Shown: positions 1 to 64,000 of the stretch, piece after piece | Position numbering within the stretch: the stretch's first letter is position 1 | How the letters are laid out: each line of letters opens with the position of its first letter | DNA from: Liolophura sinensis | Taxonomy: Eukaryota; Mollusca; Polyplacophora; Chitonida; Chitonidae | Assembly: GCF_032854445.1 (NCBI RefSeq) | Contig: NC_088300.1 | Span: 59,682,984 to 59,746,983, forward strand | DNA: 64,000 nucleotides | Reading direction: 5' to 3' | Notes under the pieces: model-generated | Databases searched by the model: none | What the model was told of the DNA's origin: nothing | Seen by the model: the letters and a program-made list of their open reading frames with translations, nothing else | Made by a program: the position numbers and the translations under genes

Positions 1-205
1 AATTGGGAGAAAATGTCCTCTCTTAATATTGAGCACATGGTTATTAATATATAAATAGTAAACTCTAGACCTCTTGATCTGAGGTGTGCTGGCTTCAGTA
101 CAGTACACCTCAGATCACAAGTCCAAATTATGTCATGTTTTCAATGATATTATTCTCTCTACATGAAAGCAATGATATACATGTACAGCAAAAATGTCTG
201 TTCTT
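1..205 (-). other. 3' flank / 3' UTR of the zinc-finger gene
   Basis: Sequence just downstream of the TGA stop on the minus strand. No minus-strand AATAAA is present here, so the transcript end probably lies outside the window. The stretch contains one strong hairpin (listed separately). Confidence 0.5.
75..117. other. Perfect 13-bp stem hairpin in the zinc-finger gene 3' UTR
   Basis: TGATCTGAGGTGT at 75-87 is exactly complementary to ACACCTCAGATCA at 105-117. Pairing continues inward for about four more bases with one mismatch, leaving a loop of about nine bases. It lies about 90-130 nt past the stop codon in the minus-strand transcript. Confidence 0.6.
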
Positions 206-2076
206 TCAGCACTGGTGGCCTCTCATGATATGTGAATAAAAGCCGTACTTATTATGACAGTGTTTGCCACACACATTGCACACATAAGGATCAGTATGGC
301 TGTGGCAGCCAATGTGGATGGAATAGAGAACTTCATCATCAAATGTGACTCCACAGTGAAGACACTTTGAGCATTGCCTATGAGAGGGTGCCTGTTGGTC
401 ACTGCCTTCTGAGTCACTGCCGTACGACTGGATGCCCTGTTGTGAGCTACCCCTGCTGCACTGGATCAGTTCACACTGAGTACCACGCTCAATCATCAAC
501 AGTGTTCCCCTCATCCGACGCTTGTTCTCAGAAACAGTGCGTTCCACTGGTTCTGCTTTCACCACAGGCATGGCACACTGGACCCCAATACTAGAAGTTT
601 CCATTTTAATGTGAGGCTGTGAGCCACAAGGTTCCTCTTGGTATCGACTTTCTCGCCTACTTTCTCGTCTCCGCTCGTCGGAGGGGCCAGGTTGACTGGG
701 GAAGGTGAGAGGCACAGCCTCATTGCCTCTGTCCATGGGCATGTAGGAGATGCTGTCTGGAGGATCCATATGCCTCTGCAGGCGGACAGGGTGGTTTTCG
801 TACTGCCTGCTGGGTTCAGGGGTACGGGAACCCACTCCAGAACTGGACACAGTGTCCATGACCATGTCCACTGGTTCCTGTTTTACCTTCACCGCCGGAT
901 CAAGCTGCAAGTCCATGGCCTGCATGCCAGCCAGGCTGGGGTTTTGAAGGGCACTGCCCGATACGTGACGATGATTTGATACATCTGCTGTATTTAAATA
1001 GTAACTGGATGATGTGATGGTACTAGTTGCTGCCACACGATGAAGGGGATTGGGTGGTAGCACTGTAGAAACAATGGACCGCAAATAATTTGATGCCATG
1101 TGTGGTTCCTGGACCCGGGGCAGGGGTTGTGAGTGGGACTCGTACGGTTCATACTGAGGCAGGTTTGGGTTATGAATCCTCCCATACTCCAGCCTTTCTG
1201 GACCAACTGAGGTCAGTAGGGAGTGTAGGGCACTCGGGGCTACAGACACAGTTCTATTTCCAGGGGGCTGCCTTGAAGTCATCTCTAAATTCTGAAAAGT
1301 GACAGGCATGTCTGGCGGTCTATGTCCACTGTACAGTGAAGCTGGAGCATCCAAACACTCCGACTGCCTACAAGTATACACAATGTTGTGTTGCTGCCGA
1401 TAATGTTCTCGGATCTTCCGAGGTAAAATTGTTGTGTAGGAACACTTTCCACACTTAAGGACATTCACAGGGTTGGAGCGAATATGAAGTCTTTTGTGAC
1501 GTTTGAAGTTGCTCCGATCATTAGTTGAATAATCGCACAAGGTGCAAATTAATGACTTCTGACCTATAATAAAATAGATAAGATATCATTGGGAATTAAT
1601 GAATATAATGGTCATTTCATACAAAAATGTTTAATTTGATTTATTTCATTGGTGTTTTAAACTGTACTCAAAAATATTTCATTTATTTAATGACAAAAGT
1701 TACCTTGGTAGGAGTCAGAGAGGGGATTTGAGGCATCTGTGGGTGAACTGACAAAATCATCAGGAAGAGGTGAGCTTAATTCTTGATGTGTGTTAGGTGA
1801 CTTGTCAGCTAGGTTGTGCATGGAGACATTGGTGTTGGCCACAGACACACACATTAGGCCATCAGAGCCATCTACTGGGTCGGTATCGGCTGGCAGAGAC
1901 TGGCTGACAGACATGTCCCGTGAGCTGGATTCTTCACTGCTCCCAGATGAGTCAATTGTCTGCTCCAGCGAGTCAGATACCAAAACATGTGGCTCGGCTG
2001 TTGTACCAACGTCAATAGTCTCTTCTTCACCATCCTTATCATGTGACGGAGATTTACTACCGTCTTCTTCTGACAT
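206..2076 (-). CDS. Ikaros/Pegasus-like C2H2 zinc-finger transcription factor, two coding exons
   Basis: Coding exons are 2079-1704 (start codon 2076-2074) and 1563-206 (stop TGA 208-206). They join in phase 1 across a 140-bp GT-AG intron (donor CAAG|GTAACT, acceptor TTATAG|GT) into a 576-residue protein. The first 124 residues are acidic and Ser-rich. Finger 1 has Cys131/Cys134/His147/His151 and finger 2 has Cys162/Cys165/His178/His183. A long low-complexity middle follows. The C-terminal pair has Cys525/Cys528/His541/His545 and Cys553/Cys556/His569/His574. The spacing and motifs of this last pair (YSIHIGCH, DPYVCNVCG, SHIMRGH) match the dimerisation fingers of the Ikaros family and the related hunchback C-terminus. 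Three psi-K-x-E sites (VKQE, IKME, VKAE) are possible SUMOylation sites. Family membership is seen. A nuclear DNA-binding, dimerising role follows from the family. The exact orthologue (Ikaros, Pegasus or hunchback-like) is undecided. Only two N-terminal fingers are present, so an extra upstream coding exon cannot be excluded. Confidence 0.82.
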
Positions 2077-2324
2077 CTCCTGACAAGTATAAGACAATAG
2101 CAGCATTAAAACAGAACTTTGAATCCATATGTAGTTTGACTGATAAAAACTATTTTGTAAAACTACAAAACATTGGTTTATATTAAGTTTGCAGTTCCTT
2201 TTATCTTTAAATTTGCACAATTAGCCTACATCTTAATTATACAGACCTGGCTTTGCATGAGAAATAAATGGTAATAGGATCTATGAGAGATACAAGCTCT
2301 CAGGAGTTCCACATAGGGGCACAG

Positions 2325-2438
2325 ACTGTTTCCGCCAGGCTGTGCCAGGTTTCCTCCCACCATAATAATAGCCGACATCGTACAAAATATTCTTGAGTAC
2401 GGCGTAAAACACCAATCAAATAAATACATAAATAAATG
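2325..2438 (+). mobile_element. 3' part of the common tRNA-derived SINE
   Basis: It matches the second half of the SINE: the GGTTTCCTCCCACCATAAT block, a diverged central CCGTCG segment, TATTCTTGAGTACGGCGTAA and an AATAAATA tail. It sits in the intron or 5' region of the zinc-finger gene. Confidence 0.8.
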
Positions 2439-3066
2439 AAGTCTTAATGTTGTTTTGCTAACACCCTAACCTGGTATGATTGTTGATGTGCTATCTGCAG
2501 TAAGCAGTGTTCTGATAAGAGACTCATAGGTTGTTGTCTATCTCAACAACCTATATTCCATTTTCGTGGTGGGTTATACATCTTCGATTTTTTTAACCTG
2601 GTTTACCAGTACTTCTTTTTTCCAAAAAGAGCAATTAATTAGTTGTACATACATTTACCCTAAGAGACTTGGAATGTGATGTAAAGCATCGATTACTGTT
2701 GAGGTTTCTGTTTCATCGTTCGTTAAGTTCTGCAACAACCAAAACTAAAAGGGAGAAAACCAGGCTGCTCTAACAAATTATCTGCCCTTGGTTCATTATA
2801 CCCAAACTGACGACACGTGAAACTCACCGAAGCTCATCAGTATTCTGAAAGAAAATGTGACCATATAAACGCGTTCCGAAATAAAATTCGACTAAAAGCA
2901 ACAGCAAACATAATTTCACGGCTAAATGGCTCCAACAAATACACACAAAAGATGCAGAAGTGACATTCATAAAAAATGCGAAACACCAAACGAATGCAGA
3001 CAGCGTGACCTGGTTTCCACACAGCAACATTTTGACGTTTAACACACATATTACAGCGATAGTTAC

Positions 3067-3200
3067 CTTCAGGTTTGATTCTCCCCCAACGGTCGCTATG
3101 ACACATCTATCAAGAAGGCGAACAGCGACAGATTATTCTCATTTCTGAAAGAAAAATTATCGTCATCAAAATCTTCTGGCATTATGGCGTACGTCCTTTT
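3067..3200 (-). other. Candidate 5' non-coding exon of the zinc-finger gene
   Basis: Reading leftward, CCTGAAG|GTAACT at 3067/3066 is a near-consensus splice donor. It lies about 1 kb upstream of the acceptor at 2081-2080. The sequence before it has a short ATG frame that stops before the donor, and joining it to the next exon gives no open frame. If it is used, it is therefore 5' UTR. The transcription start is not visible. Confidence 0.3.
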
Positions 3201-3204
3201 ATAC

Positions 3205-4039
3205 ATTCTTTTTACCTTCGAGTACTAGAGAGTTACAGGAAATTCAGAGTTATCTGCTCTTGTTATACCTCTTTTTGTGTGGTAGAATGCCAGTACAAAG
3301 GACCTTCATCTTTACTGTGGCAGCCTAATTTGCTTCGTTTTAAAATAAAATAAAAATCAACGTTCTGCGCACAGGCTGTACTGGCTATCTTTCCATGGAC
3401 GTTGGCCTACATAGCCTAAAATCGTAAGACGAACCACAGCCCCAAGGTACAGATAACATGGGCACGGAAATATACGCAAAATGTGAGCAAAACTGACTGA
3501 AGGAAAATTTAACTCATAGAGACATAGGATCGATTTCCAAAAAGACATGTGTTAAATTATCCAGTGCAATAGGGGAACCTATCCATGGAACGACCATGAT
3601 TATATTCACGCCGGGGGTCCTTTCTACGAAAATGGAGGGCTATAGCAGACATCGAGGGTTTAATTTAACCTTTTATTTTGAACCCTAGCCTTATCTGTAA
3701 CCTGGCGACTGAGACTTTGATTTTGGTGAAAGCGAACTTGAAGTATAATCACAAGTTTTAGGAACACTGTATGTGGCTATGTAGGCCTAAAGGAGCGTGG
3801 GGGGGGGGGGGGGGGGCTGGGGTCAGGATGCGGGGGAGGTTGGATGTTTATGCGATTGATTAGTGGAGAGAAATAAACAAATTAACACTACTTACTGTAG
3901 GCCTACACAAGACGCAGTTTAAAGTTAGAATAGTACTTCAGACATTTATTCGTGCTTCAAGATATGTTGCACTGGGTTGAAAATTAATAAATTCAATTTC
4001 TGGAAGGTATTCGAGGTTTAAGTATGACTGTATTTTTCC
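3205..4039. other. No gene seen; contains an 18-base G run
   Basis: AT-rich intergenic DNA with no recognisable coding signal. A homopolymer of G lies at 3799-3816. Confidence 0.5.
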
Positions 4040-4053
4040 AAATTTGCCTGAAT

Positions 4054-4201
4054 TTATTAATTTATTTATTTGATTGGTGTTTTACGCCGTACTCAAGAAT
4101 ATTTCACTTATACGACGGCAGCCAGCACGGTTGGAGGAAACCGGGCAGAGCCCGGGGCAAACCCACGACCATCCGCTGGTTGTTGGCAGACCTTCCCACG
4201 T
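4054..4201 (-). mobile_element. 5'-truncated SINE with 14-bp target-site duplication
   Basis: Minus-strand copy of the common SINE, truncated so that the tRNA head is missing. The duplicated target AAATTTGCCTGAAT flanks it at 4040-4053 and 4202-4215, which proves retroposition by target-primed insertion. Confidence 0.92.
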
Positions 4202-4215
4202 AAATTTGCCTGAAT

Positions 4216-4819
4216 CACAAGTGTCTTCTTAGCATGCAGTGATATTATGCTGATATATCAACTTGGTTTCTTAGTCTTTGGAATATCGGTAGGCCTAATG
4301 AACATATATTAAAAGTTTAAAGGCCATCCATAATCTTATACAACCATTGCCAGATACATGTACGTGCGTCTTCAGTTCTCAACTAAAATCACTGCACTAT
4401 ACATCCATGTATTCTTTTCTGACAACATTTGGCGTCTTATTTTAATTTTTCTATGTATCCGCGCTATAATATTGTAAGTGTCTTATGTCCAACCCAGCTG
4501 AAGATTGTTTTTTTTTTTTGTATGAGCACCACATACACATGCTTCGTTAGATCCAGTTATTGACATTTGGGGAAACTACACTGCTTAATACACTGATGGC
4601 CGAGATCATGCTACCAAAATGATAACAGTGGTCGGCCTATCTCGGGACAGTGATGTTCGTTATACTCAATGTACTTGTACTCTCCGCTATTATCATTTTC
4701 GCTATAGGCCTAAGCCTATCAGTGACGGTTTCTAACCTGCCAAGGTATGGTTGTGGTCATAACTTTGCATTGAGAAATAATTCATTTTAACCTGATCATA
4801 AGTACTGATACCAAATTAC
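4216..4819. other. No gene seen
   Basis: AT-rich intergenic DNA. Short poly-T run near 4509. Nothing with coding or RNA-gene character. Confidence 0.4.
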
Positions 4820-5345
4820 GTTAAATTAGAGCTGCAAAGCAGTTTCGGCCCGGGCAAACGTCGTTTGATGTCGGAGTTACCATTTATACTGTCAAATGGG
4901 ACACGCCATAGCTATATCTAAGCGCACGACTTGGTGCAACTATTTTGACATTAGATTCGGAATCAGCGCTACGAAATACACCATTTATGCGTGAAAAAAA
5001 ATGAAATTTCAAAACTAGTTACGTCATAACTTCGACCAATAGCGAGCTTCCACAGTTTTTACTGGGAGTCAACGATTTTTTCAAATGTATTGTAACTATC
5101 AACGGTCTACCTACATATCAAATTTCAGAAAAATCCGTTAGCTGGTTCTTGAGCAGAAGATGTTTAAACGATTTCATATAAGATCCAATATGGCCACCAA
5201 ACCACGTGAAGTAGAAAAAAAATGTCAGGTTAATCGGTCGAACAGTTTGAGTTGTAGGTGTAACACAAAATTAGTGGAATAATGATAATAATCCAAAACA
5301 AAACAATAGATGTCCCGCAGGACTACCTGCGAGGACACAAACTCA
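4820..5345. repeat. Probable old interspersed repeat (non-autonomous element)
   Basis: The block has more even base composition than its surroundings and contains the string TCAAATTTCAGAAAAATCC followed by a 'GTTCTTGAG AGAAGAT' type stretch. I associate this pattern with dispersed non-coding repeats in marine invertebrate genomes. No second copy is present in this window and no terminal repeats were identified, so the call is tentative. Confidence 0.3.
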
Positions 5346-6206
5346 ATGTCTTTCTGTCTCAGCTGATGACTGGTGTGAACAGTTTGAGGATTCTCTCAAT
5401 CCATTTTTGCCTTTAATGAATACAGGAGGATTAACCTGTTGTTTCCAGTCTAAGATCACCTTATATGTTTATTTTAATTGTAAGCTTCATTATTCCCGCA
5501 CAGTGAGGTGTAATGTGAATTCAGAATTACAGGTACTTTAAGATCACGGAAAATATGTTTTCGTCGCGAACAGCTTTGACATTTTGAGGACAGGGCAGGC
5601 GAGATCCAAGTCAGTGAATGTAACGATTCAGATCGGATAAAAACTGGGCTATGAAACTGACCAACCGATCTCAGAGATATGTATTTCACCGTAATGGGTA
5701 AAGTTATATAGGTAGTATTTCTCCGGGCACTTAAGTTCGCTCCACCGACTAAGTTAATGCCTCGCTGCAGTATAAGTAAAATTTCTTTAAGCGTTAAATT
5801 TAAATGAAATCAGATTTGTTGTCACAGTGTCCACTATGAGCGTGTCACTAGGCTGGGAATTTTTTATAGAGCCTATATACGGTTCAAATGCACGCAGGCT
5901 AGTGTCCGGACACACACCTGGTGGGATGGAAGCTACACTATGTCAGGCAAAGAATCCCAACATGTATTAACAAGGACAATATAATATAAAAGACTGCAGG
6001 GAGAGTAAACCCAGAGCACCACAGCAGCGACTGCAGCGTGATAGTTGGCAAAACTGTCCCAAACAACCGATGAAATACGGCCTCTAGTCAACTTACCTCA
6101 GTTAGGGTTTTAATAACTGTTTTTGAAAGTATTCTGAATCTAAATCTGTATGTTTCTGAAAAACATTTTCCAAAACATAAGCGTAGGTCACAATATATCA
6201 GTTTGA
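5346..6206. other. No gene seen
   Basis: Intergenic DNA without a recognisable open frame or repeat. Confidence 0.4.
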
Positions 6207-6432
6207 TTTTTTTATTTATTTGATTGATGTTTTGCGCCGTACTCAAGCACATTTCACTTATGTACGGCGGAGGCCAACATTATCAAACAGGGCAGAGCCC
6301 GGGGGAAAACCACAACCATCCGCAAGGCTGCGACCATCCGTACTTACAGCAGGACGGGAAGCCAGCAGAGCTGGACTTGAATTCACACCGGGCTGGAGTG
6401 GACCCCCCCTCTGCTATGGAGACCCCCCACAT
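6207..6432 (-). mobile_element. Diverged, nearly full-length SINE
   Basis: Minus-strand copy: tail GATTGATGTTTTGCGCCGTA, body with CGGCGGAGGCCAACATTAT and CCATCCGCA, and head remnant GCTGGACTTGAATTCACA (B-box area). The promoter end has decayed. It is flanked by similar ATATCRRTTTGATT segments, a likely worn target duplication. Confidence 0.85.
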
Positions 6433-6693
6433 ATCGATTTGATTGCAGATGTTACTGCCTCATTCACCCTCTCATATCACATTATCTATATAGCTTGTGC
6501 TTCTGGAAACCACCATGAACCCTATCAACAATTACATTTTGTAATGCTATCGCCAGTCTGATACCAACCGGCGCTTTGATTGAGGATGTTTCTTTTGAAT
6601 CTCATTTCATCCAGATCATATCATAATCGATTTACGTGACCCCTGAAATTACCTGACATGTAAACCTGTCTAGTGATGGACCTTAATCCATCA

Positions 6694-6966
6694 TGCGGGG
6701 CCTCCGTGGCTCAGTTGGTTAGCGCGCTAGCGCAGCGTAATGACCCAGGAGTCTCTCAACAATGCGGTCGCTGTGAGTTCAAGTCCAGCTCATGCTGGCT
6801 TCCTTTCCGGCCGTAAATGGGAAGGTCCTCCAGCAACCTGCGGATGGTCGTGGGTTTCCCCCCGGGCTGTGCCCGGTTTCCACCCACCCACCCACCATAA
6901 TGCTGGCCGCCGTCGCATAAGTGAAATATTCTTGTACGGCGTAAAACACCAATCAAATAAATAAAT
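6694..6966 (+). mobile_element. Full-length tRNA-derived SINE
   Basis: The most complete plus-strand copy. The head GGGGCCTCCGTGGCTCAG at 6697 with TGGCTCAGTTGGTTAGCGC serves as A box. GTGAGTTCAAGTCC near 6772 serves as B box. The conserved body follows and ends in CAATCAAATAAATAAATA. A 9-bp target duplication AATCCATCA lies at 6685-6693 and 6967-6975. RNA polymerase III transcription is expected for the family. The open frames inside it are not genes. Confidence 0.95.
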
Positions 6967-6975
6967 AATCCATCA

Positions 6976-7655
6976 GCCAACTATGTATAACCAAGCATGG
7001 TCATTATGACCAAATTGTCGTTGGTGTTCTCCACATTTTATCCCATATTGCCGTTGTGGCATTGGTATTGTCTAGAATTACTACCATGTCTAGTTCGCCT
7101 GGCTGGCGAACTGAATATGTTTGCTTCATTCCATTTCATTCAAATAAGTGGTCAGCTCAGAACCTGGAGGCTATGCCGTCTGCTGGACCGTAGGTCGGAT
7201 TCGTTACACGTCAGAAATTTTGCGAAAATGGTGCCCCAAACGGATATTTTTGCATTAAAAAAGGACGATGCACTTATTTTGGATAAATATTACCAATGCC
7301 AAACAAAGTATGATATAATTTTAAAAAAACAAAATCTAGACATGTTTTGCCTTCAAATTCTTTGGTTTATGTAAATGGATAATTTCTATTAATCACGCCT
7401 TTATATCAAACGGTTACCTGCTTATTAAAATTTAGCTAAAAACTATTTATTACCAATGCTGCAACGCATGTCCTTTGATATTTAACCTTGGCTGTACTAA
7501 AACTAAAAAATCGACAAGGTAGATATACAACCACCTGTTTCTCAATTGAGTTCTGTGTCTCTAAATAAACAAACAGATACAAGGCTAAAATAATAATTAA
7601 TAAACAGGCGAATACTTATAAAAGATAGAGCGTTGTGTGTGGAGAGTAAGTATAT
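6976..7655. other. No gene supported
   Basis: A 125-codon plus-strand open frame (6997-7374) lies here. It has no recognisable domain, lacks splice context and has unremarkable composition, so I do not call it a gene. Confidence 0.4.
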
Positions 7656-7800
7656 CACTTATACGGCGTCTGCCAATATTATGTTCCGAGGAAGCCGGGC
7701 GGAGGCCGGAGAGAACCGACGAACATCCGTATATTGCTGCAAGACCTTCCCACTTGAACTCACAGCGACCGCATTAGTGAGAGGCCCGTGGGTCGTTTTC
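7656..7800 (-). mobile_element. Heavily decayed SINE copy
   Basis: Ordered remnants of the family: CACTTATACGGCGTCTGCC, GAAGCCGGGCGGAGGCC, ACATCCGTATATTGCTGCAA, and the head part GAACTCACAGCGACCGCATT. No intact tail. Confidence 0.75.
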
Positions 7801-8027
7801 CCCTTACCACCTCGGTCATGGCAGTCCCATTGCGAAGTAGTAATATGTTCAAACTATAATACACAGTCACGGGCCAACCTAAATCATCGATTAGGTGTTG
7901 TCATTAAGAGTATTCGCAATGTACAAATGCAATTTTCACACATCATGAATCATTTTAGGGCATTAAATTCCACTCGGCCTTCTGTATTCCTTATATCCTG
8001 TTTCAATGTTCAATTTTCTGTCCACAG

Positions 8028-9675
8028 GCATCGAAGTGCTTAATGTGCATTTGTCAGGTGAGTAATAAACATGATTTTTGTTTGGTGTATATTTAATATG
8101 TATGCTTGGAGTTCAACGTCGTACTTTCAGTCATATGACGACGAGGAGTTATAGCGTGTGTGTACATACAATTAGTCTTCTGTGGCACTGCAAGTCCATG
8201 CCGCCAAAGTGCTGTCGCCACCGAAAGTAGTAAACCTAAAACACCCCACCCAGTCACATTATACTGACACCGGGCCGACCGACCAGCCATGTTTCCTTAC
8301 TCTAACCTCTCAGTGCTGAGCGCCAAGAGAGGAGTTGATAAGTATCATCTTTAAAGTCTTTAGTATGGCCCGATGTGGGTTTGATCTCGTAGTCTGCCTA
8401 CTGTGAGGCGTAAGCTCTAACCCTTAGGACACCGAAGCGGTCAATTTGGTGTATAATAAAATTTTGGATATTGATGAAGAAAATTAGAAGCATAAAGGCC
8501 ACCGCTATAATGCAAAAATATCGAGCTCAGCGTCACTGATACCCTGGGCACGTATTTACTGAGCTACTTAAGACTATAAGGTCAGAAATTACAAGTGGTT
8601 ATAAAACCAAAGTGAAAAGGGAGAAGTCATTCAAATTGTGGTTAATGCATTCTTCTGCTCTTAAGAGCCAGCGTATAAATTTTGAACTTCCTACAACAAA
8701 ACATTTCATTCGTAGCTGTTTTCAGCTTTAGATTTGAGTTTTAAGACGCTTGATAAATATGGGCCCAGATAGATTTAAGTTTTAAGACGCTTGATAAATA
8801 TGGGCTCAGATATCAGTAACAAGATGGCCGTTGGTCAGTTTGCGGGTTCAAATCCCCACCAGGATTTGCGCTAAATCTCTTCAGTTTTGATTTGCTGAAT
8901 ATTACTGATAGTACAATATTTTTTTATATATGTGCATAATTTGCAGGTGGAATCTAATTACAAGGATGTCGGATGTACATTCGACGTGAACTCACTGTCT
9001 TGTGGATACTATCAAATTAAGAATCCGTATTACACAGATTGTGGGAAGCCAGGCAGTGGTAAGTGGTACTAAATGTGTATCCGTAAATAGCTACAAATCA
9101 CTGGTCTTGACAATGGATATCACTTGCAGTTTTCAACAAAAAACTAGGAATAACTCGGTAATGGAAAAAAATTCTTTCTCACCATTTGCTTGCTTTTGTT
9201 TTTTATTGGCATAAGGACACTTCCATTATTGTTTCGGTGATATTGCAAAGTTCTTTCTTAGAACAAGCCAGTGCACACATATTTACAGTGCTGCCTCAGT
9301 GGAACACTGTGCTGAAGACACCACACGCTCTACCCCGATACAGTGTATTGGCACCTGACAGGCCAACATTTTGGCCTGAACTTACACTACTATATGCCAT
9401 GTTCCATCACAAATCACAATAACCATGTATCATTTTTCTGGAATGCAAATATGTAAATGCATCTGTTTACTTTATCAATCAAGCTGGAAGCCTTGCGCCT
9501 CCAATTTGGCTTGTGCCGAAACGTGTGTGAGGAAGTACATGGGCCGGTATAGTAAGTACTGCACTGGAGGACATGCCCCTACGCCAGGATCTACAACGGA
9601 GGACCGGGAGGCTGTCAGTCATCTGCAACTCTCTCCTACTGGTCAAAGGTCAAGGCTTGTCTTGCCTCGTTGTGA
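8028..9675 (+). pseudogene. Decayed i-type lysozyme copy (three recognisable exons)
   Basis: Exons correspond one-to-one with the intact gene at 12.9-16.6 kb. The first is 8028-8057 (CLMCICQ, donor GTGAGT). The second is 8947-9058 (112 bp as in the intact gene; VESN, FDVNSLSCGYYQIK, donor GTAAGT). The third is 9484-9675 (WKPC to the YWSKVKACL remnant). The catalytic Glu and Asp positions are retained. A conserved Cys after VESN is Tyr. At the last exon the acceptor AG of the intact copy is AA, so the nearest AG shifts the frame. Further on, a deletion removes the TCED part of the conserved PTCEDYAR motif and shifts the frame again. The first recognised exon is 5 bp shorter than its counterpart, and no signal-peptide exon was found upstream. 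I infer a pseudogene; a rescued, atypical transcript cannot be excluded. Confidence 0.8.
8058..8946. repeat. Intron of the decayed lysozyme with a tRNA-like remnant and a short tandem repeat
   Basis: About 8365-8440 on the minus strand resembles a degenerate tRNA-type promoter (TCCTAAGGGTTAGAGC as A box). GCGGGTTCAAATCCCCACC near 8845 resembles a B box on the plus strand. Between them, an imperfect duplication of about 45 bp (TTTTAAGACGCTTGATAAAT twice) occupies about 8732-8815. Confidence 0.5.
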
Positions 9676-10698
9676 AGTATGTGAAGACCGCTACCACCAG
9701 TCGCTTGAAACATTTGCACAAGCACTTCAACATAACACTTCTCGGATAAGCTAAATCTCTCCATTCTATATCAAAACTGCAATACGAATAGCATACAGTA
9801 CGTGCTAAATTAGGCAACAATATAGTAAACATTATCAAAATTATTTTAAGACTGTAAAGAAGACTAACAAACTCTCTGCATCTATTAAGGCCTATGTGTC
9901 TGATGTGTCACTTATTTCAAGAGAAGAACAATTTGATGAAGGTTGAATGGGAAAATATAAGACGTGTAATTCCGATGTGAAGAACTGGACCACACGAGTT
10001 TTCAAGTCCGACCTTGGCTAGCGGATTTATAGATTCCCTCGCTGTCAGTGTTCGTGGAGCTTGGTTACGATTTAAGAGCTGAAAACGTTCATATTGCATT
10101 TTGCGCAGTCTATTCAAGACAATTTGTCTCCCACCAGCATGGCGTGCCACTCTTTATGAAGCATGTTCGTCAAACGTTCATTGCAAGAAATCCGTGGTTT
10201 ACCCTTAAACTCAAGTTTTCCTCCACCCCTAAAGCTGACCTATATCGTATATAAAGTGAAGAACTCTCGGGTATGGAGTAATGTAACAATCAAGTAAATC
10301 AAATAAATAGTAGTGGTAAATTAAATAAATAACACTGGTGTCGTAGTTTACCTTACTTGAACGACCGTAGGTGTGTTAGGTGCTTAAAGCGTCGCTGTTG
10401 TCACAGAGGTCCCAGACTTGAGCTAAGTCATGTTTTGTGGGGTCAGTAAATCCCATGCCATTCCAGTCCAACTGTGACCAAGCAGGGCTTTATTATATAA
10501 ATCGAGTTTTTGCCCTTTTACGTCAAATCAGACTTAAATTTCATTGTATATGAAGTTGAAAATGTGAGGCGTTAGTTTTAACACAATATTTTTTGACATA
10601 TTAACGAAATGTTTACAGCATTAGTTTAAATCATAAAAAAATATGTGCGTATTCGATGCTTCACTTGTCATATAACTGATCGTCTTACATTAATATCT
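9676..10698. other. No gene seen
   Basis: Downstream of the decayed lysozyme. Short unrelated open frames only. Confidence 0.4.
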
Positions 10699-10945
10699 TA
10701 TTTATTTATTTATTTTTTAGACCGGTGTTTGTCGAGGGGCCTACTCAAGAATATTTCACTTATACGACGACGGTCAGCATTACGGTGGGAGGAAACCCAC
10801 GACCATCCGCAGGTTGCTGAAAGATCTTCCCACATGTGGCCGGAGTGGAAGCCAGCATGAGCTGAGCTTGAACTTACAGCAACCGCATTGTTGTGAGGCT
10901 TCTGGGTCATTGCGTCGTGCTAGCGTGCTAATCCTCTCGGTCACA
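10699..10945 (-). mobile_element. SINE copy, nearly full length with internal loss
   Basis: Minus strand: TTTATTTATTTATTTATTTT tail, diverged GGTGTTTG core, GTACTCAAG-type segment, CCATCCGCAGGTTGCTG, then the tRNA head (GCTTGAACTTACAGCAACC, GCGTCGTGCTAGCGTGCTAA). The GC-rich GGGCAGAGCCCGGG segment is deleted. Confidence 0.9.
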
Positions 10946-12906
10946 GAAGGTCGGATTAACCTCTCATATGTGCCGACGATCGTTAGCCGACAAAGGCAAT
11001 CACGCACAAACACTGGTTGGACGGGAATGTGGGGGTTAGTGTTGGCCTGAACAGCAAAGAGATGCAAAACAGGGTACTGGATAGTGGCGCTAGTGACAAG
11101 TATGAGGTGTATGGAAAAAATTAGAGAAAATGCTTAAGTACCAAAAATTACTCACTGCATACATAGGTGGTATTTCTGAGGTGTATTAGCAGCAAAATAA
11201 CATCAGTGCCATTGGATGGTTGGCCTCCTTCACTATCGCTACAGCTGCTTATTGTTGTCGGGTGTAGTGTCAAGGGCGAAATTCCCAATCAACATGCATG
11301 TCTTTTAAAGTCTAATCCCGTCTGGGGTTGTCCGGACACTCGATCAGATTGGCATGAAAGTGTATGAACAGGGGAGGTAACAAGGATCCCCGTACTGGAC
11401 TGAATTACACACTTATAACATACGAGACCGGCTGAAAATTCCCTGACTGAAGTACATAGGACGACATGTCATTGGCTGTCGAAAGAGTAGCTTTTGTATC
11501 GTCAAGCAAGCTGGATTACGAAGTTTATAGCAGATTATCAAATTTTCTGATAACCAGATGCTATGACAAGGAACAAGATAGCATTTTAGGCATTTTAAAA
11601 AATTATACATAATATCAAATGGAAAGGCCAATGACAAAATATTCATTCACCTTACTCTTTCTAAAACTGTGCAAAATTTGATTTATCCATGCGCATGTTA
11701 TCCACCAAGAGGTGAAATATTCAAAGCAACTGTGTGAAATATCAAACGAAGAAGTCATGTCATTGAACGACTTGATGCATTCTTTGCACTATTTAAATTC
11801 ATCGGACCATATTTTATGTACTACTGTCCTATACTGAGAACTGTTCTTCAAGCGGAAGTGCACCTACCCCACACGATAACGCTGCTAAACATCATTGGGA
11901 AGACTTTTCGTCGCCGCTGGCTTCAAAGATTTTTTTTTAATACTGTTTGGATAGAATTTTCTTCTTGATAATAACGACTTTTTAGCATGTTTTCCAAGGT
12001 TTATGAACGAGAGTTTATAGGACAGAAATCTGTACAACGGGATGTAGCTCCCAAAAGCAGGTATAACCAATTATCGACGTATACAGTTTCAGTTTTCCAG
12101 CAAATAATGTGAACCACGGTTTTCGGAATACATAAAATAAAAAAAGTTGATTGGCATCTAGATTAAAACGGGACATAACAAATGAACAGAGTGTTTGTAT
12201 ATTTCGCTAAAATTTAGTTTTAAGGTCAACGACCCCGCATCAAAGGGTATTGACTGCACATATATACACACGCGTGGGAGTTCTGTCTCATATCTGTTTC
12301 AGTAAAAGTTTCTAATCACAAGGAGTCAAGACGATAAATTTAAGTTCTTTACACCATTTTTTTTGATCATGAAAAGGCCACAGAGATAAGATAAGTCGCC
12401 ATGGGAGGGCCACCAGGTGGTTTACTGTCGTCACAGATACACTACCAGGTATTTATTTGCTGATTTGATATAGGCGGGTTATCACAGGACAGAGCACATT
12501 CTAAGCAGGTACTTTTGAACGACTGCCATTTCTCTTGTTTATTTCGCAAGTCTAACTTTTTTCTAAAATTATTCTAAAAGTGTTAGTTGATGGATAGTAA
12601 AACTTAAAAATGTAAGGCATGTCTTGGTTGAAATATTTGGATCTTGACTGAAATATTGGTATCTGGATAGAAATATTTTGAAATTTAATTAATTTCATTA
12701 AACAGTTTTTATTTAACGTATATGACACATAATGTGAATGACGTAAGATTCACCTCATACTTCCTAATTGTTCCTTCTTAAATGAGCGCCGCCAAACACA
12801 ATTTTCAGGGTCTTTTTAATGCGTTTATTGTTAGCTGGACATAATTCCTTGAAAATTTGTCATAGTGACGGTATCAATAAAATTGATTAATGTTTTATTT
12901 TGGCAG
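10946..12906. other. No gene seen; upstream region of the intact lysozyme gene
   Basis: Nearly 2 kb without a supported gene. The signal-peptide exon at 12907 begins after a good splice acceptor (TTTTATTTTGGCAG), so a non-coding first exon and promoter should lie in this stretch. A TATATA string near 12260 followed by a possible donor near 12300 is one weak candidate. Confidence 0.35.
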
Positions 12907-12910
12907 CACT

Positions 12911-15900
12911 ATGATTCTGAAACTTGTAGCTCTGTTTGCTTGCGTGGCCTACGCATCGGCTGGTAGGTTGAAGCTCCTCTGTACCTATTTATCATTAACG
13001 ACCTATGTATCATGCACAAATGGTCTTATCTGTGTTCACTATAACTCCAGCAATGATGTCTTAAACTACTGCAGGGTATAACCATGTAGCCTAAATCGTG
13101 AAAGTCTAGGTCAGGTTCACATTCCTGGTCCTTAAATATCAAAGTGCCCACAAAGACTCTCATCTCGCTTCAGATTAAACAGTTTTTCCATTTTCTCATT
13201 TTTTGTATAAACTGTTTTTTAAGGTTCCTTGTTTAAATATATCACACTTCATTCTTTTCCACAGCCATCAGCTCTTCTTGTCTTGCCTGCATCTGCGAGG
13301 TGAGTACAAAAAGAACTTGATAAGTTTTGCATTACGACAGACAACGATCCGTGATCTCCTGGTTAACGGTATTCTTGCCTTTCAGTCGCACGCATGGGCC
13401 ACAGGTGGTGAGAGTTCGACGTAATTTGTGCATTCCTGGCTCTCACTGCTTATGGGGGATTTGGAGACAATAATTAATCTGACGTTATATGAAGACCACT
13501 TGTTTTCCAACAATACATTTGCATTGATTGCGTGTGATATGTAATACTTACGCATGCTTTGAACATAGAACTTCACAAAATCTGTCTTGAACATGGATAT
13601 TTAATATAGTAGTGCATAGGATTAAAACTCGCCCGCAAGATCTGCGTTAAAATTAAATAACCTCGTTCATGAAAACAAATATAGCTCTGATATAATGAAC
13701 AACATATTTAAAAACCTTGTTTGTAATGATAATGATTTATCACCATGCTTTTTACAACAGTTTTTGTCGTTTGAAAATCATCAGAAATAAGAAAGAGAAT
13801 TAATCTGTAATGGATTGATCAAAATGTAGTAAATAAATTAAAAAAATCCTTGGGGACATTTTTACATTGAAAATTTTTTTTATTAGACTTTGTATCATAT
13901 GGCACAATCCGTGAATGATTAACTTTATACTGTGGTGGATTCCAGGAAATCATTTATAAAATAACATTTTCATGAAGCCAAACGCGCCAACGCGACCTGT
14001 ATAGAGGAATTTGAATTCCACCCGTTCTATAAGGCGTCATATCCTAAAGCCAAGAACCTGTGTTATTCCACAGTGAAGGCCTGTCCACTTTTCTGATTTA
14101 AATGTATAGGGTTGTTTATGTGAAATTTAAGCACATTTAACTGAAAATCGGATTGGACAAATAGTTGGAGTTTTTCTTTTTGGTCTGTCTGCGTATACAT
14201 TTTGTTTTCTTCAGTTATACCCACGCGTAGACAAAACAGGTTTGTGATTGTTCACTTATATCAGTGAAAAACTGATGTGAAACAGTTATTGTTCGCATGA
14301 GGTTTAATCTTGTTTAACAGAAAACTATAATGAACCACAGAATATTTAGATCTTTGTCACGGTTTTCTCTCGCAGTAATGCTTGCCGTCGTATAAGTGAA
14401 ATATTCCTGAAACAACTGTCAAATAAAAGAATAACTTTAAATGTTTAGTTTTATAGGGCCACAGATGACATTAAATTTAAATTATTTATTTTATGTCGTC
14501 CTTGATATTTTTTGAAGTACTCATGCTTAGAAAATGGCACCTGCCAATCAGGCCTTGGGCGACTCTGACCTTGACATGTCATCTGCAAACATCTGTGCTC
14601 TGATAAGCTGACGCGTTTAGTTCACAGGAACCGATCCCTTTTGCACGGCCGGAATCTCGTCATGCATACACTTTCTCAAAGTTGATACTAAAACAGAAAT
14701 GCCTGTGGGAAAAACACAACAGAACCTTTATCAGCAGTAGGTCATGACTAAGGATGTTTCCACACTCCTCACAGTGACAGTTTATGAGAGCTCATAGGCG
14801 TACAGCAGTCCCTGTACATGCTATTACAAATCTAACTACTCTCCAAAGCTCCATGTGACAGCAAAAGCCAACAACAGGTAATTCTGTCTTTCGAAAAAAA
14901 AAAGAAAAAAGGAACAAACACACATACACACGCGCGCGCGCGCACGCATAAAAAAAAAAGACAAGGAGAAAAAAATATATATCATATATCACATGGCACC
15001 TGATTATCTTGTTTTATCGGTCACGGTTTGTAGCTGGGGAAGGGGGAAACATTAGAAAATGAAGAGGAAGGATTTAAATAGAGGGCTAAAGTTCAACGTG
15101 TAAGGTATTTCCCAGTTTGCTAGGGTATTTCCTAACAATTTGCAATAATTTCTTAAAGACAAACACGTTTCTTCATGTCAATTAGAGCTGTACATATATG
15201 CCAAAATCAACTCGAAATTTGGAAAACTCTTCAAATCGTCAATTTTAGGAAAAAAGTTTTCAAGAATAAATTGAAACATTTATGTATTTTGCAATCAAGT
15301 CATCAACACAATTTTGACAGATGTCTACGTAAGGTAGACAACATGGCCGTCAGTGTTAACACGGTTTATTGTCTGTCGTTTGAATAAACTTACCAAAGAC
15401 GAAACTCGAAGAAGAGCTATTTGACTACAAACATTGTTTGAAATTCGATCACATTCAAAGTGATTTATTTCATTTACTTCACACTCATATAGAAATAATA
15501 TGTTGTAACATATGCATTTTCGTCTTTATATTGTGGCTTAGAAGCTGGAAGCAAGCCAGTAGCAACACAATAGGCTAGTGGTTCTAATGTCTGTGTAAGA
15601 AATAGGCTGTTATGTAACCACAAATATATCAAGATGTCATTCACGTGCATTCTTTTTATGTAAATTATGATTTATTTGTGAGAAAAGTTACTTCAGTGAG
15701 ACAATATACACATTGTTGCCCGCTTTGGTGTGTCGAACAGGTGGAGTCCAACTGTAGGGCGTTGTCGTGTCGTATGGATGTGGGATCTTTGTCCTGTGGA
15801 TATTACCAGATCAAATCAGCGTACTACAGCGACTGCCACTCCCCTGGTTCCGGTAAGTACCCTCCCCCACGGCATTCCAAACACCATGGTACCCGGTGGG

Positions 15901-16639
15901 TTCACTGACTGTAGTCATCTGGATCACATTATCAGTCAAGGTGTTCTTACCTCCCTAAGCATTTCAGAAAACTCACTAAATAAAATTAATATCTGCTTTA
16001 TTTGTAATGTTTTTTTTTGATTTCTCAGAAGAACCAGAGTCTTAAACAGCTTCAAGAATTAGCTTTAATACCTTAGGTAAACATTTAAGAATGAGAGATT
16101 AGAGTTTAGTACTAATGCGTCAGTAGAGACCTACACTCCTTGTAATAAGGTCTCAACTTCTAACTTGCAACTTCAGATTAGAGTTAGTGTCCTTGTTCTA
16201 GTTTGAAGTTACAAGTTGAACTTCTAACTTTTAACTACAGGTCTCTAATATTGGAGCCATATCGTGGCGATGGAGCAGTATTAAATGTTCTGTTAACATA
16301 TACGATAAAATAAATAAATCAAAATGCTGTAAGGCCATGTCATTTGAAGTTTTGTGACGGTGATCTCTATACATATTAAACTAAGCGTTGAGGGTTGGTA
16401 CAGTTATGATTTCCTGGTTATTTCTAGGCTGGCAGTCATGTTCCTCTAGCAAGTCTTGCGCTGACCAGTGTGTGAGGAACTACATGGCCCGATATGGGAC
16501 GTACTGTACTGGAGGCCGGACTCCCACATGCGAGGACTACGCCAGAGTTCACAATGGCGGACCATACGGCTGTAGACACTCTAACACTCTTGGCTACTGG
16601 CAGAAGGTGCAGGCTTGCCTGAGCAGAGGCAAGAAGTAA
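12911..16639 (+). CDS. Invertebrate-type (i-type) lysozyme, complete four-exon gene
   Basis: Exons are 12907-12962 (ATG 12911), 13265-13299, 15741-15852 and 16428-16639 (TAA). All junctions are GT-AG, with phases 1, 0 and 1. The 136-residue product starts with a signal peptide of about 17 residues (MILKLVALFACVAYASA). The mature enzyme has 14 cysteines, as expected for a disulfide-packed secreted protein. Glu31 (CEVESNC) and Asp42 (CRMDVGSLSCGYYQIK) fall where the catalytic Glu and Asp of clam i-type lysozyme lie. The C-terminal half keeps PTCEDYARVHNGGPYGC. The family hydrolyses peptidoglycan beta-1,4 bonds, and many members also have isopeptidase activity, in defence or digestion. The small basic tail (SRGKK) is unremarkable. 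The decayed paralogue 4 kb upstream shows tandem duplication. Start choice rests on the signal peptide and splice frame. Confidence 0.95.
13300..15740. other. Second intron of the lysozyme gene, with a SINE remnant and simple repeats
   Basis: A worn plus-strand SINE tail lies at about 14375-14436 (CCGTCGTATAAGTGAAATATT then AAATAAA). A mixed AC/GC microsatellite with flanking A-runs lies at about 14893-14970. No exon-like segment beyond those used was recognised. Confidence 0.55.
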
Positions 16640-16704
16640 GCTGGTTTGTTGTTATACCACATCGGTGTATGTCATGGTCTTCGCGTGTAACTATGTTCAA
16701 AGAA

Positions 16705-16710
16705 AATAAA
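16705..16710 (+). terminator. Poly(A) signal of the lysozyme gene
   Basis: AATAAA lies 66 bp after the stop codon, the expected place for a 3' processing signal. Confidence 0.6.
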
Positions 16711-17237
16711 GCAAGTGAGGTTAACGTCACTCTTGTGGCATCTAGTCTTTTTGACAATATATCATAAATTGTTGATGTTCCTTTATTCTTACCAGCCCTT
16801 TACATCGCTCAATAATGCAACACATAATAACTGGGTGACCGACTGAAAAGAGAAAAAAAAAGCATAAGTTCTCTCGGATAACATTTACTAGTTACACCCG
16901 CCAAGGGGTATCCAGGTGTTTATTTACCTGCCTCTTTATGAGCAAGTTTTCTGAAAAAGGTATGGCTTTGGGCTGTAAGGATCAATCCATTCAATTTTGT
17001 GTTGGTGCGGATTCCGGGTCCAAGAATATTGTTTTAAGTTTCTGACAAGAAAGACAGAAATGCAGAGTACTTTAGTGGGAAAGTAGTAGACTGGTTGTCG
17101 CAAGTTGTGCACTCAGCATCTCAACAGTTCACTGCAGTAACTCAGCAGAGGGAAGCTGGTGAAATAGCAGAGGACAAGTCGAAGCCTGCTCAAGGCACGC
17201 TAATGACACGCTAGTGTCGTCCTACTGATAATTTCTA
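16711..17237. other. No gene seen
   Basis: Downstream flank of the lysozyme gene. No supported feature before the next SINE. Confidence 0.4.
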
Positions 17238-17403
17238 GCCATGGTTCATGCCAGCTTCCTCTGGGGCCGTACAGGAGAAGGTCTTCCAGTAACCTGCGGA
17301 TGATCGTGGGTTTTCCTCGGGAAGTGCCGGGTTTCCTCCCACCGTAATGCTGGCCGCCGTCGTGTAAGTTAAATATTCTTGAGTACCGCGTAAAAAACAA
17401 TCT
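17238..17403 (+). mobile_element. SINE copy lacking the promoter head
   Basis: Plus strand: GCCAGCTTCCTC, GGGCCGTAC, CCTGCGGATG, GTGCCGGGTTTCCTCCCACC, then the CCGTCGTGTAAGTTAAATATT and TTGAGTACCGCGTAAAAAAC tail. The AAATAAATA end is lost. Confidence 0.88.
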
Positions 17404-18390
17404 GTTCTGTAGGCACCTGTACCACACTATTTGTCGTGAAAGACATTAGTGTTGATCAGACGGGAATATTAAGCTTACTTATTCCACCACAAGTCAAAAT
17501 ACACATCATGGATGACTAGCCAATCTATTCCGTGAGATAATTAGCCCAGTAATCTTATAATCACCAATCGAATATTAATATATTCGACTATATTATAAAT
17601 GTTGTTGCTGAAACAGTATACAAACAAGCACACGCATGCACACGTCCTCACTGCACCCTATATATATATAGTGTTATTTAGGGCGTTTCACAAAGTTTGG
17701 ACCTTTATTGGTTCCACAGTTTTTCATTTACTTACCGTGTGCTAAGTGTGGCACTCTCCGTATAAAGTAAATGTGGCACTTAAGCCCCATGGTAAGAGTG
17801 GCAAAGTCATGAATATCATGACATCAGAGGCCTTTTTATCGTTTGAAAAGACATAAACATTACGAAACTTAACATAGGCCACACAAAACAAGCCTCTCGA
17901 TGACTAATAGTTATAGCTGAAAAGTAAAAGAAATGTGCCGTTTTATTCGAAAGCATATTATTGAGACGAGCCTACACCCAGAAATAATTTTCAGCTGTGT
18001 TATTTGCCATTTCTTTGTTGTTTTGTAATTTAATGTAATAAACCTGAAGTATTTAACTAATTTGAAACGTTCAGCATATTGTACTTACATCGATCTCGTT
18101 TTGTCTTCTACTTATTCGCATTTTGAAGCAGTAGAATTTTACGAAGGCGGCCATTTTGAATTGCACCAACAGGCCATGCTCTGGTTAACAAATGTTTCAA
18201 TGATTTCGAGACCCGCTACAGAGAATTCTTTGCAAGTATTATATTACCATTTTCCTCTGTAGGTTATATATTAATAAACTGTGTGTTGACATTTCTGTAA
18301 ATGATAGAAGCTTTTGTAAACAGCCAACCTCGTTTGCACTAGAGAGTATCTGGCTAGCATACGTAAGAGGGAACGTTTTGGCGCGTGAAT
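17404..18390. other. No gene seen
   Basis: AT-rich DNA, with a short AT tract near 17660 and no coding frame I can support. Confidence 0.4.
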
Positions 18391-18395
18391 TCGGG

Positions 18396-18438
18396 TATAA
18401 AAGGAGCATGAGTACTATTTCTCAGTAATAAAACTGAG
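18396..18438 (+). promoter_or_regulatory. TATA box, initiator and poly(A)-signal hairpin, LTR-like
   Basis: TATAAAAGG at 18396 is followed 26 bases on by TCAGT, an initiator-like start at 18422. That start is part of CTCAGTAATAAAACTGAG, a perfect 6-bp stem whose loop is AATAAA. A TATA box, a short R-like segment and a poly(A) hairpin together are typical of the U3/R part of an LTR. No gag-pol or partner LTR is present, so a solo LTR is the best guess. The boundaries (possibly about 18.28-18.55 kb) and a target duplication were not found. Confidence 0.35.
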
Positions 18439-18550
18439 ACGTTAAAATTTTATTCTAACTCGAAATATTTGTCTTTCGGCGTCCTGACCGATCAACTGTT
18501 TCTATTCTATCTCTTGAAACATATATTTTGACTAGAGGTTGACCGTAACA

Positions 18551-19108
18551 TTATTTATACCTATAGACTGCTTTAAAAAGTAGCTTTTCAATTTCTTGGA
18601 AGATCATTCACGCAGTTGTGTACATGCGCACTCGCTGAGCTGGCTTGCACCGGTAATCGGTAGCAGTATAAGTCGGAGTTAGCGAAAGCAAGTTCTTGTC
18701 GAGTGCATATCATTAGTTTTACAAACACAATGGCAATAACGGCGAGCAGCCGTAAAGACAGTGAAAGGAAATAACCACACGTTAAAACATTCACACGCAG
18801 AAAGTTATCACTAGACCAAAATGGCTTAAGACTTGTTTGAAAAGATGCGCGGTCAAAACTGCGAGTAACAACAGCAGTGCTTTACTTACCGAAACTGTGT
18901 GTGATTGTAAACTTTGTAGATTTCTTGACACTGTTACGACCCAAACTGTCTGTATTATTAAGAGATGGCTTGTTCGAAACACATAGCCGCACAACAAAGT
19001 AACCAAAACCAGCAGATTTTATTTTACAACAATTTATTAGGTTTAACAAGAAAAGATAACAAGACAAATACTAAAGTACTTAAGTTTAACAAGAAAGGAT
19101 AGCAGTAT
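18551..19108. other. No gene supported; contains a 2-copy tandem repeat edge
   Basis: About 19036-19133 holds two imperfect copies of a unit of about 45 bp (GTTTAACAAGAAA...ACTAAAGTACTTA). Two minus-strand GTAAGT donors occur near 18886 and 19131, but no matching acceptors or domains support exons. Confidence 0.35.
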
Positions 19109-19525
19109 CTATACAAATACTAAAGTACTTACATGTACAACGGTGCCAAGTCCAAACGGACACATATATTCCACAATGCTTAAAAATTGCACAGAGGCAA
19201 TATTCATAAGAGGGAAAATCCACAGTATAACTGAGTGTATGACGAAATATACACAAAATTCCACAGACAGGGTCCGTGTACTAATAAGCACTGTGTGCAC
19301 AAGAGCACAAATTAAATATACAAGTTCAGACTGAACAAGTGCTCGGTGGAGATAGGATATAACAAAGCCAGAGGCTATAAAGACACCAAAATTCAGCACA
19401 AAAGGCCTACTAAAGTAGCACACAGCGAAAGCATCCAAAAATAACACCATATAAATAACACCATATCTGCTGTATGGACACTCAAGCATGTACATGTATG
19501 TATAGGGGGCCAAGATAAAAATCAC
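19109..19525 (-). CDS. Unrecognised hydrophobic open frame (possible exon, uncertain)
   Basis: 138 codons on the minus strand with at least three long hydrophobic stretches (for example VLNFGVFIASGFVIS and YFVIHSVILWIF). The frame runs through a consensus donor at its 3' end (ACAT|GTAAGT, near 19131). I do not recognise the sequence. It lacks motifs of the receptors further right. It may be an exon of an unidentified membrane protein, or a chance frame in AT-rich DNA, which I consider at least as likely. Confidence 0.2.
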   Translation of the reverse strand: MIFILAPYTYMYMLECPYSRYGVIYMVLFLDAFAVCYFSRPFVLNFGVFIASGFVISYLHRALVQSELVYLICALVHTVLISTRTLSVEFCVYFVIHSVILWIFPLMNIASVQFLSIVEYMCPFGLGTVVHVSTLVFV

Positions 19526-21286
19526 ATTTTCTGTAATGTAGTATCTCTACAATTCAATTAGCTTTAAAGGATTCATTACTAGTTATCTCCCAAAAAATCT
19601 CGCATACAGGTTCTAAGTTAAAATGTATGTTTATAGGTGATGGAACTTCCAACATCTGAGTTACCCCGATATATCTAAAGAAACATGAATACCAATACAA
19701 ATGTAATGCATTTTTTATGAAAGAAGAACCCTTCAAACAGTATTTTTACATTTTCTATTTTAAAAGATTTTTTCGGTTGAAAATGGTTTTAAACACTGTC
19801 AATGAATAACACACTAGCTACTAACACAAAAAGTTGTTTTTCATGTGTCTGTTTTTTTGGGTTTTTTTGTGAACTCAGATCTGTGGTTTTGAAAACAGTA
19901 CATCACTGATTCACTATGACCATCTTGAACTTTTGAATTTTCCTTCTAAAATCCGCAAATTTCAGATAAAGTAGTGTTTTCAGTCCTCGAATCAGTGGGG
20001 AAAACACTAACTATGTTCAAGTTTTAAGCGAAAGCTCGTCGCCTAATGAGGAATACAGCGTGTAAAGGGATTGCCGAAGTTGGGACTGACTGGAAAAGTC
20101 AAGGCCTGCTACTTTGCATAAAACTAGCCCCAGATATTAAACGTGGTTACGTTAAGACTTTATGACGTTAGCCAATTACCATTGCTTTGTGGGATTGAAG
20201 GCATAATCTACGTCAGAATATTACTTCGCTACTTTGAAAGTTTTGTTTTGATTGGCTGCTTGCCTTGCCTGTCATAAAAATGACGGTCTTTTGGTCTATC
20301 TTTGTGTCAGCGACTTTTGATGAATTTTGTGCACTAGTTGATCTTTAGTGCACGTTGATCTTTAGTGGTGCAACCGAACAGGATCGGACCCAGTTTGAAG
20401 TTGTACACGATCCTTTACAATTCACGGGCAGGAAAGACATGCATAATATTGCGGTAGTGAGTGAATGTGTACATTTAATTGTTATATAGGTTTACACATG
20501 AAGGTACATATAAACATTGATATACTCTAGTGATGATATACTAGCAGAGATCCCAAAGGCAGTAAAACAAATAACCAAATAGCAGATATTTTAAAGGTGA
20601 GTTGGAATTATATAGCTTTTACTAGGTTTCTTCTCGTGAGGTTTTTACAGTTGCAATGTTCGCAGGAAGAAATGTGCCTTGTACGTCATAGTTTATAGTT
20701 AATTAATCAATAAAGTAGTTATATAATAGTTCGTTGGATATTAGACCTAATTATTTGACGACTGTGGTTTTCAGCTTAACACATCTGTATTCGTTAAGTA
20801 AACTTGTCTTCTATCGTGGCAAACAATGTGAACCTTGGAATCATAAATTGTATTTGTTTTACCAATACTAAAGCACCAGGAAAACATGTCCACCAGCAAC
20901 ACGCGAAAAGCACTAAATCGTTAACAGAAAAGACAAAAATAACATAACCATTAGTTAGCTATATAAGAAGAGGGATGTAAACAGACCTAAACGAGCAGAG
21001 GCAGTTTTTGTGACAAGCCATAGGATATGTCATGTTAAAGACACTGGAAACACTGTCGCGTCACTCGTATCGTATAATCACATGCGACAAATGGCACAAA
21101 GCCAAAATTTTGCTTACTTTGAACTGCCATATCTCGGTTAAGCAACTAAGGAACCAGTCTTAAATTTCAAAGTTTAAATACACAACACAATATTAATTTG
21201 ATAATAGCACTTAAAACAAACCATAACAGTTTTAAAAAATATTGTATGTTTAGGAAATAACATTAATTTGTCCATATTTAGCGAAA
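19526..21286. other. No gene seen
   Basis: Intergenic stretch before the receptor cluster. A repeated GATCTTTAGTG near 20340-20370 precedes a GGTGCAACCGAACAGGATCGG string that could be a primer-binding-site-like relic of an LTR element, but there is no protein evidence. Confidence 0.35.
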
Positions 21287-22276
21287 TTACACGCTATTCT
21301 GCACCGACCCTCCCACCGACGTAGTAGAGGCACTGCCCTCTTCTGTATTCTTGTGGGCCCAGTCGCTGTAACCGTCGTTGTTGGCTTCAGTACACACACA
21401 AAGGGTTCCTTTGGCTTTGTTAGAGAAGAAGAAGTACATGAGTGGATTAACGGCGCTGTTAAGATAACCCAGCGAAGTTAATGCGTAGGCAATTATGACC
21501 ATTTTAAGTGTGGTTAGGTTTTTGTTGAGGAGAACAAAATTCCAAAGTATTCCTGATGGTAAGGTAGTGATGCTAAATACCATCAAAATCCCAATTATAA
21601 CTTTGATGGACAACTGGCGACGATGTGTTCTAGTCACGGATGGGGACATGGTGGCCTTCACACGAACAGCCTTGATCACGTGAAACACCAGCATGCACAC
21701 AATAGGCAGGATTGTCATGACAACCAACAGGGTCATGGTAAATGGACGGGCGTCCAAGTTAACAAGGCAAATGTCCACCGTATTGTTTTCACTGATGTTG
21801 AACGTTGTTAAGCCTGTGAATATAACAGATGTCGTCGGGACGCCAAGTGACAATATCCAGATCACCATACACTGAATTATGATACATTTTGTAGTGACAT
21901 GCTTGGCGGCGAACAGAGGCTTTGTCAACAGGATAAACCTGAGAATGGCGAATGCCACAAGATGGTAAGTACTTGAAGTTATCGAGGCAAAAGAAGTGTA
22001 CAAAAACACTTGACAAAGTGACTTATACAAACCGCCTGTATATATAAAGTATGTATACAACGGCATACATAACAGAACAAATACATCGGATCCAGCAAGA
22101 CTCAGTAGCATTAGGTAGGTTGGAGATTCTCGTAACGCTCTCTGCCTCAAAATGGACGTCATCAAGAGCGCGTTCGCAACCAACCCGAATATGACAAAGC
22201 CAATGATTACTGTCGTTAGAAGTGGAATTAGCGTCCGCAACAGGTCAGAACTCTGTACAAACCGTTCATAACCCAT
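21287..22276 (-). CDS. Rhodopsin-like 7TM receptor A (LRF type)
   Basis: 329 residues, single exon. The start is set at 22276 because the product then begins MGYERFV, matching MGYDRFV of the neighbour at 24.9 kb. A longer ATG frame begins at 22336. Landmarks in order: GLVANALL in TM1, LSLAGSD in TM2, Cys before TM3 (LCQVFLY), AILRF in place of E/DRY at the end of TM3 followed by TKPLFAAKH, TM4 Trp, loop 2 with two N-glycosylation sequons and a Cys (VDICLVN), TM6 ITTLPS without the CWxP tryptophan, and TM7 NSAVNPLMYFFFS. The tail has CVC (possible palmitoylation) and is Ser-rich. A G-protein-coupled receptor in the plasma membrane is inferred from fold. Ligand is unknown. Closest relative here is the next gene. 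Confidence 0.9.
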   Translation of the reverse strand: MGYERFVQSSDLLRTLIPLLTTVIIGFVIFGLVANALLMTSILRQRALRESPTYLMLLSLAGSDVFVLLCMPLYTYFIYTGGLYKSLCQVFLYTSFASITSSTYHLVAFAILRFILLTKPLFAAKHVTTKCIIIQCMVIWILSLGVPTTSVIFTGLTTFNISENNTVDICLVNLDARPFTMTLLVVMTILPIVCMLVFHVIKAVRVKATMSPSVTRTHRRQLSIKVIIGILMVFSITTLPSGILWNFVLLNKNLTTLKMVIIAYALTSLGYLNSAVNPLMYFFFSNKAKGTLCVCTEANNDGYSDWAHKNTEEGSASTTSVGGSVQNSV

Positions 22277-22374
22277 TGTCGTGATTCTTTGAGGAACGAG
22301 TGTAGACGGTGAGGTGAAACAAGATATGACTGCCAATGGTTAGCCACAAACAGATGCACCCAGCTCACTGTTTC

Positions 22375-22389
22375 GTTATATATTTATGC
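22375..22389 (-). promoter_or_regulatory. TATA-like element upstream of receptor A
   Basis: GCATAAATATATAAC on the minus strand, about 100 bp before the chosen ATG. Receptor B has a TATATATATA at a similar distance, and both share a CCAYTGGCAGYCA-like block between TATA and ATG. Confidence 0.35.
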
Positions 22390-23954
22390 AGGGAGATATC
22401 AGTCATAGATTTAGACCTGCGCTGAGTGGTGCGCAATCAGCTGTACAGATGTTTATTCAAGTTTGCATCCTGAATTAATAACGCGTCAGGGATAATAGCA
22501 TGGGGCGAAATGCTCTCAGTTTTAAACGCTTTTGCCATCAACCAGTACTTAATGTATAGCAGCTTTACTTAAAACACTCTACAAACAGATGCCAAGAAAT
22601 CATGCTCAGAAAACCATCCTTCTGCAAATAAGCCTCAAATGTGTGAAAATGCTGAGAAAGACAAAAATCAAGCCCAAAATGTTTGGCTATGTAGAAGACA
22701 ATGGGTTGAACATTGTATTTTGATTTTATGACTGAGTGAGTTACAAAATCATTCATGTTTTCGGGAATTTTTTCACCTCAATTTTTTCATGATTTTTTAT
22801 TGAATTACTTAAAATTGTCTTAATTGTCTGAATTGTCTAAATGAAAGAATAGATAGCTGTTCGTAAAAATTTTAGGATTTTATTCATTTATTTATTTTTG
22901 GCGTTAACACTGTGCTAACTGTATTTGGTATGTGGTGAAAACCAGATGGACTCCTTGGAAAACCAGCACAGTTTGTCAGTTACCTGCCAAACCCTTGAAC
23001 AACGAGAGTTTGCGGTCAGTGAAGTTTTGCCAGCGGTGTCCTTCTGGTGCCCTGCTTCTTCAAGCCGAGAACTCGACTTCCGTGATATAAAAGAGCATAG
23101 GTTAAAACATCAGCGTAGAGCATGTTAATAAATCAAGACGTATTGCGCTGTATTAACCTAGAAATAAAAATAGTACACCGGATGAAATGGCTGCCCTTGT
23201 CAATCGCTGGTTTCGGTGGTTATCACCAACTACATTTTCTATAGGCTTCTTACGATTATTTAGCAACTCGTTCGTGTTTGAGGATCCTTTCGCATGCTTT
23301 AATATGCGCCACGTATTTTACATTACTTTTGTACGTATCCAGATATGTGCATCGAAGTCTGCAAGGTGATTGTTTGCTGATGATATAGTTCATGAAACAT
23401 GCCTTTTCTGAAACAGGCAACGAACTCCGTAACCACTTAATAGTTCCCATCCCCCACCGCTTTAGGCTATTACAATACACAGCACTCTAACACGTAACCT
23501 TGCACGGTTATCATTTTTCATTTATTATCATTTCTTGTGGTTACACCACGTCGGTTGGTTTCACACCATTCATTTCGTCTGCATCAGGCTTGACGTTCAT
23601 ACACAAAATCCAGACGATTATACACACTAATTCAGCACGATTTTTCTCTGCATTTAAAGAAGTCATTGAAATAAGAAAATGGGAAACTTCTAATACAGAC
23701 TTCAACCTCCTGCTTGAACAGGAATTTTGGGGTAGATATTAGTAGTGTTGAGATTTCTAGATTTCTTTACCAGCTTTTTGAAAAAGTAAAGATATGAGTG
23801 TGTTGTTCATTAGATGATCTAACCATCTGAGAAAAAAAGAAACTCAATATTCTTGTTAGAATTACATATATATTGGCTAAAATGAAAAGTCCAGGTGTCC
23901 CAAATTTTAGAAGAAATAGGGTAGGTAATATTTTTTTCCGTTTAAGCTAATTTT
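22390..23954. other. No gene seen
   Basis: Intergenic DNA between receptors A and B, with no receptor remnant recognised on either strand. Confidence 0.4.
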
Positions 23955-24941
23955 TCACACACAAGCAGATTTTGGTCCTGATCGAGTCACAGATTTAGCA
24001 CAACCTGTTTGACGTTCAGCAATTTTAGACACCACTATAGGCGCTTTAGGTTTGTGGTTACAACAAATAATCGTTTTCGCTTGCTGTGAAAAAAAGAAAT
24101 ACATCAATGGGTTGATGGCGCTGTTGAGGTAGTTTAACAGCGTTAAGATGTAGGCTATTATGACTAATTTTATCGTGGCTATGTCAGGATTCATCAGTAT
24201 AATTGTCCAAAATATCCCAGACGGTAATGAGCTGACAGCAAAAGCCATAATGATCCCAATTACAACCTTCATAGAAACTTGTCGACGTCGTGTTCCAGTC
24301 AGAGATGAAAGAGTGTTCTTCTTTACCTGGAAAAATTTGACGGTGTGAAACACTGCCAGGAACATAATCGGAACAATTGTTAGTACTATAAGTAAAAACG
24401 CGGAAAATGGTTTGGCGTCAAAGTTTACAAGACAGATGCCAACCGTGTGGTTTTTGCTGACGTTGAAGGTTGTTACGCCCGTGAAGAAAACTGAAGAAAC
24501 CGGAATACCGAGTGAGAAGGCCCAGATAAGCACACATGTCATTATTGTTGATTTTGTTGTGATGTACTTGGTGGCTGACAAAGGCTTCGTTAGCATCAGG
24601 TATCTCATAACGGCGAAGGCGACTAGGTGGTATGTACTTAAGGTAACGGAAGCCAAATCGAAATAGAGAAATATTTGGCACAGGGCTTTGTAAATGCCTC
24701 CAGTGTACAGAAAGTAGACAAAAAGCGGCTTGCATCCAAGCACGAGGGTATCTGATCCAGCCAGGCTCAGTAACATGAGGTAGGTGGGCGATACTCTCAG
24801 AGTTACCTTGCGTAGAATAGACACTATCAGCAGAATGTTGGCGGCCAACCCCAAGGTGGTTATGGCAATGGTGAAAACAGCAGATGTAGGGATGAGAATT
24901 CGCAACATATCCGAGTTTTCAACAAATCTATCGTATCCCAT
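23955..24941 (-). CDS. Rhodopsin-like 7TM receptor B (MRY type)
   Basis: 328 residues, single exon, start MGYDRFV. Same layout as receptor A: GLAANILL in TM1, LSLAGSD in TM2, Cys in ALCQIF before TM3, AVMRYLMLTKPLSATK in place of the E/DRY segment, loop-2 sequons and Cys (VGICLVN), TM6 VSSLPS (no CWxP tryptophan), and TM7 NSAINPLMYFFFS. The cytoplasmic tail has CC (ICCNHK) and basic residues. It is more like A than any other member, so the two form one sub-group. GPCR function is inferred from fold only. Confidence 0.9.
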   Translation of the reverse strand: MGYDRFVENSDMLRILIPTSAVFTIAITTLGLAANILLIVSILRKVTLRVSPTYLMLLSLAGSDTLVLGCKPLFVYFLYTGGIYKALCQIFLYFDLASVTLSTYHLVAFAVMRYLMLTKPLSATKYITTKSTIMTCVLIWAFSLGIPVSSVFFTGVTTFNVSKNHTVGICLVNFDAKPFSAFLLIVLTIVPIMFLAVFHTVKFFQVKKNTLSSLTGTRRRQVSMKVVIGIIMAFAVSSLPSGIFWTIILMNPDIATIKLVIIAYILTLLNYLNSAINPLMYFFFSQQAKTIICCNHKPKAPIVVSKIAERQTGCAKSVTRSGPKSACV

Positions 24942-25023
24942 CTTTCAGTATATGTTCTGCAGAGGTCGGAGTTGTAATTGGCTGCCAGTGGTTGTTTCAG
25001 GTGAGAGAACAGCTTCACGTTAA

Positions 25024-25037
25024 CATATATATATATT
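25024..25037 (-). promoter_or_regulatory. TATA-like AT tract upstream of receptor B
   Basis: CAATATATATATATG on the minus strand, about 90 bp before the start codon, placed like the TATA-like element of receptor A. Confidence 0.3.
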
Positions 25038-25039
25038 GA

Positions 25040-26624
25040 GGAGGAGACCAGGCTAGCAAATAAATCTCGCTGAAGCCTTGTAAAGATCCAATAGAAATGA
25101 AGTATTAGCAGGCTTTTTATTAAGGCATCGGTGTATCTAATAGACACGTGTCTAGATACATCTGCTTTATCACTCGGTATTTGTACATAAGGCTATTGTC
25201 ACCATTGGTTACTGACACATGACATATCATCCGAGATCTGTTACTCAAGTGATAGACTATGTGTAGTAACTCTTATTGTATAGGAGGAGCGAGGCAATCC
25301 CAGATTTCACTTCTAAATTCTCTGTATGTTAGGATTAGGATGTAAGGTGCTTGACTTTTAGCCACGAGGCACAACAGCTCTGTGGGGGGGGGGGGTCCTT
25401 TCGCTGAGCGGAAAATTTGTACATTCACCCCCCTCATACTGTTCATACAAGCCCTATTGACCGTAAGCCGATCGACGGCGCTGGTAGGCGCTATTCAATG
25501 TTCGTTCAAGATCACTTGTCTTTTAGGAATATGGCATGTTTGATTGCGTATCACACGTGGTAAAGTCGTTAAGTAACTTGCTTTAAGCAAATGCTTAAAA
25601 ACTGGTGGTTTGGTTTAAGCATTTGGATTTTCCTCACCCACTGACCGTCACTGTATATAAAAAAACTCTCCGATATGATGTTAATCAACGGTTGATGAAT
25701 AAATCACTCAATCCATGCATATTAGTTTGTCCCTAGTGTATTTGATCTAATGCTTTCTTTGTAATTGTATATAGTTGTATATACAGTGATATATTTGACT
25801 TCCTGTCAATAGCAGTTTGTATCAGAAAGAGAAAACGTACAGTTCCTGATAAAAATATAAGCTGGTAAACATATATATGGACCTAAGCAGTTCTGTCGTG
25901 AAATCCAGGTCGTGAAATTTATTTTGCATTCTAACATAACTTTTCATTCTTTAGCATAGAAAATATACGACAGACAGACAGATAGCATTTGACAAAGCGT
26001 TTTACGCTTGTTAACATTTTGCCCAAACTTGCTCCTGGGACATCATATCCATGTTAGACGACTCACACTTAGTTGTCAAAGTAGAGTCCGCAATAAAGCG
26101 TTTAACAGAAAGGTACGGTTCGAAGATTTAAGTAAGACATTCTCATCTCTCAAAACATGCCTTCCACGCTCGTGTTTCACATCGAAATCGCCCTCATCCA
26201 CACCCCGACTTGGTTGGGTATGTTTATGAGTGTAAGGATGAACGCTTGTTCGTTTTGAAAAGGAGTGAATTAAAAACGCAACAAATTAATACAATTTTGG
26301 TGAAATTTATGCAATTTTGCAGTAAAATGTTGTTTAGAGATAAATGCCGGAAAACGCCCTTTTTTGTGAGGTATTATTTGTCAGGCGAACACTAACGCAA
26401 GGGAATGACAGTCATGGCCTAAAAAGTAGTCATTGCTGGGTCAGGAAGAGAGCTAGAACAGCAGCACTTCTTCCAAACTTGATGAAATTCATAACCACTT
26501 GATGAAAACTAGACGAATTTAATACATAAATCACGAGAATTATTGAAAATTACTGTGTTAATACCGCAAGGAACAGTCTTTTTCCAGTTTTTTCCAAGAC
26601 ATAACATAAGGAATGTTATCCTGT
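25040..26624. other. No gene seen; contains a short G run
   Basis: A G run lies at about 25384-25396. Small open frames around 26.0-26.4 kb have no recognisable features. Confidence 0.4.
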
Positions 26625-27536
26625 CTAAGGCGTTACCTTCCAGCATGAAACTACGCGGAGACATTTACCCTGATTAGAGAAGAAAAAATACAAGAGAGGA
26701 TCAGTCACGCTGTTGATAAACGTGAACGATGTAAGAGAGTACACACCAATGACAGTCTCTAGGTCAGGATCCTTGTCGCTGTTCAGCACAATAAACCAGC
26801 CAATTCCTGCCGGGATTGTGGAGAGAGTGAAAGATATTACAATACCCAGAATCACACTGGTGGCGACATGGCGGCGGTTTTCTGTGTTCGTCAACACCTG
26901 TGTTGATCTTTGAAGTTTACATGCCTTGGTAACGTGGAATGATATTACCAGAATGCACGGAAAAAGTCCAATTAGACCAAACGTGGTAATGAGGTAGGGG
27001 TTAGACGAAGTGTTGACAACACACAGAGAAACAGTGTGATTGCTGAAACTTGAGGTAAACTGTCGAAGGCCGGTAATGGGAATAGCCAGTGCACTTACAC
27101 AAAGGGTAAACAACCATACAGACACGCACGCCACGGCAATCGACTTCACTGTCACATATTTGACAGCACATAAAGGTTTGATCAAAATGATGTAACGTAA
27201 TATGGAGAATAATACAAGGTGATAGGTGCTTATTCCTTGAGAAGCGAAAATACCATATAAGAGTAAGGTACAGTAAAAATCATCAATGTTCGCCGTGTAA
27301 AAGACGTACAAGAAATATGGCAGAAAAAGTAAAACTGCAAAATCTGCAGCCCCCAAACTGGCCAGTGTAAGATATGTGGGTGAGGTTCTTAGCTCGGAAC
27401 GGCGAAGAATTGAGGTAATTAATAACACGTTTGCCCCTAATCCAAATAACCCAATGCAAGCGAAGACAACAATAACACTTTTGACCAAAATGTCCCCTAT
27501 GTGACGAGAAAAACCAGGCAAAGTTATGTGTTCCAT
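26625..27536 (-). CDS. Rhodopsin-like 7TM receptor C (LRY, DPxxY)
   Basis: 303 residues, single exon, beginning MEHITLPGF. TM1 has GLGANVLL, TM2 ASLGAADFAVLL, a Cys before TM3 (FYCTLL), ISTYHLVLFSILRYIILIKPL at the TM3 end, loop-2 sequon and Cys (NHTVSLCVVN), TM5 GLFPCILVISFHVTKACKL, TM6 LSTIPA and TM7 NSVTDPLLYFFFS. The TM7 Asn of NPxxY is Asp. The tail is very short (about 15 residues), so few arrestin or kinase sites remain. It is intermediate between the A/B pair and the group further right. Confidence 0.9.
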   Translation of the reverse strand: MEHITLPGFSRHIGDILVKSVIVVFACIGLFGLGANVLLITSILRRSELRTSPTYLTLASLGAADFAVLLFLPYFLYVFYTANIDDFYCTLLLYGIFASQGISTYHLVLFSILRYIILIKPLCAVKYVTVKSIAVACVSVWLFTLCVSALAIPITGLRQFTSSFSNHTVSLCVVNTSSNPYLITTFGLIGLFPCILVISFHVTKACKLQRSTQVLTNTENRRHVATSVILGIVISFTLSTIPAGIGWFIVLNSDKDPDLETVIGVYSLTSFTFINSVTDPLLYFFFSNQGKCLRVVSCWKVTP

Positions 27537-28736
27537 TTAAAATGTCCACTGGTTGAAGTAGTACAGATACCACTAGGATTTATCACTTCTGTCCGGTATT
27601 TTTTGATGAATCATGAAGCGCTGAAAACACGAGTATAACCCCTAGGCGACAGCTGTAGATTTTTTTCTTCTTCCATACGTTACACATAATTCGAAGGGTG
27701 CGAACTTGACTGTCAAATGATTTTGTTGTTCCCACTTTCAACCTTTTCTCCTCAGAAATGTCCCTCTTACTGGGCTGACACAACTGGTGATCCGCTTGAT
27801 TACACCAACGAGTACACAGTTTCCTCTAATTTTAAATGATGGTAACGCTGGATTTACGGCTGCAAGACGGCTTCCCTGGCAAGTATCCTTGTCGGTATAG
27901 GTTCGCTTTCCACATGGTACAATAAATTTAACTCTCATCCCATGTTTCCGAAATTACTGATTTGACTGATCAGACGTCTGTGGTAAGCTTCCATATTGAT
28001 TACACCAGTTTTCCTGGTGATGATCTCAAAACATTTTAGGATAGCATTGTTAAGAAGAGTCGATTATCTCCAGCTTGAGTGTCTAAAATTAATGTCCCAT
28101 TCCCTGTTGACACGCTTCGTGCTTTTTTTTATTTGTCAAACCTGAGTTTGCATCATTGTTGTTTCTCTATTAATCAAAACGCGACAGTGGTCTCTCTGTC
28201 ACTAAGTGCTCGGACGCGTTTTCTCTTTATTGTATAGTGTAAAGAGTAACGAAGCGAGGCCAGAGGCTATCTGATTGTCAGGGATGGTTTTCCCGACTAC
28301 ATGTCTAAATTCGAACCGTTGACAAAGAGCTCAATACAACCAAGTCAACAAGCCATGCTTGGTGTATAAATGATTGATGTTTTATTTTTTTTTTAAACAA
28401 ATGATGTCACTATATTCTGCTGCAACCAAGTCTAGGAGAGCACATATACCCGACGAGCCCATGCGCAAATTGTCCTGGGTGAGTTCAAAATAAAGGCTTG
28501 CTGACAAATGATTCCCGTATGAATGTGTTTAATGTGCTCTCAAGCTAAAATCTAGATTCCATTAATACGGTGATGAACGAATTAATCCTTTTTATAGCAA
28601 AATGTTAACCAGTGCATTCATTAATCCATAATAAAATTGAAAACTGTGATCAATAAATCTCACTCCTTGAACTAGAGTAAAGTTACATTAAGTGATTTCT
28701 GATCTCCGAAGGTTAGCCATTGTTAAATATTCATTT
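27537..28736. other. No gene seen
   Basis: Upstream flank of receptor C; no supported gene, short T run near 28385. Confidence 0.4.
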
Positions 28737-28848
28737 CATGGTCGTGGGTTTCCCCCACGCTCTGCCTGGTTTCCTCCCACCATAATGGTGGCCGCCGTCG
28801 CATAAGTGAAATATTCTTGAGTACGACGAAAAACACTAATCAAATAGA
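28737..28848 (+). mobile_element. SINE 3' half
   Basis: Starts inside the body (GGTCGTGGGTTTCCCCCACG) and continues through CCACCATAATGGTGGCCGCC to GAGTACGACG and AAACACTAATCAAATAG. No tRNA head. Confidence 0.9.
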
Positions 28849-29270
28849 AAAAGGACCTGGTACGGTAAGGCAAAGAATCGAAACCAGATAGGTACGATAG
28901 GAAAGTGCAAATTTCAAAATCCCAGCCCAATTCTGTGAATTTACGAATTAGAAGTATAAAACTTGGTCGAAGCACCCATAAAACTTATATGATCATAAAA
29001 GAGATGGTTATGGAAACCAGAAAATATTTTTATTGAAACTTTCATGTGTGTACTTCCAGATATTGTCAAAGTTTCGCTTTGGTTGACATTCGTCTTCATA
29101 TGTAAAACATAAACTTAATAATGTGATCAGTTTTGTCATACTTTGATCAGTTTAAAATCCATGGATCTGCCCTAGTCTGTCAGGCATCCTTTATAGCACA
29201 GTGAACGAACGAAATCACTATGGAGAATAGTTTGCACCTCTAGGTATATTTAGAATCTTTGTGGTTCTTT
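28849..29270. other. No gene seen
   Basis: Spacer between two SINE insertions. Confidence 0.4.
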
Positions 29271-29283
29271 ATATTTCTTTGTA

Positions 29284-29503
29284 GGGGCCTCCGTGGCTCA
29301 GTCGGTTAGCGCGCTAGCGCAGCGTAATGACCCAGAAGCCTCTCACCAATGCGGTCGGGAAGGTCTGCCAGCAACCTGCGGATGGTCGTGGGTTTCCCCC
29401 AGGCTCTGCACAGTTTCCTCCCACCATAATGCTGGCCGCCGTCGTATAAGTGAAATATTCTTGAGTACGGCGTAAAACACCAATCAAATAAATAAATAAA
29501 TAA
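29284..29503 (+). mobile_element. SINE with intact head but deleted B-box region
   Basis: Complete 5' head (GGGGCCTCCGTGGCTCAGTC), A box, then a direct jump from ATGCGGTCG to GGAAGGTCTGCCAGC. This removes the segment with the B box and the GCTGGCTTCC block. Full 3' tail. A 12-bp target duplication ATATTTCTTTGT lies at 29271-29282 and 29504-29515. Confidence 0.95.
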
Positions 29504-29515
29504 ATATTTCTTTGT

Positions 29516-30617
29516 TTGTTTGGAAGCACACTTTTTGTGAGTACAAATATATGTCATGATATTACGTAACGTGTGGCAACAAATAGTGAAATCGCACGCG
29601 AATCCTTGTTGAGAGCACTTGTGGTCGTGTAGCGGAACTATAGGGCTAGCAGTTACATTTATATTTATATATATATTTTATAATTGATTGGTGCATAACT
29701 CAGGAATTTTTCAGAAAGTTACCATTGTCATGCAAGGATTTTCCCCACTCTGCAGTGTCTAACGCAAAAAAATTTATTTCAATGTGACTGGAGCAGAATA
29801 CCAGTTTTCGATTCTTTGACCGCTACAGTGCTTTTTTGGGCCTAAGAAGTCGCATGCTTGTCATATAAAGGGAAAGAAGAGTAAAACAGAACTGAAAAAA
29901 GAAGTGGCCTTACGAGTGAGTCAACGGCTGTCACTCACGGCTATAGTCAGTTTCGTTTCTTGAGGTGCACATTCCTGCTATCTGGCCGATTCCCCGCCTT
30001 AACATACTAGGTCCTTTCAGCTGATTTCTTGTCCTATGTAGAGCAATGCCATTGCTTGATTCAGTGTATATTCCAAGATCAGGTATTACAAATTAAAAAC
30101 ATCGCCTGCATGGAATGAATTAACATCTTCAGAGTGCACCATAAGAGACTTTTTTCATTTATACTACACATGATGTTAACCAATGTTATTTTTCTGTAAA
30201 GAATTTCTAGATGGCCAAATGACCCATACAACATTTTGTCTATTGTAGGCTAAGTTTTCCTACTCCTTCACAAACAACTTTTTCATTTTAATGCAAAAAT
30301 TTTTTGCAGCTTCAGCTTAGCAGCTTGTTTGTCAAAAGGACACATTTAACAGGTCACAAATTTCACACAACAAGACAGTTCTAAAGTTAAGACTTGATCT
30401 GCGTTCTAAGCTTAAGTCAACTGCATTATCCTATAGCCGTGATGTAATCTAATAATCTATTTGAACTTACTTCATTACTTACATAATTCTTGTTTCAAGC
30501 CAAATTCAAGAATATTTGACACTCGATGACTTGTATTATGGTAATAATATGATTGAAGTGAATTCAGCTGTTACAACAACATTTACCAGCTCTTCTTTTT
30601 CATTCACTATGATAAGT
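29516..30617. other. No gene seen
   Basis: Intergenic DNA downstream of receptor D; nothing recognised. Confidence 0.4.
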
Positions 30618-31559
30618 TCAGCAGACGTTTTCATTTACCTTACCAACGTTGGAAACTCTTTGTTGTGGGCGGGTCTGACAGTTACCACCATCCCCAAGTC
30701 GTCGGCAACACCAAATATCATTACGAACACGATCAGAGAAGAAAAAGTAAAACAGGGGATTAATCGCATGGTTAAGATAACCCCAAGCTGAAAACAGGTA
30801 TGCAAAGGAAAGCATGTCCAAAGAGAGTTCCTGTACTAGAGAGAGGCTCATCCAGTAGATGCTTGGTGGAATTGAGTTCACGAAGAAAGCTATCAGTATA
30901 CCAGCGACCACTTTGATTGAGACTTGTATCCCTGGCATCTCTTCAAGCTGCGCAGAACGCCGACGCAGTTGATACACTTTGGCCACGTGGAATATTATCA
31001 TGGTTGTCATGGGAATAAATCCAATGACGGTCAACATACAAAACAAATAGCCCAGAGAGGAAGGCTCAATCATACATATTGAAATGGTGGAATTGTAACT
31101 GGAGTTATATGAAACGACGCCTACTTCAAACGCGGAATACACGGCCAATGTTACATTCACAGCCCAAATCACCCCACACATCATAATGGTAGTCCTAACA
31201 TTGAGGTGTCTCATGGAGAACAATGGTTTGACAAGAATAATGTATCGTAAAACAGAAAACGCCATCAAGTGATGAGCGCTGGAACTTACAGCCAACTGTG
31301 TCGTGTACATAAATAACGAACAGAAGATAGAATACACTCTTTCAGTATACACCATCTCTATAAAGAATCCAGAGAAAAGTAAGGCAAGAAAATCAGATAT
31401 GGCCAAACTGACGAGAGTAACATAGGTGGGAGAACGCCGGAGATTGGGCTGACGTAAGACGGAGTAAATCAGCAAGGCGTTAGCGACTAGACCAAAAGCC
31501 GCCACAGCTCCAGAGAGAACAGTAACAAGGGTCACTATCGCGCGGACAAGCGTTGACAT
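30618..31559 (-). CDS. Rhodopsin-like 7TM receptor D (LRY, NPxxY)
   Basis: 313 residues from the first ATG at 31559 (MSTLVRAIV); the frame is open a little further but only from a GTG. TM1 GLVANALLIYSVL, loop 1 RQPNLRRSPTYVTLVSLA, TM2 ISD, Cys before TM3 (IFCSLF), SAHHLMAFSVLRYIILVKPL, loop-2 sequons (NSS, NST) and Cys, TM5 GFIPMTTMIIFHVAKVYQL, TM6 VNSIPPSIYW, TM7 NHAINPLFYFFFS, and a tail with WCC and basic residues. It is the first member of the right-hand group that shares the near-identical TM1-loop 1 coding stretch. Confidence 0.9.
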   Translation of the reverse strand: MSTLVRAIVTLVTVLSGAVAAFGLVANALLIYSVLRQPNLRRSPTYVTLVSLAISDFLALLFSGFFIEMVYTERVYSIFCSLFMYTTQLAVSSSAHHLMAFSVLRYIILVKPLFSMRHLNVRTTIMMCGVIWAVNVTLAVYSAFEVGVVSYNSSYNSTISICMIEPSSLGYLFCMLTVIGFIPMTTMIIFHVAKVYQLRRRSAQLEEMPGIQVSIKVVAGILIAFFVNSIPPSIYWMSLSLVQELSLDMLSFAYLFSAWGYLNHAINPLFYFFFSDRVRNDIWCCRRLGDGGNCQTRPQQRVSNVGKVNENVC

Positions 31560-34500
31560 CTCCCAAATCCTCCAGTGATTCACAATTTTACTGATGATGG
31601 ATTTCAGCTACAGGAACAGCTCCTACTTTATCTGTGGTAAAATCATGTATGTGTTTGGTGATGATTAACTTTTATAATCAAAGCCATCGCTGTTTGACTG
31701 TATAAACAAAGGTGTTAAATCCAGCTTTGTATTTCATCATGGGCTGTCAGACCAGATATGAACCCATTATCTCCTGCAGGAAGAGATCTGTGCAAATATA
31801 CATTAGACTGTACGCTTCGCTAATTTACACACATCTTTCAGCTGGAATATCCCGGGTTATATGGGTACACTAGTTATTACCGAATTAAAATCAACAGAAG
31901 CCGCTCATCAATTACTCACTGGTTATAGTGTTCGCTTTTTAAGCGGGAGATCGCTGCTGGGTCCTTCTCCCATCTGCTGTCCTCAGAATGGCGTTCCAGT
32001 GAGGCACCAACATAATTAAATTGGTCAGCAATAGTACTGAGCCCAGTTTGCTTGAAAGATCTGGGTACCTCCTTAGTCGAGGTGGTTATAGCATGCCAGC
32101 GCGAGTAGTGAGCACGGCGTCTCTCAACAATGCGGTCGCTCTGTGACTATAAACATTCTGGTCTTGCAAGACCTGCCTATATCCCGAGAATAAACATGGA
32201 TGCTTGTGTGTCAATTGCGTACCGATATCCTCATGTATGCAAGTTAGGGCTGTTCTGAAACTGTGAAAGCATTCTGAAGGGACATAATAATTGTTGACTT
32301 GCTAACTCGTTGACAACCTGTTTCGAAGTCAAAATATCTGAAAGACAGCCGAAGTTAACAAAGTTAACTGGTTTTCAACAACAAACTCTTGTCCGATTAT
32401 TCTTTGAGAACGTTTACGGTACATTTCCTTAGAAATCCCCCTAAGATTACTATTCCTATAATCTCTCCTTGTTGCGTCATACGTCGCGTTGCGTCGTATT
32501 GCCTGGCGGTACTTGGTCTGGAGTTTTATTTGTGATCCGTCTCGGAAAGTTTGGATGTAAAGCCTACGATGCTGTTACTTAAGACCACTCTGAGAAACAG
32601 CCCCCTGCAGGGGGTTGCGTTTACCGCTTTCCAGCGATTGATGTCCGGGTATTTGGAACTTATAGAGCGGTTTGGGAAAGTCACCCAAGATTTCGCGTTA
32701 GTTCCTGTACGCCGGAACATGTATACTTGTTCGGTGAGGTTCCTGGTTTCACGCTGGTATCGGCTTGAATAGTAAGAAACTACATAAACATATATTTCTC
32801 GAATATACTTTGTATATGTTGATTGGTGTATTTTTTCAGATGTTTTTTTTTACTCAATTTCCGCCCCATTCATCACTGTGTGGAAATTTTTGAGTCATTA
32901 TATCTTACATTCTTTCTCCACCGCAGTGTTGAATTCTGATAGATGTATATTTCTACACCTATATTTCTACACCATTTCTCAGTTTGAACACAATGTTTGA
33001 ATCCTTTAATTAGTAATTTGCTTTCAATTTCTGGCGCTTATCATAATAACTGGCTGACATTTTTATTTATCAAGAGGTACAAATAGTGCTAAAAAGTATG
33101 CCTTGTTGCCATGACAAAACTTGCATGAAGAATAATTAAATTATGTGTGGGGTATGTCCTGTGCATCTTGTATGCACGACTCCCAAGTACTTGGCACACG
33201 AGGTTTGGGATCAATACCGGTCTTGGACTGGACATTTCTTTATCTTCGCCGCTCTCATCTTTTGTAGGACTCTCTTCGGTTTGCACCATACAAACCTGAC
33301 TGCTATGTAAAAAGTGAGAAATTCTTGACTGTGGCGTTAACAGCATAAACAAGACAAAAACCTCATCAAATTACAAGACAGTAGTATAAACGCGTACGAA
33401 GCCAATTGTGAAACATATGCAAAAGCCATGCTGGCTCTGCATTTGTGGTTTGCTGGGTTTAACACTTCTGTTGGTTTTCAAAGTATCGTTATAGACGATC
33501 CAGAAATGCCTGAAGCGGCTGAATCAAACAGAAAGGTTAAAGGAGAAGAAAATTTAAATGTCAATCAAATACCATTGAAAAGAGTATGTTTTTCCTCGCA
33601 GGTGCATGCCATAAAAAATTCCAATATGTGCCTCAAGTTGATAAAATATAATTAAAGTCAGTGCCAAAATCCGCTGTGGGCAACTCCATTTTGCCTACGA
33701 ACTAGTCCTGAAGTCTTCTGTGTTAAGAGAAGAATTGCCGTCGGAAACCACCGAAGTGCAGTTCGTACATTTCCGGTAGAACTCTTCTTCCCAGAAGGTA
33801 ACGAACAGCACAGTTTGTTTTCCGCTTGACGATCGAGAAACCGGAATGTTGGAGGCAACACACCCCCAGCATAAATTACTGGGTGTTAAAGATGGAGGAC
33901 GCGATGGACTCAGCGATTTATGCCAGCTTTGCCGTTTTCAGGCTTTACGTGTATGGGAAGGAAAAATGGCAAAATTATGCAGCAGGCACCACAAGATAGA
34001 AAAAAATGTGCTCTTTTCAGCCTATAGTGTCATGTTTTTAGTTTTTCATCTCCTTTAGGTTAATTATATGGCAATTTTATTCTGGAGATTTAGTGGGAAT
34101 GATTTTACAGCTTCATTGATTCTTTCAGTTCTTTTAATGGGAATGATGTGGATGCAGAATTCAGGTTCTCAGCAAATATACGCAATCAGAATTAAACTTA
34201 CAGTGAACAGAACAGGAGTAAAGGCATAGACGGTGCTGACACGCCCATTATGTAGATCTTTATAAACATCAACTCAAAGGAATCCTGCGCGTAACTAAAC
34301 AATGTGCACACATCCAGCAGCAACTTAGCAAATATATTAATCCGTAATAATCATCATAAACATACATCTCTAGAACTTCAAATAAACATTACCTGTCGTA
34401 CGTGCATGTGTAATTTTGATTATTACTGATCCATTAGGGCCTAATAAGTGAGAACACATATGATGACTCCAAGGAACATTGTACCGTTTTTCCAGATTAA

Positions 34501-35152
34501 AGTCAGTCAGGATACACTCTCATCGACTAGTTGTCTGTCCAAATCCAGTTAACATGTACATAGTGAACATTGTAACCAGGCATATATTGAACGGCATAAC
34601 CGTGCAAGGCCTACGACTGGTATGCTATTGTGGAAATTGACCAATAGATTCAATATTCCCCAATACTTAATTTATGTGGTGACTCTGAAGGTGGTTGTAT
34701 CAACAAAACTAATTCAAATCAAACGATGAAACAACTTAATTATACAACGAAAACAATAACAACATTACGTATATTGTCAAATGTTGATTTTGATGATGAG
34801 GGTCACTATGACATCTTCATACCGATTATTGTACATTATGACAACAGATGAATAACATAACAGTATCCCTCCCCACTGCATAAAACTACAGTTCTAAGCA
34901 GGAATTAGTATGTATTATGTCTTGTCGCTGGGGAGACTCTCGTGTAATATAACAGCTATTCACAAAATAAAACCTAGTTAACTGACAGTGGTGGCCCCAT
35001 TTGTAACGTCATGAGTTGATGCGTGTCGTTCGGTCAGAAAAAATGGAAGCGGTAGAAAATATTTTTACCGAAAGAGGAAAGAAAAAAATGCATATCTTGC
35101 AGTTAAACTAAAAGCACCATGTTATGTTATTATCTACAGACAACGAGTACGC
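31560..35152. other. Long gene-poor spacer with tRNA-like repeat remnants
   Basis: About 31915-31985 (GGTTATAGTGTTCGC ... GCTGGGTCCTTCTCC) and 32088-32160 (head-like AACAATGCGGTCGCT) are degenerate tRNA-derived repeat heads. Open frames at 32.5-32.8 kb, 33.1-33.35 kb (Ser/Glu-rich) and 33.4-34.1 kb have no domain I recognise and no splice support. Confidence 0.4.
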
Positions 35153-35295
35153 GGGAAGGTCTTCTAGCAACCTGCGGATGGTCGTGGGTTTCCCCCGGGC
35201 TCTGCCCGGTTTCCTCCCACGATAATGCTGGCCGTCGTCGTATAAGTGACATGTTCTTGAGTACGACGTAAAACACCAATCAAATAAATAAATAG
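35153..35295 (+). mobile_element. SINE 3' part
   Basis: From GGGAAGGTCTTCTAGCAACC through CCCGGGCTCTGCCCGG and CCGTCGTCGTATAAGTGACA to the AAATAAATA tail; tRNA head absent. Confidence 0.93.
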
Positions 35296-35717
35296 ATTAA
35301 CTAACAACAAGTGTTCGCGCTGGAGCCTTGATTCTTTATTTTCCAGGCCCGTCACGTGATGTCGTGACGTATAACACGTTACATTACACAATCAGCATTT
35401 TCTCGTGTATATCATTTAACTCTTAATGCTCTTTAAGGGCAAAGTTTGGTTGGTGAATGAACTTTTCTTCACTTTTAATTCCATTGAAAATGATTAGTAA
35501 GCTTCTACTTTAATTATTTTGTTTGATTTCTGCTTTGTTCCAAACGTTAAAGGCCTTTGAACCACTCGTGCAGAAATAATACTCATTCGTACTTTTACAA
35601 GACATCAAATCTGGAACAAACGAATAAATTATATCTCCCTTCCGAACTATATTTCATTAACAGATGCAATATCCTCCTGTTTTCAAATATAACGATAATA
35701 ATGTGACTTGTTTCTCT
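35296..35717. other. No gene seen
   Basis: 3' flank of the receptor E pseudogene. Confidence 0.4.
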
Positions 35718-36655
35718 TCATAAACCATGAGTTTTATTACGTGAGTCTTGACTGTTGATATCTGTCAAGCTGCTTATGTTTTTAATCTCAGTATTAGCCA
35801 ACTTTCCATCATCGCAAAGTCGAAGGCAACAGAAAATACCCACCCGTGCACGCGTGAAGAAGACAAAGTAAAACAGTGGATACACAGCAAAGTTTATTTT
35901 GCTGATATCGGACAGTATGTATCCGAGGGCATACCTAATGATATGTCCGGTATCGTCAGTGGAATCGACCAAAATACCACCTTGGGAAGGGAAATCACTG
36001 CGAAGGTCGTCAATACACTAACGGTAATTTTCGCTGAAACATGGCGTCATTTAGCGTCTTTGGATTCAACTGTAGACTTGTGCAGTTGCCCAAATCTTTA
36101 CTATATGAAACCCAGCCATAGCCGTCATGGGGGAAAATGCCATTAGAATTCCTGCAGAGATCATACATATCGTTGAAGTAGCCCGTTTCATTGGTTGTTG
36201 TGTTGAAGGATGCCAGATGCGCAATCATGAGAAATGGGCAACTGATTGTCAAGGCCAAAGCATATTACTGCGCTGGTTTTAGTTGTCAGATATTTCATTC
36301 TAAAGAGCGGTTTGACGAGGATAATATATCCTAATACAGAAAAAGCCATAAGATTGTAAGTGCTGGTGCAGAGTGCAGCCGTTCCAGTGTAGACAAGTGG
36401 CAAGCACAAAGCACGATTTGGTTCCGAGGTGTATAGAAAACCCATAAACAGGAGTCCTCTTCCCAGTCCGAAAACGTCTGAGGCGGCCAGACGCACCAGG
36501 ATCAAGTAAGAGGGCGAGTGTTGGGGACGGAACTGACGTAGAACGGAATAAATGTTAGCCACCAAACCACAGGTTATGGTGCAGAGGACGGAAACCTGAG
36601 CGATAAATAAGACAGATCCCGAGTAAGAATCAGCAAAAGGGTCCGTTAATCTCAT
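35718..36655 (-). pseudogene. 7TM receptor E, frameshifted pseudogene
   Basis: TM1 to TM4 are in one frame (start MRLTDPF at 36655), with a three-residue in-frame loss in TM1 (GLVANIYSVL where others have GLVANALLIYSVL) and SVLGYIILVKPL, so the TM3 Arg is Gly. After TM4 the frame shifts, and the ECL2-TM5 part (SFNTTTNETGY) is read in a second frame. TM5 then continues in another frame (FHIVKIW). TM7 and the tail (INFAVYPLFYFVFF, GIFCCLRLCDDG) lie in a separate frame. The NPxxY Asn is Tyr. Several independent frameshifts make this a dead copy of the right-hand receptor group. Confidence 0.85.
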
Positions 36656-36708
36656 GACCAACCACGCACTGTTGTGTATATTAGTCCTGGTATAACGTTA
36701 AACCCCAA

Positions 36709-36820
<112 letters not shown>

Positions 36821-37680
36821 CTGTGCAGTTGTCACAGACACGGCTCCGTTTTGTGTAGAATGCTTCCACAAACCAGTCTTAGTATACTAAGCTGAAGACC
36901 CCATAGATTCAGCAGTCCTTACCATCAGGGACGTCGGTCCTAGACCAAAAGTGAATACGACAACTACAAACGTTTGTCGTGTCCTGATTTTTGTACGTGA
37001 TCTCAATATCTGTTAACTGTTAACTAGGTCTGTTAACTAGGACGAAAGAAACGACTTGGAGCGGATGTTGCCTCAATCGCAGCATCAGTCATAGCTTGTG
37101 GCTACCGGTTCATCAAAAAATTAAGCTGATAACTAACAGCATGCTTGGGCCCACCCTATTAATGTGTTATCATTTCTGGTACTCTGGCACAAAAAAAAAA
37201 TAAAAAAAAAAAATAGAAAGAATGAATATAAACTGGATTTGAACCTGAGACTGCTGGGTAGAACGTGCAATCGGCCTATTACCGGTGCTAATTGTATAGT
37301 ACGTTTCATCTACTGCTGACAGTTTAGTAGCTAGCAGAAAGAATACAATGTTGCAAATTTGTTTCATTTGTCATGTGAGTTTTTATTCATATTCAAGAAA
37401 TGAGGGCTCTCAAACATACTGTTTGTTTGATTTAAACTGCATGTTAAGATGTTGACAATAATTAAATCTACAAACCCTACAGGGTATAATAATATCCTAC
37501 CTACATGTACACGAAATTACCGTGAAATACACACAGTATACAGTTTTTGTAGCAATGGCAACTTGATTCTCAAATTCATGTCCGCCGTTTTACCCAACTC
37601 TTCACTCTTGTTTCTTGCAAAAGTTAATTGTAAACGTTGGTAATGAGAACAAGTATGGCAAACTCCAGTAATAAGAACTC
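36821..37680. other. No gene seen
   Basis: Intergenic DNA with an A-rich run at about 37191-37214 and a tRNA-like decayed segment near 37235-37290 (minus strand). Confidence 0.4.
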
Positions 37681-38850
37681 TCACATTTGTGTCACCTTAA
37701 CATGATATGGGCTCGAGCTGACACTAAGTGACTTATCTTCCTGCTGTTTCTCAGAACTCACCAGACCATTGTTTTTTGCTGATATCTTTTCACGTGGAGA
37801 TTGATGTCCCAAAACCTGCTCTAATGAATGATCGTTCTTGATAATTGCCGGATTGTTACCTGGTGTCACATTTATTGGCATTTGTCGCTCGTCGAAACCA
37901 TTTCGACAACAACATATGTCTTTCCGAATGCGTTTAGAAAAATAAAAGTAAAACAGTGGATCTACCGCACTGTTTATGTTACACAAACCAAACAAAATTG
38001 CTGGTACTGTATATTTTTGTAGAGCATCGTCCTCCGTTTCCAAGTTGTAAGAAATAATCCAGTAAATACAACCTGGAACGTTCGTAACCCAAAAAGTTAT
38101 CAATATGCTGATGACAATTTTGGACGAAATATGGCGTCCGTTACCGTGCTGTAGACGCCTGCGCAGGTGGCAAACTTTGCTCAGATGGAATCCCATTGTC
38201 AAAACCATGGGAAGAAACACCATTGAAGTCACCGTAGAAATCGCGTGGGCGTTAGAACTACTTTCCTCAATACATATGGAGGAGCTGGAATTTTGGGTTG
38301 TGTTCAGAGGAACAACACGACTGAAAAAAGCTGACGGCAAACTTAGAATCCCAGCCACAATCCATACAACTATACAAACGAGAACGCTGGTTTTCACAGT
38401 CAAGTGTTTCATGGCGAACAGCGGTTTGACCAAAATAATGTACCGTAACACGGAAAAAGTCATGAGATGATAGGTGCTCGAAGAAATTCCTACACTCACT
38501 GAAAAACAAATAAAAGCACAGAAATATCGGTTAGACTGCAATGTGTAAAAATTCCAGAAATTTAATAATCCGGTTAGTAGCGAGAAAATGTCCGATACGG
38601 CCAAACTGACGAGAGTCAGGTAGGTCGGGGAACGCCGGAGACTGGGCAGACGTAAGACGGAGTAAATGAGCAAGGCGTTAGCCAGAAAACCGCAGACGAC
38701 AACACAAGTAAGTAAAGCATACACAGCGATGAATGTTATACCTGGGCCAGACTTCCCACCTAGATCCAAGTGCGCCATCAATGAGTGATCCGATACTGAT
38801 CCGAAGTCTATACAGTTTCTGTCAGTCGTTTCCCCTATAGAGCCGTACAT
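37681..38850 (-). CDS. Rhodopsin-like 7TM receptor F with long tail (LRY, DPxxY)
   Basis: 389 residues, the longest member. The N-terminus has about 35 residues before TM1 (MYGSIGETTD...). TM1 CGFLANALLIYSVL, loop 1 RLPSLRRSPTYLTLVSLA, TM2 VSD, Cys before TM3 (YFCAFI), SSTYHLMTFSVLRYIILVKPLF, loop-2 sequons (NTT, NSS) with Cys, TM6 VTNVPGCIYW, TM7 NSAVDPLFYFYFS, then CCC and a hydrophilic tail of about 80 residues rich in Ser, Lys and Glu. That tail is unlike the 15-40 residue tails of its neighbours and offers phosphorylation sites. Single exon. Confidence 0.92.
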   Translation of the reverse strand: MYGSIGETTDRNCIDFGSVSDHSLMAHLDLGGKSGPGITFIAVYALLTCVVVCGFLANALLIYSVLRLPSLRRSPTYLTLVSLAVSDIFSLLTGLLNFWNFYTLQSNRYFCAFICFSVSVGISSSTYHLMTFSVLRYIILVKPLFAMKHLTVKTSVLVCIVVWIVAGILSLPSAFFSRVVPLNTTQNSSSSICIEESSSNAHAISTVTSMVFLPMVLTMGFHLSKVCHLRRRLQHGNGRHISSKIVISILITFWVTNVPGCIYWIISYNLETEDDALQKYTVPAILFGLCNINSAVDPLFYFYFSKRIRKDICCCRNGFDERQMPINVTPGNNPAIIKNDHSLEQVLGHQSPREKISAKNNGLVSSEKQQEDKSLSVSSSPYHVKVTQM

Positions 38851-39749
38851 TAAATTATATTGGTTCTCACAAACCTTTCAACACATTAGCTTAATGGTGG
38901 TCTCTGCTGTAGTACAATGTAAATAGTGGATGACGAATAAATAACACCTCTAATGTGTTCTTCTTTGTTTGATCCAGGGAACTTGGATACAGTATTGTTT
39001 AAGACTGACTAATCGAGCAGATGATGAAAATAACTGACACTTATCCAATCCTCACACGCTTCTTCACTTGTGTCTCCTTTCTTAGAAACTGCCTTATTGT
39101 TCGCTACTGTGTGTTTTATCATTAGGAACGTTCCGCTCAATCACGGTTTTTGGAAAAACGTTAGATGTATATATCACCATTGGGAGCATCCAGTCATTGC
39201 GACTAAGAATAATTCAGTATATGTCCAGTAAGGTGCAGAGGTTACACAGCAACAGAGCCCAACAGCACAAGCATGGGCTGGATTCTAGTATACGACAGAT
39301 GGTTAGGGGCCGTTCGATTGCTGAGTGACTACTGCTCTGGCTATTCCTCATATATCCGCTTAAACATATTTTCATTTCTTATGGTTTAATTTACAAAGGC
39401 CGTAAATTTTTCATTACACTACGCCTTCAAAAAATCTACAAAAGCGGTCTCAAGCAATCAAGACTTTTGAAAAATTATTTCACGTTTGTACAACGTTTGC
39501 AGTCTTCAAGATATGGAGCAAAGCAAATATGATCTATATTGGCTGATTTGCTAGCTTAATGGCCTTGGACATCTGGAAAATTTGCACACTTAGTATGTTC
39601 TGCTGGTGATCAATTGACTGACCGTCCATTTAACCGAATGAGTATCTCAAAGCATGAAAAGCCTCTTGGTGATTACTGGCCATTACTCCATTGCTCGTAA
39701 ATTCCACATTATGTGTTGGGGGTGTCTACAGCGGCAATCCCTAAGAGTC
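38851..39749. other. No gene seen; upstream flank of receptor F
   Basis: No coding signal until the receptor fragment at 39.75 kb. Confidence 0.4.
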
Positions 39750-39835
39750 CAGCGTTTTATCGTTTCTCGAAAACATTTCGACAACATACATGTTTCCTAA
39801 TGCGTTCAGAAAGGTAAATGTATAACCATGGTCCC
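39750..39835 (-). pseudogene. Short C-terminal fragment of an F-like 7TM receptor
   Basis: On the minus strand the end of TM7/start of the tail reads SERIRKHVCC. It aligns with SKRIRKDICC of receptor F, including nucleotide matches around GCATTAGGAAA and TGTCGAAATG. The rest of the gene is missing on both sides. I infer a truncated duplicate. Confidence 0.6.
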
Positions 39836-40127
39836 ACCAGTTCATATATGAGGATATTTAGTTAAAATTTCCATGCGTTAAATTACCTACATTATGGCCT
39901 GGAAATTTGGAATTGTGTGACACTGAATAAAGCCCGCATGCTAGGCCTACTAGCGGTTTATAGATCATGTAACATGTATGATCGCAGATCATGTATAAAG
40001 ATGATATCTGCATACAGTCATAATCATGATTTATGTATTTATTTACGTGACATATTCCTAAGAGAACAGATGGCAGACGGAGAATACATTTCGTACGCAT
40101 CGGAATATTTATATTCTATTAACTTTC

Positions 40128-40299
40128 TCTCCCGCCGTAAGTGGGAAGGTCTGGCAGCAACCTGCGGATGGTCCTGGGTTATCTCCGGGCTGTGCCCGGT
40201 TTCCTCCCACCATAATGCTGGCCGCCGTCGTATAAGTGAAATATTCTTGAGTGTGGCGTACAACACCAATTAAATAAATAAATAAATAAATAAATAAAT
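40128..40299 (+). mobile_element. SINE 3' part
   Basis: From CCGTAAGTGGGAAGGTCTGG through the conserved body to an extended AAATAAATA tail of about seven units; promoter head missing. Confidence 0.93.
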
Positions 40300-40429
40300 C
40301 TTTGAAGCCATGTAGTTAGTGTTTTAACAAGGTATTGCAAAAGATATAAACTTGTTGCTACATGAATAATAGCTAAACAACGGGGTTTCAATTATTATAC
40401 TAAGCTGAGCATTTTCTTTCATTTTAAGG

Positions 40430-42800
40430 TGAAAAATGTCGAAAATGAAATTTACTGGAACTCTAAACGTTACATTTCCCGGTCGAATGTGTTTAATTTT
40501 CTTGTCTCACAATAGAATTATCACAGTTTATTAAAGTTTCAACATAATCTATTGCACATTTGTACTATGTACAAAGTCTCCAAAAATGAATCATTTAGTG
40601 TTTACATAGTCTTCGTCTTCGCTTTCAAAATCGTCACAGTGGGATCACAATCACCACAATTGACAGCGGTCAAGGCACCTCTCCCAATAAGTGCATAATG
40701 TGTGCTCCGCCCTAGGGTATATTCATTGGTGGAAAAATTTGCTTCGATTCCTCGAGCACTTGTCCCCCATCATCAATGTTCGCCCCTTCAGTTACCCTCA
40801 AACCTGTCAACTCAACTGGCTATTGTCTCACTTCGGTGGAATAACTGCGTTTCCCACAACACGGAATACTTTTGCGGGCATTCTCCGAAAAGAAAAAGTA
40901 AAATAGTGGGTCCACAGAGTTATTAACAAAGCAAAAAGCAGTGAAAGCAGATCCAAGTGAAAATACTTCGGGTGTGGGCTTGGAGTTATTTAAGAAGAGA
41001 GACCAGTAGATCAAATTCGGAAGGCATGTAACAACAAACGTTATCGAAATACTGGCAATGATTCTGACAGAAACTTGCTTGGTGCGACATTCCGTGTTTG
41101 ACAGAGCAGGACGGTTACGTAGTTGGCACACCTTAGCCACATGGAAAGCTGGAATGATGAATATTGGGACAAATCCAGTTGTTATCATGGATGTCACCAG
41201 CCAAGGAGTTGAAGAAGACGGATTAAAGACACATATTGGCACTGTAGAGTTGAAACTTGTGTTAAAAAATACCAGTCTCATCTGGAATGTTAGCGGTAAA
41301 CTGAAAGTCAGAGCAATGGTCCATATTACAGCGCACATAATCATGGTGATTTTAGCGGTCAAATGCTTCATTGAGACTAATGGCTTGACTAAGATGAGGT
41401 ACCTTAAAATGGAAAATCCCACAAGATGGTAAGTACTGGAGCTCAGGGCAGCTTGTCCGGTAAACATCAAAAATTGGCACAAAGGTTGATTGATTCCCAC
41501 TGTATATACAAACCATTCGAACAGCAAGAGAGAGAGAAGACACAGCGCGTCTGACGTAGCCAAACTGACAAGAGTCATGTAAGTGGGGGAACGCCGGAGA
41601 CTGGGCTGACGTAAGACGGAGTAAATCAGCAAGACGTTAGCCACCAAACCAAATAATGAGGTTGTAGTTGTCACTACATAAACTACGATTAAAAGAGTGG
41701 AAAGCGGAAAACTGGAAAGCATTCCAAAAAAATCCATCCTTGCCGCTGTTCTTGCAATAATTCCAATATGAAGCCCGTTAATGCCTTTCTCGTTTCTCTA
41801 GTTCTTGTGGGTGAGAATGATATTCGGAGAATCTCCATGATCGTAAGCCCGAGTCAACACGTGATTAGGAAACACACACAGAGAACATTTATTAATGATT
41901 AACTGTAATGCATACATGTGACTTGGGGTTTACTTTACTCTTAAAATATAATAGAGCATATTCGCGTAATGGCTCGAGGCAAATCGTTTTGTCAAGATCA
42001 ACAAAGGCTTTCTGGCGTTATATCGAAACTAACCATTAACTCCGGCCGAACCACCGCTATGAACAATACACACACAATTCAAGTTTACTTTCCAGGCCTC
42101 ACAGTTTCTAATATTCACTAATATTGGCTTACCCCTTACAGCAGAGGCACCGCTCTCGTTCGCTTTACATCTCTTTCACCACTAGAGCAAATTTTGTACT
42201 TGAACAAAGACTGGCGTCACGGTGATGAGGCAGGAAGTGACGTCAAAAAAAACATAAAAACTCTGTTTCAGACATTGCTTTCAATAATATTTTAAACATA
42301 CCCATTCGCGTTATCTAAAGTATGACAACCGTGATTCCAACGAACACCTCAGACAAGTTTATAAAATTGATGACTGATGATTAAATAGCAAGCCTACATT
42401 TGTCGCAAAGGCTACATAGGGCGAGCTTGTCTAGTTTAGAAGCAGTGACGCAAAATAAGCGTAGGTGTGGCACATATGATGTAAGGAGTACGTATTTTCA
42501 GTGGAAGTAACTCTTTAGTGGTTGCCTGAACTGTTAGGTTCGAAACTCGAAATTTGCAACAAACGGTTTTTGTCACTTTTAGTGCTTATGGCATGTTGCT
42601 GTACGCATACAAAGTTTATCCCCTTGAAGTTGATAACTATTAAAATCATATTTAACAAATAACTTACTAGATGTTTCTGTTATCTTATCTTTTCATGCCA
42701 ACTGAGGTGAAACGGTGGGGAATCTGCATATCCGTACGCAGACAGTCAACCGAACAGGAGCATTTATAACCAACGTACCGGATGTAACTATTTTCAAAAG
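40430..42800. repeat. Segmental duplication, copy 1 (receptor G plus flanks)
   Basis: Both the downstream flank (about 40440-40660) and the upstream flank (to about 42800) align with copies 2 (about 52.3-54.9 kb) and 3 (about 59.9-62.96 kb). Shared landmarks include AATCATTTAGTG, TCTATTG, CTGGCGTTATATC and ACCAACGTA. Copy 1 lacks the SINEs found in copy 2. Confidence 0.75.
40820..41737 (-). CDS. Rhodopsin-like 7TM receptor G (LRY, DPxxY)
   Basis: 305 residues, single exon, start MDFFGMLSS. N34 (1.50) in GLVANVLL, D63 (2.50) in LATSD, C87 before TM3, LRY at 111-113 in place of E/DRY, W139 in TM4, sequons at N159 and N163, loop-2 C169, P191 in TM5, TCLP at 237-240 with no CWxP tryptophan, and DPLFY at 276-280 in TM7. 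CC at 293-294 may be palmitoylated. It is collinear with receptor K (61.2 kb) with no gap, the closest pair in the cluster, and with pseudogene J. G-protein signalling is inferred from fold; ligand is unknown. Confidence 0.93.
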   Translation of the reverse strand: MDFFGMLSSFPLSTLLIVVYVVTTTTSLFGLVANVLLIYSVLRQPSLRRSPTYMTLVSLATSDALCLLSLLLFEWFVYTVGINQPLCQFLMFTGQAALSSSTYHLVGFSILRYLILVKPLVSMKHLTAKITMIMCAVIWTIALTFSLPLTFQMRLVFFNTSFNSTVPICVFNPSSSTPWLVTSMITTGFVPIFIIPAFHVAKVCQLRNRPALSNTECRTKQVSVRIIASISITFVVTCLPNLIYWSLFLNNSKPTPEVFSLGSAFTAFCFVNNSVDPLFYFFFSENARKSIPCCGKRSYSTEVRQ

Positions 42801-44163
42801 AAGCGTAAAGAGAAGTTTTTGTGAAATATCTTGGTGTCACGTGGGAGAGAAATGATGAATCTGAATGATGGCGCTAAAAGCAAAGTGATATTCTGCATAA
42901 AGCACAATATCCAAAATGATTTCAACTTCGTGGTCCACGGATTCTGTTCCAAAACGGCAACAACATTGGTAATAGCGAATGTACAAAAACACCCGCTGAT
43001 AATAACCAGGTATAGGAGTAAGACGTACAAATGAGGTGGTTGGTTTAAGAAATAGTCAGACAAAAGCACAGCATCACCAGACGGCTCAGATCAAACAATG
43101 TATTAAAATAAGGACAAATGCAGTGATTTATCGGTACATACAAGCAATAATAGAGAGATACATATAGTAATAAAAATACCGAGGATAGAAATATATTTAC
43201 GTGAGCATATATCTATATGTATATATTTATATTATATGGACAATCTAGAAAAGAGACAGGTGAATTCAGCCCTACTCAGAGTGCTGTCATATGGTAAAGT
43301 TATTTTCAGTCTTCCTGAATAAAATACTTTAATTTCTCTAGAATAAATAGAAAACGCCTGGATATCACAAAGAGATAATATGCAATTGCACGGGTACAAA
43401 GCCACCAGTACATTTCGAAACAGAACAGAAAAATTGTGCTCAGATTCGGTACAGTGTTGCGAGTTAAAGAAACACATCGTCCACCTCCAGACTTTCGGTC
43501 GAGATTGAATGCCTCTCATGTGCGCAAGGAGACACACGATGTTGTTAAAAAAAGAATAAACTTTATCAACTGCACTCGAATGATGGACTGTCACTGGGTG
43601 TCTTTTAATATTCATAAAAGCTGAATCTCAACATCTCTCTTAGCGTTACACTGTAGGTCAGAATATTTCCCAAGTACGCATGGAGACACACGCTGTTCTC
43701 TCAAGTATTAACTTCATTGATTGAACAGCACGCTGCAGCACACAATGATCGAGTATCTAACCGGACCAAAAGATGGAGCAAACATGTAATTAGGACAAAG
43801 ATAGTGTATCTAAATATAGGGGTTATGCCACTTTCTGTTCAATGGACAATCTCATGAAAATGATTGAAGATTTTGCGGAAGAATGCAGTTTTGAAGAAAT
43901 CTGTGACGGTGTCTCGGCCATTTCCACCAGCGTTTCATTCCTCGCGCTAATGGCTGTCATCAGTACTCTCTACGCATGTCTGTTCTCCTAACTTTCTCCG
44001 TGGTAGCGAGGAAAGTGGATGACTTCATTAAAACTCTTCGTCTATAATTAGGACAAAGATGGTGTTTCTAATTATAGGAAATCACAGAAAACGACCGAAA
44101 GTTAGGGAATTACAACAAACGCTATACAATCAGACTGGAAGTCTAATGAGTTGGCTCTTCAAT
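41738..44163. other. Upstream flank of G and unexplained spacer
   Basis: To about 42.8 kb this is the duplicated flank. Beyond it lie two minus-strand open frames (43069-42794, hydrophobic, 91 codons; 43615-43232, 127 codons) without recognisable homology, and a 49-codon plus-strand frame at 43842 (listed separately). Confidence 0.4.
43842..43991 (+). CDS. Candidate micro-ORF, acidic head plus membrane segment
   Basis: 49 codons from ATG to TAA. The first half is acidic with cysteines (MIEDFAEECSFEEICD) and the second half is a plausible single membrane span (FLALMAVISTLYACLF). I do not recognise it, there is no splice or promoter evidence, and a frame this short can arise by chance. It is listed because of its clear two-part composition. 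Confidence 0.15.
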   Translation: MDNLMKMIEDFAEECSFEEICDGVSAISTSVSFLALMAVISTLYACLFS

Positions 44164-45123
44164 CTACGATATCTGTGTAAGTCGCACACCACCTTGGAGC
44201 CGCTGAGGTGGTTGTTTATTGTGATTATTGCCTAAGTTTCGTTTACAACAGAGAATATTCTTTCCAGCATTTTTGGAAAAGAAAAAGTAGAAAAATGGGT
44301 TGATCACATTGTTAATGAAGCAGACCGTAGCAAATGAATATCCAAGGGCAACTTCATCCAACGAAAGATCTTGTGGCGCCGGGAGGATTGACCAGTATAT
44401 GATATTGGGAAGAGAAGAAACACCAAAAGCTATCAATATACCTGTGACTATTTTCACTGAAACTTGAGCTCCATGTAACCCATTCTCGGGTTGGATCAAA
44501 CGTTTACGCAGTTGACACACCTTGGCTATGTGGAACGCCAAAATAAGGAGGTATGGTATGAATACAACCACAGCCATGGAAGACACAATGAACAAATTAG
44601 AAGACATATCATATAGGCATAAGTGCACCGTTGTATTAGAGCTTGTGTTGAAAGGCAGCAGGTCTATTTCAAATATGGTGGATACCCCAAATGCCAAAGA
44701 CAATATCCATACTGTAACACACGACAGTACGCTGGTTTTAACAGTCAGATGCTTCATAGCAAACAACGGTTTGACTAGAATAATGTAACGCAACACGGAA
44801 AAGAGCACGAGGTGATTAGTACTGGAGCAAATGGCGGCTAATCCTGTATACATCAGAAATGTGCACAAAACTGGGTGAAGTGCTGTGGTATTGACAATGA
44901 GAAGGTATAACAGTAGCGCCATTAAAGAAAGGCAGTCGGATGAAGCCAAACTAACAAGAGTCACGTAAGTGGGAGAACACCGGAGACTGGACTGACGTAA
45001 GACGGAGTAAATCAGCAAGGCGTTGGCCAGCAATCCCAAAAATCCGAGACAGAAAAATACGATTGTGGTTGCCGTGAATACAGTAGTCAATGGTGATTGG
45101 CCAAACATCTCAGTGTAACTCAT
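44164..45123 (-). CDS. Rhodopsin-like 7TM receptor H (LRY, NPxxY)
   Basis: 319 residues, single exon, start MSYTEMFGQS. N34 in LLANALLIYSVL, loop 1 RQSSLRCSPTYVTLVSLA, D63 in SSD, C87 before TM3, LRY at 111-113 followed by IILVKPLFAMKHLTVKT, loop-2 sequons (NTS, NTT) and Cys (VHLCLYD), TM5 FHIAKVCQLRKR, TM6 VSSLPNIIYW, and TM7 NNVINPFFYFFFS. CC at 292-293, basic Gln/Asn-rich tail. Collinear with G and K through TM3. Confidence 0.92.
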   Translation of the reverse strand: MSYTEMFGQSPLTTVFTATTIVFFCLGFLGLLANALLIYSVLRQSSLRCSPTYVTLVSLASSDCLSLMALLLYLLIVNTTALHPVLCTFLMYTGLAAICSSTNHLVLFSVLRYIILVKPLFAMKHLTVKTSVLSCVTVWILSLAFGVSTIFEIDLLPFNTSSNTTVHLCLYDMSSNLFIVSSMAVVVFIPYLLILAFHIAKVCQLRKRLIQPENGLHGAQVSVKIVTGILIAFGVSSLPNIIYWSILPAPQDLSLDEVALGYSFATVCFINNVINPFFYFFFSKNAGKNILCCKRNLGNNHNKQPPQRLQGGVRLTQIS

Positions 45124-46649
45124 GTTTGTGGAAAACCATCATCCAGTAAGCTCCAAAATGAACGCCTAGTGTTCCGTCGTTCGGTTCATTTTCAAGTCAA
45201 CACATGAAGCCATCTTTTTCAGGGCATGCACGTTGGACTTCCAATGGCACAGACACTGCTCAGGGTATCACATTCCCTGTGTGTGTGTGTGTGTGTTAAC
45301 TTTGTCCGTTGACAGCATCCGAGTGCCTGGTACTTTTATTACGATTCAAGTACAGATACATATATCACAAGACTGCGTTCATGTATACTGGTCATAAAAT
45401 AAACAAGGATTAATGGTTAGTTGGCAATGAACTAATTTCCCAAGTGACAGTTACACTCTGGACCCTAATCAGTGTCAATAAGCACGACTGTGTTTACTTT
45501 CTCCACGCCATATCGTCCTAATCCACTGACAGTTGTTCGCTCTGTCGAAATACCCGCATATTCTGATACAAGTAGACGGTAATGTAATCAGTGTTAGCCA
45601 ATGAACGCTCCGTAAGAGAAAAAGACTACAAATTTTCATTGGTTGAAATGGGTGTGTGTCTTCATTAATATTCATCATCAACCCAGAACTGGCGAAAGTA
45701 ATATGACGTATAAAGAACACGAATTTGAGGAAATGAGCAGGAAAACTGAGACAAGTTGCTAGCTTACTTTCAGACTTGCATTCCACATTGATGGAAGAGA
45801 GGTGGTCTTTTACAGTATACCGTGAAATCGACAGAATATTTTCATTTCCTTTTTGTGTGGCCATTGAATCGCATCATTGTCGTAAGCTATAAATATCTGC
45901 ATATGTTAACTGTAATTTACAGTTTACGACTTCCCGCCACAGATAGTACGATCGTCTCCACTGGTCGCCCAGAATAATTTTAAGTATCTATATTTACGTC
46001 ACCGTATGCCACATGTGCAGGCATTTCAGAGGTTGAGCAGACTTACGGCCACACTATTCTCCCTAAGGATTAGTCCATGTTCCACAATAACATATTTTGA
46101 TTCTGTGATACACACCTGTGAATTTTTTGATGAAAATTTATGTAAATGACTACATCGCCGTATGATTATACCCGATTACTTTCTACTACCGTTATAACCG
46201 TTTATCCATTACCATCCTTTGATATTTTGCGTTTGGAATGATATTAATAATATTTCATCATTATCGAACCGTAAAATAGTCCATTTACATCAAATATTTT
46301 ACCTTACTTTTTCAGGCACTATTGCGTGAAAACCCGCACCATTTCTTAGAGGACATATTGTTATCCAACACGCTTCAATATAAAACATCGAAGTAATGCC
46401 TATGTCACGTGCAATTTCATCACGTGTAACCACATATTCCAGTCATCTATGAAAATTATATTCACTGAAATTGATTGCGGATAGGTAGCTATAGTTACAT
46501 TTAATGAAATAAAGTATGTGTAAATATGTGCATTTATGTATATTTACACAGATACAATGATCGAAGAAAGCTGTGACACATGTACATTGTTCTTTATTAA
46601 AGCTGCAACACGTTGTTACGCATCATAACCGAATCACATTAAAATTCCG
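45124..46649. other. No intact gene; contains a GT microsatellite
   Basis: A TG run lies at about 45278-45296. A 129-codon minus-strand frame (45864-45475) has no recognisable motif and is not called. Confidence 0.4.
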
Positions 46650-47063
46650 TGTTTCTGATCAAGGCACTGCACTCCAGCGCCTTTACCTGTCTTTACATCC
46701 ATGATTCTGATATCTGGGATTCACATAGCCAAAGTGTGTCAACTCCGTAGGCGTTGCTTTCTACAGAAAGAAAACCATGGAAACCAGGTTGAAATTTAAC
46801 TTGTGATAAGCATCCCAATATCATTAGCTGTTACCTCCGTTCCCCACAGTATATTTTCTGCAGTTGTCCTTTGGGAAGATAACGTGTCCGTCAAGGAGAT
46901 TGCTGTTAACATCGTGCTGGGATGATTTACCTACTTTAACCACGCCATCAGCCCGTTTTTCTACTTCTTCTTTTCCTATCGTCTTAGAGGAAATGTCTGG
47001 TGCTATGGACGACTTTGTTCTGAGACGCCGTCGCCACGACCTCAACGAGCTATCACGCATTGA
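46650..47063 (+). pseudogene. 7TM receptor pseudogene, TM5-TM7 remnant, plus strand
   Basis: Reading in frame on the plus strand: SMILISGIHIAKVCQLRRR (TM5 and loop 3, missing about eight residues compared with receptor I), a stop after QVEI, then ISLAVTSVPHSI (TM6), a stop after NIVLG, then FTYFNHAISPFFYFFFSYRL (TM7; NPxxY is SPFFY) and a tail ending at 47063. It aligns throughout with receptor I, which begins only about 530 bp further on. TM1-TM4 were not recognised. Two in-frame stops and deletions make it non-functional. Confidence 0.8.
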
Positions 47064-47594
47064 TTTTCCCGCTGTGACTGGTACATTTATCTACGGAGCC
47101 AGGCGGTGCCAGTACGAGCAACCAGTTAAATGTGCCAAAATCCCTGTATACGCAAATCATTACTGTGGCACATTTTGAGTTTAATCAGTTTATAAACACT
47201 TTAAGTGGAACTTTTCAGTAGAAAATATTAAACTGAAAGACGGAAAACTTTTTTCGAGCTTTGGCCTCCAGGGACTGTATCACACTAATATGAGCTCCTC
47301 ACAGCATTTTCTACCTACCAAATCATGTTTGCTTTTCGACCTTTTGGGCATATAGATGTCATTTTTATAGAGGGCCATTGATCGGTTATTCCTGTCCATT
47401 AGGAAGCAAAGGTGTGGACGCCATTACCAATAAGCCAATATTTACAGCATGCATATTTACACAGATCGCATGTTGTGACGGCCCATGGACTAGTGTTTAA
47501 ACAGAACAAACGCCTCTAAATCTAGATTTCAGACACTATTAGGACACTTAACATTGAACAGAACATTGATACCCTCGTGAGCATAGTAACAATC
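47064..47594 (+). promoter_or_regulatory. 5' flank of receptor I, duplicated at 63.4 kb
   Basis: The last 200 bp (about 47380-47594) match the region before the degenerate receptor copy at 63651. An example is ATATTTACACAGATCGCA in both, followed by TGTTTAAACAGAAC. The promoter therefore travelled with the gene. No clear TATA box was chosen. Confidence 0.5.
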
Positions 47595-48569
47595 ATGATG
47601 TATATACTGCGTTTTAACCACTCCGTCATGGGAAATGTCCTTATCTTTACCTCTGTAGCAGTAATGTTTCTGTCAGTATTTGGGTTGGTGGCCAATGGAC
47701 TAATGATTTACTCCGTCTTGCGTCAACCCAGTCTGCGGCGTTCTCCTACCTATGTAACCCTCGTCAGTTTGGCCACATCAGACAGCTTTTCGCTGATAAC
47801 ATCATCGGTGTTGCTCACAATGCTCTATACGACAGGACCAAGCCAATTGTCCTGCACGTTGTTTATGTATACAGGGGTTACTGCTGTCTGTTCTTGTGCT
47901 CATCATCTAACAGCGTTTTCTGTGTTACGATACATGGTTTTGGTGAAACCTGTCTTCTCATTGAAGCACCTCACTAAGACGAAAACTGTCATGATCGCCT
48001 GTGCGCTGATATGGATGGAATCTTTGGCTGTCGGTTCATTTGTCGTTCCTAATGTTGAAATGATGTTATTCAATGTAACTAACAACACAACAGTGTCGCT
48101 ATGTTCGCTCACGCACAGTGCATGGCCATTTTTTGTGTCCATGGTAGTCCTTGTTGGATTTATTCCGATGGCTTTGGTAGCCTTTTTCCACATAGCCAAA
48201 GTGTGTCAACTGAGAAAACGCATTGTCAGACCACTGGAAAGTCAAGGAAGTCAGGTATCAATAAAAGTTGTGGTGGGAATTCTTATATCATTGGGAGTTA
48301 CGTCCCTTCCTAACTGGATATATTGGCTATGTTATATGCACACGAATGAATTGTCACTGGATATGTTAGCACTGGGATATGTTCTAGGATCCTTCACCTA
48401 CATGAACAATGCCATAGACCCGTTGCTTTACTTTTTCTTTTCGAACCGTCTTCGGAGAAACGTTTGTTGTTGCCGGTGTCAATATGGTGATGTCAATCTC
48501 CCAGATACTGAATTAACTGATAAATCTCACTACAAAAATAACCATCCTCAAAACCAGCGACCTGTTTGA
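47595..48569 (+). CDS. Rhodopsin-like 7TM receptor I (LRY, DPxxY), plus strand
   Basis: 324 residues from ATG 47595 (MMYILRFNHS); a second ATG follows directly and an upstream GTG is not used. It is the only intact member on the plus strand. GLVANGLMIYSVL, loop 1 RQPSLRRSPTYVTLVSLATSD, Cys before TM3 (LSCTLF), AHHLTAFSVLRYMVLVKPV, loop-2 sequons (NVT, NNT, NTT) and Cys (VSLCSL), FHIAKVCQLRKR, TM6 VTSLPNWIYW, TM7 NNAIDPLLYFFFS, CCCRC in the tail. Related broken copies lie just upstream (46.7 kb) and at the right edge (63.65 kb), defining a plus-strand sub-family. A minisatellite starts about 140 bp after the stop. Confidence 0.92.
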   Translation: MMYILRFNHSVMGNVLIFTSVAVMFLSVFGLVANGLMIYSVLRQPSLRRSPTYVTLVSLATSDSFSLITSSVLLTMLYTTGPSQLSCTLFMYTGVTAVCSCAHHLTAFSVLRYMVLVKPVFSLKHLTKTKTVMIACALIWMESLAVGSFVVPNVEMMLFNVTNNTTVSLCSLTHSAWPFFVSMVVLVGFIPMALVAFFHIAKVCQLRKRIVRPLESQGSQVSIKVVVGILISLGVTSLPNWIYWLCYMHTNELSLDMLALGYVLGSFTYMNNAIDPLLYFFFSNRLRRNVCCCRCQYGDVNLPDTELTDKSHYKNNHPQNQRPV

Positions 48570-48707
48570 CTTCGCCCGGAACATACAAGCATTTAAAATG
48601 TGCAAAATTTTCTGTATAACGAATGCACCTCAGTAATATCATATTCAGAGGACGCGTGCGGTATTTAACCTGGGCAGGACAGTACCCAGTAATACGACAA
48701 TTACGGC

Positions 48708-50134
48708 AATGTCCCAGTTGTGTAATGCCCAAGTTGTATAATGCCCCAGCTATGCTATATTTCAGTTGTGCAATGCCTCAGTTGTGCAATGCCTCAGTTA
48801 TGTAATGTCCCAGTTTTGTGATGCCCCAGTTGTGTAATGCCTCAGTTGTGTAATGCCCCAGTTGTATAATGCCCCAGCTATGTTATACTTCAGTTGTGCA
48901 ATGCCTCAGTCGTGCAATGCCTCAGTTATGTAATGTCCCAGTTTTGTGATGTCCCAGTTGTGTAATGCCCCAGTTGTGTAATGCCTCAGTTGTATAATGC
49001 CCCAGTTGTGTAATGCCCCAGTTGTATAATGCCACAGTTGTGTAATGCCCCAGTTGTGTAATGCCCCAGTTGTATAATTCCCCAGTTGTGTAATGCCCCA
49101 GTTGTGTGATGCCCCAGTTGTGTGATGGCCCAGTTGTGTAATGTCCCAGTTGTGTAATGCCTCATTTATGTAATGTCCCAGTTATGTGATGGCCCACTTG
49201 CGTAATGCCCAAGTTGTATAATGCCCCAGTTTTATAATGCCCCAGTTGTGTAATGCCCCAGCTGTGTGATGCCTCAGTTATATAATGTCCCAGTTATGTG
49301 AAGGCCCAGTTGTGTAATGCCCCAGTTGTGTAATGCCCCAGTTGTGTAATGCCCCAGCTGTGTGATGCCTCAGTTATATAATGTCCCAGTTATGTGATGG
49401 CCCAGTTGTGTAATGCCCCAGTTTTATAATGCCCCAGTTGTGTAATGCCCCAGTTGTGTAATGCCTCATTTATGTAATGTCCCAGTTATGTGATGGCCCA
49501 CTCGTGTAATGCCACAGTTGTGTAATGCCCCAGTTGTATAATGCCCCAGTTGTGTAATGCCCCAGTTGTGTGATGCCTCAGTTATATAATGTCCCAGTTA
49601 TGTGATGGCCCAGTTGTGTAATGCCTCAGTTGTGTAATGCCTCATTTATGTAATGTCCTAGTTTTGTGATGCCCCAGTTGTGTAACGCCCCAGTTGTATA
49701 ATGCCCCAGTTGTATAATGGCCCAGTTGTGTAATGCCCCAGTTGTGTGAAGCCCCAGTTGTGTGATGGCCCAGTTGTGTAATGTCTCAGTTGTGTAATGC
49801 TCATTTATGTAATGTCCCAGTTATGTGATGGCCCACTTGTGTAATGCCCCAGTTGTGTAATGCCCCAGTTGTATAATGCCCCAGTTGTGTAATGCCCCAG
49901 TTGTGTAATGCCCCAGTTGTATAATGCCCCAGTTGTGTGATGCCTCAGTTATATAATGTCCCAGTTATGTGATGCCTCAGTTATATAATGTCCCGGTTGT
50001 GTAATGCCTCATTTATGTAATGTCCTAGTTTTGTGATGCCCCAGTTGTGTAATGTCCCAGTTGTGTAATGCCTCATTTATGTAATGTCCTAGTTTTGTGA
50101 TGCCCCAGTTGTCTAATGCCCCAGTTGTGTAATG
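48708..50134. repeat. Minisatellite, about 89 copies of a 16-bp unit
   Basis: The consensus plus-strand unit is CCCCAGTTGTGTAATG. Variants (CCTCAGTTATATAATG, GCCCAGTTATGTGATG, CCCCAGTTTTGTGATG) recur in the same order several times, which indicates a higher-order structure of several units. Almost no length variation occurs within units; a few are one base short. There are no spacers, so it is not a CRISPR array. Confidence 0.98.
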
Positions 50135-52279
50135 GTGAATACAAGATAAATCTATACAGCTACTGGTGTTAGTTCGGGATAAGGACTATTTGGTTTTCAA
50201 TCGTGTATTACGATATTGGGATCGATTAAATGTTAACTATTAAAATGTAAGCGTCAAGTCCCGCGTTCATATACTTTTGAACACCCGGGTGCACTAATGG
50301 ACTGCAAGCAAAAACTGCTGAGCAAAGATTTGTTATACATTGAATGGACATGTTCGTGCCACAACGTGTTTGCTGTCAACAGTACACCAGGTTTTTTAAA
50401 TAATGTGCATATATTTGAATGTATCATTTGAATACAATTTGTCTTACGTAGGAAGGTATGTCAGCAAGCTGCGGATATTCGTGGGTTTCCTCCCACTGTA
50501 GATAAATATTATTGTTCAAGACTTTAGTACATACAGTGGCATATACTGTAGTACATACACTAGCATATATATTTTAAAGGACAAGACAGCACCTGATTAA
50601 AACATATTTCAATCGAAAGCAAGACTCTCAAACTTTCTAAAAAATATGATACCTCATTATTGTAATAAGATTTCACCGAATAACATGAAGAACAAAATGA
50701 CAATACTGCACAAATGGCTGGTGTGAGTCAAGGTAGCCATCTTGAGAATTTTATCCAATCAAACACGTTGATATCAGATTGCGCGGCCTAAGCTGTGACG
50801 TAGCCTTTGCCCAGTCATTCCATGCAGTGACATATGATAACACAGAACTGCTGCATAAGACATCATTTTGAGATCGTTTACAACGATTTAGTTACATGTA
50901 GTCGAAGGGCCATTTCACAAAATGTTGTGGGCAGGTCTTTATCATTTACAGACACCCACAGATGTAAAGTCAGTTGATTTACAAGCCGTGTAATATTCAA
51001 CGACCGTATCACAAATTATGTCAGAGAGTAGCACGCCGTCTCGTCCAAACTACATTCATCTCTCCAAATACATTTGCTACATTTTAACATTTAGTCAGCA
51101 CTTTGTAAATAACAAATATCAGGTCAGTACAAAATTCATTAGGGGTGAGGAAGGTTTACAGGAATGAGAAAACGACATCTCACCAGACAGGTTAAATCTT
51201 ATCATACAATTTCTTTCGGTTCGACTGAAGAATTATGACGGTCCAACGGAAGAATTTGAATTTTGCTCCATCGTCTTTCTAGCATACAAGGGATAGTTTT
51301 TTTTCTGTTTTCTTTTATAAAATGCAGTAAAATTATTAAAACGCCATGTTCAAACCGAGATGACGTCCGCGATGACTAGGTCAGCACTCCTTTCCTCTTA
51401 GACGCCACCGGTACAATATTGAAGTATAAAATCCAGCGACAGTCGAATACCTAGATCAGCCTCAGTGGTGCTTAGACTTAATTCAATTTGTTTCAGAACT
51501 GAACATGAATCTAGTTCTACTACAATCCTCTTGTAATTGTGTAAACATTTATTAGGGTGTCACAACCGCTGGAGTTCCTTGTAAATGATATAGTGGGTCT
51601 ACTGTATCAACAGTTCAAGCAGTGGAAGAAATATTCTTCCAGTATGTCTTTTTCCAGTATTTTCGAGAAAACTATATTTATCACGCCATCGTATAAGTGA
51701 AATATTCTTGGAGACTTGTGATAAATCATTAGACCTTGTATATATCAACATTAAAAGCATCCTGTTCCATCTGCAATGTTGCATTCCTTTTGTTCTTCAG
51801 GAAAAGCACATCTTTTTAACTCGTCCTTAAAACATTACGTTCTACGGATGGTATCCTGGTAATTTCAGAAACAGAAGATGCTATATACTCGCATAATTTA
51901 AAGCATTTGGTCCCATCTCCCAGGTAAGATTAGCAAGCATTGTACTAGCGATTGGAAGGGAAGGCCACCACTCACTCTCTCTTCGTCTAACGAATAATCT
52001 GTGTGTAGAAATACCAAGCAATAGAGGGTTTATTGATACACGCCGAGTTTACTTTTTGCACAAAAATGAGTCCAGGGATGATTCTGCTTATGTGCTACAA
52101 ATCTATGCGTAGAAACAATAATCGCAAGGGCAATTACCAAAACGAAGTAAGACAGAAACCACCAAAGAACTAAGAAAGTATATCAAGTTCGAAATTAAGA
52201 CGAAATCATGCAAAGAGAAGCAGTCAACAGTTTTCACTGATGTTGGATGGACGCACAGTATGCTCTAGGCGACTGAGTG
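50135..52279. other. No gene seen; worn SINE fragments
   Basis: A decayed SINE body lies at about 50451-50520 (GGAAGGTATGTCAGCAAGCT, GGGTTTCCTCCCACTG). A short tail piece (ATCGTATAAGTGAAATATTC) lies at about 51688-51712. About 50575-50980 has a more even composition and may be another repeat. No gene is supported. Confidence 0.4.
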
Positions 52280-52859
52280 AAATCAGTATTCAAATCGTGT
52301 ACCATACTAAAATATCAATTATCGATAACAAAATATGTATCTTAATTGCGCTTTGATTGCAATTGTCCAGATATCCAACGTGGCGGTATTATTCATGACG
52401 ACGAATATACCTCCCCTAGCCCCGTTTGAAGAGGAATTAGACACAATCATCAAGCAGAGCGCCGGAGAATCTGGACATTCTGTTCATATTTACTTACAAG
52501 AGAATTATTCTCATTGTAAGGCTTAAGAAACTTGAAGAATATCTTGAGACAATAGTTTTTGCAATAATACCTTGTGACGTTGAATGAAATCGTCACATAA
52601 CACGCAGGATCTAACAAATGCTACACGCCATTCGCGTCTACAAGAGAGGAATACGTTTCGGTCTTTGTACAAATATAGATCCAGGCACTTTGCTCTCTAG
52701 CTAAACCATGCCGTTCTAAAAATTGTAAACGTTCTCAGGTGAATGTGTCTAATTTCCTCGTTTCATAATGGAATTATCACATTTTAGCAGTTTTAACATT
52801 ATCTATTGTACTTTTGAATTTGTGATACAGTTTCTAAATATAAATCATTTAGTGCTCAC

Positions 52860-52997
52860 GGTCTGGCAGCAACCTGCGGATGGTCGTGGGTTTCCCCCGG
52901 GCTCTGCCCGATGTCCTCCCACCATAATGCTGGCCACCGTCGTATAAGTGAAATATTCTTGAGTACGGCGTAAAGCACCAATCAAATAAAAAAATAA
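52860..52997 (+). mobile_element. 5'-truncated SINE with 13-bp target duplication
   Basis: Starts at GGTCTGGCAGCAACCTGC and ends in an A-rich AAATAAAAAAATAA tail. ATTTAGTGCTCAC occurs at 52847-52859 and 52998-53010. The paralogous site near 40600 in copy 1 is empty. Confidence 0.96.
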
Positions 52998-53069
52998 ATT
53001 TAGTGCTCACTTATTGCTAAGCGTCGCATTTAACACTGTTTGACTGGGATCACAGTCATCACAACAATA

Positions 53070-53334
53070 TTTTTGATTTTTTGATTGGTGTTTTACGCCG
53101 TACTCAAGAATATTTCACTTATACGACGGCGGCCAGCATTATGGTAGGTGGAAACCGGGCACAGCCCGGGGAAAACCCACGACCATCCGCAGGTTGCTGG
53201 CAGACCTTCCCACGTACGGCCGGAGAGGAAACCAGCATGAGCTGGACTTGAACTCACAGCGACCGCATTGGTGAGAGACTCCTGGGTCATTACGCTGCGC
53301 TAGCGCGCTAATCAACTGAGCCAAGGAGGCCCCT
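53070..53334 (-). mobile_element. Full-length tRNA-derived SINE
   Basis: Complete minus-strand copy from GATTGGTGTTTTACGCCGTA to the head (GCTAGCGCGCTAATCAACTG, GGAGGCCCC). A-box and B-box regions are present. An 11-bp target duplication TCACAAYAATA lies at 53059-53069 and 53335-53345, with one mismatch. Confidence 0.95.
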
Positions 53335-53460
53335 TCACAATAATACCAAGTAATCGAGGTACTTCACTTATATGTATCTACGTAACCTTTTCGCCCTGCG
53401 TAGAATGGCAAGATTGTCACTCAATACTTAAAGTATATAGAAGCGTGTCTTTGTTTTCTT

Positions 53461-54425
53461 TCAGGAACGACATCGTGTGTTTCGCCGTAGAGTATATACA
53501 TTTATGCTAAAAAAATGACTTCGATTCCCTTGGGACTTGTGGTGCATTATCCTTGTTACTTCGAGAACTGGAATTATGAATAAAAACATACCAAAAAGAA
53601 TAAAATGTGGGAGGCAAGTAACAACAAACGTTGTCCAAATACTGGCAATGATTCTAACAGACACTTGCTTGGTGCGACATCCATCATTTGACTTGACAAT
53701 ACGGTTACGTAGCTGACACTCCATAGCTATATGGAATGCTGGAATAATGGTTATTGGGTTAAAAATCCAGTTTTTTACTATGAATGCCACCAGCCATTGA
53801 GTTGATAAGAGCGTATTAAAGATATATATTGGTATTGTAGAGTTGAAACTCGTGTTGAAAAACAGCATTCTTAACTGAAGGATTAGCGGTAAACTGAAAT
53901 TCAGAGCAATGGTCCATATTATAACGCAAGTAATCATGGGGATTTTACCGGCCAAATGCTTCATTGCGACTAATGGCTTGACTAAGATACAGAATAGGAT
54001 CAGTAGGCGACTTGTCCAGTAAACAACGATAATAGGGAAGTTTCGAGTTCGAGCTTTCATCGCTGTAAAAATGTCTGTCGAGAATCTTAGGCAACTGTCT
54101 CTTAGCGAAGACGAAAATTGAGGAGCTGAATATTTGCAAACTTGCAAGTTCCCAAAAAGGGAAGAGGTGTCACTCCTGCCTCTGGGACAAAGTGGGACAG
54201 GTGATCGGTAAATTATTGGCAACAAAAGTTGCCTCACATTTTTCTTCAAAAAATTTTATGGAGCCTTACTGTTTAAACAAGCCATTTTGTTTATCTCTCT
54301 CTTTCGAAACTGGGCTGGTGTAAGACGGAGTAAATCAGCAAGGCGTTAGTCACCAAACCAAATAATGAGGTTGTAGTTGTCACTACATAAACTACGATTA
54401 AAAGAGTGGAAAGCTGAAACTGGCA
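53461..54425 (-). pseudogene. 7TM receptor J, broken copy of G/K
   Basis: TM4-TM6 are close to receptors G and K (SFNSTIPIYIFN, PITIIPAFHIAMECQLRNR, RTKQVSVRIIASI, VVTCLPHFI). The TM3 end reads ILFCILVKPL, so the LRY arginine is lost. TM7 is absent. About 300 bp of unrelated sequence (54.0-54.29 kb) replaces TM2-TM3. The TM1 remnant (GLVTNALLIYSVL) lies at 54310-54420, with a one-base loss near the start shifting the frame. The open frame through the middle is a chance survivor. Non-functional. Confidence 0.87.
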
Positions 54426-54900
54426 AACATCCAAATCTTATCCGCTGTGCAATAATTCCTTTGTGAAACCCGTTTAGCTGTTTCTCTGTAGTTAACTACA
54501 TTCTGCTTTGTAGAAATGATGTGTAAATGTGAGAAGTTGCCTGTGTAAATACATAAAATGCGTGGGTAAGAATAATGTTGAGTGGATGTCCATAATTGCA
54601 AACCAGAGTCAACATGTGGTTTGGAAAACACCCAGAGAATATTTAAGAGCAATTAACCGTAATGGATAGATGTAACTGGGAGTTTACTCAACTCTAATCA
54701 TGAAATAAAGAATATTCGCCTAATGGCTCTTCGAGGCAAATCACTTAGTTAAAACAGAGGCCTTCTGGCGTTATATCGACACCATTAGTTTTGACTCAAC
54801 CCACACTATCGACAATATATACCCAAATAAAATTTCTTTTTCAGGTCCTAATATGTAAAAGTTTGCATTGTTTGCATGTCACTGAGGGTCGACATATATG

Positions 54901-55133
54901 ATGAATGCAAAATGACTCCTAACACAGTAACACATCTCGTAAGGCCGTGTTACATCAAGATCAATTTACATACAGACATACAGAGACAAGAACAAGAAAC
55001 CTGACTATTTTCATTTCGTTTAGTCTAAGTTGCATTATATAAAGAACCAACATTTCAGTTTTTGGGAGTGGCATTCCACATCTCCGTTTGGATAAAGTAA
55101 TATTTGTTTTTCGTTTTCATGATTTTCGGCAAC
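54901..55133. other. No gene seen
   Basis: Spacer between the duplicated unit and inserted retroelements. Confidence 0.4.
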
Positions 55134-55262
55134 ATGGGACCGGCCCCGATAGTACAGTTAGTAGAGCGTCCGCCCCGGGAGCGGTAGATTCAGGGTCAAT
55201 CCTGGGTCGAGTCACACCCAAGACCTTAAAAGAGGAAGTTGTAATTTCCTCTGTCATAATTC
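55134..55262 (+). mobile_element. Fragment of a second tRNA-derived SINE family
   Basis: GGCCCCGATAGTACAGTTAG and AGTAGAGCGTCCGCC form an A-box-type head, and ATCCTGGGTCGAGTCA a worn B box. It continues into AAAGAGGAAGTTGTAATTTC. It is unlike the common SINE in this window. Its length and order fit a tRNA-derived SINE, not a functional tRNA gene, because the cloverleaf is broken. Confidence 0.55.
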
Positions 55263-55391
55263 GGAGTTTGTTTTTTTTTTTAAATTTACATTGTATTTGT
55301 TAGCGTAGGGGTTAAAAAGAGGCAGGCTGTTTTGATTGTACATGCACTGTGTTTTCAGCACTACTAACACGGGCTTCTGTCGCCCACGCCT

Positions 55392-55920
55392 TTGGCTGTG
55401 AGTCGCTTCACGGCAAAACTAATAGTCCGTAGGCTAACTAATGGCTCACTGTCGGTTCCTTTGCACGAAGTTTTAAGTATTGTCAAAACAGATTCCAGGA
55501 AAGCACAAAACATTTCAGAACCTGCAGTTAGAGAGGCGACAGCCCAGTATAGCCGTCCTGTAACACAAACAGCTGTGCCTTACCCCACTGAACCAATTGC
55601 CCCTACCTCCCCCTACCCCGCCCCATCTCCGAGGACCTCGCGACCTATTAGCCAAGCTATTAGGAGACCTACACTGGAGGCTAGAGGTGAAAACAAAGAC
55701 AGTCAAGTAACTTCTATTGAGTCAGGTGACTTACTGGTAAAGCTGATCGCTTTTATAACAGAAATTGTTTTTGTGTTTCTGAAAGTAGAGAAAAGGGGGA
55801 TAACCTGCAGCAAATAATTTCTTCTGCAAGTCGCTATCTTGGAGAAGATGGAATTTCTTTACCCAAACTAATGGCAGTATTAAGATCCAGTAGCCCAACC
55901 GCTACTCATGGATAATGGTG
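55392..55920 (+). pseudogene. LINE ORF1 remnant
   Basis: A Pro/Thr/Ser-rich 141-codon frame (PTEPIAPTSPYPAPSPRTSR). It then shifts to a frame reading LQQIISSASRYLGEDGISLP and stops at 55913-55915. It is placed before the endonuclease as ORF1 should be. No zinc knuckle is visible. Confidence 0.5.
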
Positions 55921-55968
55921 TGTACTATTTATTTACTATCGTGACTTTTTATCTACTTCATCAAAATT

Positions 55969-56590
55969 TTGTATGCACATGGTCCAGAATTGAAAAAGTA
56001 TGTCTTTAACTTACCCGAATTACCAGATATTATATGTTTGCAGGAGACCTTTCTCAATGAGCCTTATCAGTTCAAGCTGTCCGAATTCACGGCAGTTAGG
56101 AAGGATCGGGAAGGCCGAGGGGGTGGCCTGCTTACATTAATCCGAGATAATGTCTCGTACTCTGAAATTAAGTTGCCTAATGTAACCTCATTTGAATGTC
56201 AATGTGTGTGTTTAGCTCTTAAGTTTGGTAAGTGTGTTAATGTTATAAACATTTACAACCCTTGCTTAATTGATAACGGACTAACAACTGTGTTGGAGTC
56301 TGTAAGTTGACCAAAAGTTATTTGTGGTGACTTTAATGCTCATAATCGCATATGGGGTAGTGTTGATTCTGATGTAAATGTAGAATTGTTCCAGATTTTA
56401 TTGATACGAATGGTTTTGTTTTTTTGAATACTGGCGCGCGGACACGAATTGATATTCGTACTGGTAATATATCATGCCTGCATCTTACATTTTGTTCTGC
56501 TAATATAAGTGCTGGCTTTTCTTGGTCTGTGGATCAGCTGTCACCTTGTGCCAGCGACCATTATCTCGTGCATGTTCGCATTGGTAAGCC
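55969..56590 (+). pseudogene. LINE endonuclease domain, frameshifted
   Basis: Motifs in order: IICLQETFL, GRGGGLLTLIRDNV, VINIYNP, then, after a stop at 56310, VICGDFNAHNRIWGS in the continuing sequence. Finally SDHYLVHVRIG follows in another frame. These are the catalytic Glu, Asp-Phe-Asn and Ser-Asp-His motifs of the AP-endonuclease-like domain. Confidence 0.88.
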
Positions 56591-56899
56591 GTTATGTAAC
56601 AACTCCACTGGTAGGCTATCAAGATGGAAAACTGAAGATGCAGACTGGAGCTCTTTTAAGCATTCAGTAAGCAAAGTTTCGGAAACTGATGTACTTAGTG
56701 AAAATTTGGATGAGTTTAATGATGCAGTTTTAGGTTACATTTCCAGAGCTGCCGAAAGCAGTATGCCGAAATCATCAGGAAGACCTTGCCCAAAACCTCC
56801 TGTACCCTGGTGGAATGAAGAATGTGAGGAAGCCATCAAAGCTCGCAAGAAAGCTAAAAACAGTGCAAAACGTACACTACTCCTGGCCTGGGGTAAAGC

Positions 56900-57960
56900 G
56901 ATTGTGGCGCCTGTTCTCAAGCCCGGAAGCCCCCATCTAATCCATTATCGTATAGACCCATCTCACTCACCAGTAATTTCTGTAAATTGATGGAGCGTAT
57001 GGTCAATGCTCGCCTAAGGTGGCATCTTGAAAGTAAAGGCCTTCTTTCCTCATTACAGAGTGGGTTTAGACGTAACCGACAGACAACAAAACATGTTGTT
57101 AGGCTAGAATTTGATATTAAGAATGGGTTGTTAAATAAGGAATATCTTTTAGCAGTTTTTTTAGATGTCGAGAAGGCGTACGATATGGTGTGGAGAAGAG
57201 GGGTGCTGAAGAAAATGGCAGACATGGGTTTGGGGGAAAGATATTGGCATGGCTGAGAAAGTTTTTGTCTAATACACAAATATCTGTTCGTGTAGGTAAA
57301 GAATTTTCAGACCCTATTACTACGGAGAATGGTACCCCTCAGGGAAGTGTCATTTTACCGTTATTGTTCAATGTCATGATAAATGATCTTCCTAGTGTTG
57401 TTCATCCTTAAACTAAATGTGGTCTTTTTGCAGATGACAAAGCCGTATGGGCATCGTCCAAAAGTTTTAAACTGGCTCATAAGTACCTCCAAAAGAGCCT
57501 AAACTCTATTTTTCTCTGGGGGAAAAAGTGGGGGTTTAAATTTTCTCCTGTTAAATCCAAAGGTATGATATTTACTCGTAAACGCATAATTTCGAACTCT
57601 CCACTTGTGTTGGGTAATGATGCCATAAAAATATCACCTGCATTTAAGTGCTTAGGAGTGTGGTTAGACAAGTTTCTGACCTGGTCTAACCATATTGATC
57701 AAATAGTTGTTAAATGTACTAAGGCCTTTTATTTAATGCGATCCATTTCTGGAACTTATCACCTGCATTTAAGTGCTTAGGAGTGTGGTTAGACAAGTTT
57801 CTGACCTGGTCTAACCATATTGATCAAATAGTTGTTAAATGTACTAAGGCCTTTTATTTAATGCGATCCATTTCTGGAACTTCATTGGGTGGGGGGGGGG
57901 GGGGGAGCGGGCAGATAAAACCTCTTTATTGATGTTATACACGGCTCTAATTCTGTCAAG
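56900..57960 (+). pseudogene. LINE reverse transcriptase, frameshifted
   Basis: VAPVLKPGS, SYRPISLTS (after a shift), LLSSLQSGFRRNRQTT, AVFLDVEKAYDMVW, GTPQGSVILPLLFNVMIND and GLFADDKAVW are the ordered RT motifs, and the FADD active site is still intact. Between the connector after the endonuclease and the first RT motif a large segment is missing. Frameshifts lie near 56.94 and 57.24 kb; a stop near 57.41 kb interrupts the frame. Confidence 0.9.
57633..57882 (+). repeat. Exact 125-bp tandem duplication inside the LINE
   Basis: 57633-57757 and 57758-57882 are identical as read, each starting ATCACCTGCATTTAAG and ending TCTGGAACTT. The length is not a multiple of three. A 15-base G run starts eight bases after the second copy. 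Confidence 0.95.
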
Positions 57961-57969
57961 ACTGGATTG

Positions 57970-58375
57970 TTGCTTTTTTAAAACTATTTTCGGATGCATC
58001 AAAGTGCCCAGAGATAGGGAAGTGTGGTATTGGGTTTTCAGTACCGGATATAAAATTATGCCAATCATTTCGAAAGTCTGATAAATTGTCGGTCTTCACA
58101 TGTGAGTTATTAGCAATCCTCTGTTCTTTACACTGGCTTGAGGAATATAGACCAGTGAGGGCTGTGATTTTTTCTGATTTACTTGCTGCATTGCAGACAG
58201 TTAAGAATTACTCTTGGCAAACTGTATTTCCTGTGATTTTGGAGCTTTTATGGTTGATAACCTCGTTGTACTTTCAGGGGATAGAGGTTTGTTTGGCATG
58301 GGTACCAGCCCACGTGGGAATAGCGGGTAATGAAGAAGCGGACTAGGTTGCAAAACAAGCGCACCTGCTGAATAA
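57970..58375 (+). pseudogene. LINE RNase H domain
   Basis: FSDASKCPEIGKCGIGFSVP, FTCELLAILCSLHWLE, AVIFSDLLAALQTV and LAWVPAHVGIAGNEEAD supply the ordered acidic motifs (D, E, D, D) of RNase H. An in-frame TAG follows the last motif. Confidence 0.87.
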
Positions 58376-58735
58376 TATTTCTGTTTCTTACACGTTATCA
58401 TGTCGAGAGATGTTAAGTGTGGCGTGCATCATCCTTTTTCAGGGCTTGGAAAACGCCAAGTTTATAATCTCACTCACTCTCTCCTCACTTGGCGTTTATC
58501 TTGATAGTGCAACGACTGGTTGACCCGTATCAGTATAATGGCTTGGGTGGGGAGGCTTACTTGCCTTCGGTTAGGCGTCTCAGTGATGCAGCACTAGATA
58601 AAAGAACAGTGGAAATCCGTCATGCAAAAAGGAGGCATGTTGCATGCAATCTAAGGATTATCCCGTTGTCATATGACTGAAAAATTGTTAAGTACGACGT
58701 CGTGCGTCGTGCACGTCATAAACCCCAAGCACTCA

Positions 58736-59879
58736 CTCGCCCGATAACATGGAGTTACCCCGCACTCACCTTCTCTGGGAAATTAAAACGATGGTCACTG
58801 CGACAGTCCTGGCATCTCTTTTCACCAATAACTTAAACAAGGTATAAATATTACCGAACTAAATTGAAAGGTTGATTTTTAATTTTCCTCATGGAATTGC
58901 ATTTAACTGCCATAACTTCTCCTCTGTGTCCCGTATGCCTAGATATGGTAGCGAATGAAACTTAATATATATACTTATGGACGGCTAAGATGCACTATGA
59001 GCTTAAAGAATGCTCTTTTAACAGTTTAAATCAAGAAAGAAAAAAAAACATGTTCAAGAGGAAAGACGACGAAAACTATGAGCAAATATTTTATATTTTT
59101 GGAATTATTTTTTACTTAATACGATTTAGTAAAATATTTTGAATTTATGGACCACATGCTAATCACGCCCAAAATCCTTTCGTCCAAAACGCGGTATTCC
59201 AGCTTGTTAATATGATTGAGTAGACATTTCACAAATAAAAATATTTCAAGAAATTCTTCCAAAGAAGAAGGCAATAGTTCAATACCTCGTTTCGCCTCAC
59301 TTTTCTCCAGTATTGTTCAGTTACACAATGTCGATTTTTTTTCTCCGGGCGCTCCTGTTTGCTACACCCCGAAAAACTCATCATCATCACATAAGTGAAA
59401 CATTCTTCAATATTTAGTGTCATGTACTGAGTATTTCCGAACGATTTATTTTTCATTTCTGTCTTACCGATGGCAGTTTGCATGCACACTGATAACGAAT
59501 TTCCAGTGTATTACAAGAGAACTATGGTCAATTCAGATTTGACCCAAGTCTCTAATGCTGGTTGGATTTGAGGAATGCTGTCACAAAATATGACTCTCTT
59601 TGACAAATATTATGCCCAAGGATTCAATTAAGTATATTAACCTTGGCAATACTTAATAGCATTTTCGCATGGTATGTGCGCATAATATGTGCACAGAACC
59701 ATCAAATATATGGGTCGTAACAAACATTTGTATACCAAATGTGATGGTATTATAATGGATGTTCCAAGTCAGTCATTGCAACAATGCGAAATCAACGTAT
59801 AACACAAAAAGCACAGAAAGTATATTTAAAGTTACATACAAAGCAAATCAAGAATTTTTAGTGATGCCAAGGAAGTTTC
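58736..59879. other. No gene seen
   Basis: AT-rich spacer beyond the LINE, with a possible SINE tail scrap (CACATAAGTGAAACATTCTT) near 59388. Confidence 0.35.
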
Positions 59880-61200
59880 AGGTGTTTAAATGTTATCAGT
59901 ATTCAAATGGTGTATCTTACCAGTGTCTTTTCCGTCACATGATACAAAAAATGTCGCGCTTTCATTGCAGTTGTCCATGTATCCAACGTGGCTATTTATT
60001 CAACGTGATGCATATACCTCTCCTAACAAGTGGTATTGCGGAAATCTGGTACTCATCGTAAAATTTACGACTAGAGCATGGAATGTAAACCCAGGCGACT
60101 GTGTCATACCTTGCAATTGGTCACAGATAACTGGTGAAAACCTTTCGATTTAATCCAGATAGCGTCTTAATCTAACGGTTCATCTAAATGCTTAAATAGT
60201 AGCAACCTCTGACACCATGGCTTATTCAGGATTAGGTAAACAAAATACAATGGTTTTAATGACAGTTTCACAAACATTATAAAATTACTCAAAATCTGCT
60301 TGTCATAAAGTATTATTGTTAACATAAAGAGTATGCAAAGGACTTAATACAATATCTCTAACACACTGGTATTTTCTAGTAAAGTTCAATGAAATCATCG
60401 CACAACACATAGGGCTTAACAGTTTGCAACTCGGCGAGTTATGCACACACCAAGTGCAGGATCCTTGGTTACATTGTTATCCTCTTAAGAGTTATTAACC
60501 TTGTAAGCCGTGTTGTCCTTGTGCCCAAGTTGATGGGCACAATTTTCATCTACCGGGACCTCTACACAGTATATATGGTTTCCCAAATTTCACATAGATA
60601 CTACCGAGGAGAAATCAAATGGACAGGTAGACATTCTCTCAACATTAAACTTATGTAGCAGGTTTGTTGTCTTCCACGCCGACGATATTCAAAGTGGAAA
60701 ATCTCCACATGCAGTTCTCTGGAATGTGAGTGTTTATACTCTATGTCTCGAAACAGAATTTCACGTTTTATCAATACTATCTACTGCACTTTGGTTGTTG
60801 AGTATTGAAGCTGCAAGAAGATATCTCAGAATACATATAAATCACCTAGTGTGGTGGTAAGACCTTCTCCGTCGAATCAGAAACACCACAATGTCACCTA
60901 GCAGCAAGAAGGTCCGATTAATGAGATGACATTCTGGAACGTTCTTATGAAGTCCAGACCACCAATGTGCATGGCTTACAGGTATCCGCTTACAATGGTC
61001 ACCCAATTCTCAAGTCAAGATAGGTACTTTTAAGACCATAGATAGTTGAGATTAAAACCGTAGGAAAGCTCCACAAGTCTTTTAAAGCACAAAACGAATT
61101 TTGTTTTCTTTGGAAAGGTTTCCAGTTAAAGGTTCTTTCGTGTGTTCCGCTCTAGAGTAAATTCATTTGTGAAAAGATATAACGTAACTTCCTCAACCAC

Positions 61201-62166
61201 TTATCGGGAATTATCCCTGTTTGGTTCTTCAAATCCCCTAACATCTCTCAGTTCTACTGCTTCGGTGGTTTGTCCCCGGTTTCCAAAGCACTGAATACTT
61301 TTCCGGACATTTTCAGAATAGAAAAAGTAAAATAGTGGATCCAGACAGCTATTAATGAAGCAAAAGGCAGTGAAAACATATCCCAGAGCAAACATTTCCG
61401 GAGTGGGACTGGTGCTATTTATGAAGAGAGCCCAGTAGATCACACTCGGAAGGCATGTAACAACAAACGTCCAAAAAATACTGATAATGACTCTAACAGA
61501 AACTTGCTTGGTGCGACATTCGTTGTTTGACTGGACAGGACGGTTACGTAGTTGGCACACCTTAGCCACATGGAACGCCGGGATGATGATTATTGGGAGA
61601 AATCCAGCTGTTGTCATGGATGCCACCAGCCAGGGAGTTGAAGAAGACGGATTAAAGACACATATTGGCACTGTTGAGTTGAAACTTGTGTTGAAAAAGA
61701 GCATTCTTACCTGAAGTGCTGATGGTATACTGAATGTAAGGTTAATGGTCCATATTATAGCACAAATGACCATGCTGGTTTTACCGGTCAAATACTCCTT
61801 AGCGAATAAAGGTTTGACTAAGATGATGTACCTTAATATGGAAAATCCCACAAGATGGTAAGAAATGGAACTCTGGGCGGCTTGTCCAGTAAACATTAGT
61901 AATTGGCACAATGGTTGACAGAGTCCTAATGTATAAACAAACCATTCGAACACTAAGAGCGAGAGAAGACAAGAAGAGTCAAACAGGGCCAAACTGACGA
62001 GACTCACGTAGGTGGGGGAACGCCGGAGACTGGACTGACGTAAGATGGAGTAAATCAGCAGGACGTTAGCCACCAAACCAAACAATGAGGCTGTAGTAAC
62101 CACTACATAAACTCCGATTAAAAGAGAGGAAAGTGGAGAACTGGCGAAGATTCTTAAAAGTCCCAT
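61201..62166 (-). CDS. Rhodopsin-like 7TM receptor K (LRY, DPxxY)
   Basis: 321 residues from ATG 62166 (MGLLRIFASS), chosen because it aligns with the start of receptor G; a longer ATG frame opens at 62274 in sequence that is non-coding in G. It is collinear with G: N34, LF-D63 in TM2, C87, LRY 111-113, W139, loop-2 sequons and C169, TCLP 237-240, and DPLFY 276-280 followed by FFYS. The tail is longer than that of G (about 30 residues, acidic and Arg-rich, GFEEPNRDNSR). Single exon. It is the youngest duplicate pair with G; whether both are expressed cannot be seen. Confidence 0.93.
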   Translation of the reverse strand: MGLLRIFASSPLSSLLIGVYVVVTTASLFGLVANVLLIYSILRQSSLRRSPTYVSLVSLALFDSSCLLSLLVFEWFVYTLGLCQPLCQLLMFTGQAAQSSISYHLVGFSILRYIILVKPLFAKEYLTGKTSMVICAIIWTINLTFSIPSALQVRMLFFNTSFNSTVPICVFNPSSSTPWLVASMTTAGFLPIIIIPAFHVAKVCQLRNRPVQSNNECRTKQVSVRVIISIFWTFVVTCLPSVIYWALFINSTSPTPEMFALGYVFTAFCFINSCLDPLFYFFYSENVRKSIQCFGNRGQTTEAVELRDVRGFEEPNRDNSR

Positions 62167-62689
62167 CCTTCTGCTCTGCTTGGAATAATTCCAGTGTGAG
62201 ACCCGTTTAATACTTGTCCCATCCTTTCTCTTGCTCCCAAGATACTGTTTCCAGGTATCAGGAGAGAATGTCATAAAGATTCTTTCTATAGCGTTTGCAT
62301 GTACGTTCTGCCCTTGGGTTAGAATAATGTCTGATTATTGGACAGGTGTCAGCGAGAATTAACCCTACTCTAAGAAAGGAGTAAAGCCTGTTCGCCTAAT
62401 TGTACTTCCAGGCGTGTTACTTTGTCAAGATCAAAGCCCCCTGGCGTTATATCAAAGGTGACTATTATCTTTGACCTAATCTTCCATATAAACTAGACAC
62501 ACCGGAAGCAAACTTTCTTTTCATGTGACAAAGGTTCTAATAGTCTTACTCAATTAAAGAGCTTTATATTCAGTTTGATGACAATATGGAGCAGACGATT
62601 CGAACGAGAATGTACTTTCGTCACATTTCCTTTGATGTGAAGTGAATGTAGGTATCCATATTTTCTCTCTTTCGAATTATTTACTTAGC

Positions 62690-62800
62690 AGAGGAAGCCA
62701 GCATGAGCTGGACTGGAACACACAGACCGTATTGGTGAGATGCTCCTGGTTCATCGTGCTGCCATAGCACACAAACCACTAGGCCATGGACGCCACCTTT
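62690..62800 (-). mobile_element. SINE tRNA-head fragment
   Basis: Minus strand: GAGGAAGCCAGCATGAGCTG, GGAACACACAGACCG (B-box area), CGTGCTGCCATAGCACACAA and CATGGACGCC. Only the promoter half remains. Confidence 0.8.
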
Positions 62801-63019
62801 TTTGCAGTTGATATCACCAGAGATTAAAAAGAAAAACATTTTTATGATTCTGTTATGATTTAGCCTCTTGTAAATATTCACCGATATTGATAGACAGCTG
62901 GTGAACCATAAAGAGGGTTTACAACCAACGTAAATGATGTAACCGTTTTCAAGACAAGCATGAACAGTAATTTTTAAATAATACCTACACATTAAGGTTG
63001 GTGGTTTCCCATGATAGAA

Positions 63020-63115
63020 AAATTATCAAGAGTTTTAGTAATTAGGAAAACTGCCTGATAATCCAAAAAATTATCAAGAGTTTTAGTAATTAGGAAAACT
63101 GCCTGATAATCCAAA
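63020..63115. repeat. Two tandem copies of a 48-bp near-palindromic unit
   Basis: 63020-63067 and 63068-63115. Each contains TTATCA / AGTTTT / TAATTA / AAAACT / TGATAA, which pair as nested inverted repeats around the TAATTA centre. Confidence 0.85.
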
Positions 63116-63650
63116 CACTATATTAAAAGACATTTCAATTCAATAGTCCATGAATTTTACATGTACTCGAAAGCAATTGCTCTATGTTCCAGTACGTACC
63201 ACACTGTGGGATCTTTTTGTGATGTCAGTACGATAAGCCGGATTAATATGAACGTATGTGAAATTCACGGGTTTGGAAATTACAGCTGAGTCGCAGTGTT
63301 ATTCAGATAGGTTAAAAGTACTATAAGCAAATTTGATTTTTAAACAAAATACTATACATGACATCACTTAGCAGAGGGTTTTAGACCGTGCAGAATTTTA
63401 CAGTTAAATTTTTTTATCCATGTATGTTCGTTGGTTATGCCTGTCTATCTAGTCCCCCAGGCGTAAACTTATCTACAATCACGCCAACACTGACCGCCTC
63501 CATATTTACACAGATCGCAAGTTTTGATAACTCACTAAGTGCTGTTTAAACAGAACGACTGCTTTCTAAATCCAAAGATTTCTGATCTAACTAATACACT
63601 GATGCCCGGTGCCAAGAATAGAACTTTGATACTTGAGTAACGAGTGAATT

Positions 63651-64000
63651 ATGATGCATGTACTGCGTATTAACTTCTCCGATATGGGACATATTATCTT
63701 TGCTACTGGAGCACTGGTGTTTCCTTCTAGTCTAGTTGTACGCATCATTATATCCTTTGGCATTTCTACCCTTCCTCATGCTATATATTGGCATATATAT
63801 ATATATACCGACGAATGAATTCACACTATATATGCTTGGAAAACTGCCACTATTGCCTGTGTGCTGATATTGATGGAATCTCTGGGTTTCAGATCACTTG
63901 TCATTCCTCATGTTGGAATAAATTTCTTTACCGGAAATGAAAACAGAACGATATCATTATGCTCGCTTATACCTAATGCATTTCCATTTTTTGTACCCCT
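63651..64000 (+). pseudogene. Scrambled 7TM receptor copy, runs off the window
   Basis: It starts like receptor I (MMHVLRINFSDMGHIIF) but, after about 30 codons, jumps to TM6 (RIIISFGISTLPHAIYW) and an AT-expanded loop 3 (TNEFTLYMLG, shifted frame). It then jumps back to TM4-loop 2-TM5 (TATIACVLILMESLGF, NENRTISLCSLIPNAFPFFV). TM1-TM3 are missing and the order is rearranged, so it is non-functional as read. The window ends before its 3' end. Confidence 0.85.

Follow-up and report, generated by a model that had tools for sequence, protein, structure and literature searches.

The window, a stretch of 64,000 nucleotides from Liolophura sinensis, harbors the largest among several local arrays of a 24-member family of class A receptors. 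The family-wide traits are a non-acidic residue at position 3.49 and a histidine at 5.58, rather than the loss of Trp6.48. D/E3.49, Tyr5.58 and Trp6.48 are textbook switches of class A activation, which have been studied mainly by mutating receptors that possess them. Nature here offers a ready-made experiment, in the form of a family with Arg3.50 retained and both D/E3.49 and Tyr5.58 replaced in every member.

Organization of the receptor array

The array consists of nine open single-exon receptors (303-389 codons), four broken copies and one C-terminal scrap; the same count had been given by an earlier sequence-only reading. Pfam 7tm_1 was matched by all nine proteins over profile positions 2 to 260 of 260 (E 8.4e-18 to 1.4e-27). 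The nine are rhodopsin-like class A members according to this match, the seven helices and the core residues, and the structural model of R7 and its fold agree. Eight of them lie on the minus strand: R1 (21287..22276, 329 aa; LRF, T6.48, W6.55), R2 (23955..24941, 328 aa; MRY, S6.48), R3 (26625..27536, 303 aa; T6.48, D7.49), R4 (30618..31559, 313 aa; S6.48), R5 (37681..38850, 389 aa; N6.48, D7.49), R6 (40820..41737, 305 aa; C6.48, D7.49), the modelled R7 (44164..45123, 319 aa; S6.48) and R9 (61201..62274, 357 aa; C6.48, D7.49). R8 (47595..48569, 324 aa; S6.48, D7.49) is on the plus strand. R3 to R9 all read LRY, and H5.58 is present in each receptor. The true start of R5 and R9, as judged from sequence, is probably the internal Met common to all nine, which lies 24 and 36 codons downstream, respectively. 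These open frames are not due to chance, because they have stayed intact despite synonymous divergence beyond estimate in 21 of the 36 pairs.

The broken copy at about 35739..36655 (minus strand) is left as pieces in two frames with several stops, and its open part has Gly at 3.50. Another at about 46692..47003 (plus strand) covers TM5-TM7 only and includes two internal stops. The copy at about 53581..54422 (minus strand), which is nearest to R6 and R9, comprises a TM1 piece and a TM3-TM6 piece in different frames. The last one (about 63648..64000, plus strand) is nearest to R8 and runs to the window end; it is scrambled, with a TM6 piece preceding a TM4-ECL2 piece, and its start was judged by eye to be N-terminus-like. 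The C-terminal scrap (39760..39849, minus strand) gave matches at E 2e-4 and E 0.0025.

A tRNA scan and an Rfam search at the gathering threshold found nothing in the whole window, and no convincing common upstream word was found in the 1200 bases before each of the nine genes. Outside the receptors there are 31 ORFs of at least 95 codons; 13 of these were sent to Pfam, and nine non-receptor ORFs had no match at E 0.01. An interspersed repeat occurs in 10 copies; a 25-base word taken from it had no exact match in the prokaryote or viral contigs, and six of its pieces were absent from the literature searched. The best PDB match of a lysozyme exon was 8bbu, a leech protein, but this match is too weak to point to a phylum.

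Conserved and replaced residues

Residue numbering was transferred to the nine receptors via alignment to somatostatin receptor 2. Position 3.49 is Leu in eight members and Met in one, with an acid in none, in agreement with the LRY, LRF or MRY reported for every intact member. The residues N1.50, D2.50, C3.25, R3.50, W4.50, P5.50, P6.50, N7.45, P7.50 and Y7.53 are invariant (9/9), which bears out the earlier list of kept residues (N1.50, D2.50, C3.25, W4.50, P6.50 and the TM7 Tyr). Trp6.48 is found in none of the nine (T in two, S in four, N in one and C in two); the TM6 pattern S/T/N-x-P without tryptophan was thus right about the missing Trp but left out the Cys of two members. Tyr5.58 is replaced by His in 9/9, and His3.42 and Trp6.55 are likewise present in 9/9. 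All three had been overlooked, and His5.58 is the strongest feature. Position 7.49 is Asp in five of the nine. The pocket positions are variable and the G-protein-side positions are more conserved, as is usual in class A paralogues with any ligand.

The family in the source genome

The source genome (609 Mb) contains 24 full-length members on four contigs (C6, C7, C8 and C13), and three separate queries gave the identical set. Among them 23 look intact; L024 is broken by an internal stop at ICL2, and the stop of L029 falls after its CC tail. In the first tree the 24 members form one clade (100/98). Non-acid 3.49, Arg3.50 and His5.58 are each found in 24/24. Positions 6.48, 6.55 and 7.49 are variable across the family, and a few members lack one of the class A core residues (S5.50 in L023 and L029, L6.50 in L030). 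Among 27 class A rows from outside the family, a non-random sample of the same genome, D/E3.49 is present in 26 and His5.58 in none. The lost CWxP tryptophan, previously regarded as a defining trait, does hold for the window nine; however, Trp6.48 is retained by four of the 24 members (L027 among them), and it is also missing in 11 of the 26 rows of that non-random sample with a letter there.

These 27 rows are the eight best 7tm_1 loci and the rows nearest to R7 and L021, and they include near-copies and six partials (L071, L072, L078 and L080-L082). The list from the genome 7tm_1 search covers the 147 of 1077 candidates that were scored. The 22-row family alignment omits L024 and L029, the residue table is without L088 (too short), and the window fragments L028, L033 and L037 are outside the alignment. 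The first tree omits the fragments L035, L036, L038, L071, L072, L078, L080, L081, L082 and L088, and the second tree further omits ten chosen outside rows (L004, L006, L007, L069, L070, L073, L077, L079, L083 and L085).

One further locus, L084, has a non-acid 3.49, yet keeps Tyr5.58 and Trp6.48. It joined the family at 98/92 in the first tree and 98/95 in the second, on the longest branch (2.5 and 2.6). L084 is a putative sister of the 24-member family, although long-branch attraction could account for the grouping. Its best PDB match was CCR1 (51 bits).

Relationships with known receptor families

When R1, R6 and R8 were searched singly against PDB, the best matches differed (43-60 bits): kappa-opioid/5-HT2B for R1, SSTR2 for R6, and the apelin receptor followed by HCAR for R8. 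The SSTR-like gene L076 of the same genome reached 274 bits to SSTR2. Profiles of the nine and of 22 members had somatostatin, opioid, nociceptin and galanin receptors as best matches (E 3.1e-23 and 1.5e-30, respectively). The first tree placed the family on the side of L076, apart from the aminergic-like rows (88/90); in the second tree L076 was no closer to the family than these rows, so the grouping is not firm. The R7 model was also compared with PDB folds; the 50 rows listed were mostly peptide receptors, tied in Z, and absence from this list speaks against no receptor. Many top rows were receptors in G-protein complexes, but AlphaFold favors states common in PDB, and this carries no weight for the state of the model.

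Several named families were considered and rejected. Aminergic receptors are defined by Asp3.32, DRY and CWxP, and the control loci L001-L008 (aminergic-like by residues only) have all three in 8/8; the family has D3.32 in 1/24 and D3.49 in 0/24. Somatostatin, opioid and galanin types call for a clear best match to one type and for D/E3.49, and Asp3.32 is common to somatostatin and opioid receptors. The three members searched singly showed no consistent best match (43-60 bits, versus 274 bits for L076), and the residues of the family at 3.32 and 3.49 also disagree. Nematode-type srw was matched in three of the nine (Pfam 7TM_GPCR_Srw), in two of them above the cut-off of 22.2 (25.2 and 26.6), and always far below 7tm_1 (83-97 bits) in the same proteins. 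The signature of Aplysia AcCR a/b at TM3/ICL2, FITAFITFERCLCIA or WITAFVTFERCLCIA, is missing; the nine read [LM]R[YF]..L.KP (9/9). As for vertebrate-type odorant receptors, the motifs L..P.Y.....L...D........P, M....Y...C.PL.Y and K...T...H, each of which occurs in part of these receptors only (PMC2764704), were found in 0/9, and Pfam 7tm_4 likewise matched 0/9, even with the E limit raised to 10.

Neither the PDB sequences nor the trees of the same genome yielded a ligand-defined orthologue, in accordance with the claim of a real, unnamed tandem family. One of the findings named as counting against that claim, clear orthology of the genes to a described neuropeptide or amine receptor family, was likewise not seen in these sequences and trees. 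The nine-gene profile had 94 pattern matches in prokaryote contigs and 222 in viral contigs, none of them confirmed; little was expected there. The listings and passages covered by the literature search contained no description of the family, and an LRY motif was not found among the matches listed.

Selection on the altered positions

Of the 36 pairs among the nine, 15 allowed an estimate of dN/dS, which lay between 0.11 and 0.41; the tree-wide counts gave 0.50 for the nine and 0.45-0.64 for the 24. These values, all from this one family, do not show it to be 'fast-evolving', as had been proposed. Arg3.50 shows 12 synonymous and 0 nonsynonymous changes among the 24 members, and the site-wise test revealed purifying selection on both His5.58 and Arg3.50, whereas constraint at 6.48 was undetectable. 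For 3.49 the test gave P 0.001 or 0.2 in the 24 members, depending on parsimony tie-breaking, and a non-significant P 0.77 in the nine window genes.

Proposed mechanism and alternative explanations

The best explanation, held with evenly balanced confidence, is that these are G-protein-coupled, probably chemosensory class A receptors with a rearranged switch. The ligands would most likely be diverse small molecules or peptides, bound in the variable extracellular pocket, and G-protein signalling would pass through the conserved intracellular core (R3.50, P7.50 and Y7.53). R3.50 has no acidic partner at 3.49, and an acid for an ionic lock is also missing at 6.30, so the resting state would have to rely on hydrophobic packing (by L/M/F/Y at 3.49) or on some other contact. 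Basal activity or coupling may be altered, as had been suggested. Tyr5.58, the normal active-state partner of R3.50, is replaced by the His. In the window nine a small polar residue substitutes for the Trp6.48 toggle, with the invariant Trp6.55 two helix turns up. Chemosensation of external cues is the most likely use, judging from comparable lineage-specific arrays of clustered class A genes, and the suggested chemosensory role is plausible. Sequence, family and constraint are directly shown, whereas G-protein coupling, chemosensory role and altered basal tone are inferred. The 24 members are few for an olfactory repertoire, which counts against it.

Alternatively, the genes might encode receptors for neuropeptides or hormones that expanded in this lineage from the somatostatin/opioid/galanin-like part of class A and act inside the body, for example in nervous or reproductive tissue, instead of as chemoreceptors. 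This is possible but doubtful. The top profiles, the peptide receptors among the best folds and the position beside L076 in the first tree all point this way; however, the best match differs by member at bit scores far below that of L076, the proximity to L076 is lost in the second tree, and D3.32 occurs in a single member. Tandem arrays with broken copies are also unusual for single-ligand peptide receptors. On the other side, a member of a chemoreceptor family, planarian ophis, acts in the gonad (PMC4862687).

That two to three activation residues are lost together might also indicate scavengers or decoys, non-signalling or arrestin-only, in which G-protein activation went with the DRY acid and Tyr5.58. 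We consider this quite unlikely, since the G-protein-side positions are the more conserved and R3.50 is kept in all 24 members without a nonsynonymous change, unlike in the non-signalling C5L2, D6 and DARC, which lack a positive charge at 3.50 (PMC3414077). A decaying array, with motif losses reflecting relaxed constraint, would fit the four broken copies and the scrap interspersed with the nine receptors, and also position 6.48. This reading is highly improbable and largely refuted by the nine open frames, the dN/dS values, the purifying selection on His5.58 and Arg3.50, and the retention of the same altered residues at the further family loci on C6, C7, C8 and C13.

For the chemosensory receptors with a rearranged switch, a stepwise origin can be proposed, although it is unlikely. 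The acid at 3.49 would have been lost first (a state kept in the putative sister L084), the invariant His5.58 would have followed, pairing with Arg3.50 as a titratable residue, and lastly Trp6.48 would have been dropped in most members and Trp6.55 fixed in the window clade. If so, natural and stably inherited chemoreceptors with high basal activity or pH sensitivity might be possible. The paralogues differing at 6.48 and 6.55, along with L084, allow asking whether each residue is needed for quiet rest, agonist response and G-protein choice; if sensory, the family also adds a chemoreceptor candidate.

Comparison with other receptor systems

The Aplysia AcCR subfamilies a-c (PMC2700072) likewise belong to class A and are lineage-specific; their genes are clustered and most have a single exon, the proteins are 319-433 aa long, and Arg3.50 is kept. 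AcCRa and AcCRb have ERC, in which the acid is kept and the Tyr changed, whereas the window nine have the acid replaced and the Tyr/Phe kept; the likeness to AcCRc lies in the described features. The Biomphalaria candidate chemosensory receptors are also clustered GPCR-like genes, with 14 on one scaffold, and tentacle expression is described for one of these receptors (PMC5440852).

Vertebrate and amphioxus odorant receptors form single-exon arrays as in the window, lack Trp6.48 like the nine, and share P.Y.....L...D at ICL1/TM2 (9/9). However, vertebrate odorant receptors usually keep MAYDRY (PMC2764704), unlike the nine, from all of which the full motifs A, B and C are absent. Among solved structures, the somatostatin, opioid and galanin receptors come closest to the family by profile and rank with the closest by fold, at 15-20% identity to R7 in structural alignments; the family differs from them in D3.32 (1/24), D3.49 and Y5.58 (both 0/24), and it is distinct from the genome's own L076. 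Finally, the viral chemokine receptors with VRY, IRY or NRY described in PMC3414077 are working receptors with a non-acid 3.49 and Arg3.50 kept, as in this family. Those are isolated cases; here the state belongs to a chromosomal family, which additionally carries His5.58.

Receptor array in the window

The part of the window from 21287 to 64000 contains nine uninterrupted ORFs (303-389 codons), each with a domain-wide match to Pfam 7tm_1 (E values 8.4e-18 to 1.4e-27). Eight are on the minus strand and one, R8 (47595-48569), is on the plus strand; a 16-base minisatellite of 89 copies (48708-50134) begins about 140 bases past the stop of R8. Searches by tblastn with the nine receptors and by their profile also revealed four broken copies (35739-36655, 46692-47003, 53581-54422, and 63648-64000 on the plus strand) and a receptor scrap (39760-39849), in agreement with the count of nine intact genes, four broken genes and one scrap in the sequence-only reading. 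In the copy at 63474-64000 (+), a TM6 piece precedes a TM4-ECL2 piece, and 63474-63556 repeats sequence upstream of R8 (73% identical).

Two adjoining i-type lysozyme-like genes (Pfam Destabilase) lie in exon pieces upstream of the array, at 8899-9751 (+) and 15618-16636 (+), and the second gene has an exon with a 105-bit match to PDB 8bbu. The open stretch at 209-1585 (-) contains four C2H2-like patterns, none above the Pfam cut-off, and the last two look like the pair at the C-terminus of Ikaros/hunchback-type proteins. An interspersed repeat occurs at ten places (e.g. 53060-53340), and its copies have a common 25-base core with at most two mismatches (chance expectation 0.00). The broken non-LTR retrotransposon at 55945-58520 (+) has an RNase H piece above the Pfam cut-off and endonuclease and RT pieces below it, and holds a perfect 125-base internal tandem duplication (57632-57882).

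Conserved positions and the genome-wide family

Generic numbering was set by aligning the profile of the nine to somatostatin receptor 2. The proposed absence of an acid at 3.49 was confirmed (Leu in eight, Met in one), and Arg3.50 is invariant; 6.30 also has no acid in any of the nine (R, R, R, I, R, K, A, S, K). Position 6.48, read as S/T/N, is indeed never Trp, but Cys is also found (Ser 4, Thr 2, Cys 2, Asn 1). N1.50, D2.50, C3.25, W4.50, P6.50 and Y7.53 are kept in all nine as described, together with P5.50, N7.45 and P7.50; 7.49 is Asn in four and Asp in five. The earlier description lacked His5.58, a position that is Tyr in most class A receptors, and His3.42, Phe3.46, Phe5.57, Lys5.61 and Trp6.55, all invariant in the nine. 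Relative to 6.48, where the toggle is missing, Trp6.55 lies two turns higher, at a distance of seven residues.

The assembly (632 contigs, 609 Mb) was searched with R7 from the window, L021 and the distant member L027, and each returned the same 24 full-length loci plus broken pieces. Contig C6 has nine in the window (59682984-59746983), four at 25.19-25.21 Mb, three at 33.15-33.16 Mb and one at 58.49 Mb; the others are on C7 (three at 32.25 Mb, one at 32.82 Mb), C8 (two at 9.49-9.50 Mb) and C13 (one at 6.97 Mb). All 24 read as single exons; L024 carries an internal stop, and the stop of L029 is the end of its tail. The top open match beyond them is L075 (DRF, 63 bits), and D/E stands at 3.49 in 18 of the 19 outside rows that were retrieved for alignment. 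Phylogenetic trees placed the 24 on one side of a branch (100/98 with 45 rows, 100/99 with 35 rows). The window nine form their own clade (100/98 and 99/98 in the two trees), and therefore the array grew locally; its closest pair is R6 and R9 (40820..41737 and 61201..62274, both minus; core identity 76%, dS 0.33). Two further class A arrays were seen, with at least five 7tm_1 ORFs of 400 codons, about 38 kb apart and near-equal in score, at G000:C6:49.56-49.72 Mb, and at least 12 of 349-387 codons at G000:C12:20.94-21.27 Mb.

The family hallmark is a non-acid 3.49 together with His5.58. Position 3.49 is Leu in 19 members, Phe in three, Tyr in one and Met in one, and all 24 have Arg3.50, His5.58 and Tyr7.53 (His3.42 in 20); whereas the 27 class A rows taken from outside the family in this genome have Asp (16), Glu (10) or Leu (1) at 3.49 and Tyr (25), Ser (1) or Asn (1), never His, at 5.58. 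An acidic 6.30 is found in none of the 24 versus all eight control loci (L001-L008). Loss of Trp6.48, true of the window nine, is neither family-wide nor special, since Trp is kept in four members (L023, L027, L032, L034; Tyr in eight, other residues in 12) and is present in 15 of the 26 outside rows with a letter there, absent from 11. The original observation was right, and is stronger than stated with His5.58 and the genome-wide family added.

Constraint and the activation switch

Synonymous divergence was inestimable in 21 of the 36 pairs of the nine, yet the frames are open; dN/dS was 0.11-0.41 in the other 15. Tree-wide dN/dS was 0.50 for the nine (parsimony counts) and 0.45-0.64 on the 24-row family tree. 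On the latter, only synonymous changes were counted at 3.50 (12, P 1.3e-5) and 5.58 (3, P 0.0014); no constraint was detectable at 6.48 (P 0.09 or 0.2), and 3.49 was significant under one way of parsimony tie-breaking only (P 0.001 or 0.2). Extracellular helix halves of the nine are more variable than intracellular halves (1.73 vs 1.00 bits; 0/20000 permutations as large). Mean variability was 1.82 bits at 28 positions that we took as the pocket versus 0.48 bits at 21 taken as the G-protein side, both sets being our own choice on the basis of class A numbering.

The family core combines a constrained Arg3.50, the lack of an acidic partner at both 3.49 and 6.30, and His at 5.58. According to PMC3414077, 66% of class A receptors have Asp3.49 and 96% have Arg3.50, and on activation the arginine parts from the acid and can then touch Tyr5.58; C5L2, D6 and DARC have no positive charge at 3.50 and do not signal. 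The family receptors would be expected to signal, with a resting state that would not depend on the acid-arginine pair but on some other contact, and with His5.58 as a candidate new partner of Arg3.50. The same paper reports that Val at 3.49 makes CXCR2 constitutively active, and that a viral receptor with VRY was not greatly affected by regaining the acid. Basal activity may or may not be high, because a family that arose with no acid there could have compensated for it. The interpretation first offered, a fast-evolving and possibly chemosensory family with altered basal activity or coupling, is half right.

L084 (G000:C8:50952324-50953346) is the sole outside row of the 27 with Leu3.49. It has LRA at the DRY site, Tyr5.58 and Trp6.48, but Arg at 7.49, and both trees place it as the family's sister (98/92 and 98/95). 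It is a possible intermediate; as sister it would give the order 3.49, then 5.58, then 6.48, which is tentative because its branch is very long.

Putative role

Since the family counts 24 members, its receptors may instead serve a peptide or hormone role. A chemosensory role is nevertheless suggested by the tandem single-exon arrays and the pocket diversity, and by parallels in Aplysia, Biomphalaria, echinoderms and amphioxus.
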